DNA of 64,000 nt from Phycomyces nitens (Eukaryota > Mucoromycota > Mucoromycetes > Mucorales > Phycomycetaceae). The notes beneath the pieces were generated by a model that made no database searches, had not been told where the DNA came from, and saw nothing but the letters and a program-made list of their open reading frames with translations. Within the stretch, counting starts at the first letter, position 1. Every line of letters starts with the position of its first letter. This document shows, piece after piece, positions 1-64,000 of the stretch. The position numbers were made by a program, and so were the translations under genes. The stretch lies in assembly GCA_022702545.1 (NCBI GenBank), contig JAHRBC010000002.1:7750001-7814000 (forward strand). The letters are read 5' to 3'.

Positions 1-1014
1 AATGAGGTAGAACTTTCCTACCCGGCTCTGCCCAACACGCTGTCCATTTCTAAACTTGACATAAGCAAAGAAAGCACCAACATGTCCAAACTCCCACTCA
101 ACACACTCTCGAACTTTTGACATGGCATTATTGATGAGGCGCTCCTCAGAAGTCATGTCAGGTCTTCTTCTGAATAGCTTGACCACCAATACATTTGCTC
201 TGTATGCCGGATCACCATAGATGGCATAATGGTGATCACCATTATCAGCATGACAGAGTTGCTGTTCCAGTTGAGCCATGATTCCACTGGTCTCAAGCAT
301 TCTCTGATCGTGCATTGATCCAGCAAACGGCCCAGACATGCTCACCGTGATTCCATCTGGAGTCACAATGGACTGGAACTTCAAACCATGTTCCCTCTTA
401 TGACCATTATAGTTGATCTCCTGGTCTTCCCCTGGTCTGCATACGGAATTTAGGGTTCCATCAATGAACCCAATAATGCCAGTATATGGCGACCCTTTTT
501 CAGCAATGGCATTGCTGAAGCGCCACAAGTTGAATGGATGCAAGTGATCCTTGGTAAAGTGTAGTCCCCTGGCATACTTGTCATGCAGAAGATCAACCAT
601 CGTGTTGAAAACCGTATATAAAGTACTGCGATTAACCTTGAAGAAGTGCTCAAGGTCAGCATACCGCCCAGGATATGACAATCGTCGAAGAGTGATTGCC
701 AATGCTGACAGTATATCCCAAGAGAATTGGTGGGTTGTATCTTGGTGTAATATGACAGTTGATGGCAGTCCCATGGCATTGACAATGTACTCCATCTGAG
801 AGTAGGTGAATTGAAAGAATTCAATACATGAAGCATCACCCAAAGCTTGGATCTCTGCACGTTGGTGAATACTTTGCTTGTTAAGTAGTGCATAATCTTC
901 TACAGCATCTTGGAACTTGCTATGAGGGATATCAGTCTCGGCAGAGTAGTTATCAAGACGTTCTGCATTAAGTTGGTAGATGGTATTGCGTAAGTTGCTT
1001 GTATATCCAAACAT
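1..1014 (-). CDS. DDE superfamily endonuclease (HARBI1-like), partial, runs off left edge
   Basis: An uninterrupted frame of 338 codons starts at the ATG at 1014-1012 (MFGYTSNLRN) and has no stop before position 1. It shows a helical N-terminal half, then a DDE nuclease core: GFIDGT (first Asp, about residue 185), GHKREHGLKFQ, SMHDQRML, GDPAY (second Asp, about residue 266) and VRECVEWEFGHV (Glu, about residue 308). This order is that of HARBI1/PIF-type transposases. It is a different subfamily from the Harbinger transposase at 20392-21762. The frame is intact as far as visible, so it could be active. It lies upstream of, and divergent from, the OTU gene. Whether it belongs to E1 or to a further nested element cannot be decided here. 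Confidence 0.8.
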   Translation of the reverse strand, partial: MFGYTSNLRNTIYQLNAERLDNYSAETDIPHSKFQDAVEDYALLNKQSIHQRAEIQALGDASCIEFFQFTYSQMEYIVNAMGLPSTVILHQDTTHQFSWDILSALAITLRRLSYPGRYADLEHFFKVNRSTLYTVFNTMVDLLHDKYARGLHFTKDHLHPFNLWRFSNAIAEKGSPYTGIIGFIDGTLNSVCRPGEDQEINYNGHKREHGLKFQSIVTPDGITVSMSGPFAGSMHDQRMLETSGIMAQLEQQLCHADNGDHHYAIYGDPAYRANVLVVKLFRRRPDMTSEERLINNAMSKVRECVEWEFGHVGAFFAYVKFRNGQRVGQSRVGKFYLI

Positions 1015-1375
1015 TTTTATATATAAAAGAAGTGTGAAAAGTGAAAGAGAAAGTAATAGAAAGCAAAAGAAACAAAGTAAATTATACTCTCAGATAATAT
1101 TGTTTAAATCGCAGTTATTTTATTCTCAAATATCATTGGCTAAATATTTTACTAAAAAGGATTACTAATATTTGTCAAGATCATATTTTATCCTACCAAA
1201 ATAAGAATTTTAAAAATTATGAATCCCCAAATGTCTCTATTAAAGGCTTAATTTTAATGACCCATAAATCATATTACATACTTTATTTGCGCTTCTATGA
1301 ATGCCTCCCAAGTGCCCGTAAAGAACTCTAAATTAATTGCTTCATGTGCTTGTCTTATTTTTACATAAATAATAG
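1015..1375. other. Divergent intergenic region
   Basis: AT-rich DNA between the minus-strand nuclease gene and the first recognisable exon of the OTU gene. It probably carries both promoters and the 5' exon of the OTU gene; an ATG at about 1298 is a candidate, but I could not join it in phase. Confidence 0.4.
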
Positions 1376-3001
1376 AATCTGTAGATAATTCTACTGCCAA
1401 CTCTGTTTTGGTTTCTGAGCCAACTTCCTCTGTTCAGAACGACGATAATGACTATTCTTGTAGTAAGAAAAGAGTTTTTTTTTTAATTAGATAAATGCTA
1501 AACACATTATGATTATCTGTTTATGTTTATTAGGTGAAGATTTCGAGGTGGATGAAGACGCCGAAGATTGCGATGATGATGAAACTGATCCTACGAGTGC
1601 TTTGTTGAAAGATGAAAAAGATGCTGATCAATTTGATGAAAGTCAGCGTACAAAATTATATTGGTCATTTCTTGAAACTCTTGTTCTTGGTCTAATGACT
1701 CGTGTTTTTTATATAAAATTTAGATCTGAAAAAAGCCTGTTCATCCAACAAAGAGGTCTTACTAGCACGTGTAGAACAACTTCTTCATGGGATATACAAC
1801 ACGATCACTTTATACAGTACCCAGCAAGAGATTTCCGATGCAATCAAAATTTTGGAGAAAACAGAGGCAGCAATTCTTAAGCCAGCTATAAATATGGATC
1901 TCTTGATGCCTCCTTCGACCAACACCAATCGCAAAGGCAGAAAGTCAAAGAGAGGGGTTAAGAGTGGAACAGGACGGCTGAGAATCCTCCAAGAGCTATT
2001 CGATGAAAGCCAAAAAAAAGAAATCAAAAAAAAAGAAATCAAAAAAAAAGAAAAAATCAAAAAAGAAAAAGAGGAGCTTAACAAGAAGAAAAGACAGTTG
2101 GAGATTGAAGAAAGACATGTCAACCTCAAACAAAAAAAAAGAAAGTTGACATTGCTTGTATGTGCTGTTGATGGTAGCTTCTCTTATCCAGACAAAAGCA
2201 CCATTGAAGCCAAAAAGGATATACTAAGCGCTGCAGGAGATTTATCTCATTGCTCCTCTGCATATGATAGGTATGTATAGACTAAAAACAGTGCTTATAA
2301 ACAACTAAATATTGGGCCTATTTTCACTTAGTTTACAAACATATCGCAATGCAAAGAAAGATGCTCCTTTCCAATGGATACACACACAGTCAACTAGAAA
2401 TGCAATTGCTGCCATTCATAGTGTTGGTGCTGATGGTAACTGTGGCTTTCAAGCTGTCAGTTTTGGTGTACACAAGGACCAATGCAAATGGATAGATGTA
2501 AAAGGTGATATGCTAAAGATGTATATGAGATACAAAGACACTCTATACAAAGCAATTGGCACAGATGCTGTAGTCCAGTATGAAGAGGAGAGAATGATCA
2601 ACAGACTACAATCCAGCAAATCGCCTTGTTTGGGACAAACAGATCTATCCTTGTGGTTCAGCACCTTTATCTGCCCTCAAATTGTTGCTGACACATACCA
2701 AAGACCTGTTATCATCTACACGTACTCTGAACATTCTGTCAGAACCACAGGCAAACTGAATGCATACCATGAATCTCAGGTTTATTGGCCACTCATCCAC
2801 ATGGAATTAACATCTGCAGACAATCCAATCACACTCCTTCTTTCGTTTTCACACTTTTACTATGTTGAATTTCAGCGTACTCCTACAGGCCGAATGAAGA
2901 AATTCGATAAGCCAACTCTCAACTTTGACCATGTTCAAATTAGAGAGGCATTCCCTCAGACATGCAACAGTGTCGACTACTCGGTCCTTTTTAAGAGTTA
3001 A
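1376..3001 (+). CDS. OTU-domain cysteine protease-like protein of element E1 (multi-exon, 5' exon unresolved)
   Basis: Exons 1376-1462, 1534-1689, 1724-2270 and 2332-3001 join in one frame across three GT-AG introns, one of them only 34 nt (1690-1723), giving about 486 codons. The order is an acidic N-terminal stretch (EDFEVDEDAEDCDDDETD), a Lys/Glu-rich coiled region with KKKEIKKKE repeats (about 1990-2140), then an OTU domain. That domain has GADGNCGFQAV (catalytic Asp and Cys, about 2430-2460) and a downstream SHFYYVEF supplying the His (about 2853-2876). OTU proteins cleave ubiquitin or related isopeptide bonds. OTU domains are also known in some DNA transposon proteins, especially Mutator-like ones, which fits this location. 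No transposase core is fused to it here. The 5' exon and start are not resolved. The frame is intact. Confidence 0.65.
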
Positions 3002-3227
3002 AAAAAATATATTATATCAATTACAGTACTAAAATTCACTTTTACAAAGAAAAGTCTACATTAGTTTTTTTTGATATCCTTGTGGTGGGAGTGTATTGAG
3101 GGAGTGTATTAAGAACTAATTACAATCCTCACAAAAAGCCTACATCAGACTTTTTTGGTTTTTTGATGGGCGGAGTGTAATAAGAGAGTGTATCAAGAAT
3201 CTCCCTATTTTTATTATGTTATAGCAG

Positions 3228-3448
3228 GAAAGAGCAAGCAGTTCTTTTCTTTTGGAAGATGAGGTATTTCAAATGGATGACAAGGCTGAATCCCCAATCA
3301 TGACAGGTGTACTATAAGTTAGAGCTTTTTTGTTGCTCATCTATTCTCAATTTAATATTAATATAATATTTCTACTGTTTGATATAGGTTTACACCACTA
3401 GGAATGAGCAATGAGCCTTCATCTAAGAGAAACAGACTAAGTCTTTAA
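3228..3448 (+). pseudogene. Two 3'-terminal exons of an unidentified E-family gene
   Basis: Exon 3228-3306 (ERASSSFLLEDEVF...) joins through a GT-AG intron (3307-3401) to 3402-3448, ending MSNEPSSKRNRLSL and a stop. The same exons occur inverted in E2, split by Plavaka C: one side is at 35255-35430 and the other ends at 27079. In E2 an upstream exon is also present (35499-35654), spliced by a GC-AG type donor. In E1 that upstream exon is replaced by unrelated sequence after the OTU gene, so this is probably the tail of a gene whose body was lost. I do not recognise the product. Confidence 0.4.
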
Positions 3449-4124
3449 TATTCTTTAGGCTGCTCTTATTGGTTCTCTCATATTTTTAGTATATGTTTTA
3501 GTGCACTTTTTCTTTTCCTCTTTTCCTTTAGCTGTTTTATCTTTGCTTTGGTCCTCTCCCTTGAAATAAAATCGAATAACTCTCCATCACGTAAGATTGC
3601 CACCTTAATAAATGCCCGATTGGCATCTTGTATACCACATCTTCAACTCTGTTGTTTTTAATCTAGGAATGAAACACACATCTCGCCCTTTTTCAAGTAC
3701 CAAAAAAAATGAAATTTTTTTATAGCTGTATTATGCCGAGGTTAGTTTATATTTCTTTTCTTTTCTTTGCTCTACTTTTTTGAAGTAAAACTAAATGACC
3801 CTCCCTTATGTAAGGTTGTCAATGACATAAACATCCAATTGGAATCTTGTATACCACATCTTCAGCTCTGCTATCTTTAATCAAGGAATGAAACACTCAT
3901 CTCATAATTTTTCAGACACTAAAAAAAGGTGAAAACTTTTTACAGCTATATTACACTAAAGTTTGTCGTTCCCCACCTCCCCACCTGGGAATCTCTGTAG
4001 AATATGCATATTGTTTTCTTAATGATGTACTCATTCTGCTAATTACCATTATATTCGAATTAGTTTTAAATCTTATAAGCTGACTTTACAGCAATATATT
4101 TTCTATGGTAAGAATATTATAATA
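3449..4124. other. Non-coding 3' part of E1 with an internal duplication
   Basis: No gene. Two similar blocks (about 3580-3750 and 3790-3960) both contain a 'taccacatcttca..tctg' stretch followed by 'ggaatgaaaca', so the region arose by an approximate 200-bp tandem duplication. The same two blocks are present inverted in E2 (26500-26960). The last three bases, ATA, are the target duplicated by Plavaka A. Confidence 0.55.
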
Positions 4125-4364
4125 CACTGCAAAAATCAATTTAAATCATAATTTAATAGTTATCTGGAATTATCAATAATATGAGTAAAAATATTTATAA
4201 CTCAGGCAAAATCTTGCATTAACAATAGAGATTGATTTGAATGTTTTTATTGGCTGAATGATATTCAATCATTTGATTTAATATTCTCAAGTAAAAAAGT
4301 ATTTTTTAACTATTAGTACTGGATACTTTGTACTCCTTCTTTACTATACTAAGTAACAAGAAAA

Positions 4365-7300
4365 ATGTCTTCCATTCATAATTCCAATGAAGTGCAATGC
4401 AGATGCTCGAAATGCTCTCGCAATCATTCTGGTTTCACAATGATGAGCAAAAGAACTGCAGCTCGCCATGTCCAAAGCGATGAGGACAAATTGTTTAACA
4501 GTCAGATTAATAGTAAATAAGCTACAGAAATATAGACCTTAATAATAATAATATATAATCCAAACCAAATAGCATATTCAAGCCAAGTAAACACCATCAA
4601 TAATACTATGGAAATAGACCAGGCTGATGAGGGTTTTGAGTGTAATTTTATTTTATTTACCAAAGGGGTATTCAACCGTATTTAAATTGTGTATCCATAG
4701 ACAATATTTCTTCTCCTGGTACACCTTTACCAATTGAGACTATAGAGTTTCTCTTACCTCTTTCAGTGGAAGAGTCTATTTTTGGAACAGGTGAAGAATA
4801 TATTGATGCTTTCTCTGACTCTGAAGACTATGAGAAGAGTGATGACGATGAAGAGCAGGACCAGGATGAAGAAACAGGTGCAAAATAAAAAAGGATAATG
4901 TTATTACTAAAAGCAATATATTAACATGCGGCTCAATCAAACTATAGATAATTTACCAAACCTCCCTCAAGATCTATGGCACCGACTGATAACAGTGTTC
5001 ATTGTCATGTTTATATCTTGTTTTGTTGTTGATGAAGGCAGCGTCATTTTGATTACCTTTATCAATTTGGTTCTTGAGCACTATGACGAGGAATTTCGTC
5101 TTCCTACTAGTATTCCTGGCTTGAAGAAAATGAGTGGATTCAGCGACTTGACAAGTGGCGTGTCAAAATATGTAGCATGTGGAAATTGTCATAGTATCTT
5201 CAGTGATGTTAATGGAGCTCCTAGTACATGCGACTTCAAGAAACTTGGAAGCAATAGAGAGTGTGGAAATGCATTGTACAAAATCAGCAACAGTAAAACT
5301 CTGAGACCAAACCGCACATATGTATATAACTCCCTCAAAACAGCTTTGAAAAAATTGTTCCAGCGCCCTACGTTTGAGAATCAAATCAACAAGTGGAACC
5401 GTGGACCAAAGATTGCTGGAATAATGTTTGACGTATACAATGGAAGAATGTGGAAGGAGTTCGTGGATGAAGCTGGTTTACAATTTGTTGCCAAGGAAAG
5501 GTCATTGCTGCTCACTCTCAACATCGATTGGTTTCAACCCTTTGATGGGGTGACATATTCCTGTGGAGCAATATACCTGACGATCAACAACCTCCCAAGA
5601 GAAGAGCGAAATAAGGCAGAGAATGTCATACTTGTGGGTCTGATGCCTGGACCAAAAGAAGCCAGCACTTCAGAGATAAATAATTATCTTTGGCCTCTTG
5701 TTGACGAGCTTAAAGAATTGTACACAGGCATCTATATCAACACCCACACCTGCTCCAAGACTCTGGTCCGTGCTGCTCTGCTAATGGTTGCATGTGATAT
5801 ACCTGCTGCAAGAAAAACTTGTGGATTCACTTCGCACAACAGTACAAATGCATGCCATAAGTGTAATCACCACTTCTATCGGTTTGAAGGTACCAGCATC
5901 GTTGATTATTCTGGCTTCAAGTTTTCTGAATGGACAGGCAGAACCAAAGAAGAAAATCTGAAGCATGCTATTATGTGGAAGAATGCAGCAACTAATTTGG
6001 AGAGAAAAAGATTGGAGGTTGAAAACGGGGTTTGCTGGTCAGAGCTTCATCGACTAGGATACTTTGAGCCCGTACGATCAACCATAATTGATCCAATGCA
6101 CAACCTTTTCCTGGGAACTGCAAAGAGAATGGTTGAAAAATGGTTATTCGACAATCTTCTCAATGACCATGATCTTGTAGAAATGCAAAACGGAGCAAAT
6201 ACCATGACTCTGCCACCAGACTATACCACATTGACTACGAAGATTGGAAAGGGATTTCCTTTCATGAAAGCTGATGAATGGAAATCCTGGTGCTTGATAT
6301 ATTCTCCTGTCGTGCTTAAGTCCAGATTACGCAATGATCTTTTTGTCAACTAGATCCATTTTGTTGATGCATGCCAATTGTTGACAAAGCCAAGTATCAC
6401 CGATGAAGAGTTAAGCCAAGCTCACAACAGTCTAGAGAAATTCTGCATTAGATGTGAGAAATTGTATGAACCTGATCTTCTATCACCCAATATGCACCTT
6501 CACCTTCACCTGAAAGAAACGATCCAAGATTTTGGCCCAATATACGGATACTGGCTTTTTAGCTTCGAACGATACAATGGCCTAATCAAAGGTTTCCACA
6601 TGAACAAGAAGAATGGCTTTGAAAAAACCTATATGGATAAATTCATTGAAAATGCATCAAAGGGCGATTTTTACAGATCACACCTCACCAACCCATCTCA
6701 CCTCTCCCTCTTCCAAAAACTGTCTACCAGTATAACAGAAACCTATGCCACAATCCCTGCCCAAAACAATATGATCACCATATTTCACTTGCCTACGTTT
6801 GTTGACTCTGCAACGGAAACTGAAATATCCATATTGGGAAATGAGTCTCTTCCACCATCAGCCTTGCCATTAAAACTCCAAGAGCCAACAACAATGAGAA
6901 CGGCCGAGTACAATTGCCTTCTCAAGTTCTATCGCATTGAGTACCAAGACAATCTCTTGCAAAGTGCCAAAGGTGTGGTCCAGAGCTCAAATTTTGTAAA
7001 TGACCGAATCCAGAAGATTCCATACATTAATCTTCTTGGCCAAGTCTACAAAAGTGGTGAAGGGTCAAACACAAGAGGGTCATATATCCAGGCTATATAT
7101 ATCGAGAAAAATAGTGAGTCAAGCTATACCTATGCTGGCTATATCAAGTATCTTTTTGCCCAAAACCCACCCATGACAATTTTATGACAAGGCTCAATCC
7201 TCAGCATGTCTTTGCTTTTGTTGAATGGTACGAAGTTCTTTAACATCAGCCAAGAATAGACCAAGGAATTGATATGTATAAGCCAGCCTTTCAGAAATAT

Positions 7301-7423
7301 GACTATGACAACATTCTACCAGTTCATCGAATTCTATCCCCAATTGCAATCGGCAATCAAGCTTCTGGCCGTGGTGTAGCCAAAGTCATTGTTATTCCAT
7401 TGCCTAGAAAAATTTATGCTTAA
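4365..7423 (+). pseudogene. tnp2/Plavaka transposase of element A, inactivated
   Basis: Exon 1 (4365-4512) encodes the Cys/His motif (CRCSKC...GFTMMS...RH). Exons 4588-4641 and 4701-4877 are acidic linkers, and the main exon begins near 4926. The tnp2 core shows NIDWFQPFDG (first Asp), GLMPGPKEA, VACDIPAARKTCGF (second Asp) and DPMHNLFLGTAKRM. The C-terminal domain has INLLGQVYKS and, in a shifted frame, HVFAFVEWY and LPVHRIL, ending IPLPRKIYA. Damage: a TAG at 6351-6353 where relatives have Trp (NWISFV in C), a frameshift near 7180, and a stop near 7240. The acceptor of the main exon is uncertain. All catalytic-type acidic residues remain, so the loss looks recent. Confidence 0.85.
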
Positions 7424-7522
7424 TCTTCTTATTATTATTTTTGACTTTCTTACATAAAATATGCAATATATATATGCCAAAATCAATATAGATGAAGGAG
7501 TGAAAAAGAGATGCTTGTTGAT

Positions 7523-8754
7523 TTATTCACGTTTTGACCATGCGGGAATTTTGGCTACTAAGCCGCGAGAAATTGTCTTTTGCATGACTACGTAATGACG
7601 AGTCTTCAATTGACTGGCTTTCTTTCCTAGATCTTTTTTGGCAAGCATGTCCAAAAAGTCAAACAGCTCATTCAGCTATACAGATATATTTTATCATTAG
7701 ACATAAAATATAAGAAATATCAATCTGCCTGTGTTTTACCTCATCACTCCTCCAGTTCGGACGAAGTACTCTCATAGTGATCTCCGTGTCTGTTTCATCA
7801 TCTGACATTACATCTCTATGAAAGACGCCACTGGCATCCCTGTTGAATCTTCTTTCAACAGCTTCCTTGTGCTTTACAAAGGTTCTCTTTCGTCTCTTGA
7901 AAAGCTAAAGTGAAACAAAGCATAATATATAAATATTTGCGTATTTTATTTAATATTCACTTACTTCAGTTTTTCGGTTGCCTCTTCGGTTTGCTGTCTT
8001 TTTTGCTTCTCTAAGCTCTGGCACAAGCTTGCTATCAGCCAAACGGTTATAATAATTATTTATAATTATTGTGCCCAGTTCTTTTCCTGTTACTGATGTT
8101 GATTCAGGCTGTTCACGGGCATATATGATCAGAGCATTTGCTAGATTCTGATTGACATCATCAGCCAATCCAACACTGACATCCCAAGTTGGCTTCTCTT
8201 CATTATCCTTGATCAAACTGGGATCGTCTGATTTAAGATGAAAGTTTTTCAAGTAATCTCGAATAACTTTCTGAAAGTATATATTAATAATATATTTTGA
8301 TATTACTGTTTCATTTAGAACTTACAGATAACTTTGGATATCTTGTTGCACTGACGATATCCTGAAGGCTAACTTGTGAGTTAGAGACAGAAAGAATATC
8401 TTCAGGTTGGATGATATTCACAATCTCATCATTTTCTACCACGGGCATTTGGACTGATACTTGGTCTCTGGCTTGGCAAGCAACAAGACCATTGAGAGAC
8501 AACATCATTTGCCTTTCGTTATCATACACCGCGCCAACTTGTGTTGATACACCAGTTAACTTTTTATCAACAGTGGATAAAAGGCCAACCATAGTGTTAT
8601 ATTCACTCCTGGGAATTGTTACATCGTCAGATCTAGAAGCAAGCAATGGGCGAGGGGTACCAACACGACCAGTGTTCACTGTGGTAAGTAGTGATCTGGA
8701 TGATGCGGCTCTTGCAGACATGTTCTTCTTTTCCTTGTTTAATTGTTGGCTCAT
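7523..8754 (-). CDS. Conserved Plavaka accessory protein, element A (intact, 350 aa, four exons)
   Basis: Exons (transcript order) are 8754-8326, 8270-7965, 7904-7740 and 7675-7523, of 429, 306, 165 and 153 nt. All GT-AG introns are phase 0 and the sum is 351 codons with no internal stop. The product has a low-complexity Ser/Arg N-terminus and a helical segment. The exon-2 domain contains NEEKPTWDVSVGLADD and ends KKTANRRGNRKTE. Then come LFKRRK, an acidic VMSDDETDTE, PNWRSDE at the exon 3/4 boundary, and a C-terminal IPAWSKRE. The same layout occurs in B and C. It converges on the transposase gene with about 100 bp between the stops. I do not recognise a named family. By analogy with TnpA of En/Spm it may be a subterminal-repeat binding or regulatory protein, which is inference only. 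Confidence 0.8.
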
Positions 8755-9431
8755 GATTTACAGATTCTGGTATTTATTCAATTGTAAGTATATGTCTGAT
8801 AGTCATCTCTCTATAAAATATAGCTGTTCAAGTATCAACATACATTTTACTATTTAGTGTTAAGGTCTGCTTGAAAAAAATCTTTGGGTATTTTGATTAT
8901 AAATATAAAAATGAATTGTTATTCTTATGACATATCAATCAAGCAGAGGATCTATCTGTGTTCCAGTCGGTACTTGCCCGATATCAAGAAATGTTGTCTA
9001 TCTTAATATTTATAAGATCTAGATTTGACAATGATATATATATATAATTATTATTTAATATTTTCAGATCTTTAGTTTGATTAATTACTTGAATATTCAT
9101 TCTAATCATATAACTAAATATTCATTTGTTTTATAAAATAATATCTTTTATGAGTATGCCTATTTCTATTGTTTTTATATTTTTATTTCCTAAACCATTC
9201 ATGTAGCACTGAGAGTACAACGAATATTACAGACTGGGTTTGCGCACAGTGTGTTAATCGCCTTTTTTGCATACTTGGTATTCACAACAAACATATTTTT
9301 ATTTTTTTATTTTCAAAAAAAAAATACGTAATCATCTCTCAGATTCTACGGCTATTTCAAGGATTGTTTTTTATTCATCCATTTTTTTTCTTTCTCTACT
9401 TTTTATTATCATCCAAGTACTTCTTCTAAAG
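8755..9431. other. Region between accessory gene and candidate micro-exon gene, element A
   Basis: AT-rich, with no long reading frame. It probably holds the divergent promoter of the two genes. Two further exon-like blocks bounded by AG and GT occur at about 9207-9279 and 9345 onward, and would be the 5' exons of the micro-exon gene. Their splice sites are imperfect. Confidence 0.35.
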
Positions 9432-9976
9432 CGCGGTTTGCCATATATACTCCTGGCAAACAAAATCAAAATTATTCTGGTATACAAAGATAAGTACTAT
9501 GTTCTTTATTACATTCGATTATTATTCTTACTGATACATATTCTATTAGAAAAGTTATGTATCTATATAGCCGCCCTCCAGAAATTCATACCTCTAGTAA
9601 GTATATATATTTGAAAAATATTTTTTAATATTCTTACTCATTGCTATCTCTACTTAGTATTCTATTTCAAAAGTTTGTCTTTGCCTTTATTAAATCAAAG
9701 TGTTCAACATTTCCAAGGACTATATATAATAAGTAAGCTGGTATAAATATTTAATAATTTTTCTCATAATATTCTCTAGCTCTAAAAAGATATCAAGCAA
9801 ATCAAGGAAGCAAGGTATTATATAATTTGATTAATAGTATCAAAATCAATCATATTAATAGCATTTGCTATTTATTATAGAATATATCCATAAAGCAAGT
9901 ATCTACATCTCTCTCATACAATCAAGAATTATATATATATATTAGAATAAATATTATAGAGCAATTATTATTATGA
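9432..9976 (+). CDS. Candidate third gene of Plavaka A, built of micro-exons (3' part)
   Basis: Five exons, 9432-9493, 9550-9596, 9658-9732, 9780-9814 and 9881-9976 (62, 47, 75, 35 and 96 nt), join in one open frame of 104 residues across four GT-AG introns and end at a TGA. Readable landmarks are LPYILLANKIKIILVYKD in the first exon and QHFQGLYI in the third. The first resembles LPFLFMPLASSIIRNCNNK of the equivalent exon in B, and FQGLYI resembles FQRLYL in C. It lies distal to the accessory gene on the opposite strand. 5' exons are not resolved. No function is suggested by the residues, which are hydrophobic and basic. Confidence rests on recurrence of layout, not on family recognition. Confidence 0.4.
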
Positions 9977-10443
9977 GTGATTCTTTTTTATTCAAAATAA
10001 AAATAAAAATAAAAATAAAAATATATTCCTACAAACCAATTTCCAATTGAGAATATTATTTTTAGAATTAATACCAAAAAGAACAGCTTTTCCGAAGCAA
10101 TTGACCGAATCATTGTCATCAAAAAAATGCAAAACACTGCTGTTATTACGTGCCTAGATATATGTTCTTCTCAGACAGGTGTTCTCAAACAGTGCATGTT
10201 TTTATTCTTAATTTGTAATAGTATGTATGTTTGCTTTTGGAATAGAGTTTATACACAATCTTTATAACTAAGCTCACACTGAATTTTCAAATCTGACATG
10301 TTAATATATAATATCTGGTCAGTTATTCTTTAACATACTGACTGGGTATTTATTAAAATTTATCTATCAGATATTAAATTAATATATAAAATTACAATTA
10401 TAAACTTTTAATATTGTAATGATTTAGATTATTTTTTGCAGTG
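9977..10443. other. Right subterminal region of Plavaka A
   Basis: Very AT-rich non-coding DNA ending in the terminal inverted repeat ATTTTTTGCAGTG. It includes a short (aaaat)n-like run near 10000-10020. Confidence 0.5.
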
Positions 10444-10796
10444 ATATGTTTACACTCTTTAATTAATCATATTGCGCATTCTCTATTCTCCTTCTACTGC
10501 ATCTAGTATTTACATCTGTACATTTCATATAGTGGCATTAATTCAAGAGATGCTTGGTATACCAATTAACAAGCACAATATATACTGGTATGCTATCCAA
10601 AACAATATGCTCGGTTTATTTGATCGCTTCATTCTCTGACCACGATATCTTTATAGCAATTGATGAAGACCAAAGGCCTTCCAAGTCATAACAACATGTT
10701 GTTGGCATCGTGTATAGATTGAGTAAAAGGTTTGTACCATATATGTTTTATAATATTAAATAGTATTTGCTTTTGGTATGTTTCTATATTATTATT
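10444..10796. other. Non-coding part of E1 between Plavaka A and the Harbinger insertion
   Basis: No gene. The same sequence lies inverted in E2 at about 26010-26365, uninterrupted on both sides, and so provides the empty-site reference for both insertions. Confidence 0.65.
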
Positions 10797-11016
10797 AGGG
10801 GTATTCAGACGTAAAAGTTGAAAACTAAAATCAAAATTGCTATAGCCAATCACATTGATTTACATCTGAATACCCCGGTTAAGAACAAATTCAAATTTTG
10901 GAAAGTCTTCGCTGTCTGAATATACATTTAATGTGCGCTCTTATTAGATGTGACGTAAATACTGATTATCATTTGCATTATTTGTTTCTTTCTTTCTGAC
11001 AATTTTTATACTCAAA

Positions 11017-11927
11017 ATGAACAACACCAACAACACCAACAGCCCCAACATCAGTTTTGGTGTCTTTCACCCAAAGGCAGTTATACAGTACTCCCCTTGG
11101 ATTAAAGAATATGGTGGACGAGATGGATTGACTCCCATTGGAAGATTACTCCATTTCTTGCTAAAAGATGGAGGCGATAACTTGGAGAAGTACCTTGGTG
11201 GCTGCAAGAATAGAGTTACATTTAAGACTTCTAAGGCTGCAATCATCAACCAATGCCATCAGTATTTCTTGGAACAAGGTGTTGAGAGACTATCTACCCA
11301 GATCAAAGCAAGATTAGGAACATTGATCATGAAGCAGTATTGTGAGGCTTATCATGTGTGGGCACAAAGTGGAGAAGGGGCTCTTGGAGAAGGATCTTCT
11401 AAAACTGGAAGACAAGAGTTTGAGAGTAAGTTGAAGTAAATATGAAAAATCTGGAATAACTATTAAATATATTATATATTTTAGAGCATCTCAATAGTCT
11501 TTGCCCTGAATTCTTTTGGTTGAAAGAGATTATGGGATCGAGAAAGACAGCATCTCCTGGAGTGAGAAACAGCGATGATCCTGTGGCTGTTCCTGAAGAG
11601 GTTGAGGTGGATAAAGATGAGGAGAATGAGGAGAATGTTGCTGAGTCTTCTGACTCCAACACTGGCATGAGCAAGAGACAATCAGAGGGCAAGAAGAGAG
11701 AATTTGCCATATCAAAATTTACTGAAGAGATCAGGGAAAGATTGAAAAACAGCATTGCAGCCTTTGGAGATGCTGTAAGAAACTACCAAGAAGAGAAGCT
11801 TGTTGTTGAACAGCACATCAAAGAGAAGAAGGTAGCTCTCAAAGAGCAGCATCGGGAGAAAAAAAGGGCTTCCAAGGAACAGCACAGAGAGAAGAAGAGG
11901 CACTGGAAAAATGGGCTGGATTACTAG
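11017..11927 (+). CDS. Myb/SANT-like DNA-binding accessory protein of the Harbinger element
   Basis: Exons 11017-11425 and 11485-11927 join through a GT-AG intron to give 283 residues without internal stops. Residues about 60-120 (FKTSKAAIINQCHQYF, then QIKARLGTLIMKQYCEA and YHVWAQSGEG) have the spacing of fungal Myb/SANT-like domains. The second half is an acidic linker (VDKDEENEENV) followed by a strongly basic coiled coil with repeated KEQHREKKR units near 11840-11905. PIF/Harbinger transposases need a separate Myb-like partner for DNA binding and nuclear entry, and this is the obvious candidate here. The start codon follows a poly-Asn/Thr leader (MNNTNNTNSPN). The frame is intact although its transposase partner carries a stop. 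Confidence 0.75.
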
Positions 11928-12141
11928 TGCACCAAGAGTACTTTAAGGTGTAGGAAATATAGGCCTTTTTTTCAACTCAGAAGATTTTTTTATTCAAATA
12001 AAAAAAGACTTTTTAACAGATCCTATTGGTTTGGGCAAACAAGTAAAATACAATAGTTTTTTTTTGTCTATAAATTGACAGCAAATAAAACATATGAAGC
12101 ACTTGTTTCCTTTTTTATCTTACAATCGAATCACACAAAAT
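11928..12141. other. Junction of Harbinger and Plavaka B, boundary unresolved
   Basis: Non-coding. The left terminus of Plavaka B must lie here, because the Myb-like gene stops at 11927 and B exon 1 starts at 12142. No clear CACTRCAAAAA end is visible, so B may have lost or diverged its terminus. Confidence 0.4.
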
Positions 12142-15100
12142 ATGTCTTCTGCTTCCCAAAACAACACTGCCTGTTACTGTAACAAATGCAATGGTAACCA
12201 AGAAGGGTTCTCTATGGTATCCAGACACAATTATCAGCGTCATGCCAAAAGAGCAAGAATTGAAGAGGCTGGACAAACTGAGAGTAGTATGTATTAATTT
12301 TATATTTACTGCGCAATAATAACCATTATTCTTTAATTGAACCTCAGGCACACAAAGTGTCATTATGGATGTTGATGTTGAGGGTAAAAAATATTTATTT
12401 GAAAACCAGTTTAAGGGCAATAAACTAATCTATTCCATATTTGTAGCAATCCTGATGTTTGAATCTGAATCCATGGAAACAATGGGCAGTCAGGCCAACC
12501 TACCTTTTTTGGATTCCATCCTGATGTCTGACAATGATTTGGCTGACAATGAGGTCAATGGCGATGACACCAAGATTGCCAATGACAGCGACAATGACAA
12601 CAATGAAGAGAGTGATGTCGAGGAGATTGATGTTGAGGAGTTCAATGGCAAAGGTCAGTATTGAATAACTATCATAAAGAAGCATGCCAAAATTGAGTGT
12701 TAATAATTTTCCTTTTTTAAAACAGAACCCTTTGGTGCTCCTGGTATGCCCGAAAATCCAGTGCATAAGGCTATTGCCATTTTCGTTGTTCTTTTTGCAT
12801 CCCGTTATGCAGTCAACAAGGGCGCAGTTGTATTGATCCAGTTTGTCAATGAGCTCTTGATAGTTTATGGACAAGACTTTCAGCTACCAACAAGTCTTGC
12901 TGGTCTTCAGAAGATGACGGGTTTTAGCAATATCACCAAAGATATCAAACAATTCGTTTCTTGCCCAGATTGCCACCAGATCTACGAAGAATCTATTTCC
13001 GTTCCTCCCTTGTGTAGCTCTGTGAAAATAGGCGCAAACATAACTTGTAACTGTGAGCTGAGAAAGAAGTCGACGTCTGGTGCCATGGTTCCAAAGAAAA
13101 TCTTTGTGTATCAGTCCGTCAAAGATGCACTCAAGGTTCTCTTTCTTCGTCCTGGTTTTGAGCAGAAGATCGGCCTCTGGAACGACGAGCTGAAGGTGGC
13201 AGACACCATGTGCAACGTTTACAATGGCAAGATGTGGAAGGAGTTGAAAGACAGTGATGGTCTTTCATTTGTTGCCCGCCCTCATTCTCTTCTGTTGACT
13301 CTCAACATCGACTGGTTTCAGCCCTTCGATGGTGTCACCCACTCCTCTGGTGCCATATATTTGGCAATCAACAACTTGCCCAGAGATGAAAGGTTCAAGC
13401 CAGAGAACGTTGTCTTGGTTGGGCTAATGCCTGGACCAAAGGAGCCCAAGTCGTATGAGATCAACAGCTATCTCAAGCCTTTGGTGGATGACCTTGAGCA
13501 GTTGTACGTTGGAATGACAATTCCAACTTTTGAGTATTGATCTGGAGCAACCGTCCGTGCTGCACTCCTAATGGTGGCATGTGATATCCCAGCAGCCAGG
13601 AAAACGAGCGGATTCACATCCCACAATAGCACCAATGCCTGCTATAAATGCAGTTGTCAATTCAGTCGTCTTGCTGGGACAAGCAGTGTGGACTTTCGTG
13701 GTTTCAACTATCTGGAGTGGTCTATTCGTCATGGTGTCGAAAACAGGGTGCATGCTGAGGTGTGGAAGAGTGCTAGTACACCCTCAGAAAGGCATCAGCT
13801 GGAGATCAAAAATGGTGTTCGATGGTCGCAGCTGCATCACCTTGGATACTTTGATCTAGTACGTGGAACGATCATTGATCCCATGCACAATCTCTTTCTG
13901 GGCACGGCAAAGAGAATGATGGAAAAGTGGATTGCTGGTAGTGATATCAATAGTGGACAACTGAACGACATGCAGCAAATCGCCAAGAAAATGACTCTCC
14001 CAGCCTCGTACAGTTCATTGACAGCAAAAATTGGAAAAGGATTTTCATTTATGAAAGCTGACAAATGGAAGTCCTGGGTGCTGGCATACTCTCCCGTCTT
14101 GCTGAAAGATGTTCTCAACAATGACAAGTTCAGAAACTGGATGGACTTTGTCGATGCCTGCCATCTCCTTGTAAAGCCATCCCTATCATTTGAAGAACTT
14201 GACGATGCCCATGACTACCTAGAGAAATTCTGTCAAAAGTGCAAGCGTCTTTACCCTCCTAGTGTCCTCACCTGCAATATGCATCTGCACCTCCATCTTC
14301 GCGAGACCATTTGTGATTTTGGACCAGTGTATGGCTATTGGCTCTTTGGGTTTGAGCGATACAATGGTTTGCTAAAGAACGTGAGCACTAACAGAAAGGA
14401 TAGTTTTGAGGCAACGTATATGAGGAATTTTGTTGAAGAATCGTACAAGGCTGATTATGTGTAAGCAGTCCTTGGATACTCTAGTAAAATCCCATTCTCT
14501 TCTGTCTTTGCTAAGCTCATCTCCTCACCCACCCTTTCACCTGCCACTGTACCAGACACCCAATGCCGATTCAACTTGCAGCACTTCTTGGACTCTTCCT
14601 TGAATCCAGAGATCTCTGTTAGTGGCAATGAACCTCTTCCTTCCTCAGCCTTTTCTCTGCAACTTGGAAAGACAACGTCAATGGGGGATGTAGACTATCC
14701 TCATTTGTTGAGTTACTACAGAGAGCAATATGGCATTGCTGAACTCACCAGCTATCAGGAAGCTTCTTCTCAGTTCTCATTTGTAGACAATCAAATAACG
14801 AAGTTGAAGTCGATCAATCTACTTGGCCAAGTCTACCGTGGAGCAAATGGATTAGGCAACCATGGATCCTATATACAGGCGTTATATGTTGGTAGTAATG
14901 ATCAGACAGTAAACACATATACCGGCCAGATCCAATATCTCTTTATTCATAAGTTCACGCCGCCATCAACTAGTACCAACCACTGGACTCGCATGGTTCA
15001 TGAAAATCAACATGTATTTGCATTTGTTAGATGGTTTGCAACAACCTCTAACAGATCGCGTGAGGATGAAGGTGTTGAGGTTTGCAAAAATGAATATTCC

Positions 15101-15229
15101 ATGCCTGATCATAACAGCATCTTGCCAGTACATAGGATTTTGTTAGAAGTTGCCATTGGAGAGCACATCACTCGAACTAATAAGAGAATGATGCTTGTCA
15201 TCCCTCTTCCAAAAAAAATCTGTGCCTAA
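12142..15229 (+). pseudogene. tnp2/Plavaka transposase of element B, two internal stops
   Basis: Four exons, 12142-12286, 12348-12383, 12447-12653 and 12726-15229, all with introns in the same phase, total 964 codons in one frame. Exon 1 gives the Cys/His motif (CYCNKC, then GFSMVS and YQRH). Exon 3 is highly acidic (NDSDNDNNEESDVEEIDVEE). The core has NIDWFQPFDG, GLMPGPKEP, VACDIPAARKTSGF and DPMHNLFLGTAKRM. The C-terminal domain has INLLGQVYRG and ILPVHRIL, ending IPLPKKICA. Only two in-frame stops interrupt it: TGA at 13538-13540 (EY*SGATV, relatives have CPSGALV) and TAA at 14462-14464. There is no frameshift, so this is a lightly damaged copy. Confidence 0.87.
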
Positions 15230-16308
15230 TATAAAATAAAAAATATCTTCTTCTTTTAAAGATAACCAAAATTAAGGCACCAAAAATATACTTTATATAT
15301 ATTGATGGTATTACGTTCTTGGGGAAGTGGGTGAGAAAATATAAACAACAACTTTATTTATACATCGTTTCTAAAAGCCCACTGTGGGAGGCGGGAAACC
15401 ACGTCATTTGGGGCCGCTGAGTTTGACACACTCTTAAAAACCCGAGGCAAGAATTGATGGGAATGCAAACCCATTCCATCAAGGACATGAGAGTCAACAA
15501 TAGTGATGAGTCTATTAAACTGAAATACAAGTATTAATATTTTATATAACAATTCAGACACATAACCCAGTTATTGCCTTATTATTATTTACCTCATCAC
15601 TTCTCCATCCTGGGCAAACAGTATGGATGACACGTTTGGTGCCACTTTCAGATGTCTCTACATCAGATTCACCCTCGGACATTGCCTCCCTTATGATCAT
15701 GTTGGCACAATCTTTGCCCATCATCTCATTGATTGCGTCCTCATTGTCAAGGTAGGCATTCAAGCGCCGAGAATGGCTCTAAAATTCTCAGTTAATATTG
15801 CTTCTTTGATATTAAATATTTATTAGTTATTTAAAGTATATCTTACCTCGCCTGCACGGTTTGCCCTTCTTGAACAAGTGTTCACGGCAGCTTTTGCCGA
15901 AAAAGACTTCTTGTCTTTGGAACTTTGGCTCCTGAAGTTGGTGTGAAGATTCTTGTGCAAGTCACTTCTCCTCATTCCCTTGCTCTCAAACTTGGGCTCC
16001 AAGTAGTTGAGAATCCTAACAACTAACTCCTTGTTTGGACTTTGGTTGAAAGGAACGTCTGTATTCCACCTTGGCTTGTTATTGTTTGCCAAGATCTCTG
16101 CAGTTATTCTCGACAAAAACTTTGGCTTCCACATATACAGTGAGCGGAACAAAGTAGCAGCCCAATTTTCAGTTGCCGCATATTTTGAAAACATGCATGG
16201 TTTTCATATTTGAAAAAGCATATCAAAGATACTAGTTAAGAAGCTCATATTACTACAAAACACTTATTGAACATTTTAATTTTATAATTTATAACAAAAT
16301 ACATATTT

Positions 16309-17892
16309 TTAATATTTGGTATTATTACCATTGGCATCAATAACAACCTGACATCTTCTAGGCATGCTGGAGATTAAACTCCCCAAATACTCTTTTGGTA
16401 TTTTCTTCCACTCCCTTTCAACAGCATGCTTCAAATGATAGGTACTGATCAAGTTGTACTTATTTGATCGTACCTGACGCTTGAGGTAAGCCCAAACATG
16501 CTCTATGGGGTTCAAGTCTGGACTTTGGGCTGGCCAGTTACCCATAAGCTGAAGACGATTTTCTTTCTTCCAGGCCATCGTCAAAGCACTTGTGTGACAT
16601 TGGGCATTGTCCTCCTGTAGCTTAAAACGCCTCCAGCTTTGGTCTTGCTTAAAAGCATTTAAAGAAGGGAGGTAAGCTCTTTCCAAGGTGCTGATGTACT
16701 TCTTGGAATTAATATTTCCTTTCATGACATCTAAAACTCCGACACCCTTGCCATAAAAACACCCCCAGACCATAATGGCACCACTGACAAGTGTTGAGTT
16801 GGTTTTGTGGTGCAACGTTGTCAGATATAAAAATGAATAAGGGTTGCCAACGAGTTCAGAAGGCAAAAATGTATAATAAAAAGGGATAAAGTACTGTGAT
16901 AACGCTCGGGTCTATCCAACAGTAAGGAAATTGGGGTAGAATGTATACAAAAAGACAAATATAACAAGAGGTATGCTTATAATTATCGCGAAGAGTGATT
17001 ATAAGTCAGTGACAATGAAATAAATGTGTAAGGATACAAATCAGGGTTTGATCAATAAAAATAAAGGTAGATAGAGATGATGTTTTATTGTTGCTTCATA
17101 TCAAGCCTTTTATACTGAAGAAATCTATACTATCTCATTATAACTTCTTCTAAGTATAATTGATGATGTTATACCATGCGCAAGGGTACTTCTTGCACAT
17201 GGGTTTAAAAGAAATCCTGCAAAAGTCATCATACTTTTACAGGATGTTCGTGGTCTGAATGGAACCAAAACGAGACACACTGTGTCACCACCACCAAACT
17301 TCACGGTTGGTGAGATGAAGTTGAGGCGAAAACCGGTCTTGTTGCGCCTAAGAACTCTCCTGCGCCCATCACTTCTGTGAAGCTTGAAATGGGACTCATC
17401 AGACCAGATGATAGCGTTCCAATCTGTGAGTTTCCATGTCAGATGTTCTTTTGCCCATTGCAATCGCTTCTTTCGATTAACTTCTGAAATCTTTGGTTTT
17501 GAAATCATTCTACAGGAGTAAATACCAACTCCACGTAGAAACTTGCATAGAGTCTTGTCTGCTACAGGTGTAGCCAAGTTTTTACAGATCTTTGTTAATG
17601 GCTCTGTTGGATCTCGGCTAATCTCAAGAATGATCTGTCTTTTGTCTCTTTTATTCAGTTTTGGTGGTCTACCAGATCGTGTAGAAGCTTTATGCAAGCC
17701 TGTTTCTCTGTAACTTTTAAGGACACGCTTTACAATGCCTTTGCCGACACTGACTTTTTTAGCTATGTCCACTTGGCTTGTTCCATTCTTAATGCTCTCA
17801 TGTACAATGATGGCACGAGTTGTGTCATCAGTTTGCTTATAACCAGAAGGGTGAACCTTTGGGGACTTTTCTGTGCATTTAGTTTGTTCCAT
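16309..17892 (-). pseudogene. Tc1-type DD34E transposase, split by a solo LTR
   Basis: The N-terminal part (17892 down to 17288) has helix-turn-helix segments (SQVDIAKKVSVGKGIVKRVL), the GRPPKLNKRDKRQI linker and WSDESHFKLH with the first catalytic Asp. The C-terminal part (16784 down to 16309) has GAIMVWGCFYGKGVG, QEDNAQCHTS (second Asp) and SPDLNPIEHVW (Glu), ending IDANGNNTKY. The coding sequence is broken only by the LTR insertion at KFGGG/AIMVWG. Catalytic residues are all present and no other stop was found, so the Tc1 was probably intact when the LTR element inserted. Confidence 0.9.
16785..17287. mobile_element. Solo LTR (503 bp) inside Tc1-1
   Basis: It begins TGACAAGTGTTGAG and ends ACACTGTGTCA, giving TGACA/TGTCA terminal inverted repeats. 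It is flanked by CCAC at 16781-16784 and 17288-17291 (a 5-bp ACCAC reading is equally possible because of shared bases). No internal retrotransposon genes. The family is not otherwise present in the window. Confidence 0.75.
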
Positions 17893-18805
17893 GTTGTTTT
17901 GAAATGATGTGTTAGAAGGGAAAGAGAGAGTTTTTATTTATGATGCAATATCGGCTATTAAACATTGGGCTGCTACTTTGTTCCGCTCACTGTATTTGCG
18001 AATCGCCGTCTGACACAGTATATGAGATAATGAATTGATAACATACTATATAATTTGCTACTTACATAGACATCGTTGTTTGTCTGCTTGGTTGGCACAA
18101 CTGGTAGAAGAGCAACAGGTGCAACAGGAATGGCAGGAGAGTTGACAAGAGCAGTGTTATGGGCACTACCCAATGCACCAATTGCTCTAATGGCTGAAGC
18201 ATTACCAGCCACAACAACGTTGAGTTGAGCCTTTACAGACCCCACTTGCACTTCGACGTTTGTCATTTTGCCTTCCATCTCAGAAAGCTTTGCCATAATC
18301 TGTTCCATGTCAGGAGCAGGAGCAGAAGTAGGACCAGCAGGAGTGGGACGAGGAGCAATTGTTCTTCTTTGGTTAACCATTTTCTAGAATATGATAAAGT
18401 ATATTTCGATTATAATTATTAGTTTTTGTTCAATTGAAATAAAAATAAATATAATATACGTACAAAAACTGTTTGGGTGAGTAAGTAAGTGTGTGTGTGT
18501 GTGTGTAAAGGTAAGAGAGGTTGAATATCAAAAAGGCTGTTATATATAGGCATTTTGAATGACTATAAAGATGTTCCTCTATTGTCTTGAAGCACTGAGA
18601 TGCAAATCGGCCTTGATATTGTTTTTGGGCTCAACCCATCATGCTTTCCGCAGCATGCTTCAAAGGTAAAAAAATTTTCAGACTCTCTCCTTTTTCTTTG
18701 GTTCCCTTTATTTTTCCTTTTGTTTGCTTTTTTGATATCGGCGCCTTTCTCTGGTAAGACATTTTTTATATCTCTTTATACACACAAATTAATCTCTTTT
18801 CATAG

Positions 18806-19542
18806 ATGTGCGCTCCCATTCCAACTCATCCTTTCCACAATGGCCATCTAGACAAATACTCACTGGCCGCATTCACTGGTACCGTCATCATGATAAAAAT
18901 TATTTTCACTTTCTCTCTTAGATTGGCCAAACAACTTATGTAAGGATGCCATCAGCACCAGGTAAAATTTTTTCTTTCAATCATACTTGTTCCCTCTCTG
19001 ACTCTATTCCATTGTAGACTGCCCTTTCTATTCATGCCATTGGCCTCCTCCATCATTCGCAATTGTAATAATAAAGGTAATATTCTTTATAAATCTCTTT
19101 TTGCTTATCCAAAATATTATTCAGACTATTTATTAATAATTATTATTATGTGTTTTATAGACTCACTTGGGCTTCCTTTGCACACCATGCTCCCTACTTT
19201 GATAGCCCATTTGGCTCCTGGTATGTAAATTAAATATATCATCACTCTGTTCACCCATATTAATTTTTATTCTCTTTTTTATAGTAAAACCCGCCACACA
19301 GCCCATCCAGCCTTACAATTCAAGTCCCCTTTGTGCACTCTTGCCCATCTCTTGCAATGTAAGTATCTTTTGACACACAAAAATTTTCTCTTTGTACCCC
19401 ATATCATTAACACTTCTTTTATCTTTTACAGAACACTCCTGTAGCCCAAAAAATCACTGGATATTCATATTTTTGCAGGTATTTTTTATGTAGAAAAATA
19501 TTCTATCCAAATAGCAGCAGGCAACCAGGTAGAAACGGCTAG
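18806..19542 (+). CDS. Candidate third gene of Plavaka B, six micro-exons
   Basis: Exons 18806-18878, 18922-18961, 19018-19076, 19161-19220, 19285-19358 and 19432-19542 (73, 40, 59, 60, 74 and 111 nt) join in a single frame of 138 residues from ATG to TAG. All five GT-AG introns are 43-84 nt. It starts MCAPIPTHPFHNGHLDKY. Exon 3 encodes LPFLFMPLASSIIRNCNNK, similar in pattern to the first resolved exon in A. A further intron-like block precedes the ATG (donor near 18752), so 5' exons may be missing. An alternative donor lies at 19479. The joined frame is longer than any unspliced frame here. Product unknown; five consistent joins by chance are unlikely but not impossible. Confidence 0.5.
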
Positions 19543-19823
19543 GCCATAAGAATAGGCGTAATAGTAGACCCTAAACCTAGAAACATTCTATTCTTTCTAA
19601 TAAAAATAAAAACGTAAAACATTACCAATCAATTATAAATGGGAAATCAAATAATAGGTGATATATTATTGGTCAAGAAGAATAAAGAAGATTAAATACT
19701 ACACTATGAGGATGAAAAAAGTGTAGTAAAGATGTAAAATACTACAGTGTTATTCTCTCAAAATAGATTCTTTCAAAACGGAACCGCACATTTAAATGCT
19801 TAATCCCCCCATAATCTAATTAG
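19543..19823. other. Non-coding AT-rich region with a small hairpin
   Basis: No gene. TACTACACT and AGTGTAGTA around 19698-19730 form a 9-bp inverted repeat with a 14-base loop. This could be a remnant of B's right end but does not match the other Plavaka termini. Confidence 0.3.
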
Positions 19824-20157
19824 ATATACCTGCCAAAAGTGCTACTGGACCTCAGCTGCAGCACCTCTTTCAATAATTATGCTAGCAATTATTACGACAT
19901 ACTGCTAGCAGCTAAGACCAGGTTGTTCTCAAGCGGAATTATATGTAGAGTCTATCATAATTCAGGTAATTACACTATTGTTTACTTATCTTTCCGCACT
20001 GGTAATCAAGCCCGTTTTTCCAGTGAGGGCTGCCTTAGCCAAGAAAGATCAGTATATCTTGAGAGAGAAAACTATCTTTAAGATGGCCAAGGCACTCAAC
20101 TGGTCTGAAGAGAAACTTGAAAAGAAGCTCACAGATCTTAATAGTATTTTCGATTAA
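19824..20157 (+). CDS. Two-exon 3' gene fragment, unidentified
   Basis: Exon 19824-19965 (preceded by a good AG) and exon 20024-20157 join through a 58-nt GT-AG intron to about 91 codons ending in TAA. The C-terminus is helical and charged (AALAKKDQYILREKTIFKMA, then LNWSEEKLEKKLTDLNSIF). It lies between the Plavaka B gene set and the Harbinger transposase, so it could be the tail of a gene belonging to either. No start codon in frame. I do not recognise it. Confidence 0.35.
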
Positions 20158-20391
20158 ATACTCTGACCTTTGCACATAAATGGATATAGAATAATGTCTT
20201 TTGGATATCATGTTTAGTATTTATGTAAGTATTTCAATTATGTCTTTGTCTTGCTTTGTTGGATATTGAATATTTTTATTATATGTATAAGTTAGAGCAA
20301 AAGAGAAAGAAAAAATTACAAAGATGTATGGTTAATTACCAAGAAGATAATCATATCTATTGTGCTGCAGCACAACTGTCTTCAACCTGTC

Positions 20392-21762
20392 TTACTTGGC
20401 ATGGCCAGACTCGGAATTGTTGCCTGCAATATCGTTGTCATCATCGTCACCAGGACTCTCTCCATTCTCATTCTCACTTGCCTCTGCTCCTGCGTTCCCA
20501 AGACCATCCCAGTACATCCTCATGTTGATGGTGAGCTCGTTATCATCTTGGTTAATCAAGAAATTGTTCAAGATGACGCACACCTCAATCCAGGAATTGA
20601 CCATCTGGATATCATCAGTGGTTGTCATCCGTACCGGGATGGCCTTGAGAGAATAAAACCTCTCTTTCAAGATTCCGAATGCATGTTCAATCTTGATCCT
20701 CATCATGGCAATGTAGGTGTTGAACTTCTGGTCTGAGATGCTCATCGGCTGGTTTCTTGGCTTCTTTCAGATTGGGACCACATGGCTTGTGGTCATATAC
20801 CCTCCATCAGCCAAGACACACTGATCTCCCGAAAAGTATCTCTCGGGGTGCATCCCAAAGCTTGACTCTCTAAAGACACGCATGTCATGACTGGACCCAA
20901 AGTATCCGGTCGAGGTATACCAGATCTTCTTGTTGTGGTCACAAATGGCCAGCGTGTTGACACAATAGTCAGATTTTCGACTGAAGTACTCTTCTCTCTT
21001 GCACAAAGGAGCATTTGCGAGAGTGAAGGTACACCCATCCAAGAAGCCAATTACGTCCGGGAATCCAAACAGCATCTTGTTCTTCTCGGCAATCTCAGCC
21101 TTCTCCAACTCACCAGGCCAGAAAAGAAATTGATCTTTCATTGACAAGATCACGTCAAAGAAACGAGTAGTAAATGCTGGGATGCTTCCTGCTAATAAGT
21201 GTATAACAATCAAATTAATCTAATAATCCCAGAAAATAGAAAGTAACAATGCAGATTACTTACAGGAAACTCCAGACCGACGAGCAAGTCTGCCACAGGA
21301 AGACCCATTCCCACAGCTTCCCAGTCTCTCTAGGACAACTGCAATCTGGAGCCTGACATCAGTTTGCCTCGACTTGTTGGTTGACTGGTAAAGGGGATGA
21401 TCCCTGACCATCTCGTAAAGCTTTTTGAATGAGCCTCTGCTCATTTGAACTTCTTCCAGGAACCCCTTGTCATCAACCTTCTCCAAGAAGTCAAGCTTTT
21501 TGTGCTTTGTCACAAGCTTAAGCACTGTGTTCTGCCCCTTGTAGAGGTATTTTTTGGACTCGATGGGCTCTTGAGAGCTTCTGCCCAACTCGTACTCAAG
21601 AAACTGTCCATAAGCATTAAGGGTTGTCTCGACAATGTCGACGTCTTTGCCAGTGTAAATTCCTGCCATTTCCACAATAAGGCCTTCAACTGTTTCATTT
21701 GTAAAGCAGCGTCCATCCTCCAAATTCTTGATAGATTGTTGCCTTGCAGAGTATCTAGGCAT
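20392..21762 (-). pseudogene. PIF/Harbinger DDE transposase, one internal stop
   Basis: Exon 1 (21762-21264, starting MPRYSARQQS) contains the helix-turn-helix region (EVQMSRGSFKKLYEMVRDHP, then RLQIAVVLERLG). A GT-AG intron (21192-21263) joins in phase to exon 2 (21191-20392), reading GVSSGSIPAF. The nuclease core has GFLDGCTF (first Asp), ICDHNKKIWYTSTGYFGSSH, LADGGYMT (second Asp) and KIEHAFGILKERF (Glu). One TGA at 20767-20769 (VVPI*KKPRNQP) interrupts it. The C-terminal tail is acidic (GDDDDNDI). Family membership is clear from the HARBI1-like motif order, and the gene converges on the Myb-like partner at the other end of the element. Confidence 0.88.
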
Positions 21763-22059
21763 GTTGAAAGTAGTAATAGAAGAAGCAAAGTAAAGCATGT
21801 AATTATTTTATAAAATATTTATCTCTTTGCTGGTATTATCTTATTTGGTGGCATGGATCATTTATTATTTAAATCGACGCACCTATCAGAGAAAATTAGT
21901 CGATTTTTGGTCATTTCTAAAAATTTGGTCTTTCAAATTCAAGGACCAAATTTTTAGAATGGACTAAAAGTTGACCAAAACTGATTTGCCCAATCAGATT
22001 GGATAAAAGTGATTACGTAAATTGATTTTAGTTTTCTACTTTTACGTCTGAATACCCCT

Positions 22060-22430
22060 ATTATATATATTTTAATATTATTTGAAATAAATTGAAATTA
22101 TAATAAAAAATAAACCATTATTTCAAATAAATGGCAGTAAAAAAAGAATGGGTGCTAGTATATAAAGTAATATAAAAGAGAGGCTGTAGTATATAAAGTA
22201 ATATAAAAGAGAGGCTGTAGTATATAAAGAAACGATTTTGGTTGCATAAAAAAAACAGTAGCTGTGCCTATTCCTGCCTCATAACTACCCTTTTTTTTTC
22301 GCACTAAAAAAACGGTAACAGCTACCAAAATCGCCTTATACAGAGTCTTTACTACCATTTTTTTTGGTGGGAAAAAATGGTAGTAATGCTACCAAAACGG
22401 TAGTTAGCTACCGTTTTTTCCGCCATAGTG
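22060..22430. repeat. 3'-terminal arm of E1
   Basis: Inverted copy of 25671-26010. It contains ACGGTAG/CTACCGT palindromes near the CATAGTG end and a roughly 31-bp unit ('agtaatataaaagagaggct...') duplicated in tandem at about 22167-22230, present once in E2. Confidence 0.75.
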
Positions 22431-22628
22431 ATGGCATAGGTCATCTGATCTGAACACAAGAAGTGATAAAGGGATAGAGTTAAATGAGTTTGCCTTTGCC
22501 CAAGGGGATTATCAAAATATCTTGCCAATGCACTGAATCTTGTTATCAGTTGCCATTGGTGAGCATACAACTGAGACAAAAATGTTAAGATGATTGTTGC
22601 ACCTGTTCTTAGAAAAATATATGCTTAA
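22431..22628 (+). pseudogene. C-terminal end of the Plavaka D transposase, displaced by inversion
   Basis: Reads RSDKGIELNEFAFAQGDYQN, then ILPM, a TGA, ILLSVAIGEH and, after a frameshift, VLRKIYA before TAA at 22626-22628. This matches the C-terminus of element C (RSDEGVEVNELEF, NILPVHRILLSVAIGEH). The bases ATG at 22431-22433 complete the codon broken at 43207-43209 on the D side. Confidence 0.82.
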
Positions 22629-22723
22629 TAATAGATATCTTTACCTGTCCTTATCTCACAAAAGTATCTGCCACAAAAGATAGCCAAAAAATATAAAACA
22701 TAAAATAGATAGTTTATTCACAC

Positions 22724-23440
22724 TGCAAAAATGACCCCAATTTTCATATGTGAAATAAAGTAGGATTCTGAGAAATAATAACGATAAAACCTGGGTTCCG
22801 ATAAAAATTTATCTGAGCTACAGATACATGGGCACATATGGAATGAATTGTTTGCTTTGGCAGACAGAATAGTCTGTGCGTGGACAATGGTTCTGTAATG
22901 TTGGGCTGGGATCAAGGAGTATCAGGTTCAAGAGTGATGGAATAGAGGGTTTCCGACTCCAGAACAGAGAGATTGTAGAGGGTCCTTGGCTACAGGTTGC
23001 GGAGGGAAGGCGCAATTGAGCTCATCGTAGTCGAGGTGAGGCGGAGTGAGATTGGTATGCTGAATCTTCTCAGAGTGCAGAGGGGGAATGCCTACATTCT
23101 GATTACTCGGAACAGGTATAGCCTTCTTATCAAGATCCAGTATCGGGGTAGCTCTATGCGTCTCTCTGTCAATCTAGGGTTCTATGCAAGACACCCTTCA
23201 AAACAAACAACGAGAAAGAACTTGTTTTTATTAAATTGGTCTGTGACCCTATTTCTTATCCCACTCCTCAGAGGTGGTACAGCTATCTAGTGATTTGGGT
23301 GACACCCACGTCTCTTCCTACGGACAGCCTACTCAGTTCGAACCGGAAAAATAGTCGCACTATTCTACAAGGGTCCAGGTTCAGGGAGGGAGCTTCAACC
23401 TCGCTTAACCTCTCGGTTCGGATGTTCAATGTCGCTATCA
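22724..23440 (-). repeat. Probable 3' LTR of Gypsy-1
   Basis: In minus orientation it would begin TGATAGCGACATTG directly after a purine-rich GATTGAGGGAC tract (candidate polypurine tract at 23441-23451) and end TTTTTGCA at 22724. It lies just after the pol stop. The partner LTR is expected outside the window, so the ends are inferred from structure only. Confidence 0.5.
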
Positions 23441-23487
23441 GTCCCTCAATCGATTGCTAGTCTTTGATACAAGTCATTAGATCGTGG

Positions 23488-25670
23488 TCATTGGTGATAC
23501 AATTTTATGGCGTCTGCATGAATTGGGGCCGGTATCAGCAGCTTTCCATCTGCTACATGGTACACGTTTCCTGTCAGTATCTTTACAACATGGTAGGGTC
23601 CCATCCATGTGGGGCCTAGATCTGAACTCATTGCATTGATGGCTCGATTCTTGACCAATATCGATCCCACAACTGAAACTTCTTTGGCTTAGCTGCCTGT
23701 GTAGTGTCATATCTTTCTTTCATTTTCTGCTTTTGTATCTCCTGTCTACTGATTGCGGTTTCCAGTATCTGGTCTTGTAATGTAATGATTTCTGATAGTC
23801 GGTCTATCAACACGTCCTCATCCTCGTCATCTGGGGGAAGTGTATTTTCTTCATGAGTATTGGCCCCCATATACGTGCGTGGATGACGTCTATATACCAA
23901 AAAGTATGGAGAGAACCCATGGGAACTTGAGGGTGAGGTCTGGATAACATATAGGGTAGCGGGGAGCCATGTTACCCAAGTTCCAACATATGCCATACAT
24001 AACCGGTGGAGTACTCCTTTGATGGTCTGTATAGATCGTTCTACCTTTCCTTGGCAATGGGGGTGGTGTGCTGGTCCTATCTTGAGGGCAATTCCGTATC
24101 CTTTCATGAATTTCTTGGTGAGGGACGCAACAAAATGTTTGCTGCCATCTGAATATATTGTACTAGGGACGCCGTGAGTGCACACCCATTGGTATAGGCC
24201 TATTACTGTTGCTTCAGATTGGTAGGAGGCGCAAGGATATGCATTGACCCACCCTGAAAACATATCAATGATAACCAGAATACATGTCATTCCTGTACAA
24301 TCATTTGGCATCGTACAAAAGTCCATCATTATCTTGCTCATTGGTCCCTCACTTGGTGAGGGAATGGGCTCAAGGGGTACTGGTGGATCCTTCTGTTGGT
24401 ATTGTTGACAGACTGGACACGATCTCACATACTTGCATACGTCTTCAAAGTACCCTGGCCAGTAGTATGCTCTACTGATTTGTCAAAATGTCTGCAAAAC
24501 TCCTTGGTGTCTGGCTAGCAGATGGTCATGATGCACTTGCAGCAGTTTGACCACTTCTGATTCTTTTACGAGTTTCTTAGGGGTTTGATTGGGATAACTA
24601 CGCCAATACACCTCTTTGTTTTTTACGAAGTGGTTTTTTGCAATTTGACAGATTACCACTCTTTCTTTTTTGCTGGTATGATTGGCAAAGGATAATTCTT
24701 CTAGGAATAGCAGTAACGCCTGGTATCTGTTGGTAGAAATCCCTCTAAATTTTTTATACTGTTTGCTTGACTGTTCTACCACGTTGTTAATGGGCAGGTA
24801 ATCATCTTGAATGACTTTGAGATTGTCTTGTTCGGTCTTCCGTGAAGTGGGTAGCTGTGGTGCTTGTGACAAGGCGTCCACATTAGCATTCTGTGTTCCT
24901 GGTCGATAGAATATGTCAAAGTCATATTCCATGATTGTCATAAGCCATTTAACAACTCTAGCAGACGAGTCCTCTTTTAATTTCATCATATACTTGAGTG
25001 CCTGATGGTCAGTATACACTTGAAATTTGTTTCCCAATAAGTAGTGCTTGAAGTACTTGATAAAATATACAATTGCTAGGAACTCCAGCTCATACACTGC
25101 ATAATTCTTCTCAGCGCCCACTAATGCTCGGCTGCCATAGTATATAGGATGTAATAGGATAGCATCAGTCTGATCGGCCTGTGCCAATATTCCTGAGATG
25201 GCTGTTCTGGACGCATCGGTGTATAATACAAACTCCTGGGCGAAATCTGGGTGGACTAGAACTGGCTCTGAGGTCATTAACAATTTACAGCACTTGAAAC
25301 ACTGTTGTGTAGCATTAGTCCACTCGAACTTAACGTTCTTCTTTAGTAGTTCATTCAGTGGCCTGGTTTCTTCCGAGAATCTTGGGATAAACCTTCTGTA
25401 GTATTGAATGAGTCCATAGAATGTTCTCAACTCACTAACATTCGTAGGTGCCGGCCAATTATCTATTCTCTTTGTCTTGCTAGGGTCCATCTTGAAGCTG
25501 TGGATGCCACATATATACCCCAATAGTTTTAATTCACTGTACCCAAATCAACATTTGGTCTTTGCGATGGACAGATTGATCTTTTCTGCTATATGTAGCA
25601 CTTTCTCCAGATGGATCAAATGGTCATCCAGGGTGTCTGAATAAATTATTCCATTGTCAATATACATTAG
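23488..25670 (-). pseudogene. Gypsy-1 pol 3' half (reverse transcriptase end, RNase H, integrase), broken
   Basis: It begins mid-reverse transcriptase at YIDNGIIYS, a changed YIDD box, where E1 inserted before the inversion. Then come RTFYGLIQYYRRFIPRF, RNase H (VLYTDASRTAISGIL, AVYELEFLAIVYFIK, VYTDHQALKYMM, NVDALSQ), a degraded zinc-binding stretch (CPVCQQY) and an integrase core (ILVIIDMFSGWVNAYP, IYSDGSKHF, GKVERSIQTIKG). Damage: a TGA near 25548, a TGA at 24483-24485 and a frameshift near 23670; the shifted frame ends LIPAPIHADAIKLYHQ at 23488. No chromodomain is visible. gag and protease are predicted outside the window on the far side of E1. Confidence 0.85.
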
Positions 25671-27079
25671 CACTACGGCGGAAAAAACGGTAGCTAACTA
25701 CCGTTTTGGTAGCATTACTACCGTTTTTTCCCACCAAAAAAAACGGTAGTAAAGACTCTGTATAAGGCGATTTCAGTAGCTGTTACCATTTTTTTAGTGC
25801 GAAAAAAAAAGGTAGTTATGAGGCAGGAATAGGCACAGCTACCATTTTTTTTATCCAACCAAAATCGTTTCTTTATATACTATAGCCTCTCTTTTATATT
25901 ACTTTATATACTAGCACCCATTCTTTTTTTACTGCCATTTATTTGAAATAATGGTTTATTTTTTATTATAATTTTGATTTATTTCAAATAATATTAAAAT
26001 ATATATAATAATAATATAGAAACATACCAAAAGCAAATACTATTTAATATTATAAAACGTATATGGTACAAACCTTTTACTCAAGCTATACACGATGCCA
26101 ACAACATGTTGTTATGACTTGGATGGCCTTTGGTTTTCACTGATTGCTATAAAAATATTGTGGTCAGACAATGAAGCAATCAAATAAACCGAGCATATTG
26201 TTTTGGATAGCATACCAGTATATATTGTGCTTGTTAATTGGTATACCAAGCATCTCTTGAATTAATGCCACTATATGAAACGTACAGATGTAAATATTAG
26301 ATGCAGTAGAAGGAGAATAGAGAATGCGCAATATGATTAATTAAAGAGTGTAAACATATTATAATATTCTTACCATAGAAAATATATTGCTGTAAAGTCA
26401 GCTTATAAGATTTAAAACTAATTCGAATATAATGGTAGTTGGCAGAATGAGTACATCATTAAGAAAACAATATGCATATTCTACAGAGATTCCCAGGTGG
26501 GGAGGTGGAGAACGACAAACTCTAGTGTAATATAGCTGTAAAAAATTTTCACCTTTTTTTAGTGTCTGAAAAATTATGAGATGAGTGTTTCATTCCTTGA
26601 TTAAAGATAGCAGAGCTGAAGATGTGGTATACAAGATTCCAATTGGATGTTAATGTCATTGACAACCTTACATAAGGGAGGGTCATTTAGTTTTACTTCA
26701 AAAAAGTAGAGCAAAGAAAAGAAATATAAACTAACCTTGGTGTAATACAGCTATAAAAAAATTTCATTTTTTTTGGTGCTTGAAAAAGGGTGAGATGTGT
26801 GTTTCATTCCTAGATTAAAAACAACAGAGCTGAAAATGTGGTATACAAGATGCCAATCGGGCATTTATTAAGGTGGCAATCTTACGTGATGGAGAGTTAT
26901 TCGATTTTATTTCAAAGGAGAGGACCAAAGCAAAGATAAAACAGCTAAAGGAAAAGAGGAAAAGAAAAAGTGCGCTAAAACATATACTAAAAATATGAGA
27001 GAACCAATAAGAGCAGCCTAAAGAATATTAAAGACTTAGTCTGTTTCTCTTAGATGAAGGCTCATTGCTCATTCCTAGT
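25671..27079. repeat. 3'-terminal arm of E2
   Basis: Inverted counterpart of E1 blocks 22060-22430, 10444-10796 and 3402-4124, here continuous. No gene. It supplies the empty-site sequence for Plavaka A (near 26370) and for the Harbinger element (near 26015). The last three bases, AGT, are the target of Plavaka C. Confidence 0.8.
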
Positions 27080-27262
27080 CACTACAAAAATTAAGTGGTT
27101 TCATTTATAGCAAACTACTATATTATCTTACCATTAGTAGACTGAAGTTAAACATAATAAACTTTTTTATTTTTGACGGCGATTATAATATTCAATATGT
27201 TTTATTGGATAGAATAATAAAGTAGAGTCTTTTAGGCATGATATTCGTTTGTAATTCATTTA

Positions 27263-28873
27263 CAGTAGGTGGAAAAAGGGTTTGCATGTTCTATTAAAAA
27301 ATATATATTTTGATAGTACTCTTTCAATTTTTAATATTTTCATATAAAACAAAATGTTTTATATGCATTATATATAAAACTACCACATATAAAAATATCA
27401 ACGGCTGAGAATGAATATTGATTTAATAAAACTCAGACAAATTTTTGAAAAGTATGCGAACCCTTTTTCCACTTTGGATAAATTAGTAGAAAATAAATTA
27501 TTTCTCTATGACTTTTGCTTATAAATCGTTCAAAGTCACATATAATAGTCAAAATGTGTCATATAATCAGAATATAAAGCAAAAACATATATAAATGACT
27601 AAGTTTTTCTTTTTATTTTCATATTATTTCTTGTTTCTTTTAAAATGAAAATTCTACCTCTTTCTCTCAGAAATTCTATCCAAAGTCAGCTTCAAAGTGG
27701 TGCCTCTGTCAAGAAAATTTCCAAGAACCTTTCTATCTCTGCTGGGACTGTATCCAAGTATAAAAAGAAGATGAAGATCACTGAAAAAATCTCTATTGGT
27801 GGCCAAATTGCAAAAATTTCCCAAGTCAGAAGGCGCCTGTTAGTAAGACAATTTGTAACTGGTGAAATACAAGCTGCCAAAGAAGCACATATGAAATTGG
27901 ATCAAGAGGGACTTCAGCTTAACTATTCTACTGTTTGCAAGACCCTGAAGGCACTTGGTTTCAGAGCAGCAATTAAAAAGAAGAAGCCAATGATATCAGA
28001 GAAAAATCAACAAGCAAGACTTAAATGGGCTTTAGAGCATTGACACTGGACTATTCATGATTGGAAACGTGTTATATTCTCAGATGAGACCAAAATCAAT
28101 ATTTGGGGATCTGATGGAGTAAAATATCATTGGAAAAGGCCAGATGACCCACTACGAGACCATCATCTTGATTTAACTGTAAAACATGGAGGAGGCAGTT
28201 TGATGATGTGGGGATGTATGACTTATGAAGGCATTGGATATGGTTGTCACATACAAGAACTCATGACAAGCAAAGTTTACTGTGATATACTTGAAGATAA
28301 CCTGAAAGAAACTATAAATTTCTATGGTTTTGATAAGCAAAATATCATTTTTCAGCATGATAATAACCCAAAACACACAGCCAAGACAACCAAACAGTAC
28401 ATCAGTGATATGGAATTGCAAGTACTCCCTTGGCCAGCCCAATCCCCAGACCTGAACCCAATTGAGCTTCTTTGGCATCATTTAAAGTTGCAATTTTCTT
28501 TATACTCTTTGAAGGCTAAAGGAGTACATGAACTTTGGGAAAGATGTGATAAAGAATAGAACAATATCATGCAGGATATTTGTAAAAAGTATATAGATAC
28601 AATGCCAGCAAGAGTTGAAGCAGTAATTAAGGCAAAAGACAAAAATACTAAATATTAATAAAAGTGGCAAAAGGGTTTGCATGTAATAAAAATCTTTGTA
28701 TTTATTTATCTCAATATGTTTTGAATCTCCGCTTATAAAATTTATAATAAATATACACCTAAAAAATATCTTTCAAATACTTTATGTTTTATGCTAATAT
28801 GATGCATATTCATAGAGATATTATAAGAATAATAAATAATATATAAACATGCGAACCCTTTATCCACCTACTG
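27263..28873 (+). mobile_element. Tc1/mariner element Tc1-2 with paired inverted repeats at each end
   Basis: Outer ends CAGTAGGTGGAAAAAGGG and its complement ending ACCTACTG, flanked by TA at 27261-27262 and 28874-28875. A second copy of the same motif lies inside each end in the opposite direction, at about 27450-27480 (GCGAACCCTTTTTCCAC) and about 28663-28685 (GTGGCAAAAGGGTTTGCATG). Confidence 0.93.
27645..28658 (+). pseudogene. Tc1-2 transposase, two internal stops
   Basis: One frame of 338 codons. N-terminal helix-turn-helix regions (SGASVKKISKNLSISAGTVS), then IFSDETKINIWGSD (first Asp), KHGGGSLMMWGCM, FQHDNNPKHTA (second Asp) and SPDLNPIELLWHHLK (Glu), ending AKDKNTKY. Stops are TGA at 28041-28043 (EH*HWTIHDW) and TAG at 28557-28559. 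Catalytic residues are kept. It is clearly distinct in sequence from Tc1-1 and Tc1-3. Confidence 0.9.
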
Positions 28874-29277
28874 TATACTCCTTGTAACTATGTCGCAGAA
28901 TCAATTAGAATAGTGATTTTTATAAGCAAACAAGATTTTTTACAAGATAGCATCTAGTTTATTATTGTAAAACCCCTTTTGAAATAATTAATAGCTTAAA
29001 GAGTATATATTTCTCTTTTCGATTTATTATAAGTGATGTCAGTTCTGTAAGAGAGATATAATGATGTATATTATAAAAGGCATATAAACAAACACATGTT
29101 CACAATCCTGTAACCAGGAATGAGACAACTATTTCTGCTTATAGACAAATCCCAGTTTTGGGTGTCAATGCTAGCTATGTCATTTTGGCAGTTGATATTC
29201 TAAAAATGATATATATTAAAATATGTTCCTGAGCCATTTGCCTTTCTTGTCAATTAAAAAGACTATTAAAAATCAAT
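28874..29277. other. 5' region of the Plavaka C transposase gene
   Basis: Non-coding AT-rich DNA between Tc1-2 and exon 1. It presumably contains the transposase promoter, but no element can be named. Confidence 0.35.
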
Positions 29278-32200
29278 ATGTCCAGCTACTCAAACAATTA
29301 AGTCGAATGCAAGTGTGCTATCTGCTCTTCTAATAGCAGAGGCTTTGTCATGGTATCAACTCAAACATACCGAAGACATATCACCAATGATATTGTAAGA
29401 AGCTTTCAAGCTAGAAGTTCTTGTAAGTATATGCCGTAAATTATTATTTTTTGTCATAATTAACCATTTTCTTTAAAATATATAATCGTATTCTAAAGCT
29501 TCTCTGATGGTGAATGAGAATGACATGGAGATTGACATTGAAGTCAATGATGCCGAAGAGAATGTTGAATGTAAGTATATAATTTTATTTATACAATATA
29601 ATAAATTGTAATGACTTGCAAGGATATTCTTTATGTAACAGAATACAAATACTTATCTTTTGCTCTTGCTACATTATTATTTTTAGTTGAAAGTGAAGAT
29701 GCCGATGACAATGAGTTGAATGGTTCAGACGATTCTGAAGATAAGGTTGAAGAACTTGAAGGTTAGTACAAAATAAATAAGCATATATCATATATTAATA
29801 CGAAAACCAAACAGAGCAATTTGAGACGTCTATGCCTGCAGACCCTCTTCATGCCTTTGTTGCCGCCTTTGCTGCTTTCTTCATCTCGAAATATGTTGTC
29901 AATTTGGGTGGTTCGATCTTGATCAAGTTTCTGAACGAGGTCCTGTCTCACTTTGGCCAATCATTCCGCCTTCCATCTAGCTTGAGCGGCCTCAACTCAA
30001 TGGCTGGCATAACAGCTTTATCCAAGAGTATCCAGTGTTTTGTGGCATGCGGCGATTGTCACAAGACATACTTGGAGTCTGAAGGTGTTCCTCAATGCTG
30101 CAATTTCGAAAGGCTCTCTGGAAATACTTGTGGAAGCCAGCTCTTCCAGGCTCCTCCAAAAAACACGTCCTTGCCTAACAAGGTATACATGTACAGCCCA
30201 ATCATCAGTGCATTGTCAGTCCTCTTTTGCCACCCTGGATTCGAGGAATCCATCAACTATTGGAGAGCAAGACACCAAGTTCCTGGAATGATGTTCGACA
30301 TCTATGATGGTGCCAAGTGGAGTGAGTTGAAAGATGGCAATGATAGGCAATTCGTGAATCATGAGCGATCTCTCATGCTCACCATGAACATCAATTGGTT
30401 CCAGCCTTTCGATGGGGTTACATACTCTTGCGGAGCCATCTATCTCTCTGTCAACAATTTGCCAAGGGCTGAACGTTACAAGAAGGAAAATGTTCTCCTT
30501 GTCGGTCTAATGCCTGGACCAAAGGAAGCCAAGACAAGCGAGATCAACCACTACCTCCGTCCCCTTGTTGCCGAGCTCAAGTCCTTGTATGTGGGTGTGG
30601 TGATGCCAACGGCGCAGTGTCCTTCTGGTGCCTTGGTTTGTGCCGCCCTTCTTCTTGTCGCCTGTGACATCCCTGCCGCCAGGAAAACATGTGGATTCAC
30701 GTCCCATGCAAGTACTAATGCATGTCACAAGTGCAACCGCCAGTTCTCTCGCCTCCCAGGCAATGGTGGTGTTGACTATTCTGGGTTTGTCTTCTCCGAG
30801 TGGGTGGCTCGCACTGATCAAGAGAATCGCCGTGATGCTGTGGCCTGGAAGAACACGTCCAGTGAGGTAGAAAGAAAGAGGATGGAAAAGGAGAATGGAG
30901 TCCGCTGGTCGGAACTCCACGATCTTGAGTACTTTAATGCAGTGGAATGCACTATAATAGATCCAATGCATAACCTCTTTCTGGGAACCGCCAAAAGAAT
31001 GATGGAGAAGTGGAGATCGACTGGTTTGATCACAAACAGAGACCTGGCCACCATGCAAAAGGATTCTGAGAAGATGGTCCTCCCTCCTGATTACACACCA
31101 TTGAGAAAGAAGATTGACAAGGATTTTCCATTCATGAAGGCAGATGAATGGAAGTCCTGGTGCTTGGTGTACTCTCCTGTTCTCCTGCGTGGCCGTTTGC
31201 CCAATGTCCACCTTGGCAACTGGATATCGTTTGTCAATGCCTGTCAGTACCTTGTTAAGCCAAGCATTTCCATGGCCGAGCTGGAGGAAGCGCATAGCTC
31301 TCTTGAGGCATTTTGCAGACAGTGCCAAGTATTGTATGATGCCCAATTGATTTCGCCAAACATGCATCTCCATTTGCATCTTCAAGACACCATCAGCAAT
31401 TTTGGACCGGTTTATGGATACTGGCTCTTCAGCTTTGAGAGATTCAACGGCATTCTCAAGAATTTCTTGACAAACCAGAGAGATGGCTTTGAGGCCACAT
31501 ATATGAAGAGGTACCATCAAGACGTGTACAAAGGAGACCTCCTGCATATACTTGCACCAGTTCTTGTGCCTTCACATGCCAACATCCTTGCTGAGCTCAC
31601 TGCCATCACTGCCACCATTGCCACCACTGCCACCACCATTTCCACCTTGCCATTTGATCTGAACGCATTTCTTGCTGCTGCAGAGACAGACTTTGACATT
31701 GTGAAGGGCAACAAGCCATTGCCACCATCTGCGCTTCCTTTGTCTTTGAAGGAAGAGGTATCGATGAAGGAGAGCGAGTACCAGTACCTTTTAGAGTACT
31801 ATCGTGAGGTGTATGACAATGAGCAACTTGTTCATTATCGCCAGGCCAGTCCCTCACAAACCATTGTCAACAACCGCATCCAAAAATTCCCATCGATCAA
31901 TCTTCTTGGCCAGGTGTATAAAGGGAGTAATGGAACCCTGCAACGTGGTTCATTCATCCAGGCACTGTTCAAGACAAGCAATGATCAGTATACAAATGCA
32001 TACACCGGCCAGATTCAGTACCTCTTTGTGAATACTGCCACAAACTCATTTGCTGGTCAATCGAGTCGGCATGTGTTTGCATATGTACATTGGTATAGAG
32101 AGGCTAATCTGCAACCCAGGAGTGATGAGGGCGTGGAGGTGAATGAGCTGGAGTTTGAACTGAGTAGTCTTCAAAATATTCTTCCTGTACATAGGATTTT

Positions 32201-32288
32201 GTTGTCTGTAGCTATAGGTGAACACATAGGTGATGGAGGTCGAGTGATGATGTGTGTTGTTCCCTTGTTACGTAAGATCTATATATAA
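29278..32288 (+). pseudogene. tnp2/Plavaka transposase of element C, nearly complete
   Basis: Exons 29278-29422 (145 nt), 29499-29570, 29687-29761 and 29815-32288 total 922 codons in one frame. Exon 1 encodes CKCAIC, GFVMVS and YRRH but has a TAA eight codons in. The main exon is open for over 800 codons from MPADPLHAFV. The core has GLMPGPKEA, VACDIPAARKTCGF and DPMHNLFLGTAKRM. The first conserved acidic position reads NINWFQPF, whereas A, B and D all have NIDWFQPF (Asp to Asn at about 30390-30392). The C-terminal domain has INLLGQVYKG, YTGQIQYLF, HVFAYVHWY and ILPVHRIL. Translation could only start downstream of the exon-1 stop, without the Cys/His motif. Probably catalytically dead even if expressed. 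Confidence 0.87.
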
Positions 32289-32479
32289 TATTCCAAAATA
32301 AAATAACGTCAATAAAGACTTACAATTAAATATCATTAAATATTTCTATATTATTTAATGTATATTTCACATACAGTATAACTTTGATTATTTTATATAT
32401 TTGCCTGTAATGCATCCATCAAAAAGTGCATACGTATACAAGAAGCTATTAAATTCTTAGTTAAAATTTTTTTATTTAT

Positions 32480-33737
32480 TTATTCAGTAGAAATACACCA
32501 CTCTGGTAACGTGACTGACATATGCTGAGAGACACTCATTTCCTTTACAAAACGAACACGCTTCAATAAGCTGTTGGATTTCTTTTGCAACCTTTTGACA
32601 GAAAATTTGTCAACCACATCGATAAACTCTTGGAGCTATTTTTTAAACAAATGTTAGTTAGTGAACTTAAAGCTAATATAAACTTTAGTTATATAGTACA
32701 TTACATTATCACTTCTCCAACTGGGATGGTGTGCCCGAACTTCATTCTCAGTGTCAGATTCATTGTCAGACATCACCTCTAATACAAGAACATTGCTGCA
32801 ATCCAAGCCTCGCATCAATCTTGTAATCTCCTCGGTGTATTTCTGATATGTAACAGTGCGACGTTTGAGAAGCTAGACATAAATACTATATTAGAATATA
32901 TAATAAAACATTAGCCTATTTATTTTTATTCTTACAGAGATCTTTCGATTGTGTCTTCGTGATGTTCTTTGCCAAGCTACAATCTTATCAGGTGATGTTT
33001 TGTAATGTCGAACCTGGTTCCTGTAGTGATTCTTCACTATTCTTGCAATATCATTTGTTGAAACACCAATTGCACTTTGCTGTTGTCGCAAGTACAAAAT
33101 CACGGCCATTGCAAGGGCTTGGTTATAGCCTTCCTTGAAGGTGCCATTGGTTGACCATCCTGGCTTCTCATTGTTCTCGGCAACTTTTAATGGATCTGTG
33201 TCCGTGAGGTTTGGGTTCTTCATGTATTTATTGAGTGCATGCTAATATATGTCTGTTAGATATATTGGTAATTATATTTACTATCATTGATTTACTTACA
33301 GAGATGCCGACATGCCGTTTTCCAGGAGTATACCCTTCCTCCATCAAAGACGAAAAGCTTGCTTTTATCGCAGAATCTGCCTCAGAAATTCCATTCTTGG
33401 TGGACTTGCTGAGCTTGTCCTGGGCAGCCATGATCTCTTTGATCATTTTCTTGAGATAAATATTAATCTCGTTGGTGAGATTAATACCATTTTCTACACC
33501 ACTCATTCTCTTTGACATCTCAGCCATTTCTTTCGCCAGTGTTACAAAGTTTCCATTGTTGGCAGTTAACAGAGCAAACATTCTCTCAGTCGCATCCATA
33601 TCTTGAGGAATGCTTGGTGCCGTGACTGTAGTGGTGTCTGACATTTGTACATCTTCAGTGGCAGCTAATGCACTGCGTGCAACGGCGTTAAGTCTTGGGT
33701 TGCGCTGACGGGGAGGAGGAGGAATACGATTGTTCAT
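32480..33737 (-). CDS. Conserved Plavaka accessory protein, element C (intact, 355 aa, four exons)
   Basis: Exons 33737-33300 (438 nt), 33241-32936 (306 nt), 32872-32705 (168 nt) and 32635-32480 (156 nt) are all phase 0 and sum to 356 codons without internal stops. It has a Pro/Arg-rich start (MNNRIPPPPRQRNPRL) and a long coiled coil around GNFVTLAKEMAEMSKRM. The exon-2 domain has NNEKPGWSTNGTFKEG and TSRRHNRKIS. Then come LLKRRT, an acidic VMSDNESDTENE, PSWRSDN at the exon 3/4 boundary and a C-terminal LPEWCISTE. It converges on the transposase gene with 191 bp between stops. Same family as the genes at 7523-8754 and 15358-18380. Function unknown. Confidence 0.8.
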
Positions 33738-34139
33738 GTTCTATCAATAAATAATTATTAATATATTTTGACAATTGGAATATGGTCAGTATACTTGCAA
33801 GTAAAGAGGTTGACTGAAAATAATGAATCATCTTGTAGTTTTATTGTTATTTAACAGCATTGTGTACACTCTTGTTCTATATCTAGACATCTTTTTCAAC
33901 CTAATAAACTATAAATTACAAAGATATGAAAATGACGGCAGGCATATTCTTTTGGATTATCATTTTTATTGCCCGCATTTTATTAGGGTCAAACAGCCTT
34001 TTAATACAAAGTATTTATTTTTCCTTTTTATTTCTTATATTCTTTTGTGCCTAAATATTACTGCAAAATACTCTGATAATTAATTCTTTTCTTTCTCTTG
34101 TAAATATATTTTTTACTCAATATATTTTATTATTCATAG
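33738..34139. other. Region upstream of the accessory and micro-exon genes, element C
   Basis: AT-rich and non-coding. Probably a shared divergent promoter region. Confidence 0.35.
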
Positions 34140-34636
34140 GTAACTGCTTATAAATATATAATGGGGTCTCTCTATTGCACATGTCTGTATATCCAAAGGT
34201 AAGATCATATTATGCTAAAGCTCTTCTTTATTAACCAAATCACTCTTTTGTATGTAGCCGCAAATTCTATTTTTCTATCCATCTCAATATAATATTCTGG
34301 TAAACCTTTTATATTATAAATATGTTCTCTTTAATAATATCTATCACAGATGTCTTGCTATGCTCTTGTATGAATTCCCAATTGAAATTATCTGGCCATT
34401 CCAACGACTATATCTTGTAAGTGAACCAATATTTTAGTATTATATATTGCCTATCTACAAATATTAACATATATCTATTAGACAATGATTATTTGTTGGC
34501 ATAATACAGAGGGTCTATCAAAGGTTCTGTTTATTATATTAAAAATGTAAGTATAAGAATGAATGATTTATATAAAAATAATTTACTAACAATCTTCTCT
34601 TTTACTTTTAGACAGTATTGGTTTTCTCTCAGCTAG
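34140..34636 (+). pseudogene. Candidate third gene of Plavaka C, five micro-exons, one junction stop
   Basis: Exons 34140-34198, 34258-34299, 34350-34416, 34482-34546 and 34612-34636 (59, 42, 67, 65 and 25 nt), each bounded by AG and GT with 50-65-nt introns. They read in one frame except for a TGA formed across the second junction. The first exon length (59 nt) equals the comparable exon 3 in B. The third exon carries FQRLYL, comparable to FQGLYI in A. Position and orientation match A and B. Product unknown; decayed copy. Confidence 0.35.
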
Positions 34637-35254
34637 GTAAGTATCCTGGCTCTATTAAGAACCAGTTGATAGTGCCGACCAAGAAATATCGATTGGTAAA
34701 ATAGATATACCAAAGAAATAATCTAGAGACTAGAATGTATAGCGCAAATGTATTTTTTTATCAAATAAAACGAAAAATAAAAATTTTCAGAATCTATTGC
34801 TCCAAAAAAAAACAACAAACCAGGGAGGCTTGTTTGCATAGAATAACTACAATTACCTTGCCATAGTCTACAATCATCCTTGATAGACTGTTAAAACATA
34901 CTATAAAACCCACTATAAAATATAATGAAAGATAAAACTGGTTGTTTGTAAGTGGCCAATCTCCCCTGACACAAACTGTCTGTGTATTGTAAAATACAAT
35001 GCAAAAAAGGGTAGATCGACTAGGAATATATTGTGGCTACAATGTATATTTAAGTTTTGCGCTGTTTGAGGGCATTTAAATATTCTACATTGGATCCTTG
35101 TACACCAGTAGGTAGGATGATTCAGTTCACCCCCATATCTTTTTAGTCTACTACGGATCACGATTATATATTACCAAAAGCATAGTAAAACTATACAATT
35201 AAGTAGCTTATTTTATAAGTTTTATCTACATAATACCCTTAGACTTTTGTAGTG
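34637..35254. other. Right subterminal region of Plavaka C
   Basis: No convincing gene. Ends in the terminal repeat CTTTTGTAGTG. Confidence 0.45.
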
Positions 35255-35654
35255 AGTGGTGTAAACCTATATCAAACAGTAGAAATATTATATTAATATT
35301 AAATTGAGAATAGATGAGCAACAAAAAAGCTCTAACTTATAGTACATCTGTCATGATTGGGGATTCAGCCTCGTCATCCGTTTGAAATACCTCATCTTCC
35401 GAAAGAAAAGAACTGCTTGCTCTTTCCTGCTATAACATAATAAAAATATTGTATTAATTATAATGTATATTCAAATGTTTGTTAATTAATAAACTTGCCT
35501 GGCTGTTCTCTGCTATTTTTCTCTTATGAGTCTGGTTTGCACTCTTAAAGGTGTCTTGAAGAAGATTCTTGGCACACCACATTCTTTTGCACTTGTAAAT
35601 GTGGAGTGCTATTATCCTAGCCGTGCCTCACTGGCCACAATCATTGATGACAGG
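35255..35654 (-). pseudogene. E2 copy of the unidentified E-family gene tail
   Basis: The minus-strand exon 35654-35499 ends ...RKIAENSQ at a GC-type donor (CAG/GCAAGT). The next exon (about 35411-35333) reads ASSSFLLEDEVFQ, as in E1, and the last exon continues beyond Plavaka C at 27079. An in-frame stop interrupts the first exon. The 5' continuation lies across Gypsy-2 at 41841 onward. Confidence 0.4.
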
Positions 35655-36265
35655 TGTAGCAAAATTACTAAAACACGATAAGTCAATTTTACTTGATATT
35701 TATTTTTAAAGTAAAAGAGAAACTGAAATTCTGTCTGTTGTAGGATTTGTGTATAAATACTTGACTGGGTGTTAATAGGGCTTTTAGATATTGTTAAATC
35801 AGAGGAAAACAAAGCACGGACAAGAGTACGGTGAGACTTTGTTTATTAAGAGAGAAAGAATTTGTGAATCAGATGAAGACTATTGCTATTCGTATTGTGC
35901 GTTTATATAGACATTGAGATGAGTGCTAGTGATGATATGATGATATCATGTAATGTCTGTTCTCTCTACCAACTATTAGATATGACTTGTTATTTTACTT
36001 AGTACTATTAACCAGTGTGTTAGTACTAGTTGTTAGTGTGTCTTTACGTATGAATAATGTATTTGGAAAGGTACACTCTTTAGTGCACTTCCAGTAGGTC
36101 GGTTATTCAATATGTTTCAATATTGGTAATTTGTGTTAATGTTTCAATCTATGATTATGTTGGATACAACAGATATTAGTGTAACTTAAATCTACTTGAG
36201 TGGATTTTGTTACTTAGTTTTTGTTAAGCCAATTTGTAATAGTATTTAAAGGTGGTTTTACCACA
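35655..36265 (-). repeat. 3' LTR of Gypsy-2, interrupted by a solo LTR
   Basis: Minus-strand start TGTGGTAAAACC, end TTTTGCTACA. The nested insertion at 35792-36171 is flanked by GATAT at 35787-35791 and 36172-36176. Confidence 0.93.
35792..36171 (+). mobile_element. 380-bp solo LTR, copy 1
   Basis: TGTTAAATCAGAGG...TGGATACAACA with GATAT target duplications. It lies in the 3' LTR of Gypsy-2, so it postdates that element. Two near-identical relatives are at 43255-43634 and 46233-46613. No internal region of this family occurs in the window. Confidence 0.93.
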
Positions 36266-36389
36266 CTCCCCCCAGCCAGGTTCAATTATGATTGAAACGA
36301 CTTGTTAGTCTAATAATCCAAAAAAACAAAACAAAACAAAAAAAAACCGACTTGGATAAAAAAAAAAAAAAATGTGAAAAATAAAAGTT

Positions 36390-39300
36390 TTAGAGTTTAC
36401 GAGGTCGTCCTCTCTTTCGTATAGGTTGGTTTTGGACGGTGGTAGGTAATGTCATTGTCCGTGTGCATTTTGTCCCGATTGTTATAGCATTGGAATTGGT
36501 AGTTGGTACCTCGCTATCGGTTTTTCTTGGACGCCCTCTTTTACGAACAGGTTGTACAACTGTAGCGACCTTAGCAAGCATTGCTTTGCTTTTTTTTTCT
36601 TCCAGTCTTTTCCAGTACTTGCGAATGGGTTCCGGTGAGCGAAATTCGCTAGCGGAAATCCAAGAATTTTCACGTTCTCCAAGTCCTTTCCATTTAACCA
36701 AAAATAGACAAGATTGACCTGCGTCTTTATGGTCTCGTATTTCGTCTACTTCGACATATTCATCTTCGATAGCAGTTTCATCAATGTTCACCACTTTTAG
36801 TTCTGATAGTGTATAGTCACAATGTAATAGCTCATTCGTTTCATCGCGCAATACATAGTTGTTACTTTCCGTTTTGCGAACGACTACAAATGGACCTTCG
36901 AATAGTGGCGATAGTTTTGTATCTCTTGATGGTAATCGTACCATGACTGTTTGTCCCAAAGGTATATCGATAAGGTAATGTTTCTTGTTAAATTTCTTGT
37001 CATATTCTTCGATAGGTTGCATTGTACGTTTCTTAATTGCAGGAAATACTATTGTTGACATTTTTTCTGCTCGCTGAAGTATTTCTTCTTCAGTAAGACA
37101 TTCTTTGGTTGTAGATGGCTGTGTATCGTTGGCAGAGTAGTCTCCAGGTTTATTAACCTTACGCGCAAACATAAGTGAGAATGGGCTTGAACCAGATCTG
37201 GTACGGATCTTCAAATTGCAGCATAGTTGTGCTGTAGGTAGTATGTCATCCCAGTTTCTGAAGTCTTGTCCACATAATTTGCGCAAGGTATTTTTTATCA
37301 TTTTGACGCTAGTTTCAGCAATTCCATTTCCTTGTGGGTAGTAGGCAGTCAAAAATTTATGTTTGATACCCAGAATCTGGGTAATAGATTGCATCAAGCT
37401 GTTCCCGAATTCCCTACCATTATCCGATTGAATGAATCGTCCTACGATTGCAATACCATAATCTCTAAATATCCCTGTTAAGACTTTGGCTACAGTGTCA
37501 CTTTGTTTGTTGGGTAATGGTCTGGCAATAATGTATCTAGTTGCTACATCGACCACTACCAATATGTATAGGTTTTGGTTTTCGGCAACTGCAAAAGGTC
37601 CTGCCAAATCCATTGCAATATGATCGAATACATCCCAAGCCACTATGCTTTTCTTGGGGTTGTACCCTCTTTTTACAATGGTATGTTGCGCACAAGGTAT
37701 ACAGTTCGATATGATTTCCTTGCATTCTTTATACATTGATGACCAATACATACCATCACTTAGTAGTGATTGTACTACGCCTTCTATGCCAAAGTGTCCC
37801 ATTTTGTGAGCTTCTTCCACCAATGACTTTCTGTCAGCTAGAGGTGGAATCAAATAATCTAAGGTAGCTTCCTTGAATTGCTCATTGTTGAGTTTAACGG
37901 CTAGGATATGTAGGTCTTTGTCTTTGCTATGTACTATTTGACGTTTGGTGAAGTGTGATCCTCTTTTCTTTACTTCATAGTTAGATGTAACATCGGGTTT
38001 GATGTTCTGTCATTTTATCATAATATATTTTAGCATTTTATGGATGACTTGATCCTCCTCTTTCTTTTGTTGCACATCTTCTTCAACCGGAGGGTATAAC
38101 CGGCTCAGTGCATCGGGTAGAGTGTTATCTACTCCTTTGATGTAGCTGATTTTCAGTCGCCCGTATTCGTTGAGAGTATCAACATAATTTTGGAGGTTAC
38201 TGGACAAATAGCTACTAGAATATAAATAAACTAGCGCTGAGTGATCCGTTCATATTTCTAGGTTTGGGTTGCCTAGCAATAAAGGTCTAAACCTTTCCAG
38301 CCCAAATATAATAGCGTAGATTTCGCGACAGTTGGTCGACCATAACCGTTGATGTTTGTTCAAAGATTTGGATATAAATGCAATATGCTTAGTGCGTCCA
38401 TCCTCCGCTTTTTGGTACAGAATAGCAGATACGCCATAGAGCGAAGCATTGGTTTGCATGTAAAACTTCTTACTCATATCTGGGGCATGTAATACCGCAC
38501 TTGATAACAGAACTTGCTTAATGCCTTCTAGGCATTCTGTATGTATGTTATTCCATTTTTCTTTGACATTAGGTTCATAGCATAATTGATCCAAGGGTGC
38601 AGTTAGTTTGGAGCTCAATGGGATATAGTCTCTCATGAATGTGATAGTTCCCATGAGTTTTCTGACTTGTTCTGCAGATCGACAGATTGGCCATTCCTGA
38701 ATATTCGATAGTTTTCGAAAGTCTATTTTGGTAATACCAGGGCCAACGACAAATCCCAAGGTAAAGATCGTAGTTTGGAAAAATTTGCATTTTTGTACAT
38801 TGAGTTTCAGATTAGCAGCTGTAAGCTTGTTTATCACTGTTTGTACGAGTTGAGCATGTCTAGCAGGGGTACTGAATAAAATGCAGTCATCCACATAGGA
38901 TTCGACACCTTCAGTATCCCCAAGAATTATCTTGATAACTCTGCAAAATAAACTAGTAATAGTTTTTAAGCCAAAGCAGCAGGCTTGCCACTTGTATGTT
39001 TTGTTCTCAAAGGTAAAAGAAAGTATTTCTTGATCGGATTCTTTGACTTTAAATGAGTGGTAAGCATTTTTTAAGTCCAACTTTGAGAACACCATCCCTG
39101 GTTTGGCAACTTTTCGGAAAATGTCTTGAATGCAGTTGACGGCATAGTCCTCTTTGTATGAATCAGATATGTTGATATTTATCCGACGTAAGTCCTGTAC
39201 TATATGCAGCTTTGTTAAAGTGCCATCGTCTCCTTTCTTAGGGATTACTAACAAAGGAGAGTTATATCGGGCACTTGGTTCTGCTGGTACTACCAAGCCA

Positions 39301-41555
39301 CTCTGTAGCCATTCGTTAAGCTGCTTTTGTATTTCAGGCATGTATTTATATGGTAAGGGGTATTGTCTAATATAACAATTTGTTCCGTCTTGCTTCATAG
39401 GAATACATACTTCTGAAGCAGGTACATTACAGAATGTACCGGGTTTGATGGCTTCGTTCTTCTGTATGGCCCCCGAAATGTCTTGGAAAAAGTGTTGTCT
39501 TTCTGATTCAGTTCCATAATTGCTGTTCTCCGGATTATAATAATTATGTGTATCAAAGTTTAAATCTTGAGGTTCTGAGTAGTTCTCTTCAAATTCTTTA
39601 GGGTAACGATAAGCAATTCCCGTCATTCGCATATCCAACTTTTCAAATATATCTGTTCCCAACAATATATCAGCTTGGGCTGCTATGTGATTAGGGAAAT
39701 TTACGACTTCAAATTGGTGGGTACAGCAAAATGGAGCATCTCCATACACTACTGACAGTAATTCTGTCTGACCTAATCTCTCAGGATAATTGCTACTTTC
39801 ATGTGCAAAGTTTTTTATCACACCCTGCACTGGAAAGATTTGTTTGTGCGCAAAGTATTTATTAAATGTGTATTGGTTAATACACGTGGTGTCGGCACCA
39901 GAATCGCACATGGCCATGAGCTTGGTTCCCTCTATGACAATAGGTGTCAATAACAATTTGTTGGATGGATTTGTTTCTCCATTAATGTCTGCCAACTTAC
40001 AGTCTTCGTTGTCGAAGGGGTCAGAGCTCATGGCGTTGCTCATCGCATCTTGAATCTGGTTTCTACCAGGGTGCACAACTCCGCCGCCACTGTTGTTCCT
40101 GCGGTTGTTATTGTTGTTGTGGTGGTGGTTGTTGTAGGGAGCCCACTTGCTCTTGTTCAAGCCATCAGACGCCGAAACCGTGTTGATGGCAACGTTTCTT
40201 TTGGCTGCCAGGTTCTCTGGTCTTCTTTCCGGGTATACATCGAAGTACGCGGTGCATTTATGACCCCGGAAGTATGAGCCTTTGCAAAACTTGCACTTGC
40301 GCTCCTCCGGCATTACGGAAACTTGTTGTTTCTGCTGGCTGACCGACGTGGCTCTGAAAGGGTAGTTCTTTGAGCCCAGGTTTCTTGGAGTATTGCCAAT
40401 TATCCTGGCCTCATCATGGTTGACCATGTCCTTTCTAGTCTTCTTCCCTTGCTCGGCCTGGGTGCAGTTTTCCTCATCGTGATCTGCCTTATACCCACCG
40501 TGTGCGCCACAGAAGAGATCGTTGGACTCTCTTGCAAATTTCCGTTTGTCCCCTTTGTTATGACGAGGGGCAGACACTCTCTTGGCGGCCTGGGTTACTT
40601 GTTCAACAGTCTTGATGAAGCTGTTGTCTTCTTTGCCCGTGCTAAGGTTGTTGAAGATTGGATCGTACCACAATGATGGAAGACTCTTTATGAAGATTTC
40701 TCCCAGTGTCGTGTCATCACTTCTGAATCCGGCCTTGTTGGCCTCCTTCAAAAAGCGCATGGAGTAGACCTCCACCAATTCCTCCTCGCGAATTGTCATA
40801 TATAAGACACTCAGTCTGTTCTTACCCCGGGTGATATTAGAGTTAAATTTCTCCTCCATCGTTTTCTTGGCCTCTGCCCATGATTCTGTCATAAACAAAG
40901 TCTCCTGGACCCAATGGTGGAAGGTAGTATGGAAGGCCAAGGTCAGTAGTTTCTTCCATCCATTCTTTCCTCCGAATCCAGTCAGGCTTAAAAAAAGCTC
41001 GTATGCCATGGCAAAAGCATTCACGTCTTCATAAACCACTTCTCCTGGGAAATACACCATGTTCATAGCATGGATTTGAAACTTTGGTATGTCGTTGAGC
41101 GTGTAGACACAGCTCACCGCTCCCTTGGACTCATGCCCTTCCGCTTCTTCGTTTCCTCTTGCATTGGCCTTCAACATCTCAATGTTTTTCGAGGCCAACA
41201 GGAGATTCAGTCTTGCCATCACTATCTGTGTTCTTTTGTGAAGGCGTTCCTTGGCAATCATGTCTTCCTCGGATTGTAATCCTGGCTGGTCCATGAAAAC
41301 CATCATTTCTGAGTGGAGGTTGTTAAGCTCCTGCTCAGTCGACTTGATGTATTCAAGGAACGAAGGTTGTTTGACCTTGTCCTTCTTCTCAGTCATAATC
41401 AACTCCTTTGTAGAAGAGTTGTACTCTTTTGACGATTCTGTCTTGTTGGACAAAATCATCTCGGTCATCTCCACATCCTCAGCAACCGATAGCTGAGCTA
41501 CCTGGTTGTTGAGTGCAGATTCAGCAATATCGTTGGTTTCACAATGGTTGGCCAT
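36390..41555 (-). pseudogene. Gypsy-2 gag-pol polyprotein with C-terminal chromodomain and AT-hooks, two stops
   Basis: One frame of 1722 codons from 41555 to 36390. A gag-like region ends in a Cys/His knuckle of unusual spacing (CKFCKGSYFRGHKC). Then come protease (MCDSGADTTC), reverse transcriptase (FSKLDLKNAYHSFKV, SYVDDCILFS), RNase H (FYMQTNASLYGVSAIL, DALSRLYP), integrase (HKMGHFGIEG, VVDVATRYIIARPLP, QSDNGREFGN) and a chromodomain (EYVEVDEIRDHK, LFLVKWKG, ENSWISASE). It ends with two KRGRPRK AT-hook-like motifs. Only two stops break it: TGA at 38250-38252 (expected Trp before TDHSALVY) and TGA at 38010-38012. The chromodomain marks it as a chromovirus, a lineage whose integration is guided to histone marks. 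Confidence 0.93.
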
Positions 41556-41609
41556 TTGACAGAATTTTCTTCTCTTTTATGGTAAAAAAAATATGCAAAT
41601 TGAAAAAAG

Positions 41610-41835
41610 TGTAGCAAAATTACTAAAACACGATAAGTCAATTTTACTTGATATTTATTTTTAAAGTAAAAGAGAAACTGAAATTCTGTCTGTTGTAGGA
41701 TTTGTGTATAAATACTTGACTGGGTGTTAATAGGGCTTTTAGATATTAGTGTAACTTAAATCTACTTGAGTGGATTTTGTTACTTAGTTTTTGTTAAGCC
41801 AATTTGTAATAGTATTTAAAGGTGGTTTTACCACA
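41610..41835 (-). repeat. 5' LTR of Gypsy-2
   Basis: 226 bp, TGTGGTAAAACC...TTTTGCTACA on the minus strand. Appears identical to the uninterrupted parts of the 3' LTR. Confidence 0.95.
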
Positions 41836-41920
41836 ACAGGTACGTTGATTTTGTCATCATTGACCAAGAAGTGTCTTTGCTGCTATTGCTATTATTAGTT
41901 AAATAATCTCTTACCTACCC

Positions 41921-42797
41921 ATGGAAAAAGTAATTAGAGTATACTCCAAGCTTATCACGTCAAACTTGAAGGGCGGTAGAAATACCAGTTTGCTTGTTGA
42001 GCGCTTTGCTGTTCATAGCTTTGTCAGTTCAGCAAACAGCTCTCAGAATTATCCTAGTACAAGTCAGCCGTCCACATATAATGAAGCAAGTTTCTTAGAT
42101 CTTCCAGATGGTGTAAGTGCTGCCCAGCTATGGGAGCCATTTAACTGACATGCCAGCTTGAATGATGATGACTTGGAAGGTGTCAGCAGCCCTGTTGTCA
42201 AGAATACTTTGGCAAAGTAGTATGTGCGAAACAGTGGTATGAACAGTATTGAACTTGATAACCCGACAATTGTTGTTGCTTCTTGTCTTTGGAAAAATTC
42301 AACCGTACATTCTTCATGTATGTACCGAAGAATAAAAAATGAGACCAGACGTGGCAATCATCATGTGATGTTCACCTGTCCATACAGAAAGTGAGTATTG
42401 GTATTAGTCAAAATACAAAATAGAGATCACTTGCATTTTTTATATTTTTATCTAGCCGTCGCAATATAACTATTCAAAGCTGGTTTGTTGGCACCGTGGA
42501 ATTTTATTTTGAGCATAAAGAGGTTGATGGCACACCGCACCTTCTGGCATTGTTGAAGTGATGAAAGAGCATGGTACAGCAGCCCATGACTCATCTGTGC
42601 CAATCGTAATACGGCGGTCACACAGCTCAACTAGACAAACAACCCAGCCAAAATATGCTGTTAATGTGGATGACATTCAGCATCAAGTTGGGCTCATCCA
42701 GTACCCTCCGAGTAGTAATCAGTTCTTTATCATTGCACCATATTACGTGTTTAATGACAATCTGCGTGTGACCATGGGGAACCTTGCCACTTTATAA
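41921..42797 (+). pseudogene. Divergent tnp2-like transposase C-terminal fragment in E2
   Basis: A broken frame begins MEKVIRVYSKLITSNLKG. After stops it reads RRIKNETRRGNHHVMF, GTVEFYFEHKEVDG, HLLALLK, VDDIQHQVGLIQYPPSSN and FIIAPYYV. A GT-AG type intron at about 42390-42455 separates two parts. The order resembles the C-terminal domain of the Plavaka transposases (RGSYIQALF, GQIQYLF, HVFAYVHWY, ILPVHRILL) but is far more divergent. It is probably the remnant of E's own transposase, placing E in a separate branch of the same superfamily. Several stops; non-functional. Confidence 0.5.
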
Positions 42798-42894
42798 AAA
42801 TTTTCTTTTTCTTTTTCTTTCCTTATAAATATCAATACCAAATAAAATAAAATAAAATGGCTAATAATGTCAAAAACAAAAAAATTGTTTCAAA

Positions 42895-43206
42895 AAAACG
42901 GTAGCATAACTACCGTTTTGTTCACACAGGCAAAAAATTATTTTTCTCAAAAATGCGCAACATCTTTAACACCAAATAAAATGCTCATTTCAATAAACAA
43001 CGTTGCCTAAAAACTTACGAGCCCTTTATATGGTGCTACAACTACCTCATTGCCAGATGAAAAGACATTTCATGCAACTTTTATGAATCGGGATCAATGA
43101 CATTACCTTTCAACCACAATCTGCGGAGATAAAGTGCTCTAAAATCATAAAAAACGGTAGTTATGCTACCGTTTTTGGCACAGCTACCGGTCCTTCCGCC
43201 GTAGTG
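42895..43206. repeat. 5'-terminal arm of E2 with palindromic subterminal repeats
   Basis: Contains ACGGTAG-CATAA-CTACCGT (about 42899-42917), its counterpart at about 43154-43172 and a further GGTAGC next to the CCGCCGTAGTG end. The other E terminus carries the same ACGGTAG/CTACCGT units (25687-25720). Such clustered subterminal repeats are the usual transposase-binding sites of CACTA elements. Confidence 0.6.
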
Positions 43207-43254
43207 CATTTGACATAAGCAAAGGTATGACTATCAGCTTGAAGGGTCTGTGGA

Positions 43255-43634
43255 TGTTAAATCAGAGGAAAACAAAGCACGGACAAGAGTACGGTGAGAC
43301 TTTGTTTATTAAGAGAGAAAGAATTTGTCAATCAGATGAAGACTATTGCTATTCGTATTGTGCGTTTATATAGACATTGAGATGAGTGCTAGTGATGATA
43401 TGATGATATCATGTAATGTCTGTTCTCTCTACCAACTATTAGATATGACTTGTTATTTTACTTAGTACTATTAACCAGTGTGTTAGTACTAGTTGTTAGT
43501 GTGTCTTTACGTATGAATAATGTATTTGGAAAGGTACACTCTTTAGTGCACTTCCAGTAGGTCGGTTATTCAATATGTTTCAATATTGGTACTTTGTGTT
43601 AATGTTTCAATCTATGATTATGTTGGATACAACA
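43255..43634 (+). mobile_element. 380-bp solo LTR, copy 2
   Basis: TGTTAAATC...GATACAACA with GTGGA at 43250-43254 and 43635-43639. Differs from copy 1 by only a few bases. Inserted in the transposase gene of D. Confidence 0.93.
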
Positions 43635-43691
43635 GTGGATTTACAAGTGAGTTGACAAATAAATACTGAATCTGACCAGTAAAGGCACTTA

Positions 43692-45032
43692 CAGACTCTT
43701 TCCCATAGTAAGGAGTCAATTCAATATCCGCCAAATCAAAAAAATAACTTCTTTAACTCTCTCATTGCGTTATACCCACTTTTGCTTAACAAGTCATGTC
43801 TGAAAATATACGAGTGAAAACAGACAACATTTAACAGCAATAAATGTGTTTATTAATTTTATTTAGTATTTGGTGGAGCCACCACCTGCCTTTTTCATTT
43901 CAGCTATATGATTTGGCATTGACATGCAATGTCTTTCACATACTTCAACAGGTATTTTCTTCCACTCTTCATGGATTGCAGAATCCAGCTCCTTAATATT
44001 TTTTGGAGCTGGTACTCTTGCCCTTACCATGCGCTCAAGATAAGTCTACAAGTTCTTGATAGGACTGAGATCTGGGCTATTCGGCGGCCATACCATTACT
44101 GGAATACCTTGGCACTTCTTCCAGTCCTCAGCCAGCTTTGACTTATGACAAGGAGTATTGTCTTCTTGATAAATGAACTCTCCATCATGATGTTCATTCA
44201 AATTGTCCATGAAAGGGACAAGTTTTCTGCCAAGTAAGTTGATATAGGCATACTGGTCAAGAGTGTTGATTATAGTCTTCAAAGGGCCGACTCCTCCTGC
44301 CCACACACAGCCCCACACCATTACAGAACCACCGCCAAACTGCATTCTTGGCATAATACAGTCTTTCCTGAACTTCTCTACTAGAAAGTGCCACACTCGC
44401 ATGTTTCCATCCTTAGGAAAAAGCATGAACCTAGATTCATCACTCCAGACAACATGATCTCATCTTTGATTTGTTTCTTTGGGGTGATGAGCAAAAGCTA
44501 ATCACTTCTTTTTGTACACGTTGGATAGCTGTGGCTTAAACACAGTGCGACATGAAGACATTCCAATCCTACAAATGGCACGGCAGATGGTAGTTGTTGA
44601 GATATAATTGCCCATTATGTTGCTCATGGCTTTAGTCAGCTCTCCGAGTATAGCCCTACAATTCTTTTTCATTTCACTCTTAAGATGGCATAAATAACGC
44701 TCATTAAGGATCTTTGAACGTCCTTTTTGCTTTCTGGCAAATGTAGTGCCTGTCTGTCTCTATCTTTGTATAGTCTTTTAGACAGTTGCTTTGGGTATAC
44801 CAGTTTTGGCTGAAATGACCAATTGTGTAATGTCATGAAGAGCACCTCCGATGATCAGCTCTTTCTGGTAATCTGTAAGCTGCTTTCTCTTATAAAGAGG
44901 TTTATTGTTAATTTTGTGAGACATAGTGTGATTCGAAGGAGAAAAAAGGTATAGAAAGAGAAAAACAAGAATATAGTATTGATATGCTATTTGGAAGAGT
45001 TTGAATGATGACTCCTTACTAAAAGGAGTCTG
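43692..45032 (-). mobile_element. Tc1/mariner element Tc1-3, inside Plavaka D
   Basis: Imperfect terminal repeats CAGACTC..TAGTAAGGAGTCA at both ends, flanked by TA at 43690-43691 and 45033-45034. 1341 bp. Removing it with one TA restores the D frame through TGQIQYLFVN. Confidence 0.9.
43863..44924 (-). pseudogene. Tc1-3 transposase, degraded
   Basis: Starts MSHKINNKPLYKRKQLTDYQ with helix-turn-helix segment DITQLVISAKTGIPKATV. A stop follows, then a second half with MLFPKDGNMRVWHF, GGGSVMVWGCVWAGGVG, YQEDNTPCHKS (second Asp) and SPDLSPIKNL, where the expected Glu of PIE appears as Lys (PIKNL), followed by a stop. It ends GGGSTKY near 43866. Several stops and the changed catalytic position make it inactive. 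Confidence 0.82.
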
Positions 45033-46232
45033 TATTTGACAGTCATTGTTTTCTTGAAAGATTGCCTGTATATATGATCTGCAGCAAACTGCACCATTGC
45101 TTTCTTTGTATATCTGGCCAAGCAAGTTGATTGACAGGAACTTCTGGATCATATTGTTGACAAAGACATTGCCAAACAAAGTTTGCTTATAACTGCCAAG
45201 AGAATCATCATCATAGGAGTCCCTGTAGAACTCAAGAAGATGATCATACTCTTCTTCTATCATTCGTTTATATTGTCCTAGGGAAAGTGAGAATGCTGAC
45301 GAAGGAAGAGATTCATTGCCTTTGATGTTGACAGTACTGAACTGCACTGAATCAAGGAAGATTTTTAGGTTATACCTAGGAGAAGCAACTTGGAAATACA
45401 GGGTGGTGGTTGCAGTGGACGCGTGGACAATTGGAGCAGGAGCAGGAGTAAACTCAACGAGTTCAGAAAGCAATGAGATATATGATGTATTTCCAATGAC
45501 AGCCATCATTCTACAAGCAATATCAACCTTGCAAGAGTCCTCAAGATATTTCTGCATGAACGTGGCCTCAAAGCTGTCTCTCTTGTTTGTCATGTAGCTT
45601 TTCAGTATACTATTGTACCTGTCGAAGCTGAAAAGCCAATAGCCATATACTGGCCCAAAGTTGACAATTGTCTCACGAAGATGCAGATGCAGATGTAGAT
45701 GCATGTTAGGTGAGATAAAATCTGCACTATACAAGTTCTGACATCCTTGTCCAAACAACTCTAAACAGAAATGGGCTTTGGCTAACTCATCTTCTGATAT
45801 ACTGGGCTTGCACAAGTATTGGCAGGCATTGACAAAGCACATCCAATTGTCAAGATTGTCCCTTGGCAACCAGTCTTTTAGGAGGACAGGCGAGTATACC
45901 AGGCACTAGGACTTCCATTCGTCAGCCTTCATAAATGGAAAGTCCTTGCCAATCTTCTTTTTCAGTGTGCTTATGTCTGGGGGAAGGACCATCTTGTTGC
46001 CCTCTTGCTGCATTTCGGCCAAATCTCTGTTGGTGATCAGACCAGCTGATCTCCACTTCTCCATAACTCGCTTTGAGATTCCCAAGAAGAGGTTATGCAT
46101 CGGGTCAATGATGGTGCACTCGACTACATTAAAGTACTCAAGATTGTGGAGTTCCAACCAACAGACTCCATTCTCCTTTTCTATCTTCTTTTGATCTGCC
46201 TCACTCGATGCATGCTTCCAGGCAAGGGCATC

Positions 46233-46613
46233 TGTTGTATCCAACATAATTGTAGATTGAAACATTAACACAAATTACCAATATTGAAACATATTGAATA
46301 ACCAACCTACTGGAAGTGCACTAAAGAGGGTACCTTTCCAAATACATTATTCATACGTAAAGACATACTAATAACTAGTACTAACACACTGGTTAATAGT
46401 ACTAAGTAAAATAACAAGTCATATCTAATAGTTGGTAGAGAGAACAGACATTACATGATATCATCATATCATCACTAGCACTCATCTCAATGTCTATATA
46501 AACGCACAATATGAATAGCAATAGTCTTCATCTTATTCACAAATTCTTTCTCTCTCAATAAACAAAGTCTCACCATACTCTTGTCCGTGCTTTGTTTCCT
46601 CCTGATATTAACA
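46233..46613 (-). mobile_element. 381-bp solo LTR, copy 3
   Basis: Minus orientation; plus strand reads TGTTGTATCCAACAT...CTGATATTAACA, with GCATC at 46228-46232 and 46614-46618. More diverged than copies 1 and 2. Splits the transposase gene of D between conserved stretches. Confidence 0.92.
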
Positions 46614-48190
46614 GCATCATGACGATTGTCTGATTCAGTTTGAGACACCCACTTGGAAAAGACAAAACCAGAATAATCAACACTGCCATTCCCTGGGAGA
46701 CGGGAGAACTGGCAGTTGCACTTGTGGCAGGCATTAGTCATCATGTGGGACATGAATCCACAAGTCTTGCGAGCAGCAGGAATGTTGCAGGCAACAAGGA
46801 AAAGAGCAGCACGGACAAGAGCACCAGAAGGACAGCGCACAGTAGGGATCACCACACCCACATACAAGGATTGGAGCTTGGCAACAAGAGGACGGAGGTA
46901 GTGATTGATCTCACTGGTCTTGGCTTCATTTGGGCCAGGCATGAGGCCAACAAGAATGGTGTTCTTTTTCTTGTATCTTTCATCTTGGGGTAAGTTGTTG
47001 ATGGACATGTAGATTGCCCCACAAGAGTAAGTAACCCCATCAAAAGGTTGAAACCAATCAATGTTTAGGGTCAGCATAATTGATCATTCATGAGCCACAA
47101 ATTGCTGACCATTGCTGTCTTCTAGATTGCTCCACTTGGCACCATCATAGACATCAAACATCATGCCTGCAACTTGCTGTCTATGTCTCCAGTGATTGAT
47201 GCTGCTTTCAAATCCAGGGTGACAAAAGAGAACAGACAAGGCAGAAACCAAGAAGTTGTATATGTACACCTTCTTGGGCAGTGCTACGTTTCTCAAAGGC
47301 TTGAAGAGATTGGCGCCACATATACTGCCAGAAAGTCTTCTGAAGTTGCAGCACTGGGGAACATCGTCAAACACCATGTATGTCTTGTGGCACTCGCCAC
47401 ACACCACGTAGCGCTGGACACCTTTTGAGACTTGGTTGAACCTTGTCATGGAGGAAAGACCACTCAAACTCAATGGCAGATGGAATGATTCGCCAAAGTG
47501 CGCCAAAACCTCATTGAGGAACTTGATCAAAATTGCTCCTCCAGAGTTTACAACATATTTTGAGATGAAAAAGGTGGCAAAGACAGCAATGAAAGCATGG
47601 GTGTTATCCGCTGGCATGTTAGAGGATGAGAATTGTTCTATTAGGGTTTTGTATCAATATATGATATCTATGTTTTACTTGTACTTTTACTAACCTTCAA
47701 ATTCTTCAGCTTCATATTCAGAGCTTTCCATCGTATCAAGCTCAATAATATCATCATCTTCATTTTCAGCTATAAACAAAAATTGGTAACAGACACAGGT
47801 AAGTTTTCCATTGTTTTTTTTTTTGACGCAAAAAAGTAAATATTCAAGTGGTTGCAATTTATTATGCAATTTGAATAGAATTTTATACTTACATTCAACA
47901 TGAGCATCAACATCATAGACCTCGGCATCAATCTCCATGTTATTATCATTCTCTATCTGAATCACTTCAGCTGACAATGCTATTTTTTTAAATGTTTAAT
48001 TACACTTTGAAATGCAAACAAATTATATACATATATATTACTTACAAGAAGCTGTCTGCATAAAATGTCTGACAAGATCATTATCAGCATGTCTTCGTGC
48101 TGTTTGGGCAGATATTGCTACAAATCCTTGGACATCAAGAGAGCAGACCGAGCACTGGCATTGAACTTTGTTATTGAAAGTGTTGTACAT

Positions 48191-48767
48191 ATTGTTTAAA
48201 GAGGTTATAGGATTGATATAAAGAAAAGTGGTTCAGGAACATAGTTTATTTTGCCTATTTATAGTTCAGGAACCATTTACATTACGTGCATGCTGTTATT
48301 ATAAATATTAACAAACACACTTAATGATTGTATTTGAAAATTGATATTATTTCATTTTAAATATATGACTATATACCAAGTAGTTGTTTCGTATATACGT
48401 CTTTTAATAATATGATATCATGTTTATATCTCCAACTCTTCATTAACCAAAGTACATCGTCATTAAAATATACTTTAACTAAATATATATTGCAAGTAGT
48501 CTCAGCTGCTCACTCTTGCCCATATTTGATAATTTATTTTCAACATCGCCAAGAATATTAATTTTGCAACCTTCAAAAGACAGAGAAAATATTGTAGTTT
48601 AATAATCAACGAAAATAAAGACATATTCTAATGTCCATCTAATAGAACTATCAAATATTCTTAACTCCGTCTAGAGTGAGCAACCAAGAAAAGAGCTAAT
48701 CCAAGACATATACTCTCCTCGTTTCAATTGATGTATTCAGAGTTGAAATCACATATTTTTTGCAGTG
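48191..48767. other. 5' flank and terminal repeat of Plavaka D
   Basis: Non-coding, 577 bp, between exon 1 and the terminus. A similar spacing holds in C (about 590 bp after subtracting Tc1-2). Presumed promoter plus subterminal region. Confidence 0.5.
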
Positions 48768-49003
48768 GGTGAAAGAGTCATATACTAAAACTCTAATTGT
48801 AACCAGTAGTTAAAATAATTTATAAACTCAGTAGAATCTCAATAATAGCCTATAGCCATAGATACAACTACGAAATCGTAAAATTAGATCTTTGCAGTAG
48901 AACCAGATATTTCATTCTTCCTGTAGTTGGGAGGTAATCAGGGAGCCCTGGGAGAGCAAGCAGCACTTGTAAATATTATGGCAGAGGCAGCTGCCACATT
49001 CTA

Positions 49004-50350
49004 CAGTTACTACCACTTGAATCTCATACGATTGATAAAAAGGACGAAATTTTCAAAATATTTTGAAATAAAAACTTCATTCTCTCTATCAATAAATTAC
49101 TTGAAAATATGCATCCTTAAGAATCACAAAGCAGCACTCGAGACCTTTATCTAACAAAAGACCAACAGAAGTATCGGGGTGTTTTCTACCTTTATAAGGT
49201 CCATATCTCTCTTGGACAGATTGCAAGTACAGTTGAGATGCCAAAGTCGACTGTGCAATCACTTATTGAACGCATTAGAGAAAACGGGTATCCATTGCCT
49301 AGAAAATCACCTGGACAACCCAAAAAAGTGAATGAGAGGACAATCAGACACCTTGAGAGAATTATACGGGACGACTCATTCACCAACTATAAACAGCTCA
49401 AATTAGACATGACCAAGATGGGTGTTGATGTGTGCAAAAATAGTATCATAAACTATGTCAAGCAACTTGATTTCAAATCCTGTATCGCAACACATAAGCC
49501 TCGCCTCACAAAAAAGCACAAGCAGTCCAGACTTTTCTGGGTCAAGGAAAAGGTGAATTGGACAAACGACCAATGGAACAGTGTGGTGTGGTCAGACGAA
49601 TCCCGTTTTTGTTTGAACGGAAACGATGCTCCCAAGCGCGTTTTCAGAAAAGTTGGAGAAAGATATGAAGGAAAGAATACTATATCGACAGTGAAATGGG
49701 GCGGTAGTGGACTCATTGTTTGGGTGTGCTTTTGGGGTGGAAGGATTTGGCCCATTAAAGATAATTGACGCTGAAAAAGTTAATCAAGATGTATATGTCG
49801 ATATACTGGCCCAATCCTTCCACCCATGGTTCACAAAGGCTACCAAGGATGAGGATAAGGATTTCATTTTCCGGGAAGGTGGTGCCACTTGTCATACTGG
49901 TGGGTATGCGCGATGGTGGAAAGAGACTCATCAGATCAGGGGATTTGAGTACTGGCCAACTCAAAGTCCTGATCTGAACCCAATCGAGCACATCTGGAAT
50001 GCTCTGGAGTTGTTGGTTGAGAAGAGGAGAAGTAAAACCAGCAATCTAGCTGATTTGAAGGTAGCCCTTCAAGAGGAATGAACGAGGTTGGGCCTCGAGT
50101 ATTCAAGGCGTTTAGTTGACAGTATGCAGAGAAGATGTCAAGCTGTAATAGACGCCCATGGTGGTACTATCAAGTACTGAATTCTTTTTTCTTTACATAT
50201 TACTAAAAATATATGCATTAAACTATAGTTTTACAAAGTTTAAGAATTTTAGCATATTTATTCATGGAGTATAAGATTATTGAAAATGAACCATGTATTT
50301 TTGAATTATCAATTTTCATTAACCATACGAGATTCAAGTGGTAGTGACTG
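49004..50350 (+). mobile_element. Tc1/mariner element Tc1-4
   Basis: Terminal repeats CAGTTACTACCACTTGAATC and CAGTCACTACCACTTGAATC (inverted), flanked by TA at 49002-49003 and 50351-50352. 1347 bp. Confidence 0.92.
49238..50180 (+). pseudogene. Tc1-4 transposase, frameshifted, catalytic Asp lost
   Basis: The frame opens upstream without an ATG (QKYRGVFYLYKVHISLGQ), so the first Met is internal to the helix-turn-helix region. Then SPGQPKKVNERTIRH, WSDESRFCLNGND (first Asp) and KWGGSGLIVWVCF, with a frameshift near 49740. The second part has FREGGATCHTGG, where relatives have ED (Asp to Gly), and SPDLNPIEHIW. A TGA at 50079-50081 precedes the normal end GGTIKY. Inactive. Confidence 0.85.
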
Positions 50351-50747
50351 TATATATATATCACATATAATTGGGCAGAAACGAATATTATGACAGAGAG
50401 ACCCACTTTTTACTATACTCTCTAACTTTGGCGTTGAGCCTTTGCTTTAATGCTTAATTTCTGAATGGGCCCTCTCTGGTATTTCATATTCCAGCACTTT
50501 TGGTGACAGCCCAACGCCATTTCTTCTTTTCAAATGCAGAAAATATTATAGTTTTTCTGACATTGGCTAATAATCTGGACGTTTTATATACACTCAGGCC
50601 CAGTAAATGAGTCCCACTATTAAAAAATTGGGCTTCTTTTTTCAACACCCCCTTTTTTGCTATTTATTTCCAGAGTCTTTTCTACTAACTTAAACACTCG
50701 TATCATCAAGAAATAAAAGAACCAGAAGCCCATCCCCTAGACGCGAG

Positions 50748-51770
50748 TTGTCTGAGTTTGAGCATATAGATATTATTTGGCTCTCTAATGCCAACCATAC
50801 CCCAACTGAGATTTCAAACCACATGAACATACATCGATCAACAATTAACACCGCAATCAAACACTGGAAACAAACAGGTACAACTAGTGCAAAGCCTAGA
50901 CCTGGAAGACCAAACAAGCTCAGTGTCACTGATGTTACAACTCTTTGCTTGAGTGTGAGACGGAATCCGTTTGAAAGTTTTTTATACCACCAAGGAAATT
51001 TGGCAGCCGCAGGTATAATTGTCTATAGAGAAGACAGTTATCAGATATCTAAGAGCAAAAGGGTTTCAGATCTTTTAAGCCCGTATCAAAGCCTAACCTT
51101 ACAAGCAAACAGAAGAAGAATCGGCTGCATTGGGCTAAAGCTAAAGCCAGCTTTAATATCGAGGACTGGAGTAGGGTGGTATGGTCAGATGAGTCAAGAT
51201 TCATGGTGAAGGGCAATGATTCTGATCCATATGTGATATGTAAGCCTGGCGAGAGACACCAAGAAAGGCATACCCTTGTAACAAAAAAAAAGTATGGAAA
51301 AGGTTCTGTCATGGTATGAGGTTGTCTCTGAGTTGGTGATCTTGGCCCTTTATCGTTTCTTAGTGTCTGTTAACCAAGACGCCCATGTTAATTGTTTGCC
51401 AAAGGACTTTAATCCGTGATACCAGAAATTAAATGAGGAACAAGACACAATATTCATATTCCAAGAAGACGGTGCCAGCTGTCATACTGGTTCATATACA
51501 ACATGGTGGAAGAATCGTTGAGAAATTTAGCAATTTGACTAATGGCCATCCCAAAGTCCAGATCTCGCCCCGATCGAGCATGTTTGGCATGCTTTAAAGG
51601 CCAAGGTTCAAGAGAGAAAGTAGTCTATTAATAATGTTAATGACCTCAAGGCTTGTATTCTTCAGGAGTGGGAGTGGTTAGACCCTGAAGTACTGTATAC
51701 TCTTATCGCAAGTATGTCTGACAGAATAAGAGAAGCTATAAAGGCTCGTGGTGACCACACCCTATATTAA
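50748..51770 (+). pseudogene. Tc1-5 transposase relic
   Basis: Starts MSEFEHIDIIWLSNANHTPT with a helix-turn-helix region (EISNHMNIHRSTINTAIKHW) and PRPGRPNKLS. Multiple frameshifts follow; readable pieces include WSDESRFMVKGND, GKGSVMV, FQEDGASCHTGS and SPDLAPIEHVW, ending ARGDHTLY and TAA at 51768-51770. A probable left terminal repeat (CACTCAGGCCCAGTAAATGA) is at 50592. No right repeat was found, so the element is truncated. Confidence 0.75.
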
Positions 51771-51932
51771 TATCTCTTTTTTATTATTTTATCAATACAT
51801 ATACAGAGGGGTCGATTTCGGGATGGCACAACTTTGAAATCCCGGTTTTTTTTAAAAATAAAATAAAATAAAATACATACATCTCTGTTTGTTTTCTTTT
51901 CTACAGCCTTTATTTTTAATTCGATTCTATCC

Positions 51933-52990
51933 ATGTCTTTAATAAAAAATTCTGACAATATTTCCAAGCAAAAGGAGGTCCCAATTAAAGTCAGAGGAAT
52001 GATTGTTGGTGCTTTTGAAGCAGGAGAAAAAGTGTCAACCATTTGTGATCTATATAATGTAACATGCGGTACTGTATACAATACAATGCAAAGGTACAGA
52101 GAGACCAGAACGACAGTTACACACCGGCACAAGGGACCCTCAAGGATATTTGGTGAGCGAGATTTGCGTGTTTTTCGCAAAGAGAGATAATAAAAAAAAT
52201 CGAGCGGCCAGTTTGGATATGCTGATCAGCATAATGGGTGTGAATCTGGGAAGATATGTTTGCAAGGATGTATGATGCGTGCTGCTATCAAGATTCTTTA
52301 TAAAAACTCTTTTGTAAATTTATAAATGTCATGGACTACTGAATAGCATTGTAGAAACCGCCTTTTATTTGCCCATCATGTTGTAATAGAAAAAGTAAAT
52401 CAACAATGGGCTCGATTCATTTGGAGTGAGGAATCGACATTTATACTGTTTCCAATATCCAATAACTTACGGGTCTGGTGTCTTTGGTCAAACAGTTGAA
52501 GAAAAAGTGCAGAATAGACGGTGTACCTCCCGTCATTAAAAGTTGTGGAGGATATTTCATGAGTTACAAATGTATCTGATACTGTAGTGATGAAAGCATG
52601 TAAAATCATCAGTAATTTTATTGAGCAATGGGATTACAGTACCATACTTTAAAGTACTCTCGTTCCTTTCAAAAACAATCCAGAGTATAAGCAAGATGAC
52701 GCTATTGTCTTTCTGCAACGCAATGCTCCATATCATTAAACTCAAAAGGATAAAATAGTACCAAGAAAAGGTTGGATTTGGAGGTGATAAAATGACCCGC
52801 ATAGAGTCCTGATCTTAGTCCAATTGAGAATATTTTGCAATGGCTTGGTACGATTGTGAGAGCCAAAAGATCCCAACCAAAGATCTTTAATGCTTTGGGC
52901 AAGTTTTGTAATAAGAATTGTATAAAATACCAGTAAAAGTGTGTCTACTTTGCTATTTGATACCAAATCGGCTATATGCAATCGCAAAAA
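51933..52990 (+). pseudogene. Tc1-6 transposase relic
   Basis: Starts MSLIKNSDNISKQKEVPIKV with helix-turn-helix AGEKVSTICDLYNVTCGTVY and HRHKGPSRIFGERD. Then heavily degraded, with recognisable pieces of a catalytic domain to about 52990. A possible left terminal repeat (CAGAGGGGTCGATTTCGGGA) lies at 51804. No right end recognised. Confidence 0.6.
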
Positions 52991-53039
52991 AGAAAAAGAA
53001 AAAAATGACTGCATACAAAATAACAACAAATTCTATAAT

Positions 53040-54299
53040 ATTCTATATCTTGTAGGCTTTTGCCCTTTAGTTCAGTGACTTTTTGTGTATTAGCATGGAA
53101 GGCTAGAAAATGATGATATGTAAAAAAAAAAGTAAGTCTTTTTTTAATTAGGAGGTCAAATTTGTGCCATTAGCCAACCTACAGGGCTGTGTCTTTACCT
53201 GTTTACGGTTTGATTAGTATATCTCTAGAGGTTGGAATAAAGGGTTCTGTGGGGCTGTCTTTGGACTTGCTAAAGCCAGTTTACTAATATGTGCAAGAGT
53301 GGTTGCTTTGCTTTACAAATTATTGTATAAAGGGTATGTAGTAGCAACTGTCTTTATAAAAACCCTTGCTTTGTTTCTGTTGTGTAAAAGTATACAAAAT
53401 GGTATCTAGGTTGATTAAGGATGTCAACAGTTGAACTTTCTCGATAGGATTGTTTCTAGGCCAAACTCAAGGGGTTCATGTAATGGAGATATATATATAT
53501 ATATATATATTTCGACATGAAGCCTGACAAGCACCAACTAACTAGCCTGTAGGTAAAAAGAAGAAGAAGAAGAAGAAGAAGAAGAAGAAGAAGAACAAAT
53601 GTAATTGCCACTAGGATGTATACATATTTATCTGGTGTAACCCGTGGATTCTGGTTAATTCAATAGGGTTTGATGCTTTTCCAGTTGAATGACCATTGAA
53701 ACAGTATATGGACACATACCGTTTGGTGTAAACACTTTCTACTCTGTGCTTGGCGTTTGCTGGTTTGCCAGTAGAACATGTTGTAATGACATTAGAGCCC
53801 AAACAACAAGCACAATTGTGTTGCAATTTATAAAGAGGGCTTGTACTCTAGACTGTAAGCAAACATGTGGACACGATCCACCCCAGCAAAGAAGTGTGTT
53901 TTCGATTGTAACACTCTTATTTTATCAAAAACTTATTTTTCTGTCTCACAAGTGGATCCGAGGTCGTTTTTTTTTTTTTTTTTTTACTTTTTATAGATAG
54001 TTTGTGGGCATTCATAGAAAGTTGTCTTACGAAAGAAGAGAGAGAAAAAAAGGGGGGAGAGGGAAAGAATCATAAGGATGAATTAAAAGAAAAAAAGGGA
54101 GTCTTTGGGAATTGACCATTTCAATTGTTGAAATGTATATAGAAGAAAGGGAATAAAAATAAGAAAGGTGCAATTGTGGTATGAAATTATAAGATTGAAG
54201 AGGACTTCTTTGTGATGACAAAGAGCGAAATAGAATATTGGTAAAGCTCTATTTTTTTGGTTGTTGTTGTTTTTTTGCTTTCCTTTTCTTTTGGACTGC
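53040..54299. other. Gene-free region and 3' flank of beta-tubulin
   Basis: Contains a (TA)n run at about 53491-53510, a (GAA)n run at about 53561-53595 and long A and T tracts near 53966-53985 and 54040-54110. The last part is the beta-tubulin 3' untranslated region. No convincing gene. Confidence 0.45.
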
Positions 54300-55905
54300 T
54301 TATTCCTCAAGGATCTCGTCCTCCTCAAGGTAGTCCTCTTCCTCCAAATACTCCTCTTCAGCAGTGGCCTCCTGGTATTGCTGGTACTCAGAAACCAAAT
54401 CGTTCATGTTGGACTCAGCCTCGGTGAACTCCATCTCGTCCATGCCCTCGCTAGTGTACCAGTGCATGAAAGCCTTGCGTCTGAACATGACACTGAATTG
54501 GTCATTGACACGCTTGAAGAGCTCCTGGATGGCGGTGCTGTTGCCGATAAAGGTACCAGACATCTTCAAACCAACAGGGGGGATATCGCACAAAGAGGTC
54601 TTGACACTGTTGGGAATCCATTCGACAAAGTAAGAAGAGTTCTTTTGCTGGACAGCCAACATCTGGTTCTCGACTTCCTTGGTGGAAAGACGGCCACGGA
54701 AAATGGTGGCAACGGTCAAGTAGCGACCATGACGAGGGTCAGAGGCAGCCATCATGTTGCGAGCATCGAACATCTGGGCAGTCAACTCAGGGACGCTGAG
54801 GTTGCGGTACTGCTGGGAACCAAAGGCAGTCAAGGGAGCGAAACCAACCATGAAGAAATGGAGACGAGGGAAGGGAACCATGTTGACAAACAACTTGCGC
54901 AAGTCAGAGTTCAACTGACCGGGGAAACGCAGACTGGTAGAGACACCAGACATGACCGCCGAGACGAGCTGGTTGAGCTCAGGATAACCAGGGTTGGAGA
55001 GCTTGAGGGTACGGAAGCAGATATCGTACAAGGCTTCGTTATCGATACAGAAGGTGGCATCGCAGTTCTCAACCAACTGGTGGACAGACAAGACGGCGTT
55101 GTAGGGCTCAACAACGGTATCAGACACCTTGGGGGAGGGCACGACAGAGTAAGTGCACAGCATACGATCAGGGTATTCTTCGCGGATCTTGGACAACAAG
55201 AGGGAACCAAGACCGGAACCAGTTCCACCACCCAAAGAATGACAGAGCTGGAAACCTTGGAGACAATCGGTGTGTTCGGCTTCCTTGCGGATGATGTCGA
55301 GGACACCTTCAATCAGCTCAGCACCCTCGGTGTAGTAACCTCTGGCCCAGGAGTTACCGGCACCAGACTGACCGTTGACAAAGTTGTCTGGACGGTAAAG
55401 CTTGCCATAGGTGCTGCTTCTAATGGCATCCATGGTAGCAGGCTCAAGATCGACCAAGACAGCTCTAAATTGGGGGAGGGGGAGCGTGTTAATAGACCCT
55501 GCCGAATTGGCTGTCTGGGGTTTACCTTGGGACATATTTTCCAGCAGAGCCTTCGTTATAGTAGACATTGATACGTTCCAATTGGAGATCATTGTCACCG
55601 GCGTAAGCACCAGAAGGATCAATACCGTGCTCCTGAGAGATGGTTTCCCAGAATTGCTGACCAATCTATAGGGCGGTTAGTAATTGACGCGGTCTGCAAC
55701 TAGAGATAATAGACTTGCCTGGTTACCGCATTGACCTTTTTAGTTAAAGATGAAGATGAATATCAAGATGAAGATGATGAAGATGAAGATGAAGATGATG
55801 AGATGATGAAAATAAGAGAAATTGTTTGGCAGAGTCAAAATACAGTCTTTCTGGCTGATTTTTTTTACGAATCATACCTGCTTGGACGTGAATGATTTCT
55901 CTCAT
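54300..55905 (-). CDS. tubB: Beta-tubulin
   Basis: Exons 55905-55878 (28 nt, MREIIHVQA), 55735-55719 (17 nt, GQCGNQ), 55665-55526 (140 nt) and 55464-54300 join to 449 residues. Signatures: the N-terminal autoregulatory MREI, the GTP-binding [10 protein letters not shown] loop, [17 protein letters not shown], and an acidic C-terminal tail ([19 protein letters not shown]), the usual site of post-translational modification and motor binding. The intron after the 17-nt exon starts with GC (GCAAGT) rather than GT; the others are GT-AG. Beta-tubulin pairs with alpha-tubulin to form microtubules and binds exchangeable GTP. The length matches the family. No damage seen; a genuine host gene. Confidence 0.97.
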
Positions 55906-56076
55906 GGTATAGTTGATTGAGTAAAAGAGTGGAAAAGGTTAAAAAATAGTAAAGGAAGAAAAGGATGGCGAGTATTTTTTTATATATGTTTTTTTTTTGC
56001 CGCCGCCGCCGGACATCTTTTAACCCCTATCGTCGAAAATAATCCAACCCCCCCGCCCCCTCACTCCCATCCCTTT

Positions 56077-56110
<34 letters not shown>

Positions 56111-58950
56111 CCCTCCCCCCCCCCCTCCCCTCCCCCCCTCCCTTTGCAATTTTTTTTTTTTTTACAGCTCACAATATCCAAATCCCACGAGTTTGTCGGA
56201 GTCTGTTTACCTAAAATAAACAACACTCGTTCTCCATATCTTTAAAATCAAAAACACACATTCTCCAAATCACATGATTTGAAGGCGGACTTTATTCAAT
56301 AGCAATGGGTGTTGCAGGTCATGTGACTTTTTTTATATAAATATATCTTATAAATAATCTGACCTTGCAACCATCTTTGACTCTATAGCATAAAGACCAT
56401 TACATTGTATGCTCCAACTGCTTAAATAAAGATCTGTTTATCCAGTAATACATATATATATATATATATATACATGTATATGTATTTGTGAGAAATAGAT
56501 ATAGACCAGCAGCAGCGACCTTGCAGTCATTATCAACCAAAGTTCAATGCACTCCAAACAATATGCCTAATCCCAATCAACTAGGCACAGTTGCAATAAT
56601 CAATTGTGTCTTTATCCCTCAAAAGCAATCAAGCAATAATGGTTCCAAAACAAAACAGAGATTAATTGATGCAATGATGATTGCTTCAATGACAATTACT
56701 CCCTCCTTTTTTTTTAATGCTTACTTATATTTCTCTATTCAACCAGTGCTCACAAAATAAGAATAGTTACCCTAGATGAGGCATAATTATTGCCCTCAAT
56801 ACACCAGCCTCTCTTTTCATGGTTTCTGAGATTAGTGTCATCTATAGAGCACGAGGATGTTTGGGCAGTCAATCCTATCTCGGTCTTGGACCATTGCCGT
56901 ATCACAAACATTATATGTCCTAATATAAGACATCTAGACAATGCTGTCTGCACCAAGGACCTGGTATGCACAACATTGCCCACTCCCAAATATGCGTAAC
57001 AGAGCAAAAATGGATATCGAATGTCACTTTTGTGGTGCCACCATGTGAATTAAAACAAAAAAGAAAGCATATATATAGTGTCCAAGATCGTCTCTTAATA
57101 ATCCAACCTACATGTGCTGTGGCCAAGGAAAAAGAATATCCCCACACGAGCCAACGTTTGGAATTTCAAAGCTTCTTGACAGCACCATACTGGCTGATAT
57201 AAAGTGTGTGCAATATTCAACGCCACAAGACCCCAATGCACTTTAATGTTTTTTTGTATTATTATTATTGGGTCCAACAATAGTTGGGGTCCTGCAATTC
57301 CATGTTCCATAGAGCAATTTATTACAAGATTGGATCAATTGCTCCTACAAATGAATGCGAAATCCTCGATATGTTCTTGGTCATAAAATTATCTTTCGGG
57401 GTCTCAATTGGACCAAGACCACCACAGTACGCTATAATTGATCAAGGGGCCTTGGAAAGCATTCAATATACTCTGATAGTAGCAGACTCATATGTGCCTT
57501 TGTTGATATTTATGAACTGGTTTTATTGCCAATCTAACCATTCAACAGAAATGGCTTTGTGTTTGGCTTCCAAAGGACATTGAGAGTATAGAGGTTATAT
57601 ATATAATTCCCCCAGCTACGAAAAAGGTGATTTGGCTTGATCAAAGAGCATTAGGCCTGTACTTTAAAGATACTATATTTGATGTCTATAGATGAGCTTT
57701 TACCAAAAACATTGCCCATTATCATGGACTCCATGACACTCTCCATTGTGTCTTTTTTTTAATATATATATTTCCCAAGGGTAGATATAGTTAAACCATG
57801 AATTAATACTCATTATCAGCAAACAATGTAACGATTGTACAGTCTAAACCCACAATCTCTTCATGTCTTTTGATCGTCTGTTTTAGTAATTCATGATAGA
57901 CTGCATCTCATCATTAGTAACCACAAATGACTTTTGAATAGATCTCTGTTAGTATAATTAATGAGGCCATAAATCTGAATGACAATGGTTTGACAGGTCA
58001 TTCTTCTTTATTCTATTGTCGGCAACCCACACTATATGGGTCAGTTGTACCAGAATCTGATGAGCATTGGCTGTCACCCTGTAGAACCCAACTATTTTTT
58101 ATATTGCATTCCCATACACCCCAACCTAGACATATCCTTTTTCTTTTACCGAAAAGAAGAGGCCATGATTGTATAAGTCTCGGATGAGCTTCCCGATCCT
58201 AAAATCGAACCACTGACATTTGCTGCACATTGAAAAATGATCAAGACGGAATAAAGATGCCCAGTCTGTCAGTGTCAATGGGCCCTCCTTATACCCCCTC
58301 TACTATTTTCACATTAGAATAATTGTTTAATAGCTATATCAACACGTCAATCTCGTCTGCCAAACAGCCTCTGCAAACATATATATATATATATATAATA
58401 CCATGTCAAACACAGCCAATCTAATTTATTTATTAGAGGGAATACTCTAGGACCATAGTATTGTTCTATATCCCTTTAGCACAATCTCTGCTGTGTGTAA
58501 TGGTTGGTTATTCCTGTGGTGGGAATTATGCGCGTGCTTGGTGTGCAACTGTTCCCAGAGATGTTAACCTGCCATGTATTGAAAGGGTAGCTGGAGATTG
58601 GATTGCGGGGTTTCAATACAATCTCTAATGTGGTGCATATACCACATGTCCAATGGCAATCAGCCCATTTTAGTAAACTCGAGTCAGCAATAGGTTGGAA
58701 CAAATTTGACGTGTTTTCTTGGTGCTTGTAATGTCTCTAGTTCTAAACAATCCTAGAAAGGTTCTTTCCGTCCATCCTTACCACAATTTTTTTTAAGAAA
58801 AAAAAACTCTGCCCATCAAGCAATTGCCATTATAACAAGTCTAGCAACCAAACTACCGTGATTCTGACAATAGCGTTCCAATAATCAAGCATTTCATTGT
58901 TGAAATGATGGCTTGGCCCAATTCAGCCAGCCAATAATCTCGACAGTATC
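55906..58950. other. Beta-tubulin upstream region and gene-free stretch
   Basis: Immediately upstream of the gene are a (CCG)n-like stretch (about 56000) and a pyrimidine-rich tract of CT, CA and C runs (56040-56160), plausible core promoter material for a highly expressed gene. (TA)n runs occur near 56451-56470 and 58380-58396. Short open frames in 56400-58200 show no recognisable domain, splice structure or codon pattern and I do not call them. Confidence 0.45.
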
Positions 58951-59039
58951 TCTACCCAAAACATCCTATCCCTCTTGTCTGGAACAAAAAAAAAGAGACA
59001 AGGAGATGGATCCCAAGCAAGAGATTCGAGAGAGGAACA

Positions 59040-61047
59040 ATCAGTAGAGTATACGCAGTCTGTAAGAAATGTATAAAAGTACTGATTGCGACTCTTGCTC
59101 AACAATCTTTGTGGTGCCTCTAGTTTTGCTGACATTTGTACTGTCAAAGGTCATATCAATACGAGACTGACCAAGCTGTCTGCCGTGCCCTGGGTTTGCT
59201 ACTCAACGACGATGAATGGAATGCATGCATGGAAGAAGTTGCGTCCTACCAGATTCCATTTTCCTTTTAGTTGTCTGGTGGTTCTCTTGATATTCTGTAA
59301 AGTTTCCGACCCTTTGGCTCTCTGGACTCAATTTCGATCTCCAATGATCGAAGACTATCTTCATACAGCCAGAATGGAAGAGAACAACCCTTTGTTGGAG
59401 CCAACCCAGGTTATGTACGATAGATATTTGTGGGACATTGAAGCACATATGTCTGCCAATTCCATGTCAATTACCACATTTCATGGATTTGTTCTTCCTG
59501 CTATGCCTGCCTCTCAGTCTCTCCCCATTCGCCAACAGTTGTTCCAGCAGATAGTCCACGAACAAGAAGAACTGCTCTGAAGCACTTTTGTTGCCTGACC
59601 CTGACACATTTTCGTTTAACGAATCTCAACTGTCAGTATACAAGACAATCTTGGAAGCAGTAGGTGCAAGCCAGACTTCACCAAGAATGTTTTTTGTGGA
59701 TGGTCCAGGTGGCACTGGAAAAACATATGTATTCAATGCCTTGCTCAGAAAAGTTCGACAACAAGGAAAAATTGCTCTTGCTGTAGCAACAAGTGGAATT
59801 GCTGCTTTACTTTTGGATGATGGCCAAACTGCCCATTCTCGGTTCAAAATCCCCATTAACATCGGCATGCATTCCATGTGCACTATTCCTGCAAACTCCC
59901 AAGTGGCAGAATTAATCCGAAGAACAGAGTTGGTTGTCTGGGATGAAGCTTCCATGGTCAGCAAAGACATGTATAACACTGTCAGCAGATCCATGCAAGA
60001 TATTATGAAGGCAGTAGATCCCTTACTTGATAGCATTGCATTTGGTGGAAAACTTTTTGTCTTTGGAGGAGACTTTAGACATGTTCTTCCTGTGATTCCT
60101 AAAGCATCACGATCTCAGATTGTTTCACAATGTATCAACAGAGCAAACTCCTGGAGATATGTCAAGACCCTGAGGCTGACCACCAATATGAGAGTGGCAC
60201 AAGCAAACTCGCCAGAAGAAGCCGAACAGCTCAGAAGATTTGCAGCTTTTTTGTTGCGTGCTGGTAGTGGTGTTGTCCCAACAGCTGGTGGTCAAGACAC
60301 AATTCCCATTCCTCCATCTATGCTCATGCCAGGCCGAAATATTCTCCATCTTGCCAATTCGATTTTCCCTGACCTCCACTCCAATGCCGCCACTCCTTCC
60401 TTTCTTATGAGCCGTGAAATTCTCACTCCAAAGAACGCTGATGTAAAAAAGGCTTAACAACCTGATTCTTCAGCAGTTTCCTGGAGATGCTCACGAATTC
60501 AAAAGCATTGACCAAGGCCACAACGAAGATGAGCAATTGGCATATCCTATAGAATTCCTCAACACACTTGATCCTGGGTCATTGTCTCCACACTGTCTTT
60601 GCCTCAAGAAAGGATGCCCCATTATGCTTTTAAGAAATATTGACCCTAAGAATGACCTCTGCAATGGCACACGCCTCATATGCAACTCTTTTGGAAGATG
60701 ATATGTTATCAAAGCAACAATTGTAACAGCAGGATCTCACTCAGGAAAGGTCACACTAATCCCAAGAATCAAGTTGAACCCATCAGATACATCATCCACC
60801 ATTGATTTCCAAAGATGTCAATTTCCAGTTCGCCTTGTCTTGTCCTGTCTTGCCTTTGCCATGACAATCAACAAGTCCCAAGGACAAACATTGGATAGTG
60901 TTGGATTGTAGCCCCCTACAGTTTTTCGGTCATGGCCAACTCCATGTTGCTCTTTCCCGTATCCAAATCCCAGCTGGGATTAAGATTATGCTTGATACTC
61001 CATATAACCCAAATGTGCCACCAACTACTACATTTACAATAAATTAA
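59040..61047 (+). pseudogene. Helitron-type PIF1-like helicase, C-terminal half, frameshifted
   Basis: Pieces in order: RLLLNNLCGASSFADICTVK, then in another frame CRALGLLLNDDEWNACMEE, DPLALWTQFR, the helicase start (DPDTFSFNESQLSVY), Walker A GPGGTGKT (about 59707-59730), ATSGIAALLL, Walker B VWDEASM, FGGDFRHVLPVIP, TNMRV, then after a shift LILQQFPGDAHEF, KKGCPIMLLRN and MTINKSQGQTLDSVG, ending VALSRIQIPAG. Frameshifts near 59165, 59575, 60450 and 60910, plus stops. The LLLNNLCGASSFADI and ACRALGLL.DD.EW segments are those of Helitron rolling-circle proteins rather than cellular PIF1. The Rep part and element ends were not found. Confidence 0.85.
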
Positions 61048-61866
61048 AGCGTGTTTATATCAATTGGCCCATCTTTTGCTTCCAAAATACATTGTTTTTC
61101 TAGTACTACCAATAATACTCGCTGCAGTTGATATGAATCAACACATTTCATCAATTGGTTCTTTATTCATGGGCTATGCCAGACTATTAGGGACCAGATA
61201 ATATTACTCGCATAATTTATTATTCACTACCAGTAAAATAAATGCCCAGGCGTTTCTCAATCTTGTTTGAATATTTGAAAACAACAGGCTCTCAGTAGTA
61301 CTGCAGCCAACATTATTATTATTATTATTGCTTTTAAAAGATGTTTGCAGGCAAATTATTCAATACTTCTATTCGCCCAAGATACCAAAATTCACAAAAA
61401 CCTGCATCTCAAATATCTTGATCATTTCACTTTAATTTTTTTACTTTATTTTATATTTTGCTGACAAGAGTGTGTGCATTGCATCTCACTTGCCACTGAC
61501 TAGATCTAGGAAACAATGGATTATTAGGTTTATCATAGTATATTATACAAAGGACAGGGTAGAGATATTTTGTACAATTGGTGCATCTTCTACAATTTGA
61601 AAGGTATTAAATAAGAGGCTGCATTTTTAAAATGTGTTGGTGTTTTTTCTTCTTCTTCTTTCTTTCTTTCTACAATATAGAGGGAGTTTCCACAGGAAAC
61701 TGGTCCCCTCCTACCAACTTCATTTGTCCAACACATCTCTTGTCGGTGAAAGATATCGTTCTCTTTGGGCAAGGGAATATTGAAAAAGATATCGAGATGG
61801 CAATGGTAATGGCGATGGAAATGGCGATGGCATACAAACGGCTTGGATTTCCAAACCTCGAGGGCA
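61048..61866. other. Gene-free interval
   Basis: AT-rich. Contains TTATTATTATTATT (about 61313) and TTCTTCTTCTTTC runs. Probably includes the Helitron 3' end, but no CTRR-hairpin terminus could be assigned, and the 3' flank of the isomerase gene. Confidence 0.35.
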
Positions 61867-62982
61867 TTAAAAGAGCTCTTGAAGATCCTTTAGGGTCACT
61901 ACACCTCTGAAGCCTAGATTTCCGTCTACGACCGGCAAGAGAGGAAGAGGACGCTTTGGATCAACCATGACCCGCATGGCTTCAGACGCAAGAGTTCCAA
62001 GATCACACACGATTGGTGCCTTTGTCATGATATCGACTGCCTTGATGTCAAATATACCCGCCCGTGCTCGCAAAATACGATGAATATCATCGTGAGTTAT
62101 GACACCAATAACACGCGCTGGCTCTTCATATATCGCCTCGTCCTCCGTCACAGAAGATGCCACAGATGAAAATGGCGGGGACGGCATGGCAGAGTCTAGG
62201 ATCACGTCCCCATTATCCATCGTCTCATTGATGACCTTTTCCAGCACAATCACACCGCACCCCTTTGGATGGCGCGTCATTTGCATAATGACGATATCCA
62301 GAGGTGCATCGACCGACACACAGGCAACCTTGTCTGCAACCTGCATTGCATCGTCTACCTTGAGCAACAGTCTTCTTCCAAGTGATCCGCCAGGGTGGTT
62401 AAGTGCAAATTCGTCGGTTCCAAATGATCTCAGAGTGGCCAATGATAGTCCAACTGCATCTCCCAACGCCAGCGCCAGGGTTGTTGAAGTGGTTGGTGCC
62501 GGAAGGTCTCCGCCGGCCTCATGTGTGACGTGGCCATCGATCCAAGCAACGCATTCCTTGGCCAACTTACTCTTTGGGTTTCCTCCTAGTCCTACCACAG
62601 GCACCTCTCGCCGCTTTAGACTTGGCATGAGCATCAGCAGTTCCTCTGTGTTTCCCGAGTACGACAAGGCCAGCACACAGTCATTTGGATTCACCACCCC
62701 CAGATCACCATGCAAGGCCTCGACTGGATGAAGAAAGACTGCGGGTGTTCCGGTCGAAAGCATTGTTGCCACCATCTTTTCGCCAATCTTGCCAGACTTC
62801 CCTACACCGGTCACCACCACCTTTCCTCCCCTATCTATGGCACGGAAGAGATGAACAATGGCCTGTTCGTATCCATCGCGCGTGGTCTGGTTCGACTGGA
62901 GACGGGCAGCAGCAGCCAAAAGTGCCTGGGCTTCATCGATCAGGACCTTTGCTGCATTATCGACAATGGACGGGAGTATCAT
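61867..62982 (-). CDS. SIS-CBS sugar-phosphate isomerase, KpsF/GutQ (arabinose-5-phosphate isomerase) family
   Basis: A single intronless frame of 371 residues starting MILPSIVDNAAKVLIDEAQ. An N-terminal SIS domain (about residues 40-180) has VVVTGVGKSGKIGEKMVATM, the LHPVEALHGDLGVV motif with a catalytic-type His, and ALSYSGNTEELL. After the HPGGSLGRRLL linker come two CBS motifs (about residues 210-370), ending VVTLKDLQELF. Family members convert ribulose 5-phosphate to arabinose 5-phosphate; in Gram-negative bacteria this feeds Kdo synthesis. The fungal role is not established. CBS motif 1 carries a low-similarity insert (about residues 255-290, Ser/Pro and acidic). The frame is intact. 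Absence of introns and a more GC-rich composition than the surroundings are noteworthy. Confidence 0.92.
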   Translation of the reverse strand: MILPSIVDNAAKVLIDEAQALLAAAARLQSNQTTRDGYEQAIVHLFRAIDRGGKVVVTGVGKSGKIGEKMVATMLSTGTPAVFLHPVEALHGDLGVVNPNDCVLALSYSGNTEELLMLMPSLKRREVPVVGLGGNPKSKLAKECVAWIDGHVTHEAGGDLPAPTTSTTLALALGDAVGLSLATLRSFGTDEFALNHPGGSLGRRLLLKVDDAMQVADKVACVSVDAPLDIVIMQMTRHPKGCGVIVLEKVINETMDNGDVILDSAMPSPPFSSVASSVTEDEAIYEEPARVIGVITHDDIHRILRARAGIFDIKAVDIMTKAPIVCDLGTLASEAMRVMVDPKRPLPLLPVVDGNLGFRGVVTLKDLQELF

Positions 62983-64000
62983 GGGAATTATAGTAGAAAA
63001 AGAAGCTTTTAGGATCCCTTTTTTTTTTTTACAAAAAAATTAAAAAGGCACTCCGATATTTATCTCTTTTTGGTTTTACTCCGCCAGGAACACTTTACTA
63101 TTGCACAAGCCACCAATCAAGCCAATGACGCGATACCGGACAAGGTTTCTGCAATTGTGATATGAATAGATAGTGGATTGCTGTAAAGATAATTTTAAGT
63201 CTGTGCAATCACAGAAATAAAATACTAGATTGTACTGGTATTCTGTGATGGTTATCGGATTAAAATACAATATATAATATATAATATATACATATATATA
63301 ATATATACATATATATAATATATGTATATATATATATGTATATTTTTAGTGGTGTCCGATCGGCCAATGTTTACCCATCTGGCTCTTATCGGCGTCCAAC
63401 CTTGCCCCAGTGTTCATACAAATTACTAATGGTATTCACAGGTCGATATTAATTTTATTATTATTAAAAGGGCCAATGTACGATAACGAATATCTGCCTG
63501 TTACGTGTCTGGTTCCTGTATACACACAGCTCTGGTCTGCAAACATTGGAACCCCCCCGAGAGGGAATATATATATATATATATATATATATAGAGCCAT
63601 GCAAATCATATCGGGCTCAATAGCTAGTTAGGGAGGCCAGCCTATTGAGTCAGATTACTTTTGTATTGCGTTATTGCATGCGATGATCACTGAACCCAAA
63701 GGTACCAAGTGAGGAGCAAAGGGAAATATAGAAATCTTATTGAACCAATGTGTCTTTGTCTTACGGTGCGGCTAAACCGTTGCCAGCTGAATATTAATTA
63801 CTTGTCTGGCACCATCACTTGCTATTTTATTAATCTCACACACAAACACACACATCTTGGTGGCCAATGTTTGACAAGTATAAAGGGCTGGCCCTGAAGG
63901 GCTGTAGATACGGTTGTTTTCATTTGTATTATTATTTTGATTATTTTATCGAGATCGATGATCTGGTCGATTGGGAATCATAGTACTCTGATTGGTATCC
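62983..64000. other. Gene-free right end with TA-rich microsatellites
   Basis: Promoter side of the isomerase gene followed by no recognisable gene. Contains a compound (TATATAAT)n/(TA)n microsatellite at about 63267-63344, a (TA)n run at about 63568-63592 and a (CA)n-like run near 63838-63852. Confidence 0.45.

Follow-up and report, generated by a model that had tools for sequence, protein, structure and literature searches.

A nested transposon cluster in Phycomyces nitens built on a CACTA/EnSpm element and probably inverted in part between two copies of element E

Introduction

In a 64-kb stretch of the Phycomyces nitens genome (the window, meaning the whole 64,000 nucleotides analysed: contig JAHRBC010000002.1, positions 7,750,001 to 7,814,000), transposons lie within transposons, and the locus raises the question of whether the duplications at their borders are enough to read the order of insertion. 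The initial annotation answered that they are, describing a seven-level nest inside one Plavaka element. Nested clusters of this kind are known: Mycosphaerella graminicola has 78, of 7.5–63 kb (PMC4522978, in the excerpt available), and the nests of wheat chromosome 3B reach up to 8 layers (PMC4290129, likewise an excerpt). A keyword search of the literature on deep nesting in fungi returned little.

Nested insertions and depth

The nest of transposons is real. All 13 two-sided insertions checked in the 64-kb window carry matching duplications, and for 12 of them the joined flanks correspond to an uninterrupted copy (89–100% identity over most of the join); among these, E in D was compared by eye with the reference D, and the LTR inside Gypsy-2 was set against that element's second LTR as its uninterrupted copy. 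In the joined-flank test, 11 of 11 insertions gave 100–120 aligned bases of 120, with 92–120 identities, the lowest being 102/115. The join of the thirteenth, Tc1-1, aligns through at 71% identity to a related element, the only relative at hand. The duplications ATG (CAT), ATA, ATT, AGT, ACAGG, GATAT, GTGGA and GCATC and the TA sites were all found again, together with two absent from the earlier list, AGG (CACTA-B in Harbinger) and CCAC or ACCAC, of 4–5 bp (the LTR-like insert in Tc1-1). Two empty sites had also been read between E1 and E2, correctly, as each of these elements is the empty site of the other. Most borders and duplications of the seven-level scheme stand, and the depth comes to six secure levels, with eight as the maximum for the elements identified.

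Much of the nest is carried by two copies of E, a CACTA-like element that is non-autonomous and about 3.34 kb long (strands are given below where assigned).

3206–22430, plus strand: E1, from about E position 1577 to the 3' end, in pieces 3206–4124, 10444–10796 and 22060–22430; 3' flank ATG and D
25671–43206, minus strand: E2, a full-length E, in pieces 25671–27079, 35255–35654 and 41836–43206; 5' flank D (CAT), 3' flank Gypsy-1 (TAG)

Inside E1 are the following insertions.

4125–10443, plus strand: CACTA-A in E1; duplication ATA; join matches an uninterrupted copy
10797–22059: Harbinger in E1; duplication ATT; DDE_Tnp_4
11901–20025, plus strand: CACTA-B in Harbinger; duplication AGG; empty site in L043
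16138–17992, minus strand: Tc1-1 in CACTA-B; TA; Pfam HTH_Tnp_Tc3_2 and DDE_3; copies; ends; 71% relative for the join
16785–17287: LTR-like insert in Tc1-1; TGACA..TGTCA; duplication CCAC or ACCAC; empty site in L044

Inside E2 are the following insertions.

27080–35254, plus strand: CACTA-C in E2; duplication AGT; join matches an uninterrupted copy
27263–28873, plus strand: Tc1-2 in CACTA-C; TA; DDE_3; empty site in the L013 copy
35655–41835, minus strand: Gypsy-2 in E2; duplication ACAGG; reverse transcriptase (RT), RNase H, integrase, chromodomain; LTRs identical over 226 bp
35792–36171, plus strand: 380-bp solo LTR in the Gypsy-2 3' LTR; duplication GATAT

The Harbinger element has a DDE_Tnp_4 transposase, terminal inverted repeats and a 3-bp duplication, which place it in PIF/Harbinger, and Gypsy-2 is a Gypsy LTR retrotransposon by its RT–RNase H–integrase order, chromodomain, LTR pair and 5-bp duplication. 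The insert in Tc1-1, previously called a solo LTR, is confirmed as an insertion, and its identity as a solo LTR is suggested by its ends and duplication. A second CACTA-C copy lies 41–45 kb left of the window. The inner elements are closer to other copies than the outer D is, Tc1-1 at a printed 100% and Harbinger at 98% (first 1.1 kb) against 93–95% for D; the two LTRs of Gypsy-2, likewise an inner element, are identical.

Class of the elements

The elements called Plavaka are, on Pfam matches to their predicted proteins, CACTA/EnSpm elements. Transposase_21 (tnp2) matches fragments of CACTA-A, CACTA-B, CACTA-C and D at 3.3e-16 to 4.5e-11, all above the cut-off, and a 3-bp duplication with CAC..GTG ends is found in CACTA-A, -B and -C and in all ten D copies for which both ends are available. 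The Plavaka profile PF18759 reaches 14.1 bits against a cut-off of 26.3 (E 0.028) in one of the four proteins, with no match listed for the other three; elsewhere in the genome, one place just passes at 27.2 bits. Plavaka ends are given as TGT..ACA or CATCA..TGATG (PMC12730594, excerpt), and the ends here are CACTG or CACTA. The elements thus share with Plavaka a related transposase (same excerpt) and a weak Pfam match in one protein, but differ in their ends, and they share with fungal EnSpm/CACTA elements Transposase_21, the 3-bp duplications and the CAC..GTG ends, as described in that excerpt. The Plavaka label is accordingly given up for CACTA/EnSpm.

The base element D and an additional level

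D and the elements that interrupt it, or adjoin its inverted piece, are the following.

22431–22720, minus strand: D, inverted left piece; reference D 3111–2821; 93.8% to the reference
22721–22892, plus strand: Y, a 172-bp CACTA end (CACTGCAAAAATGACCCC), in D; cut by Gypsy-1
22894–25670, minus strand: Gypsy-1, 3' half only; LTR 22894–23369, integrase, RNase H, RT end by position; 5' half missing
43207–48767, plus strand: D, right part; reference D 3109–6559; three inserts; right end GCAGTG beside GGT 48768–48770
43255–43634, plus strand: 380-bp solo LTR in D; duplication GTGGA; join matches an uninterrupted copy
43692–45032: TA-flanked insert in D; ends CAGACTC..GAGTCTG; Tc/mariner type by its ends and TA only
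46233–46613, minus strand: 381-bp solo LTR in D; duplication GCATC; join matches an uninterrupted copy

In the reference orientation, the D transposase lies on the minus strand, and the right part of D runs the same way. All 15 fetched copies share the base at which the right end falls; for 10 of them the opposite end was located as well, each time with matching 3-bp duplications. The D pieces beside E1 and E2 are in opposite orientation and overlap by exactly CAT (3 bp), at a point where the reference D is uninterrupted. Against 13 of the 15 fetched copies, the left piece shows 93.1–93.8% identity and the right part 94.0–94.4%, so that both halves are about equally diverged. D, the outer element, has its left piece inverted, and the CAT site beside that piece is the one that also borders E2 on its far side.

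D had been drawn in direct contact with Gypsy-1, and the two are separated by Y, which is one end of a further CACTA element. Five of five fetched Y copies start at the same base, have different flanks and run on past the Gypsy-1 junction; a 7.6-kb stretch containing one copy did not reveal the far end of Y. Y is placed in CACTA/EnSpm only through an 834-aa ORF in one copy, about 52% identical to the D transposase. Gypsy-1 has Pfam matches to integrase and RNase H, none to RT itself in this piece, and LTR copies elsewhere in the genome. A 71% relative on C8 runs without interruption through the point at which E sits in Gypsy-1. The upstream part of this relative matches four places including itself, none of them an E-interrupted Gypsy-1 remainder by coordinates (at about 71% identity, with a possible loss of sensitivity; all but C1:7875623 were inspected). 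The closest LTR, on C7, was considered as a lead to the 5' half of Gypsy-1 and stands alone within the fetched 6 kb.

Probable inversion between E1 and E2

E1 is on the plus strand and E2 on the minus strand, so that two opposed E copies stand at the breakpoints. The E1 3' flank and the E2 5' flank share ATG/CAT and rejoin D; the E2 3' flank is TAG/CTA, and the E1 5' flank, where a reciprocal CTA would be expected, is lost here. A D split at one CAT site common to two opposed E copies is as expected if E1 and E2 recombined. Nested DNA transposons and LTR retrotransposons, all built on one old CACTA/EnSpm element, D, with an inversion by E1/E2 recombination, make up the explanation that we hold with good confidence on these junctions.

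By this account, D took up an E at the CAT site, an insertion visible on both sides. Exact element ends, at one junction each in this stretch, place Y within D, Gypsy-1 within Y and, within Gypsy-1, a second E (E-b). The opposed E copies would then have recombined, flipping the segment between them (at least 22431–25670) and exchanging their flanks. The insertions filling E1 and E2 (CACTA-A; Harbinger, with CACTA-B, Tc1-1 and the LTR in succession; X with Harbinger-left; CACTA-C with Tc1-2; Gypsy-2 with its solo LTR) may predate the inversion or postdate it.

The same arrangement could be explained without inversion by two separate D copies that lie here in opposite orientation by chance, both carrying an E at one and the same site. 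D and E are both multicopy, but this reading would require E to hit one and the same base of a 6.56-kb element twice, in two D copies of a single old lineage. Among 34 other D copies spanning the query, from 40 scored candidates of 102, none exceeds 95%; we regard this reading as very improbable. Slightly less remote, and still improbable, is an inversion made by aberrant (alternative-end) transposition using one end of each E copy. DNA transposons are capable of this, and the account of the Galileo inversion in Drosophila discusses it as a rival (PMC2775673, excerpt); according to the excerpt, most such events should leave deletions or duplications, whereas the D site closes with exactly CAT. 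One variant, hybrid insertion, would look like recombination apart from having identical copies (same excerpt).

The chain D > Gypsy-1 > E1 does not hold: Y sits between D and Gypsy-1, the E1 3' flank is D, and the Gypsy-1 flank is on E2. Because the flanks look exchanged, E1 is not assignable to Gypsy-1, the original carrier E of each insertion cannot be told, and the complete relative insertion order once proposed does not follow.

E as a rule leaves matching 3-bp duplications, which flank 14 of 20 E copies, full-length and boundable ones from 40 scored of 649 candidates and not a random sample, or 14 of 19 without C4:7611989, where the miss is invalid as the E 3' end is duplicated. Among the misses, one is off by 1 base and four by 2 or 3; small end deletions are another possible cause of mismatched duplications.

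The left border

The left edge of the window holds two further elements.

1–1238: right part of Harbinger-left, an element spanning about −1374 to 1238; minus-strand DDE_Tnp_4
1235–3205, plus strand: X, 3' part of a 4.4-kb element, in E1; terminal inverted repeats of about 190 bp; 97.8% to L030; family copies

Leftward extension had been predicted to reach the E1 5' end, the rest of Gypsy-1 and a D terminus beside GGT. The 50 kb left of the window do not show this order: the E1 5' half, any further Gypsy-1 piece and a D terminus of the expected kind are all missing from them. Patterns for the 5' borders of E1/X and X/Harbinger-left gave 0 matches, both in a search allowing two mismatches and in a weak one allowing none. 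The right flank of Harbinger-left is X (ATT) and its left flank is not X, so that the flanks of this border do not belong together. In the explanation preferred here, a second exchange or a deletion, bordering on Harbinger-left, would have cost this place the 5' halves of E1, X, Gypsy-1, Y and D. A misjoin of repeats in the assembly, above all at this border, would also account for flanks unmatched as one element, and Harbinger-left has 10 other copies at 98–99% over the queried 1.24 kb; however, many junctions are exact to the base, and 49 Mb in 11 contigs suggests long reads spanning 2.6 kb, making a misjoin highly unlikely.

Comparison with known systems and implications

Like the fungal and grass nests (excerpts of PMC4522978 and PMC4290129), this cluster has elements within elements, some borders proven by duplications, and similar size and depth; it differs in its CACTA base element, its mostly DNA-transposon levels and a probable inversion scrambling the order. 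With the Galileo inversion 2z3 of Drosophila buzzatii (PMC2775673, excerpt), it shares two opposed copies of one transposon at the breakpoints and further nested insertions; the exchanged duplications of 2z3 have a probable counterpart here in the flanks that are left. The inverted segment here is small and lies within a nest of transposons, and of the four flanks three are preserved.

As an instance of a known process, the nested cluster with its probable inversion is well resolved, base-exact and with uninterrupted references for most levels. It indicates that target-site bookkeeping alone can mislead on insertion order when recombination has swapped the flanks of two copies. The abundant E family (649 first-look candidates) might conceivably shuffle the genome more widely, its copies recombining often, a sizeable share having flanks from two places, and nests being repeatedly cut and flipped at E, a proposal that we consider speculative and rather doubtful. 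If exchange between E copies is common, the proportion of E copies whose duplications do not match would offer a cheap genome-wide count of past rearrangements.

Nesting order and two-sided insertions

The examined sequence, comprising the window (C4:7750001-7814000), 50 kb leftward (negative positions), and 10 kb rightward, belongs to a 49-Mb genome assembly of 11 contigs. Insertions were assessed from both sides by finding their duplications and setting the joined flanks against uninterrupted copies, and in 11/11 insertions the joins match such copies (92–120 identities over 100–120 aligned bases). The duplications ATA, ATT, AGT, ACAGG, GATAT, GTGGA, and GCATC and the TA sites of the initial annotation were recovered with matching joins.

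Insertions whose joined flanks match an uninterrupted copy
CACTA-A: duplication ATA
Harbinger: duplication ATT
CACTA-B within Harbinger: duplication AGG
CACTA-C: duplication AGT
Gypsy-2: duplication ACAGG
380-bp solo LTR within Gypsy-2: duplication GATAT
First further solo LTR within D: duplication GTGGA
Second further solo LTR within D: duplication GCATC
Tc1-2 within CACTA-C: TA
TA-flanked insert within D: TA
LTR-like insert within Tc1-1: duplication CCAC or ACCAC

In addition, Tc1-1 lies in CACTA-B at TA, the join aligning unbroken through a relative of 71% identity. The nest is far above chance expectation. Two-sided junctions secure a depth of six levels (D > E > Harbinger > CACTA-B > Tc1-1 > LTR), and there would be eight if Y and Gypsy-1 belong to the same chain, compared with up to eight layers in the wheat 3B nests described in passages of PMC4290129. 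Excerpts of PMC4522978 describe nested clusters in fungi that reach 63 kb, with duplications verified in some. As a consistency check and not a dating, the nearest-copy identities agree with the insertion order: D 95%, Y 97%, Gypsy-1 LTR 98%, Harbinger 98% (first 1.1 kb), and Tc1-1 printed as 100%, with the Gypsy-2 LTR pair identical.

Element classes

The base element D is 6.56 kb long; its terminal base equals window 48767 in 15/15 fetched copies, and the other end, located in 10 of the 15, is accompanied by matching 3-bp duplications in all ten. Transposase fragments of D, CACTA-A, CACTA-B, and CACTA-C match Pfam Transposase_21, and because of this match, the CACTG/CACTA ends, and the 3-bp duplications, the four are classed from their sequences as CACTA/EnSpm. 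They had been labelled Plavaka, a profile whose score in one of four proteins was 14.1 bits, below its cut-off of 26.3, and which was not listed for the other three; Plavaka ends as described in part of PMC12730594 also differ from CACTG/CACTA. The label was a near miss, since the same source describes a recognisable similarity between the transposases of Plavaka and EnSpm.

Together, the CACTA, Harbinger, Tc1, Gypsy, and Helitron elements are in keeping with a fungus; in passages of PMC7928374, the Mucorales are listed with EnSpm, PIF/Harbinger, and Tc1/mariner, and Mucor with Helitrons. Immediately right of D, a Tc1-like element (window 49002-50352) has inverted ends and HTH_Tnp_Tc3_2. Right of the nest lie:
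54300-55676, minus strand, tubulin gene
59555-60457, plus strand, PIF1 helicase piece, inside a stretch that matches the Helitron at -5191..-3110 at 71%
61867-63039, minus strand, SIS-CBS protein

Probable inversion of D between opposed E copies

Right of E2, the minus-strand copy of the non-autonomous CACTA-like element E, D runs forward from position 3109 onward, and right of the plus-strand copy E1, it runs reversed from 3111 down to 2821. Because the pieces share exactly CAT where they meet and reference D, an uninterrupted copy, reads through the site, the best reading is a single D that one E insertion divided and whose left piece has been inverted. The halves diverge about equally (93.1–93.8% vs 94.0–94.4%, each to 13/15 copies). 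The other flank of E2 is Gypsy-1 (TAG), and this junction, being just upstream of the RNase H domain, would by position fall inside the reverse transcriptase. The flank pattern is the one expected from recombination between oppositely oriented E copies, one lying in D and the other in Gypsy-1, and such recombination is the probable explanation; the same logic is applied to inversion by Galileo of Drosophila in passages of PMC2775673.

Recombination would leave E1 and E2 as predicted chimeras. Since the Harbinger site is ~340 bp from the E 3' end and the 3' end of E1 belongs to the E in D, Harbinger and its contents probably lie in D > E, not D > Gypsy-1 > E, unless the switch point is in the last tenth. 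The chain D > Gypsy-1 > E1 > Harbinger, as initially annotated, is revised accordingly, and it also lacks a level: D had been taken to adjoin Gypsy-1 directly, and between them lies a 172-bp end (22721-22892, start CACTGCAAAAATGACCCC) of another CACTA/EnSpm element, Y. Because 5/5 fetched Y copies share the start base, differ in their flanks, and continue beyond the Gypsy-1 junction, Gypsy-1 is evidently inserted in Y and Y in D, every junction being one-sided here. One Y copy contains an 834-aa ORF that shares about 52% identity with the D transposase.

Left side of the nest

Leftward of the window, the E1 5' end, the Gypsy-1 5' half, and a D terminus by GGT had been predicted in that order; they are absent in 50 kb. 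X, a member of a 4.4-kb family with intact copies elsewhere, interrupts E1 at about E position 1577 and is itself cut at 1235 by the border element Harbinger-left. The right flank of Harbinger-left is X (ATT), and the left flank is unrelated to X; in the 3/5 other copies with both ends located, AAT stands on both sides (3/3). The plus-strand ORF of X (window 2309-3001) has no Pfam match; judged by eye, with its DGNCGF motif, it looks like an OTU-type protease.

Beyond Harbinger-left follow a repeat array of ~43-bp spacing and a Helitron, then a fragment of a different Gypsy and an E copy. L009:2052-6928 and 7440-8550 hold the Helitron ORF (Helitron_like_N and the start of PIF1, the frame then hitting a stop) and then the array, pieces of which also precede the Helitron. 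The left 50 kb contains three E copies, each a complete element of its own, and yielded no other pieces of Gypsy-1 or Y, no X 5' part, and no forward D left end (up to 4 substitutions allowed). D 1-2820 is present there as part of another D copy, complete and reversed, that carries a GGA duplication of its own (-31254..-17906, L011, L012, L013 side; 98.5–99% to reference). An element with CACTGG..CCAGTG ends (TSD GTG) interrupts this copy, and the left region is therefore a separate nest. The predicted X/Harbinger-left junction has no match in the assembly at <=2 mismatches. Deletion or exchange at Harbinger-left is the favoured account of the missing left parts, a misjoin there being less favoured.

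Exchanges involving the E family

E is 3.34 kb long, with ends CACTACGGCGG..CCGCCATAGTG and a longest stop-free frame of <=124 codons, and is highly abundant (649 first-look candidates in the genome). In a non-random sample of 20 full-length, boundable copies, 14 have matching duplications, and in 4/19, one invalid copy being excluded, the 3-bp flanks are off by two or three bases. Such mismatches are hardly due to point mutation; end deletions might be their source. A further copy at -12690..-9512 (right end L009:478-488) has unmatched flanks, with Gypsy on one and apparently CACTA-like coding sequence on the other, and is possibly a second exchange product. E may often be a partner in exchanges.
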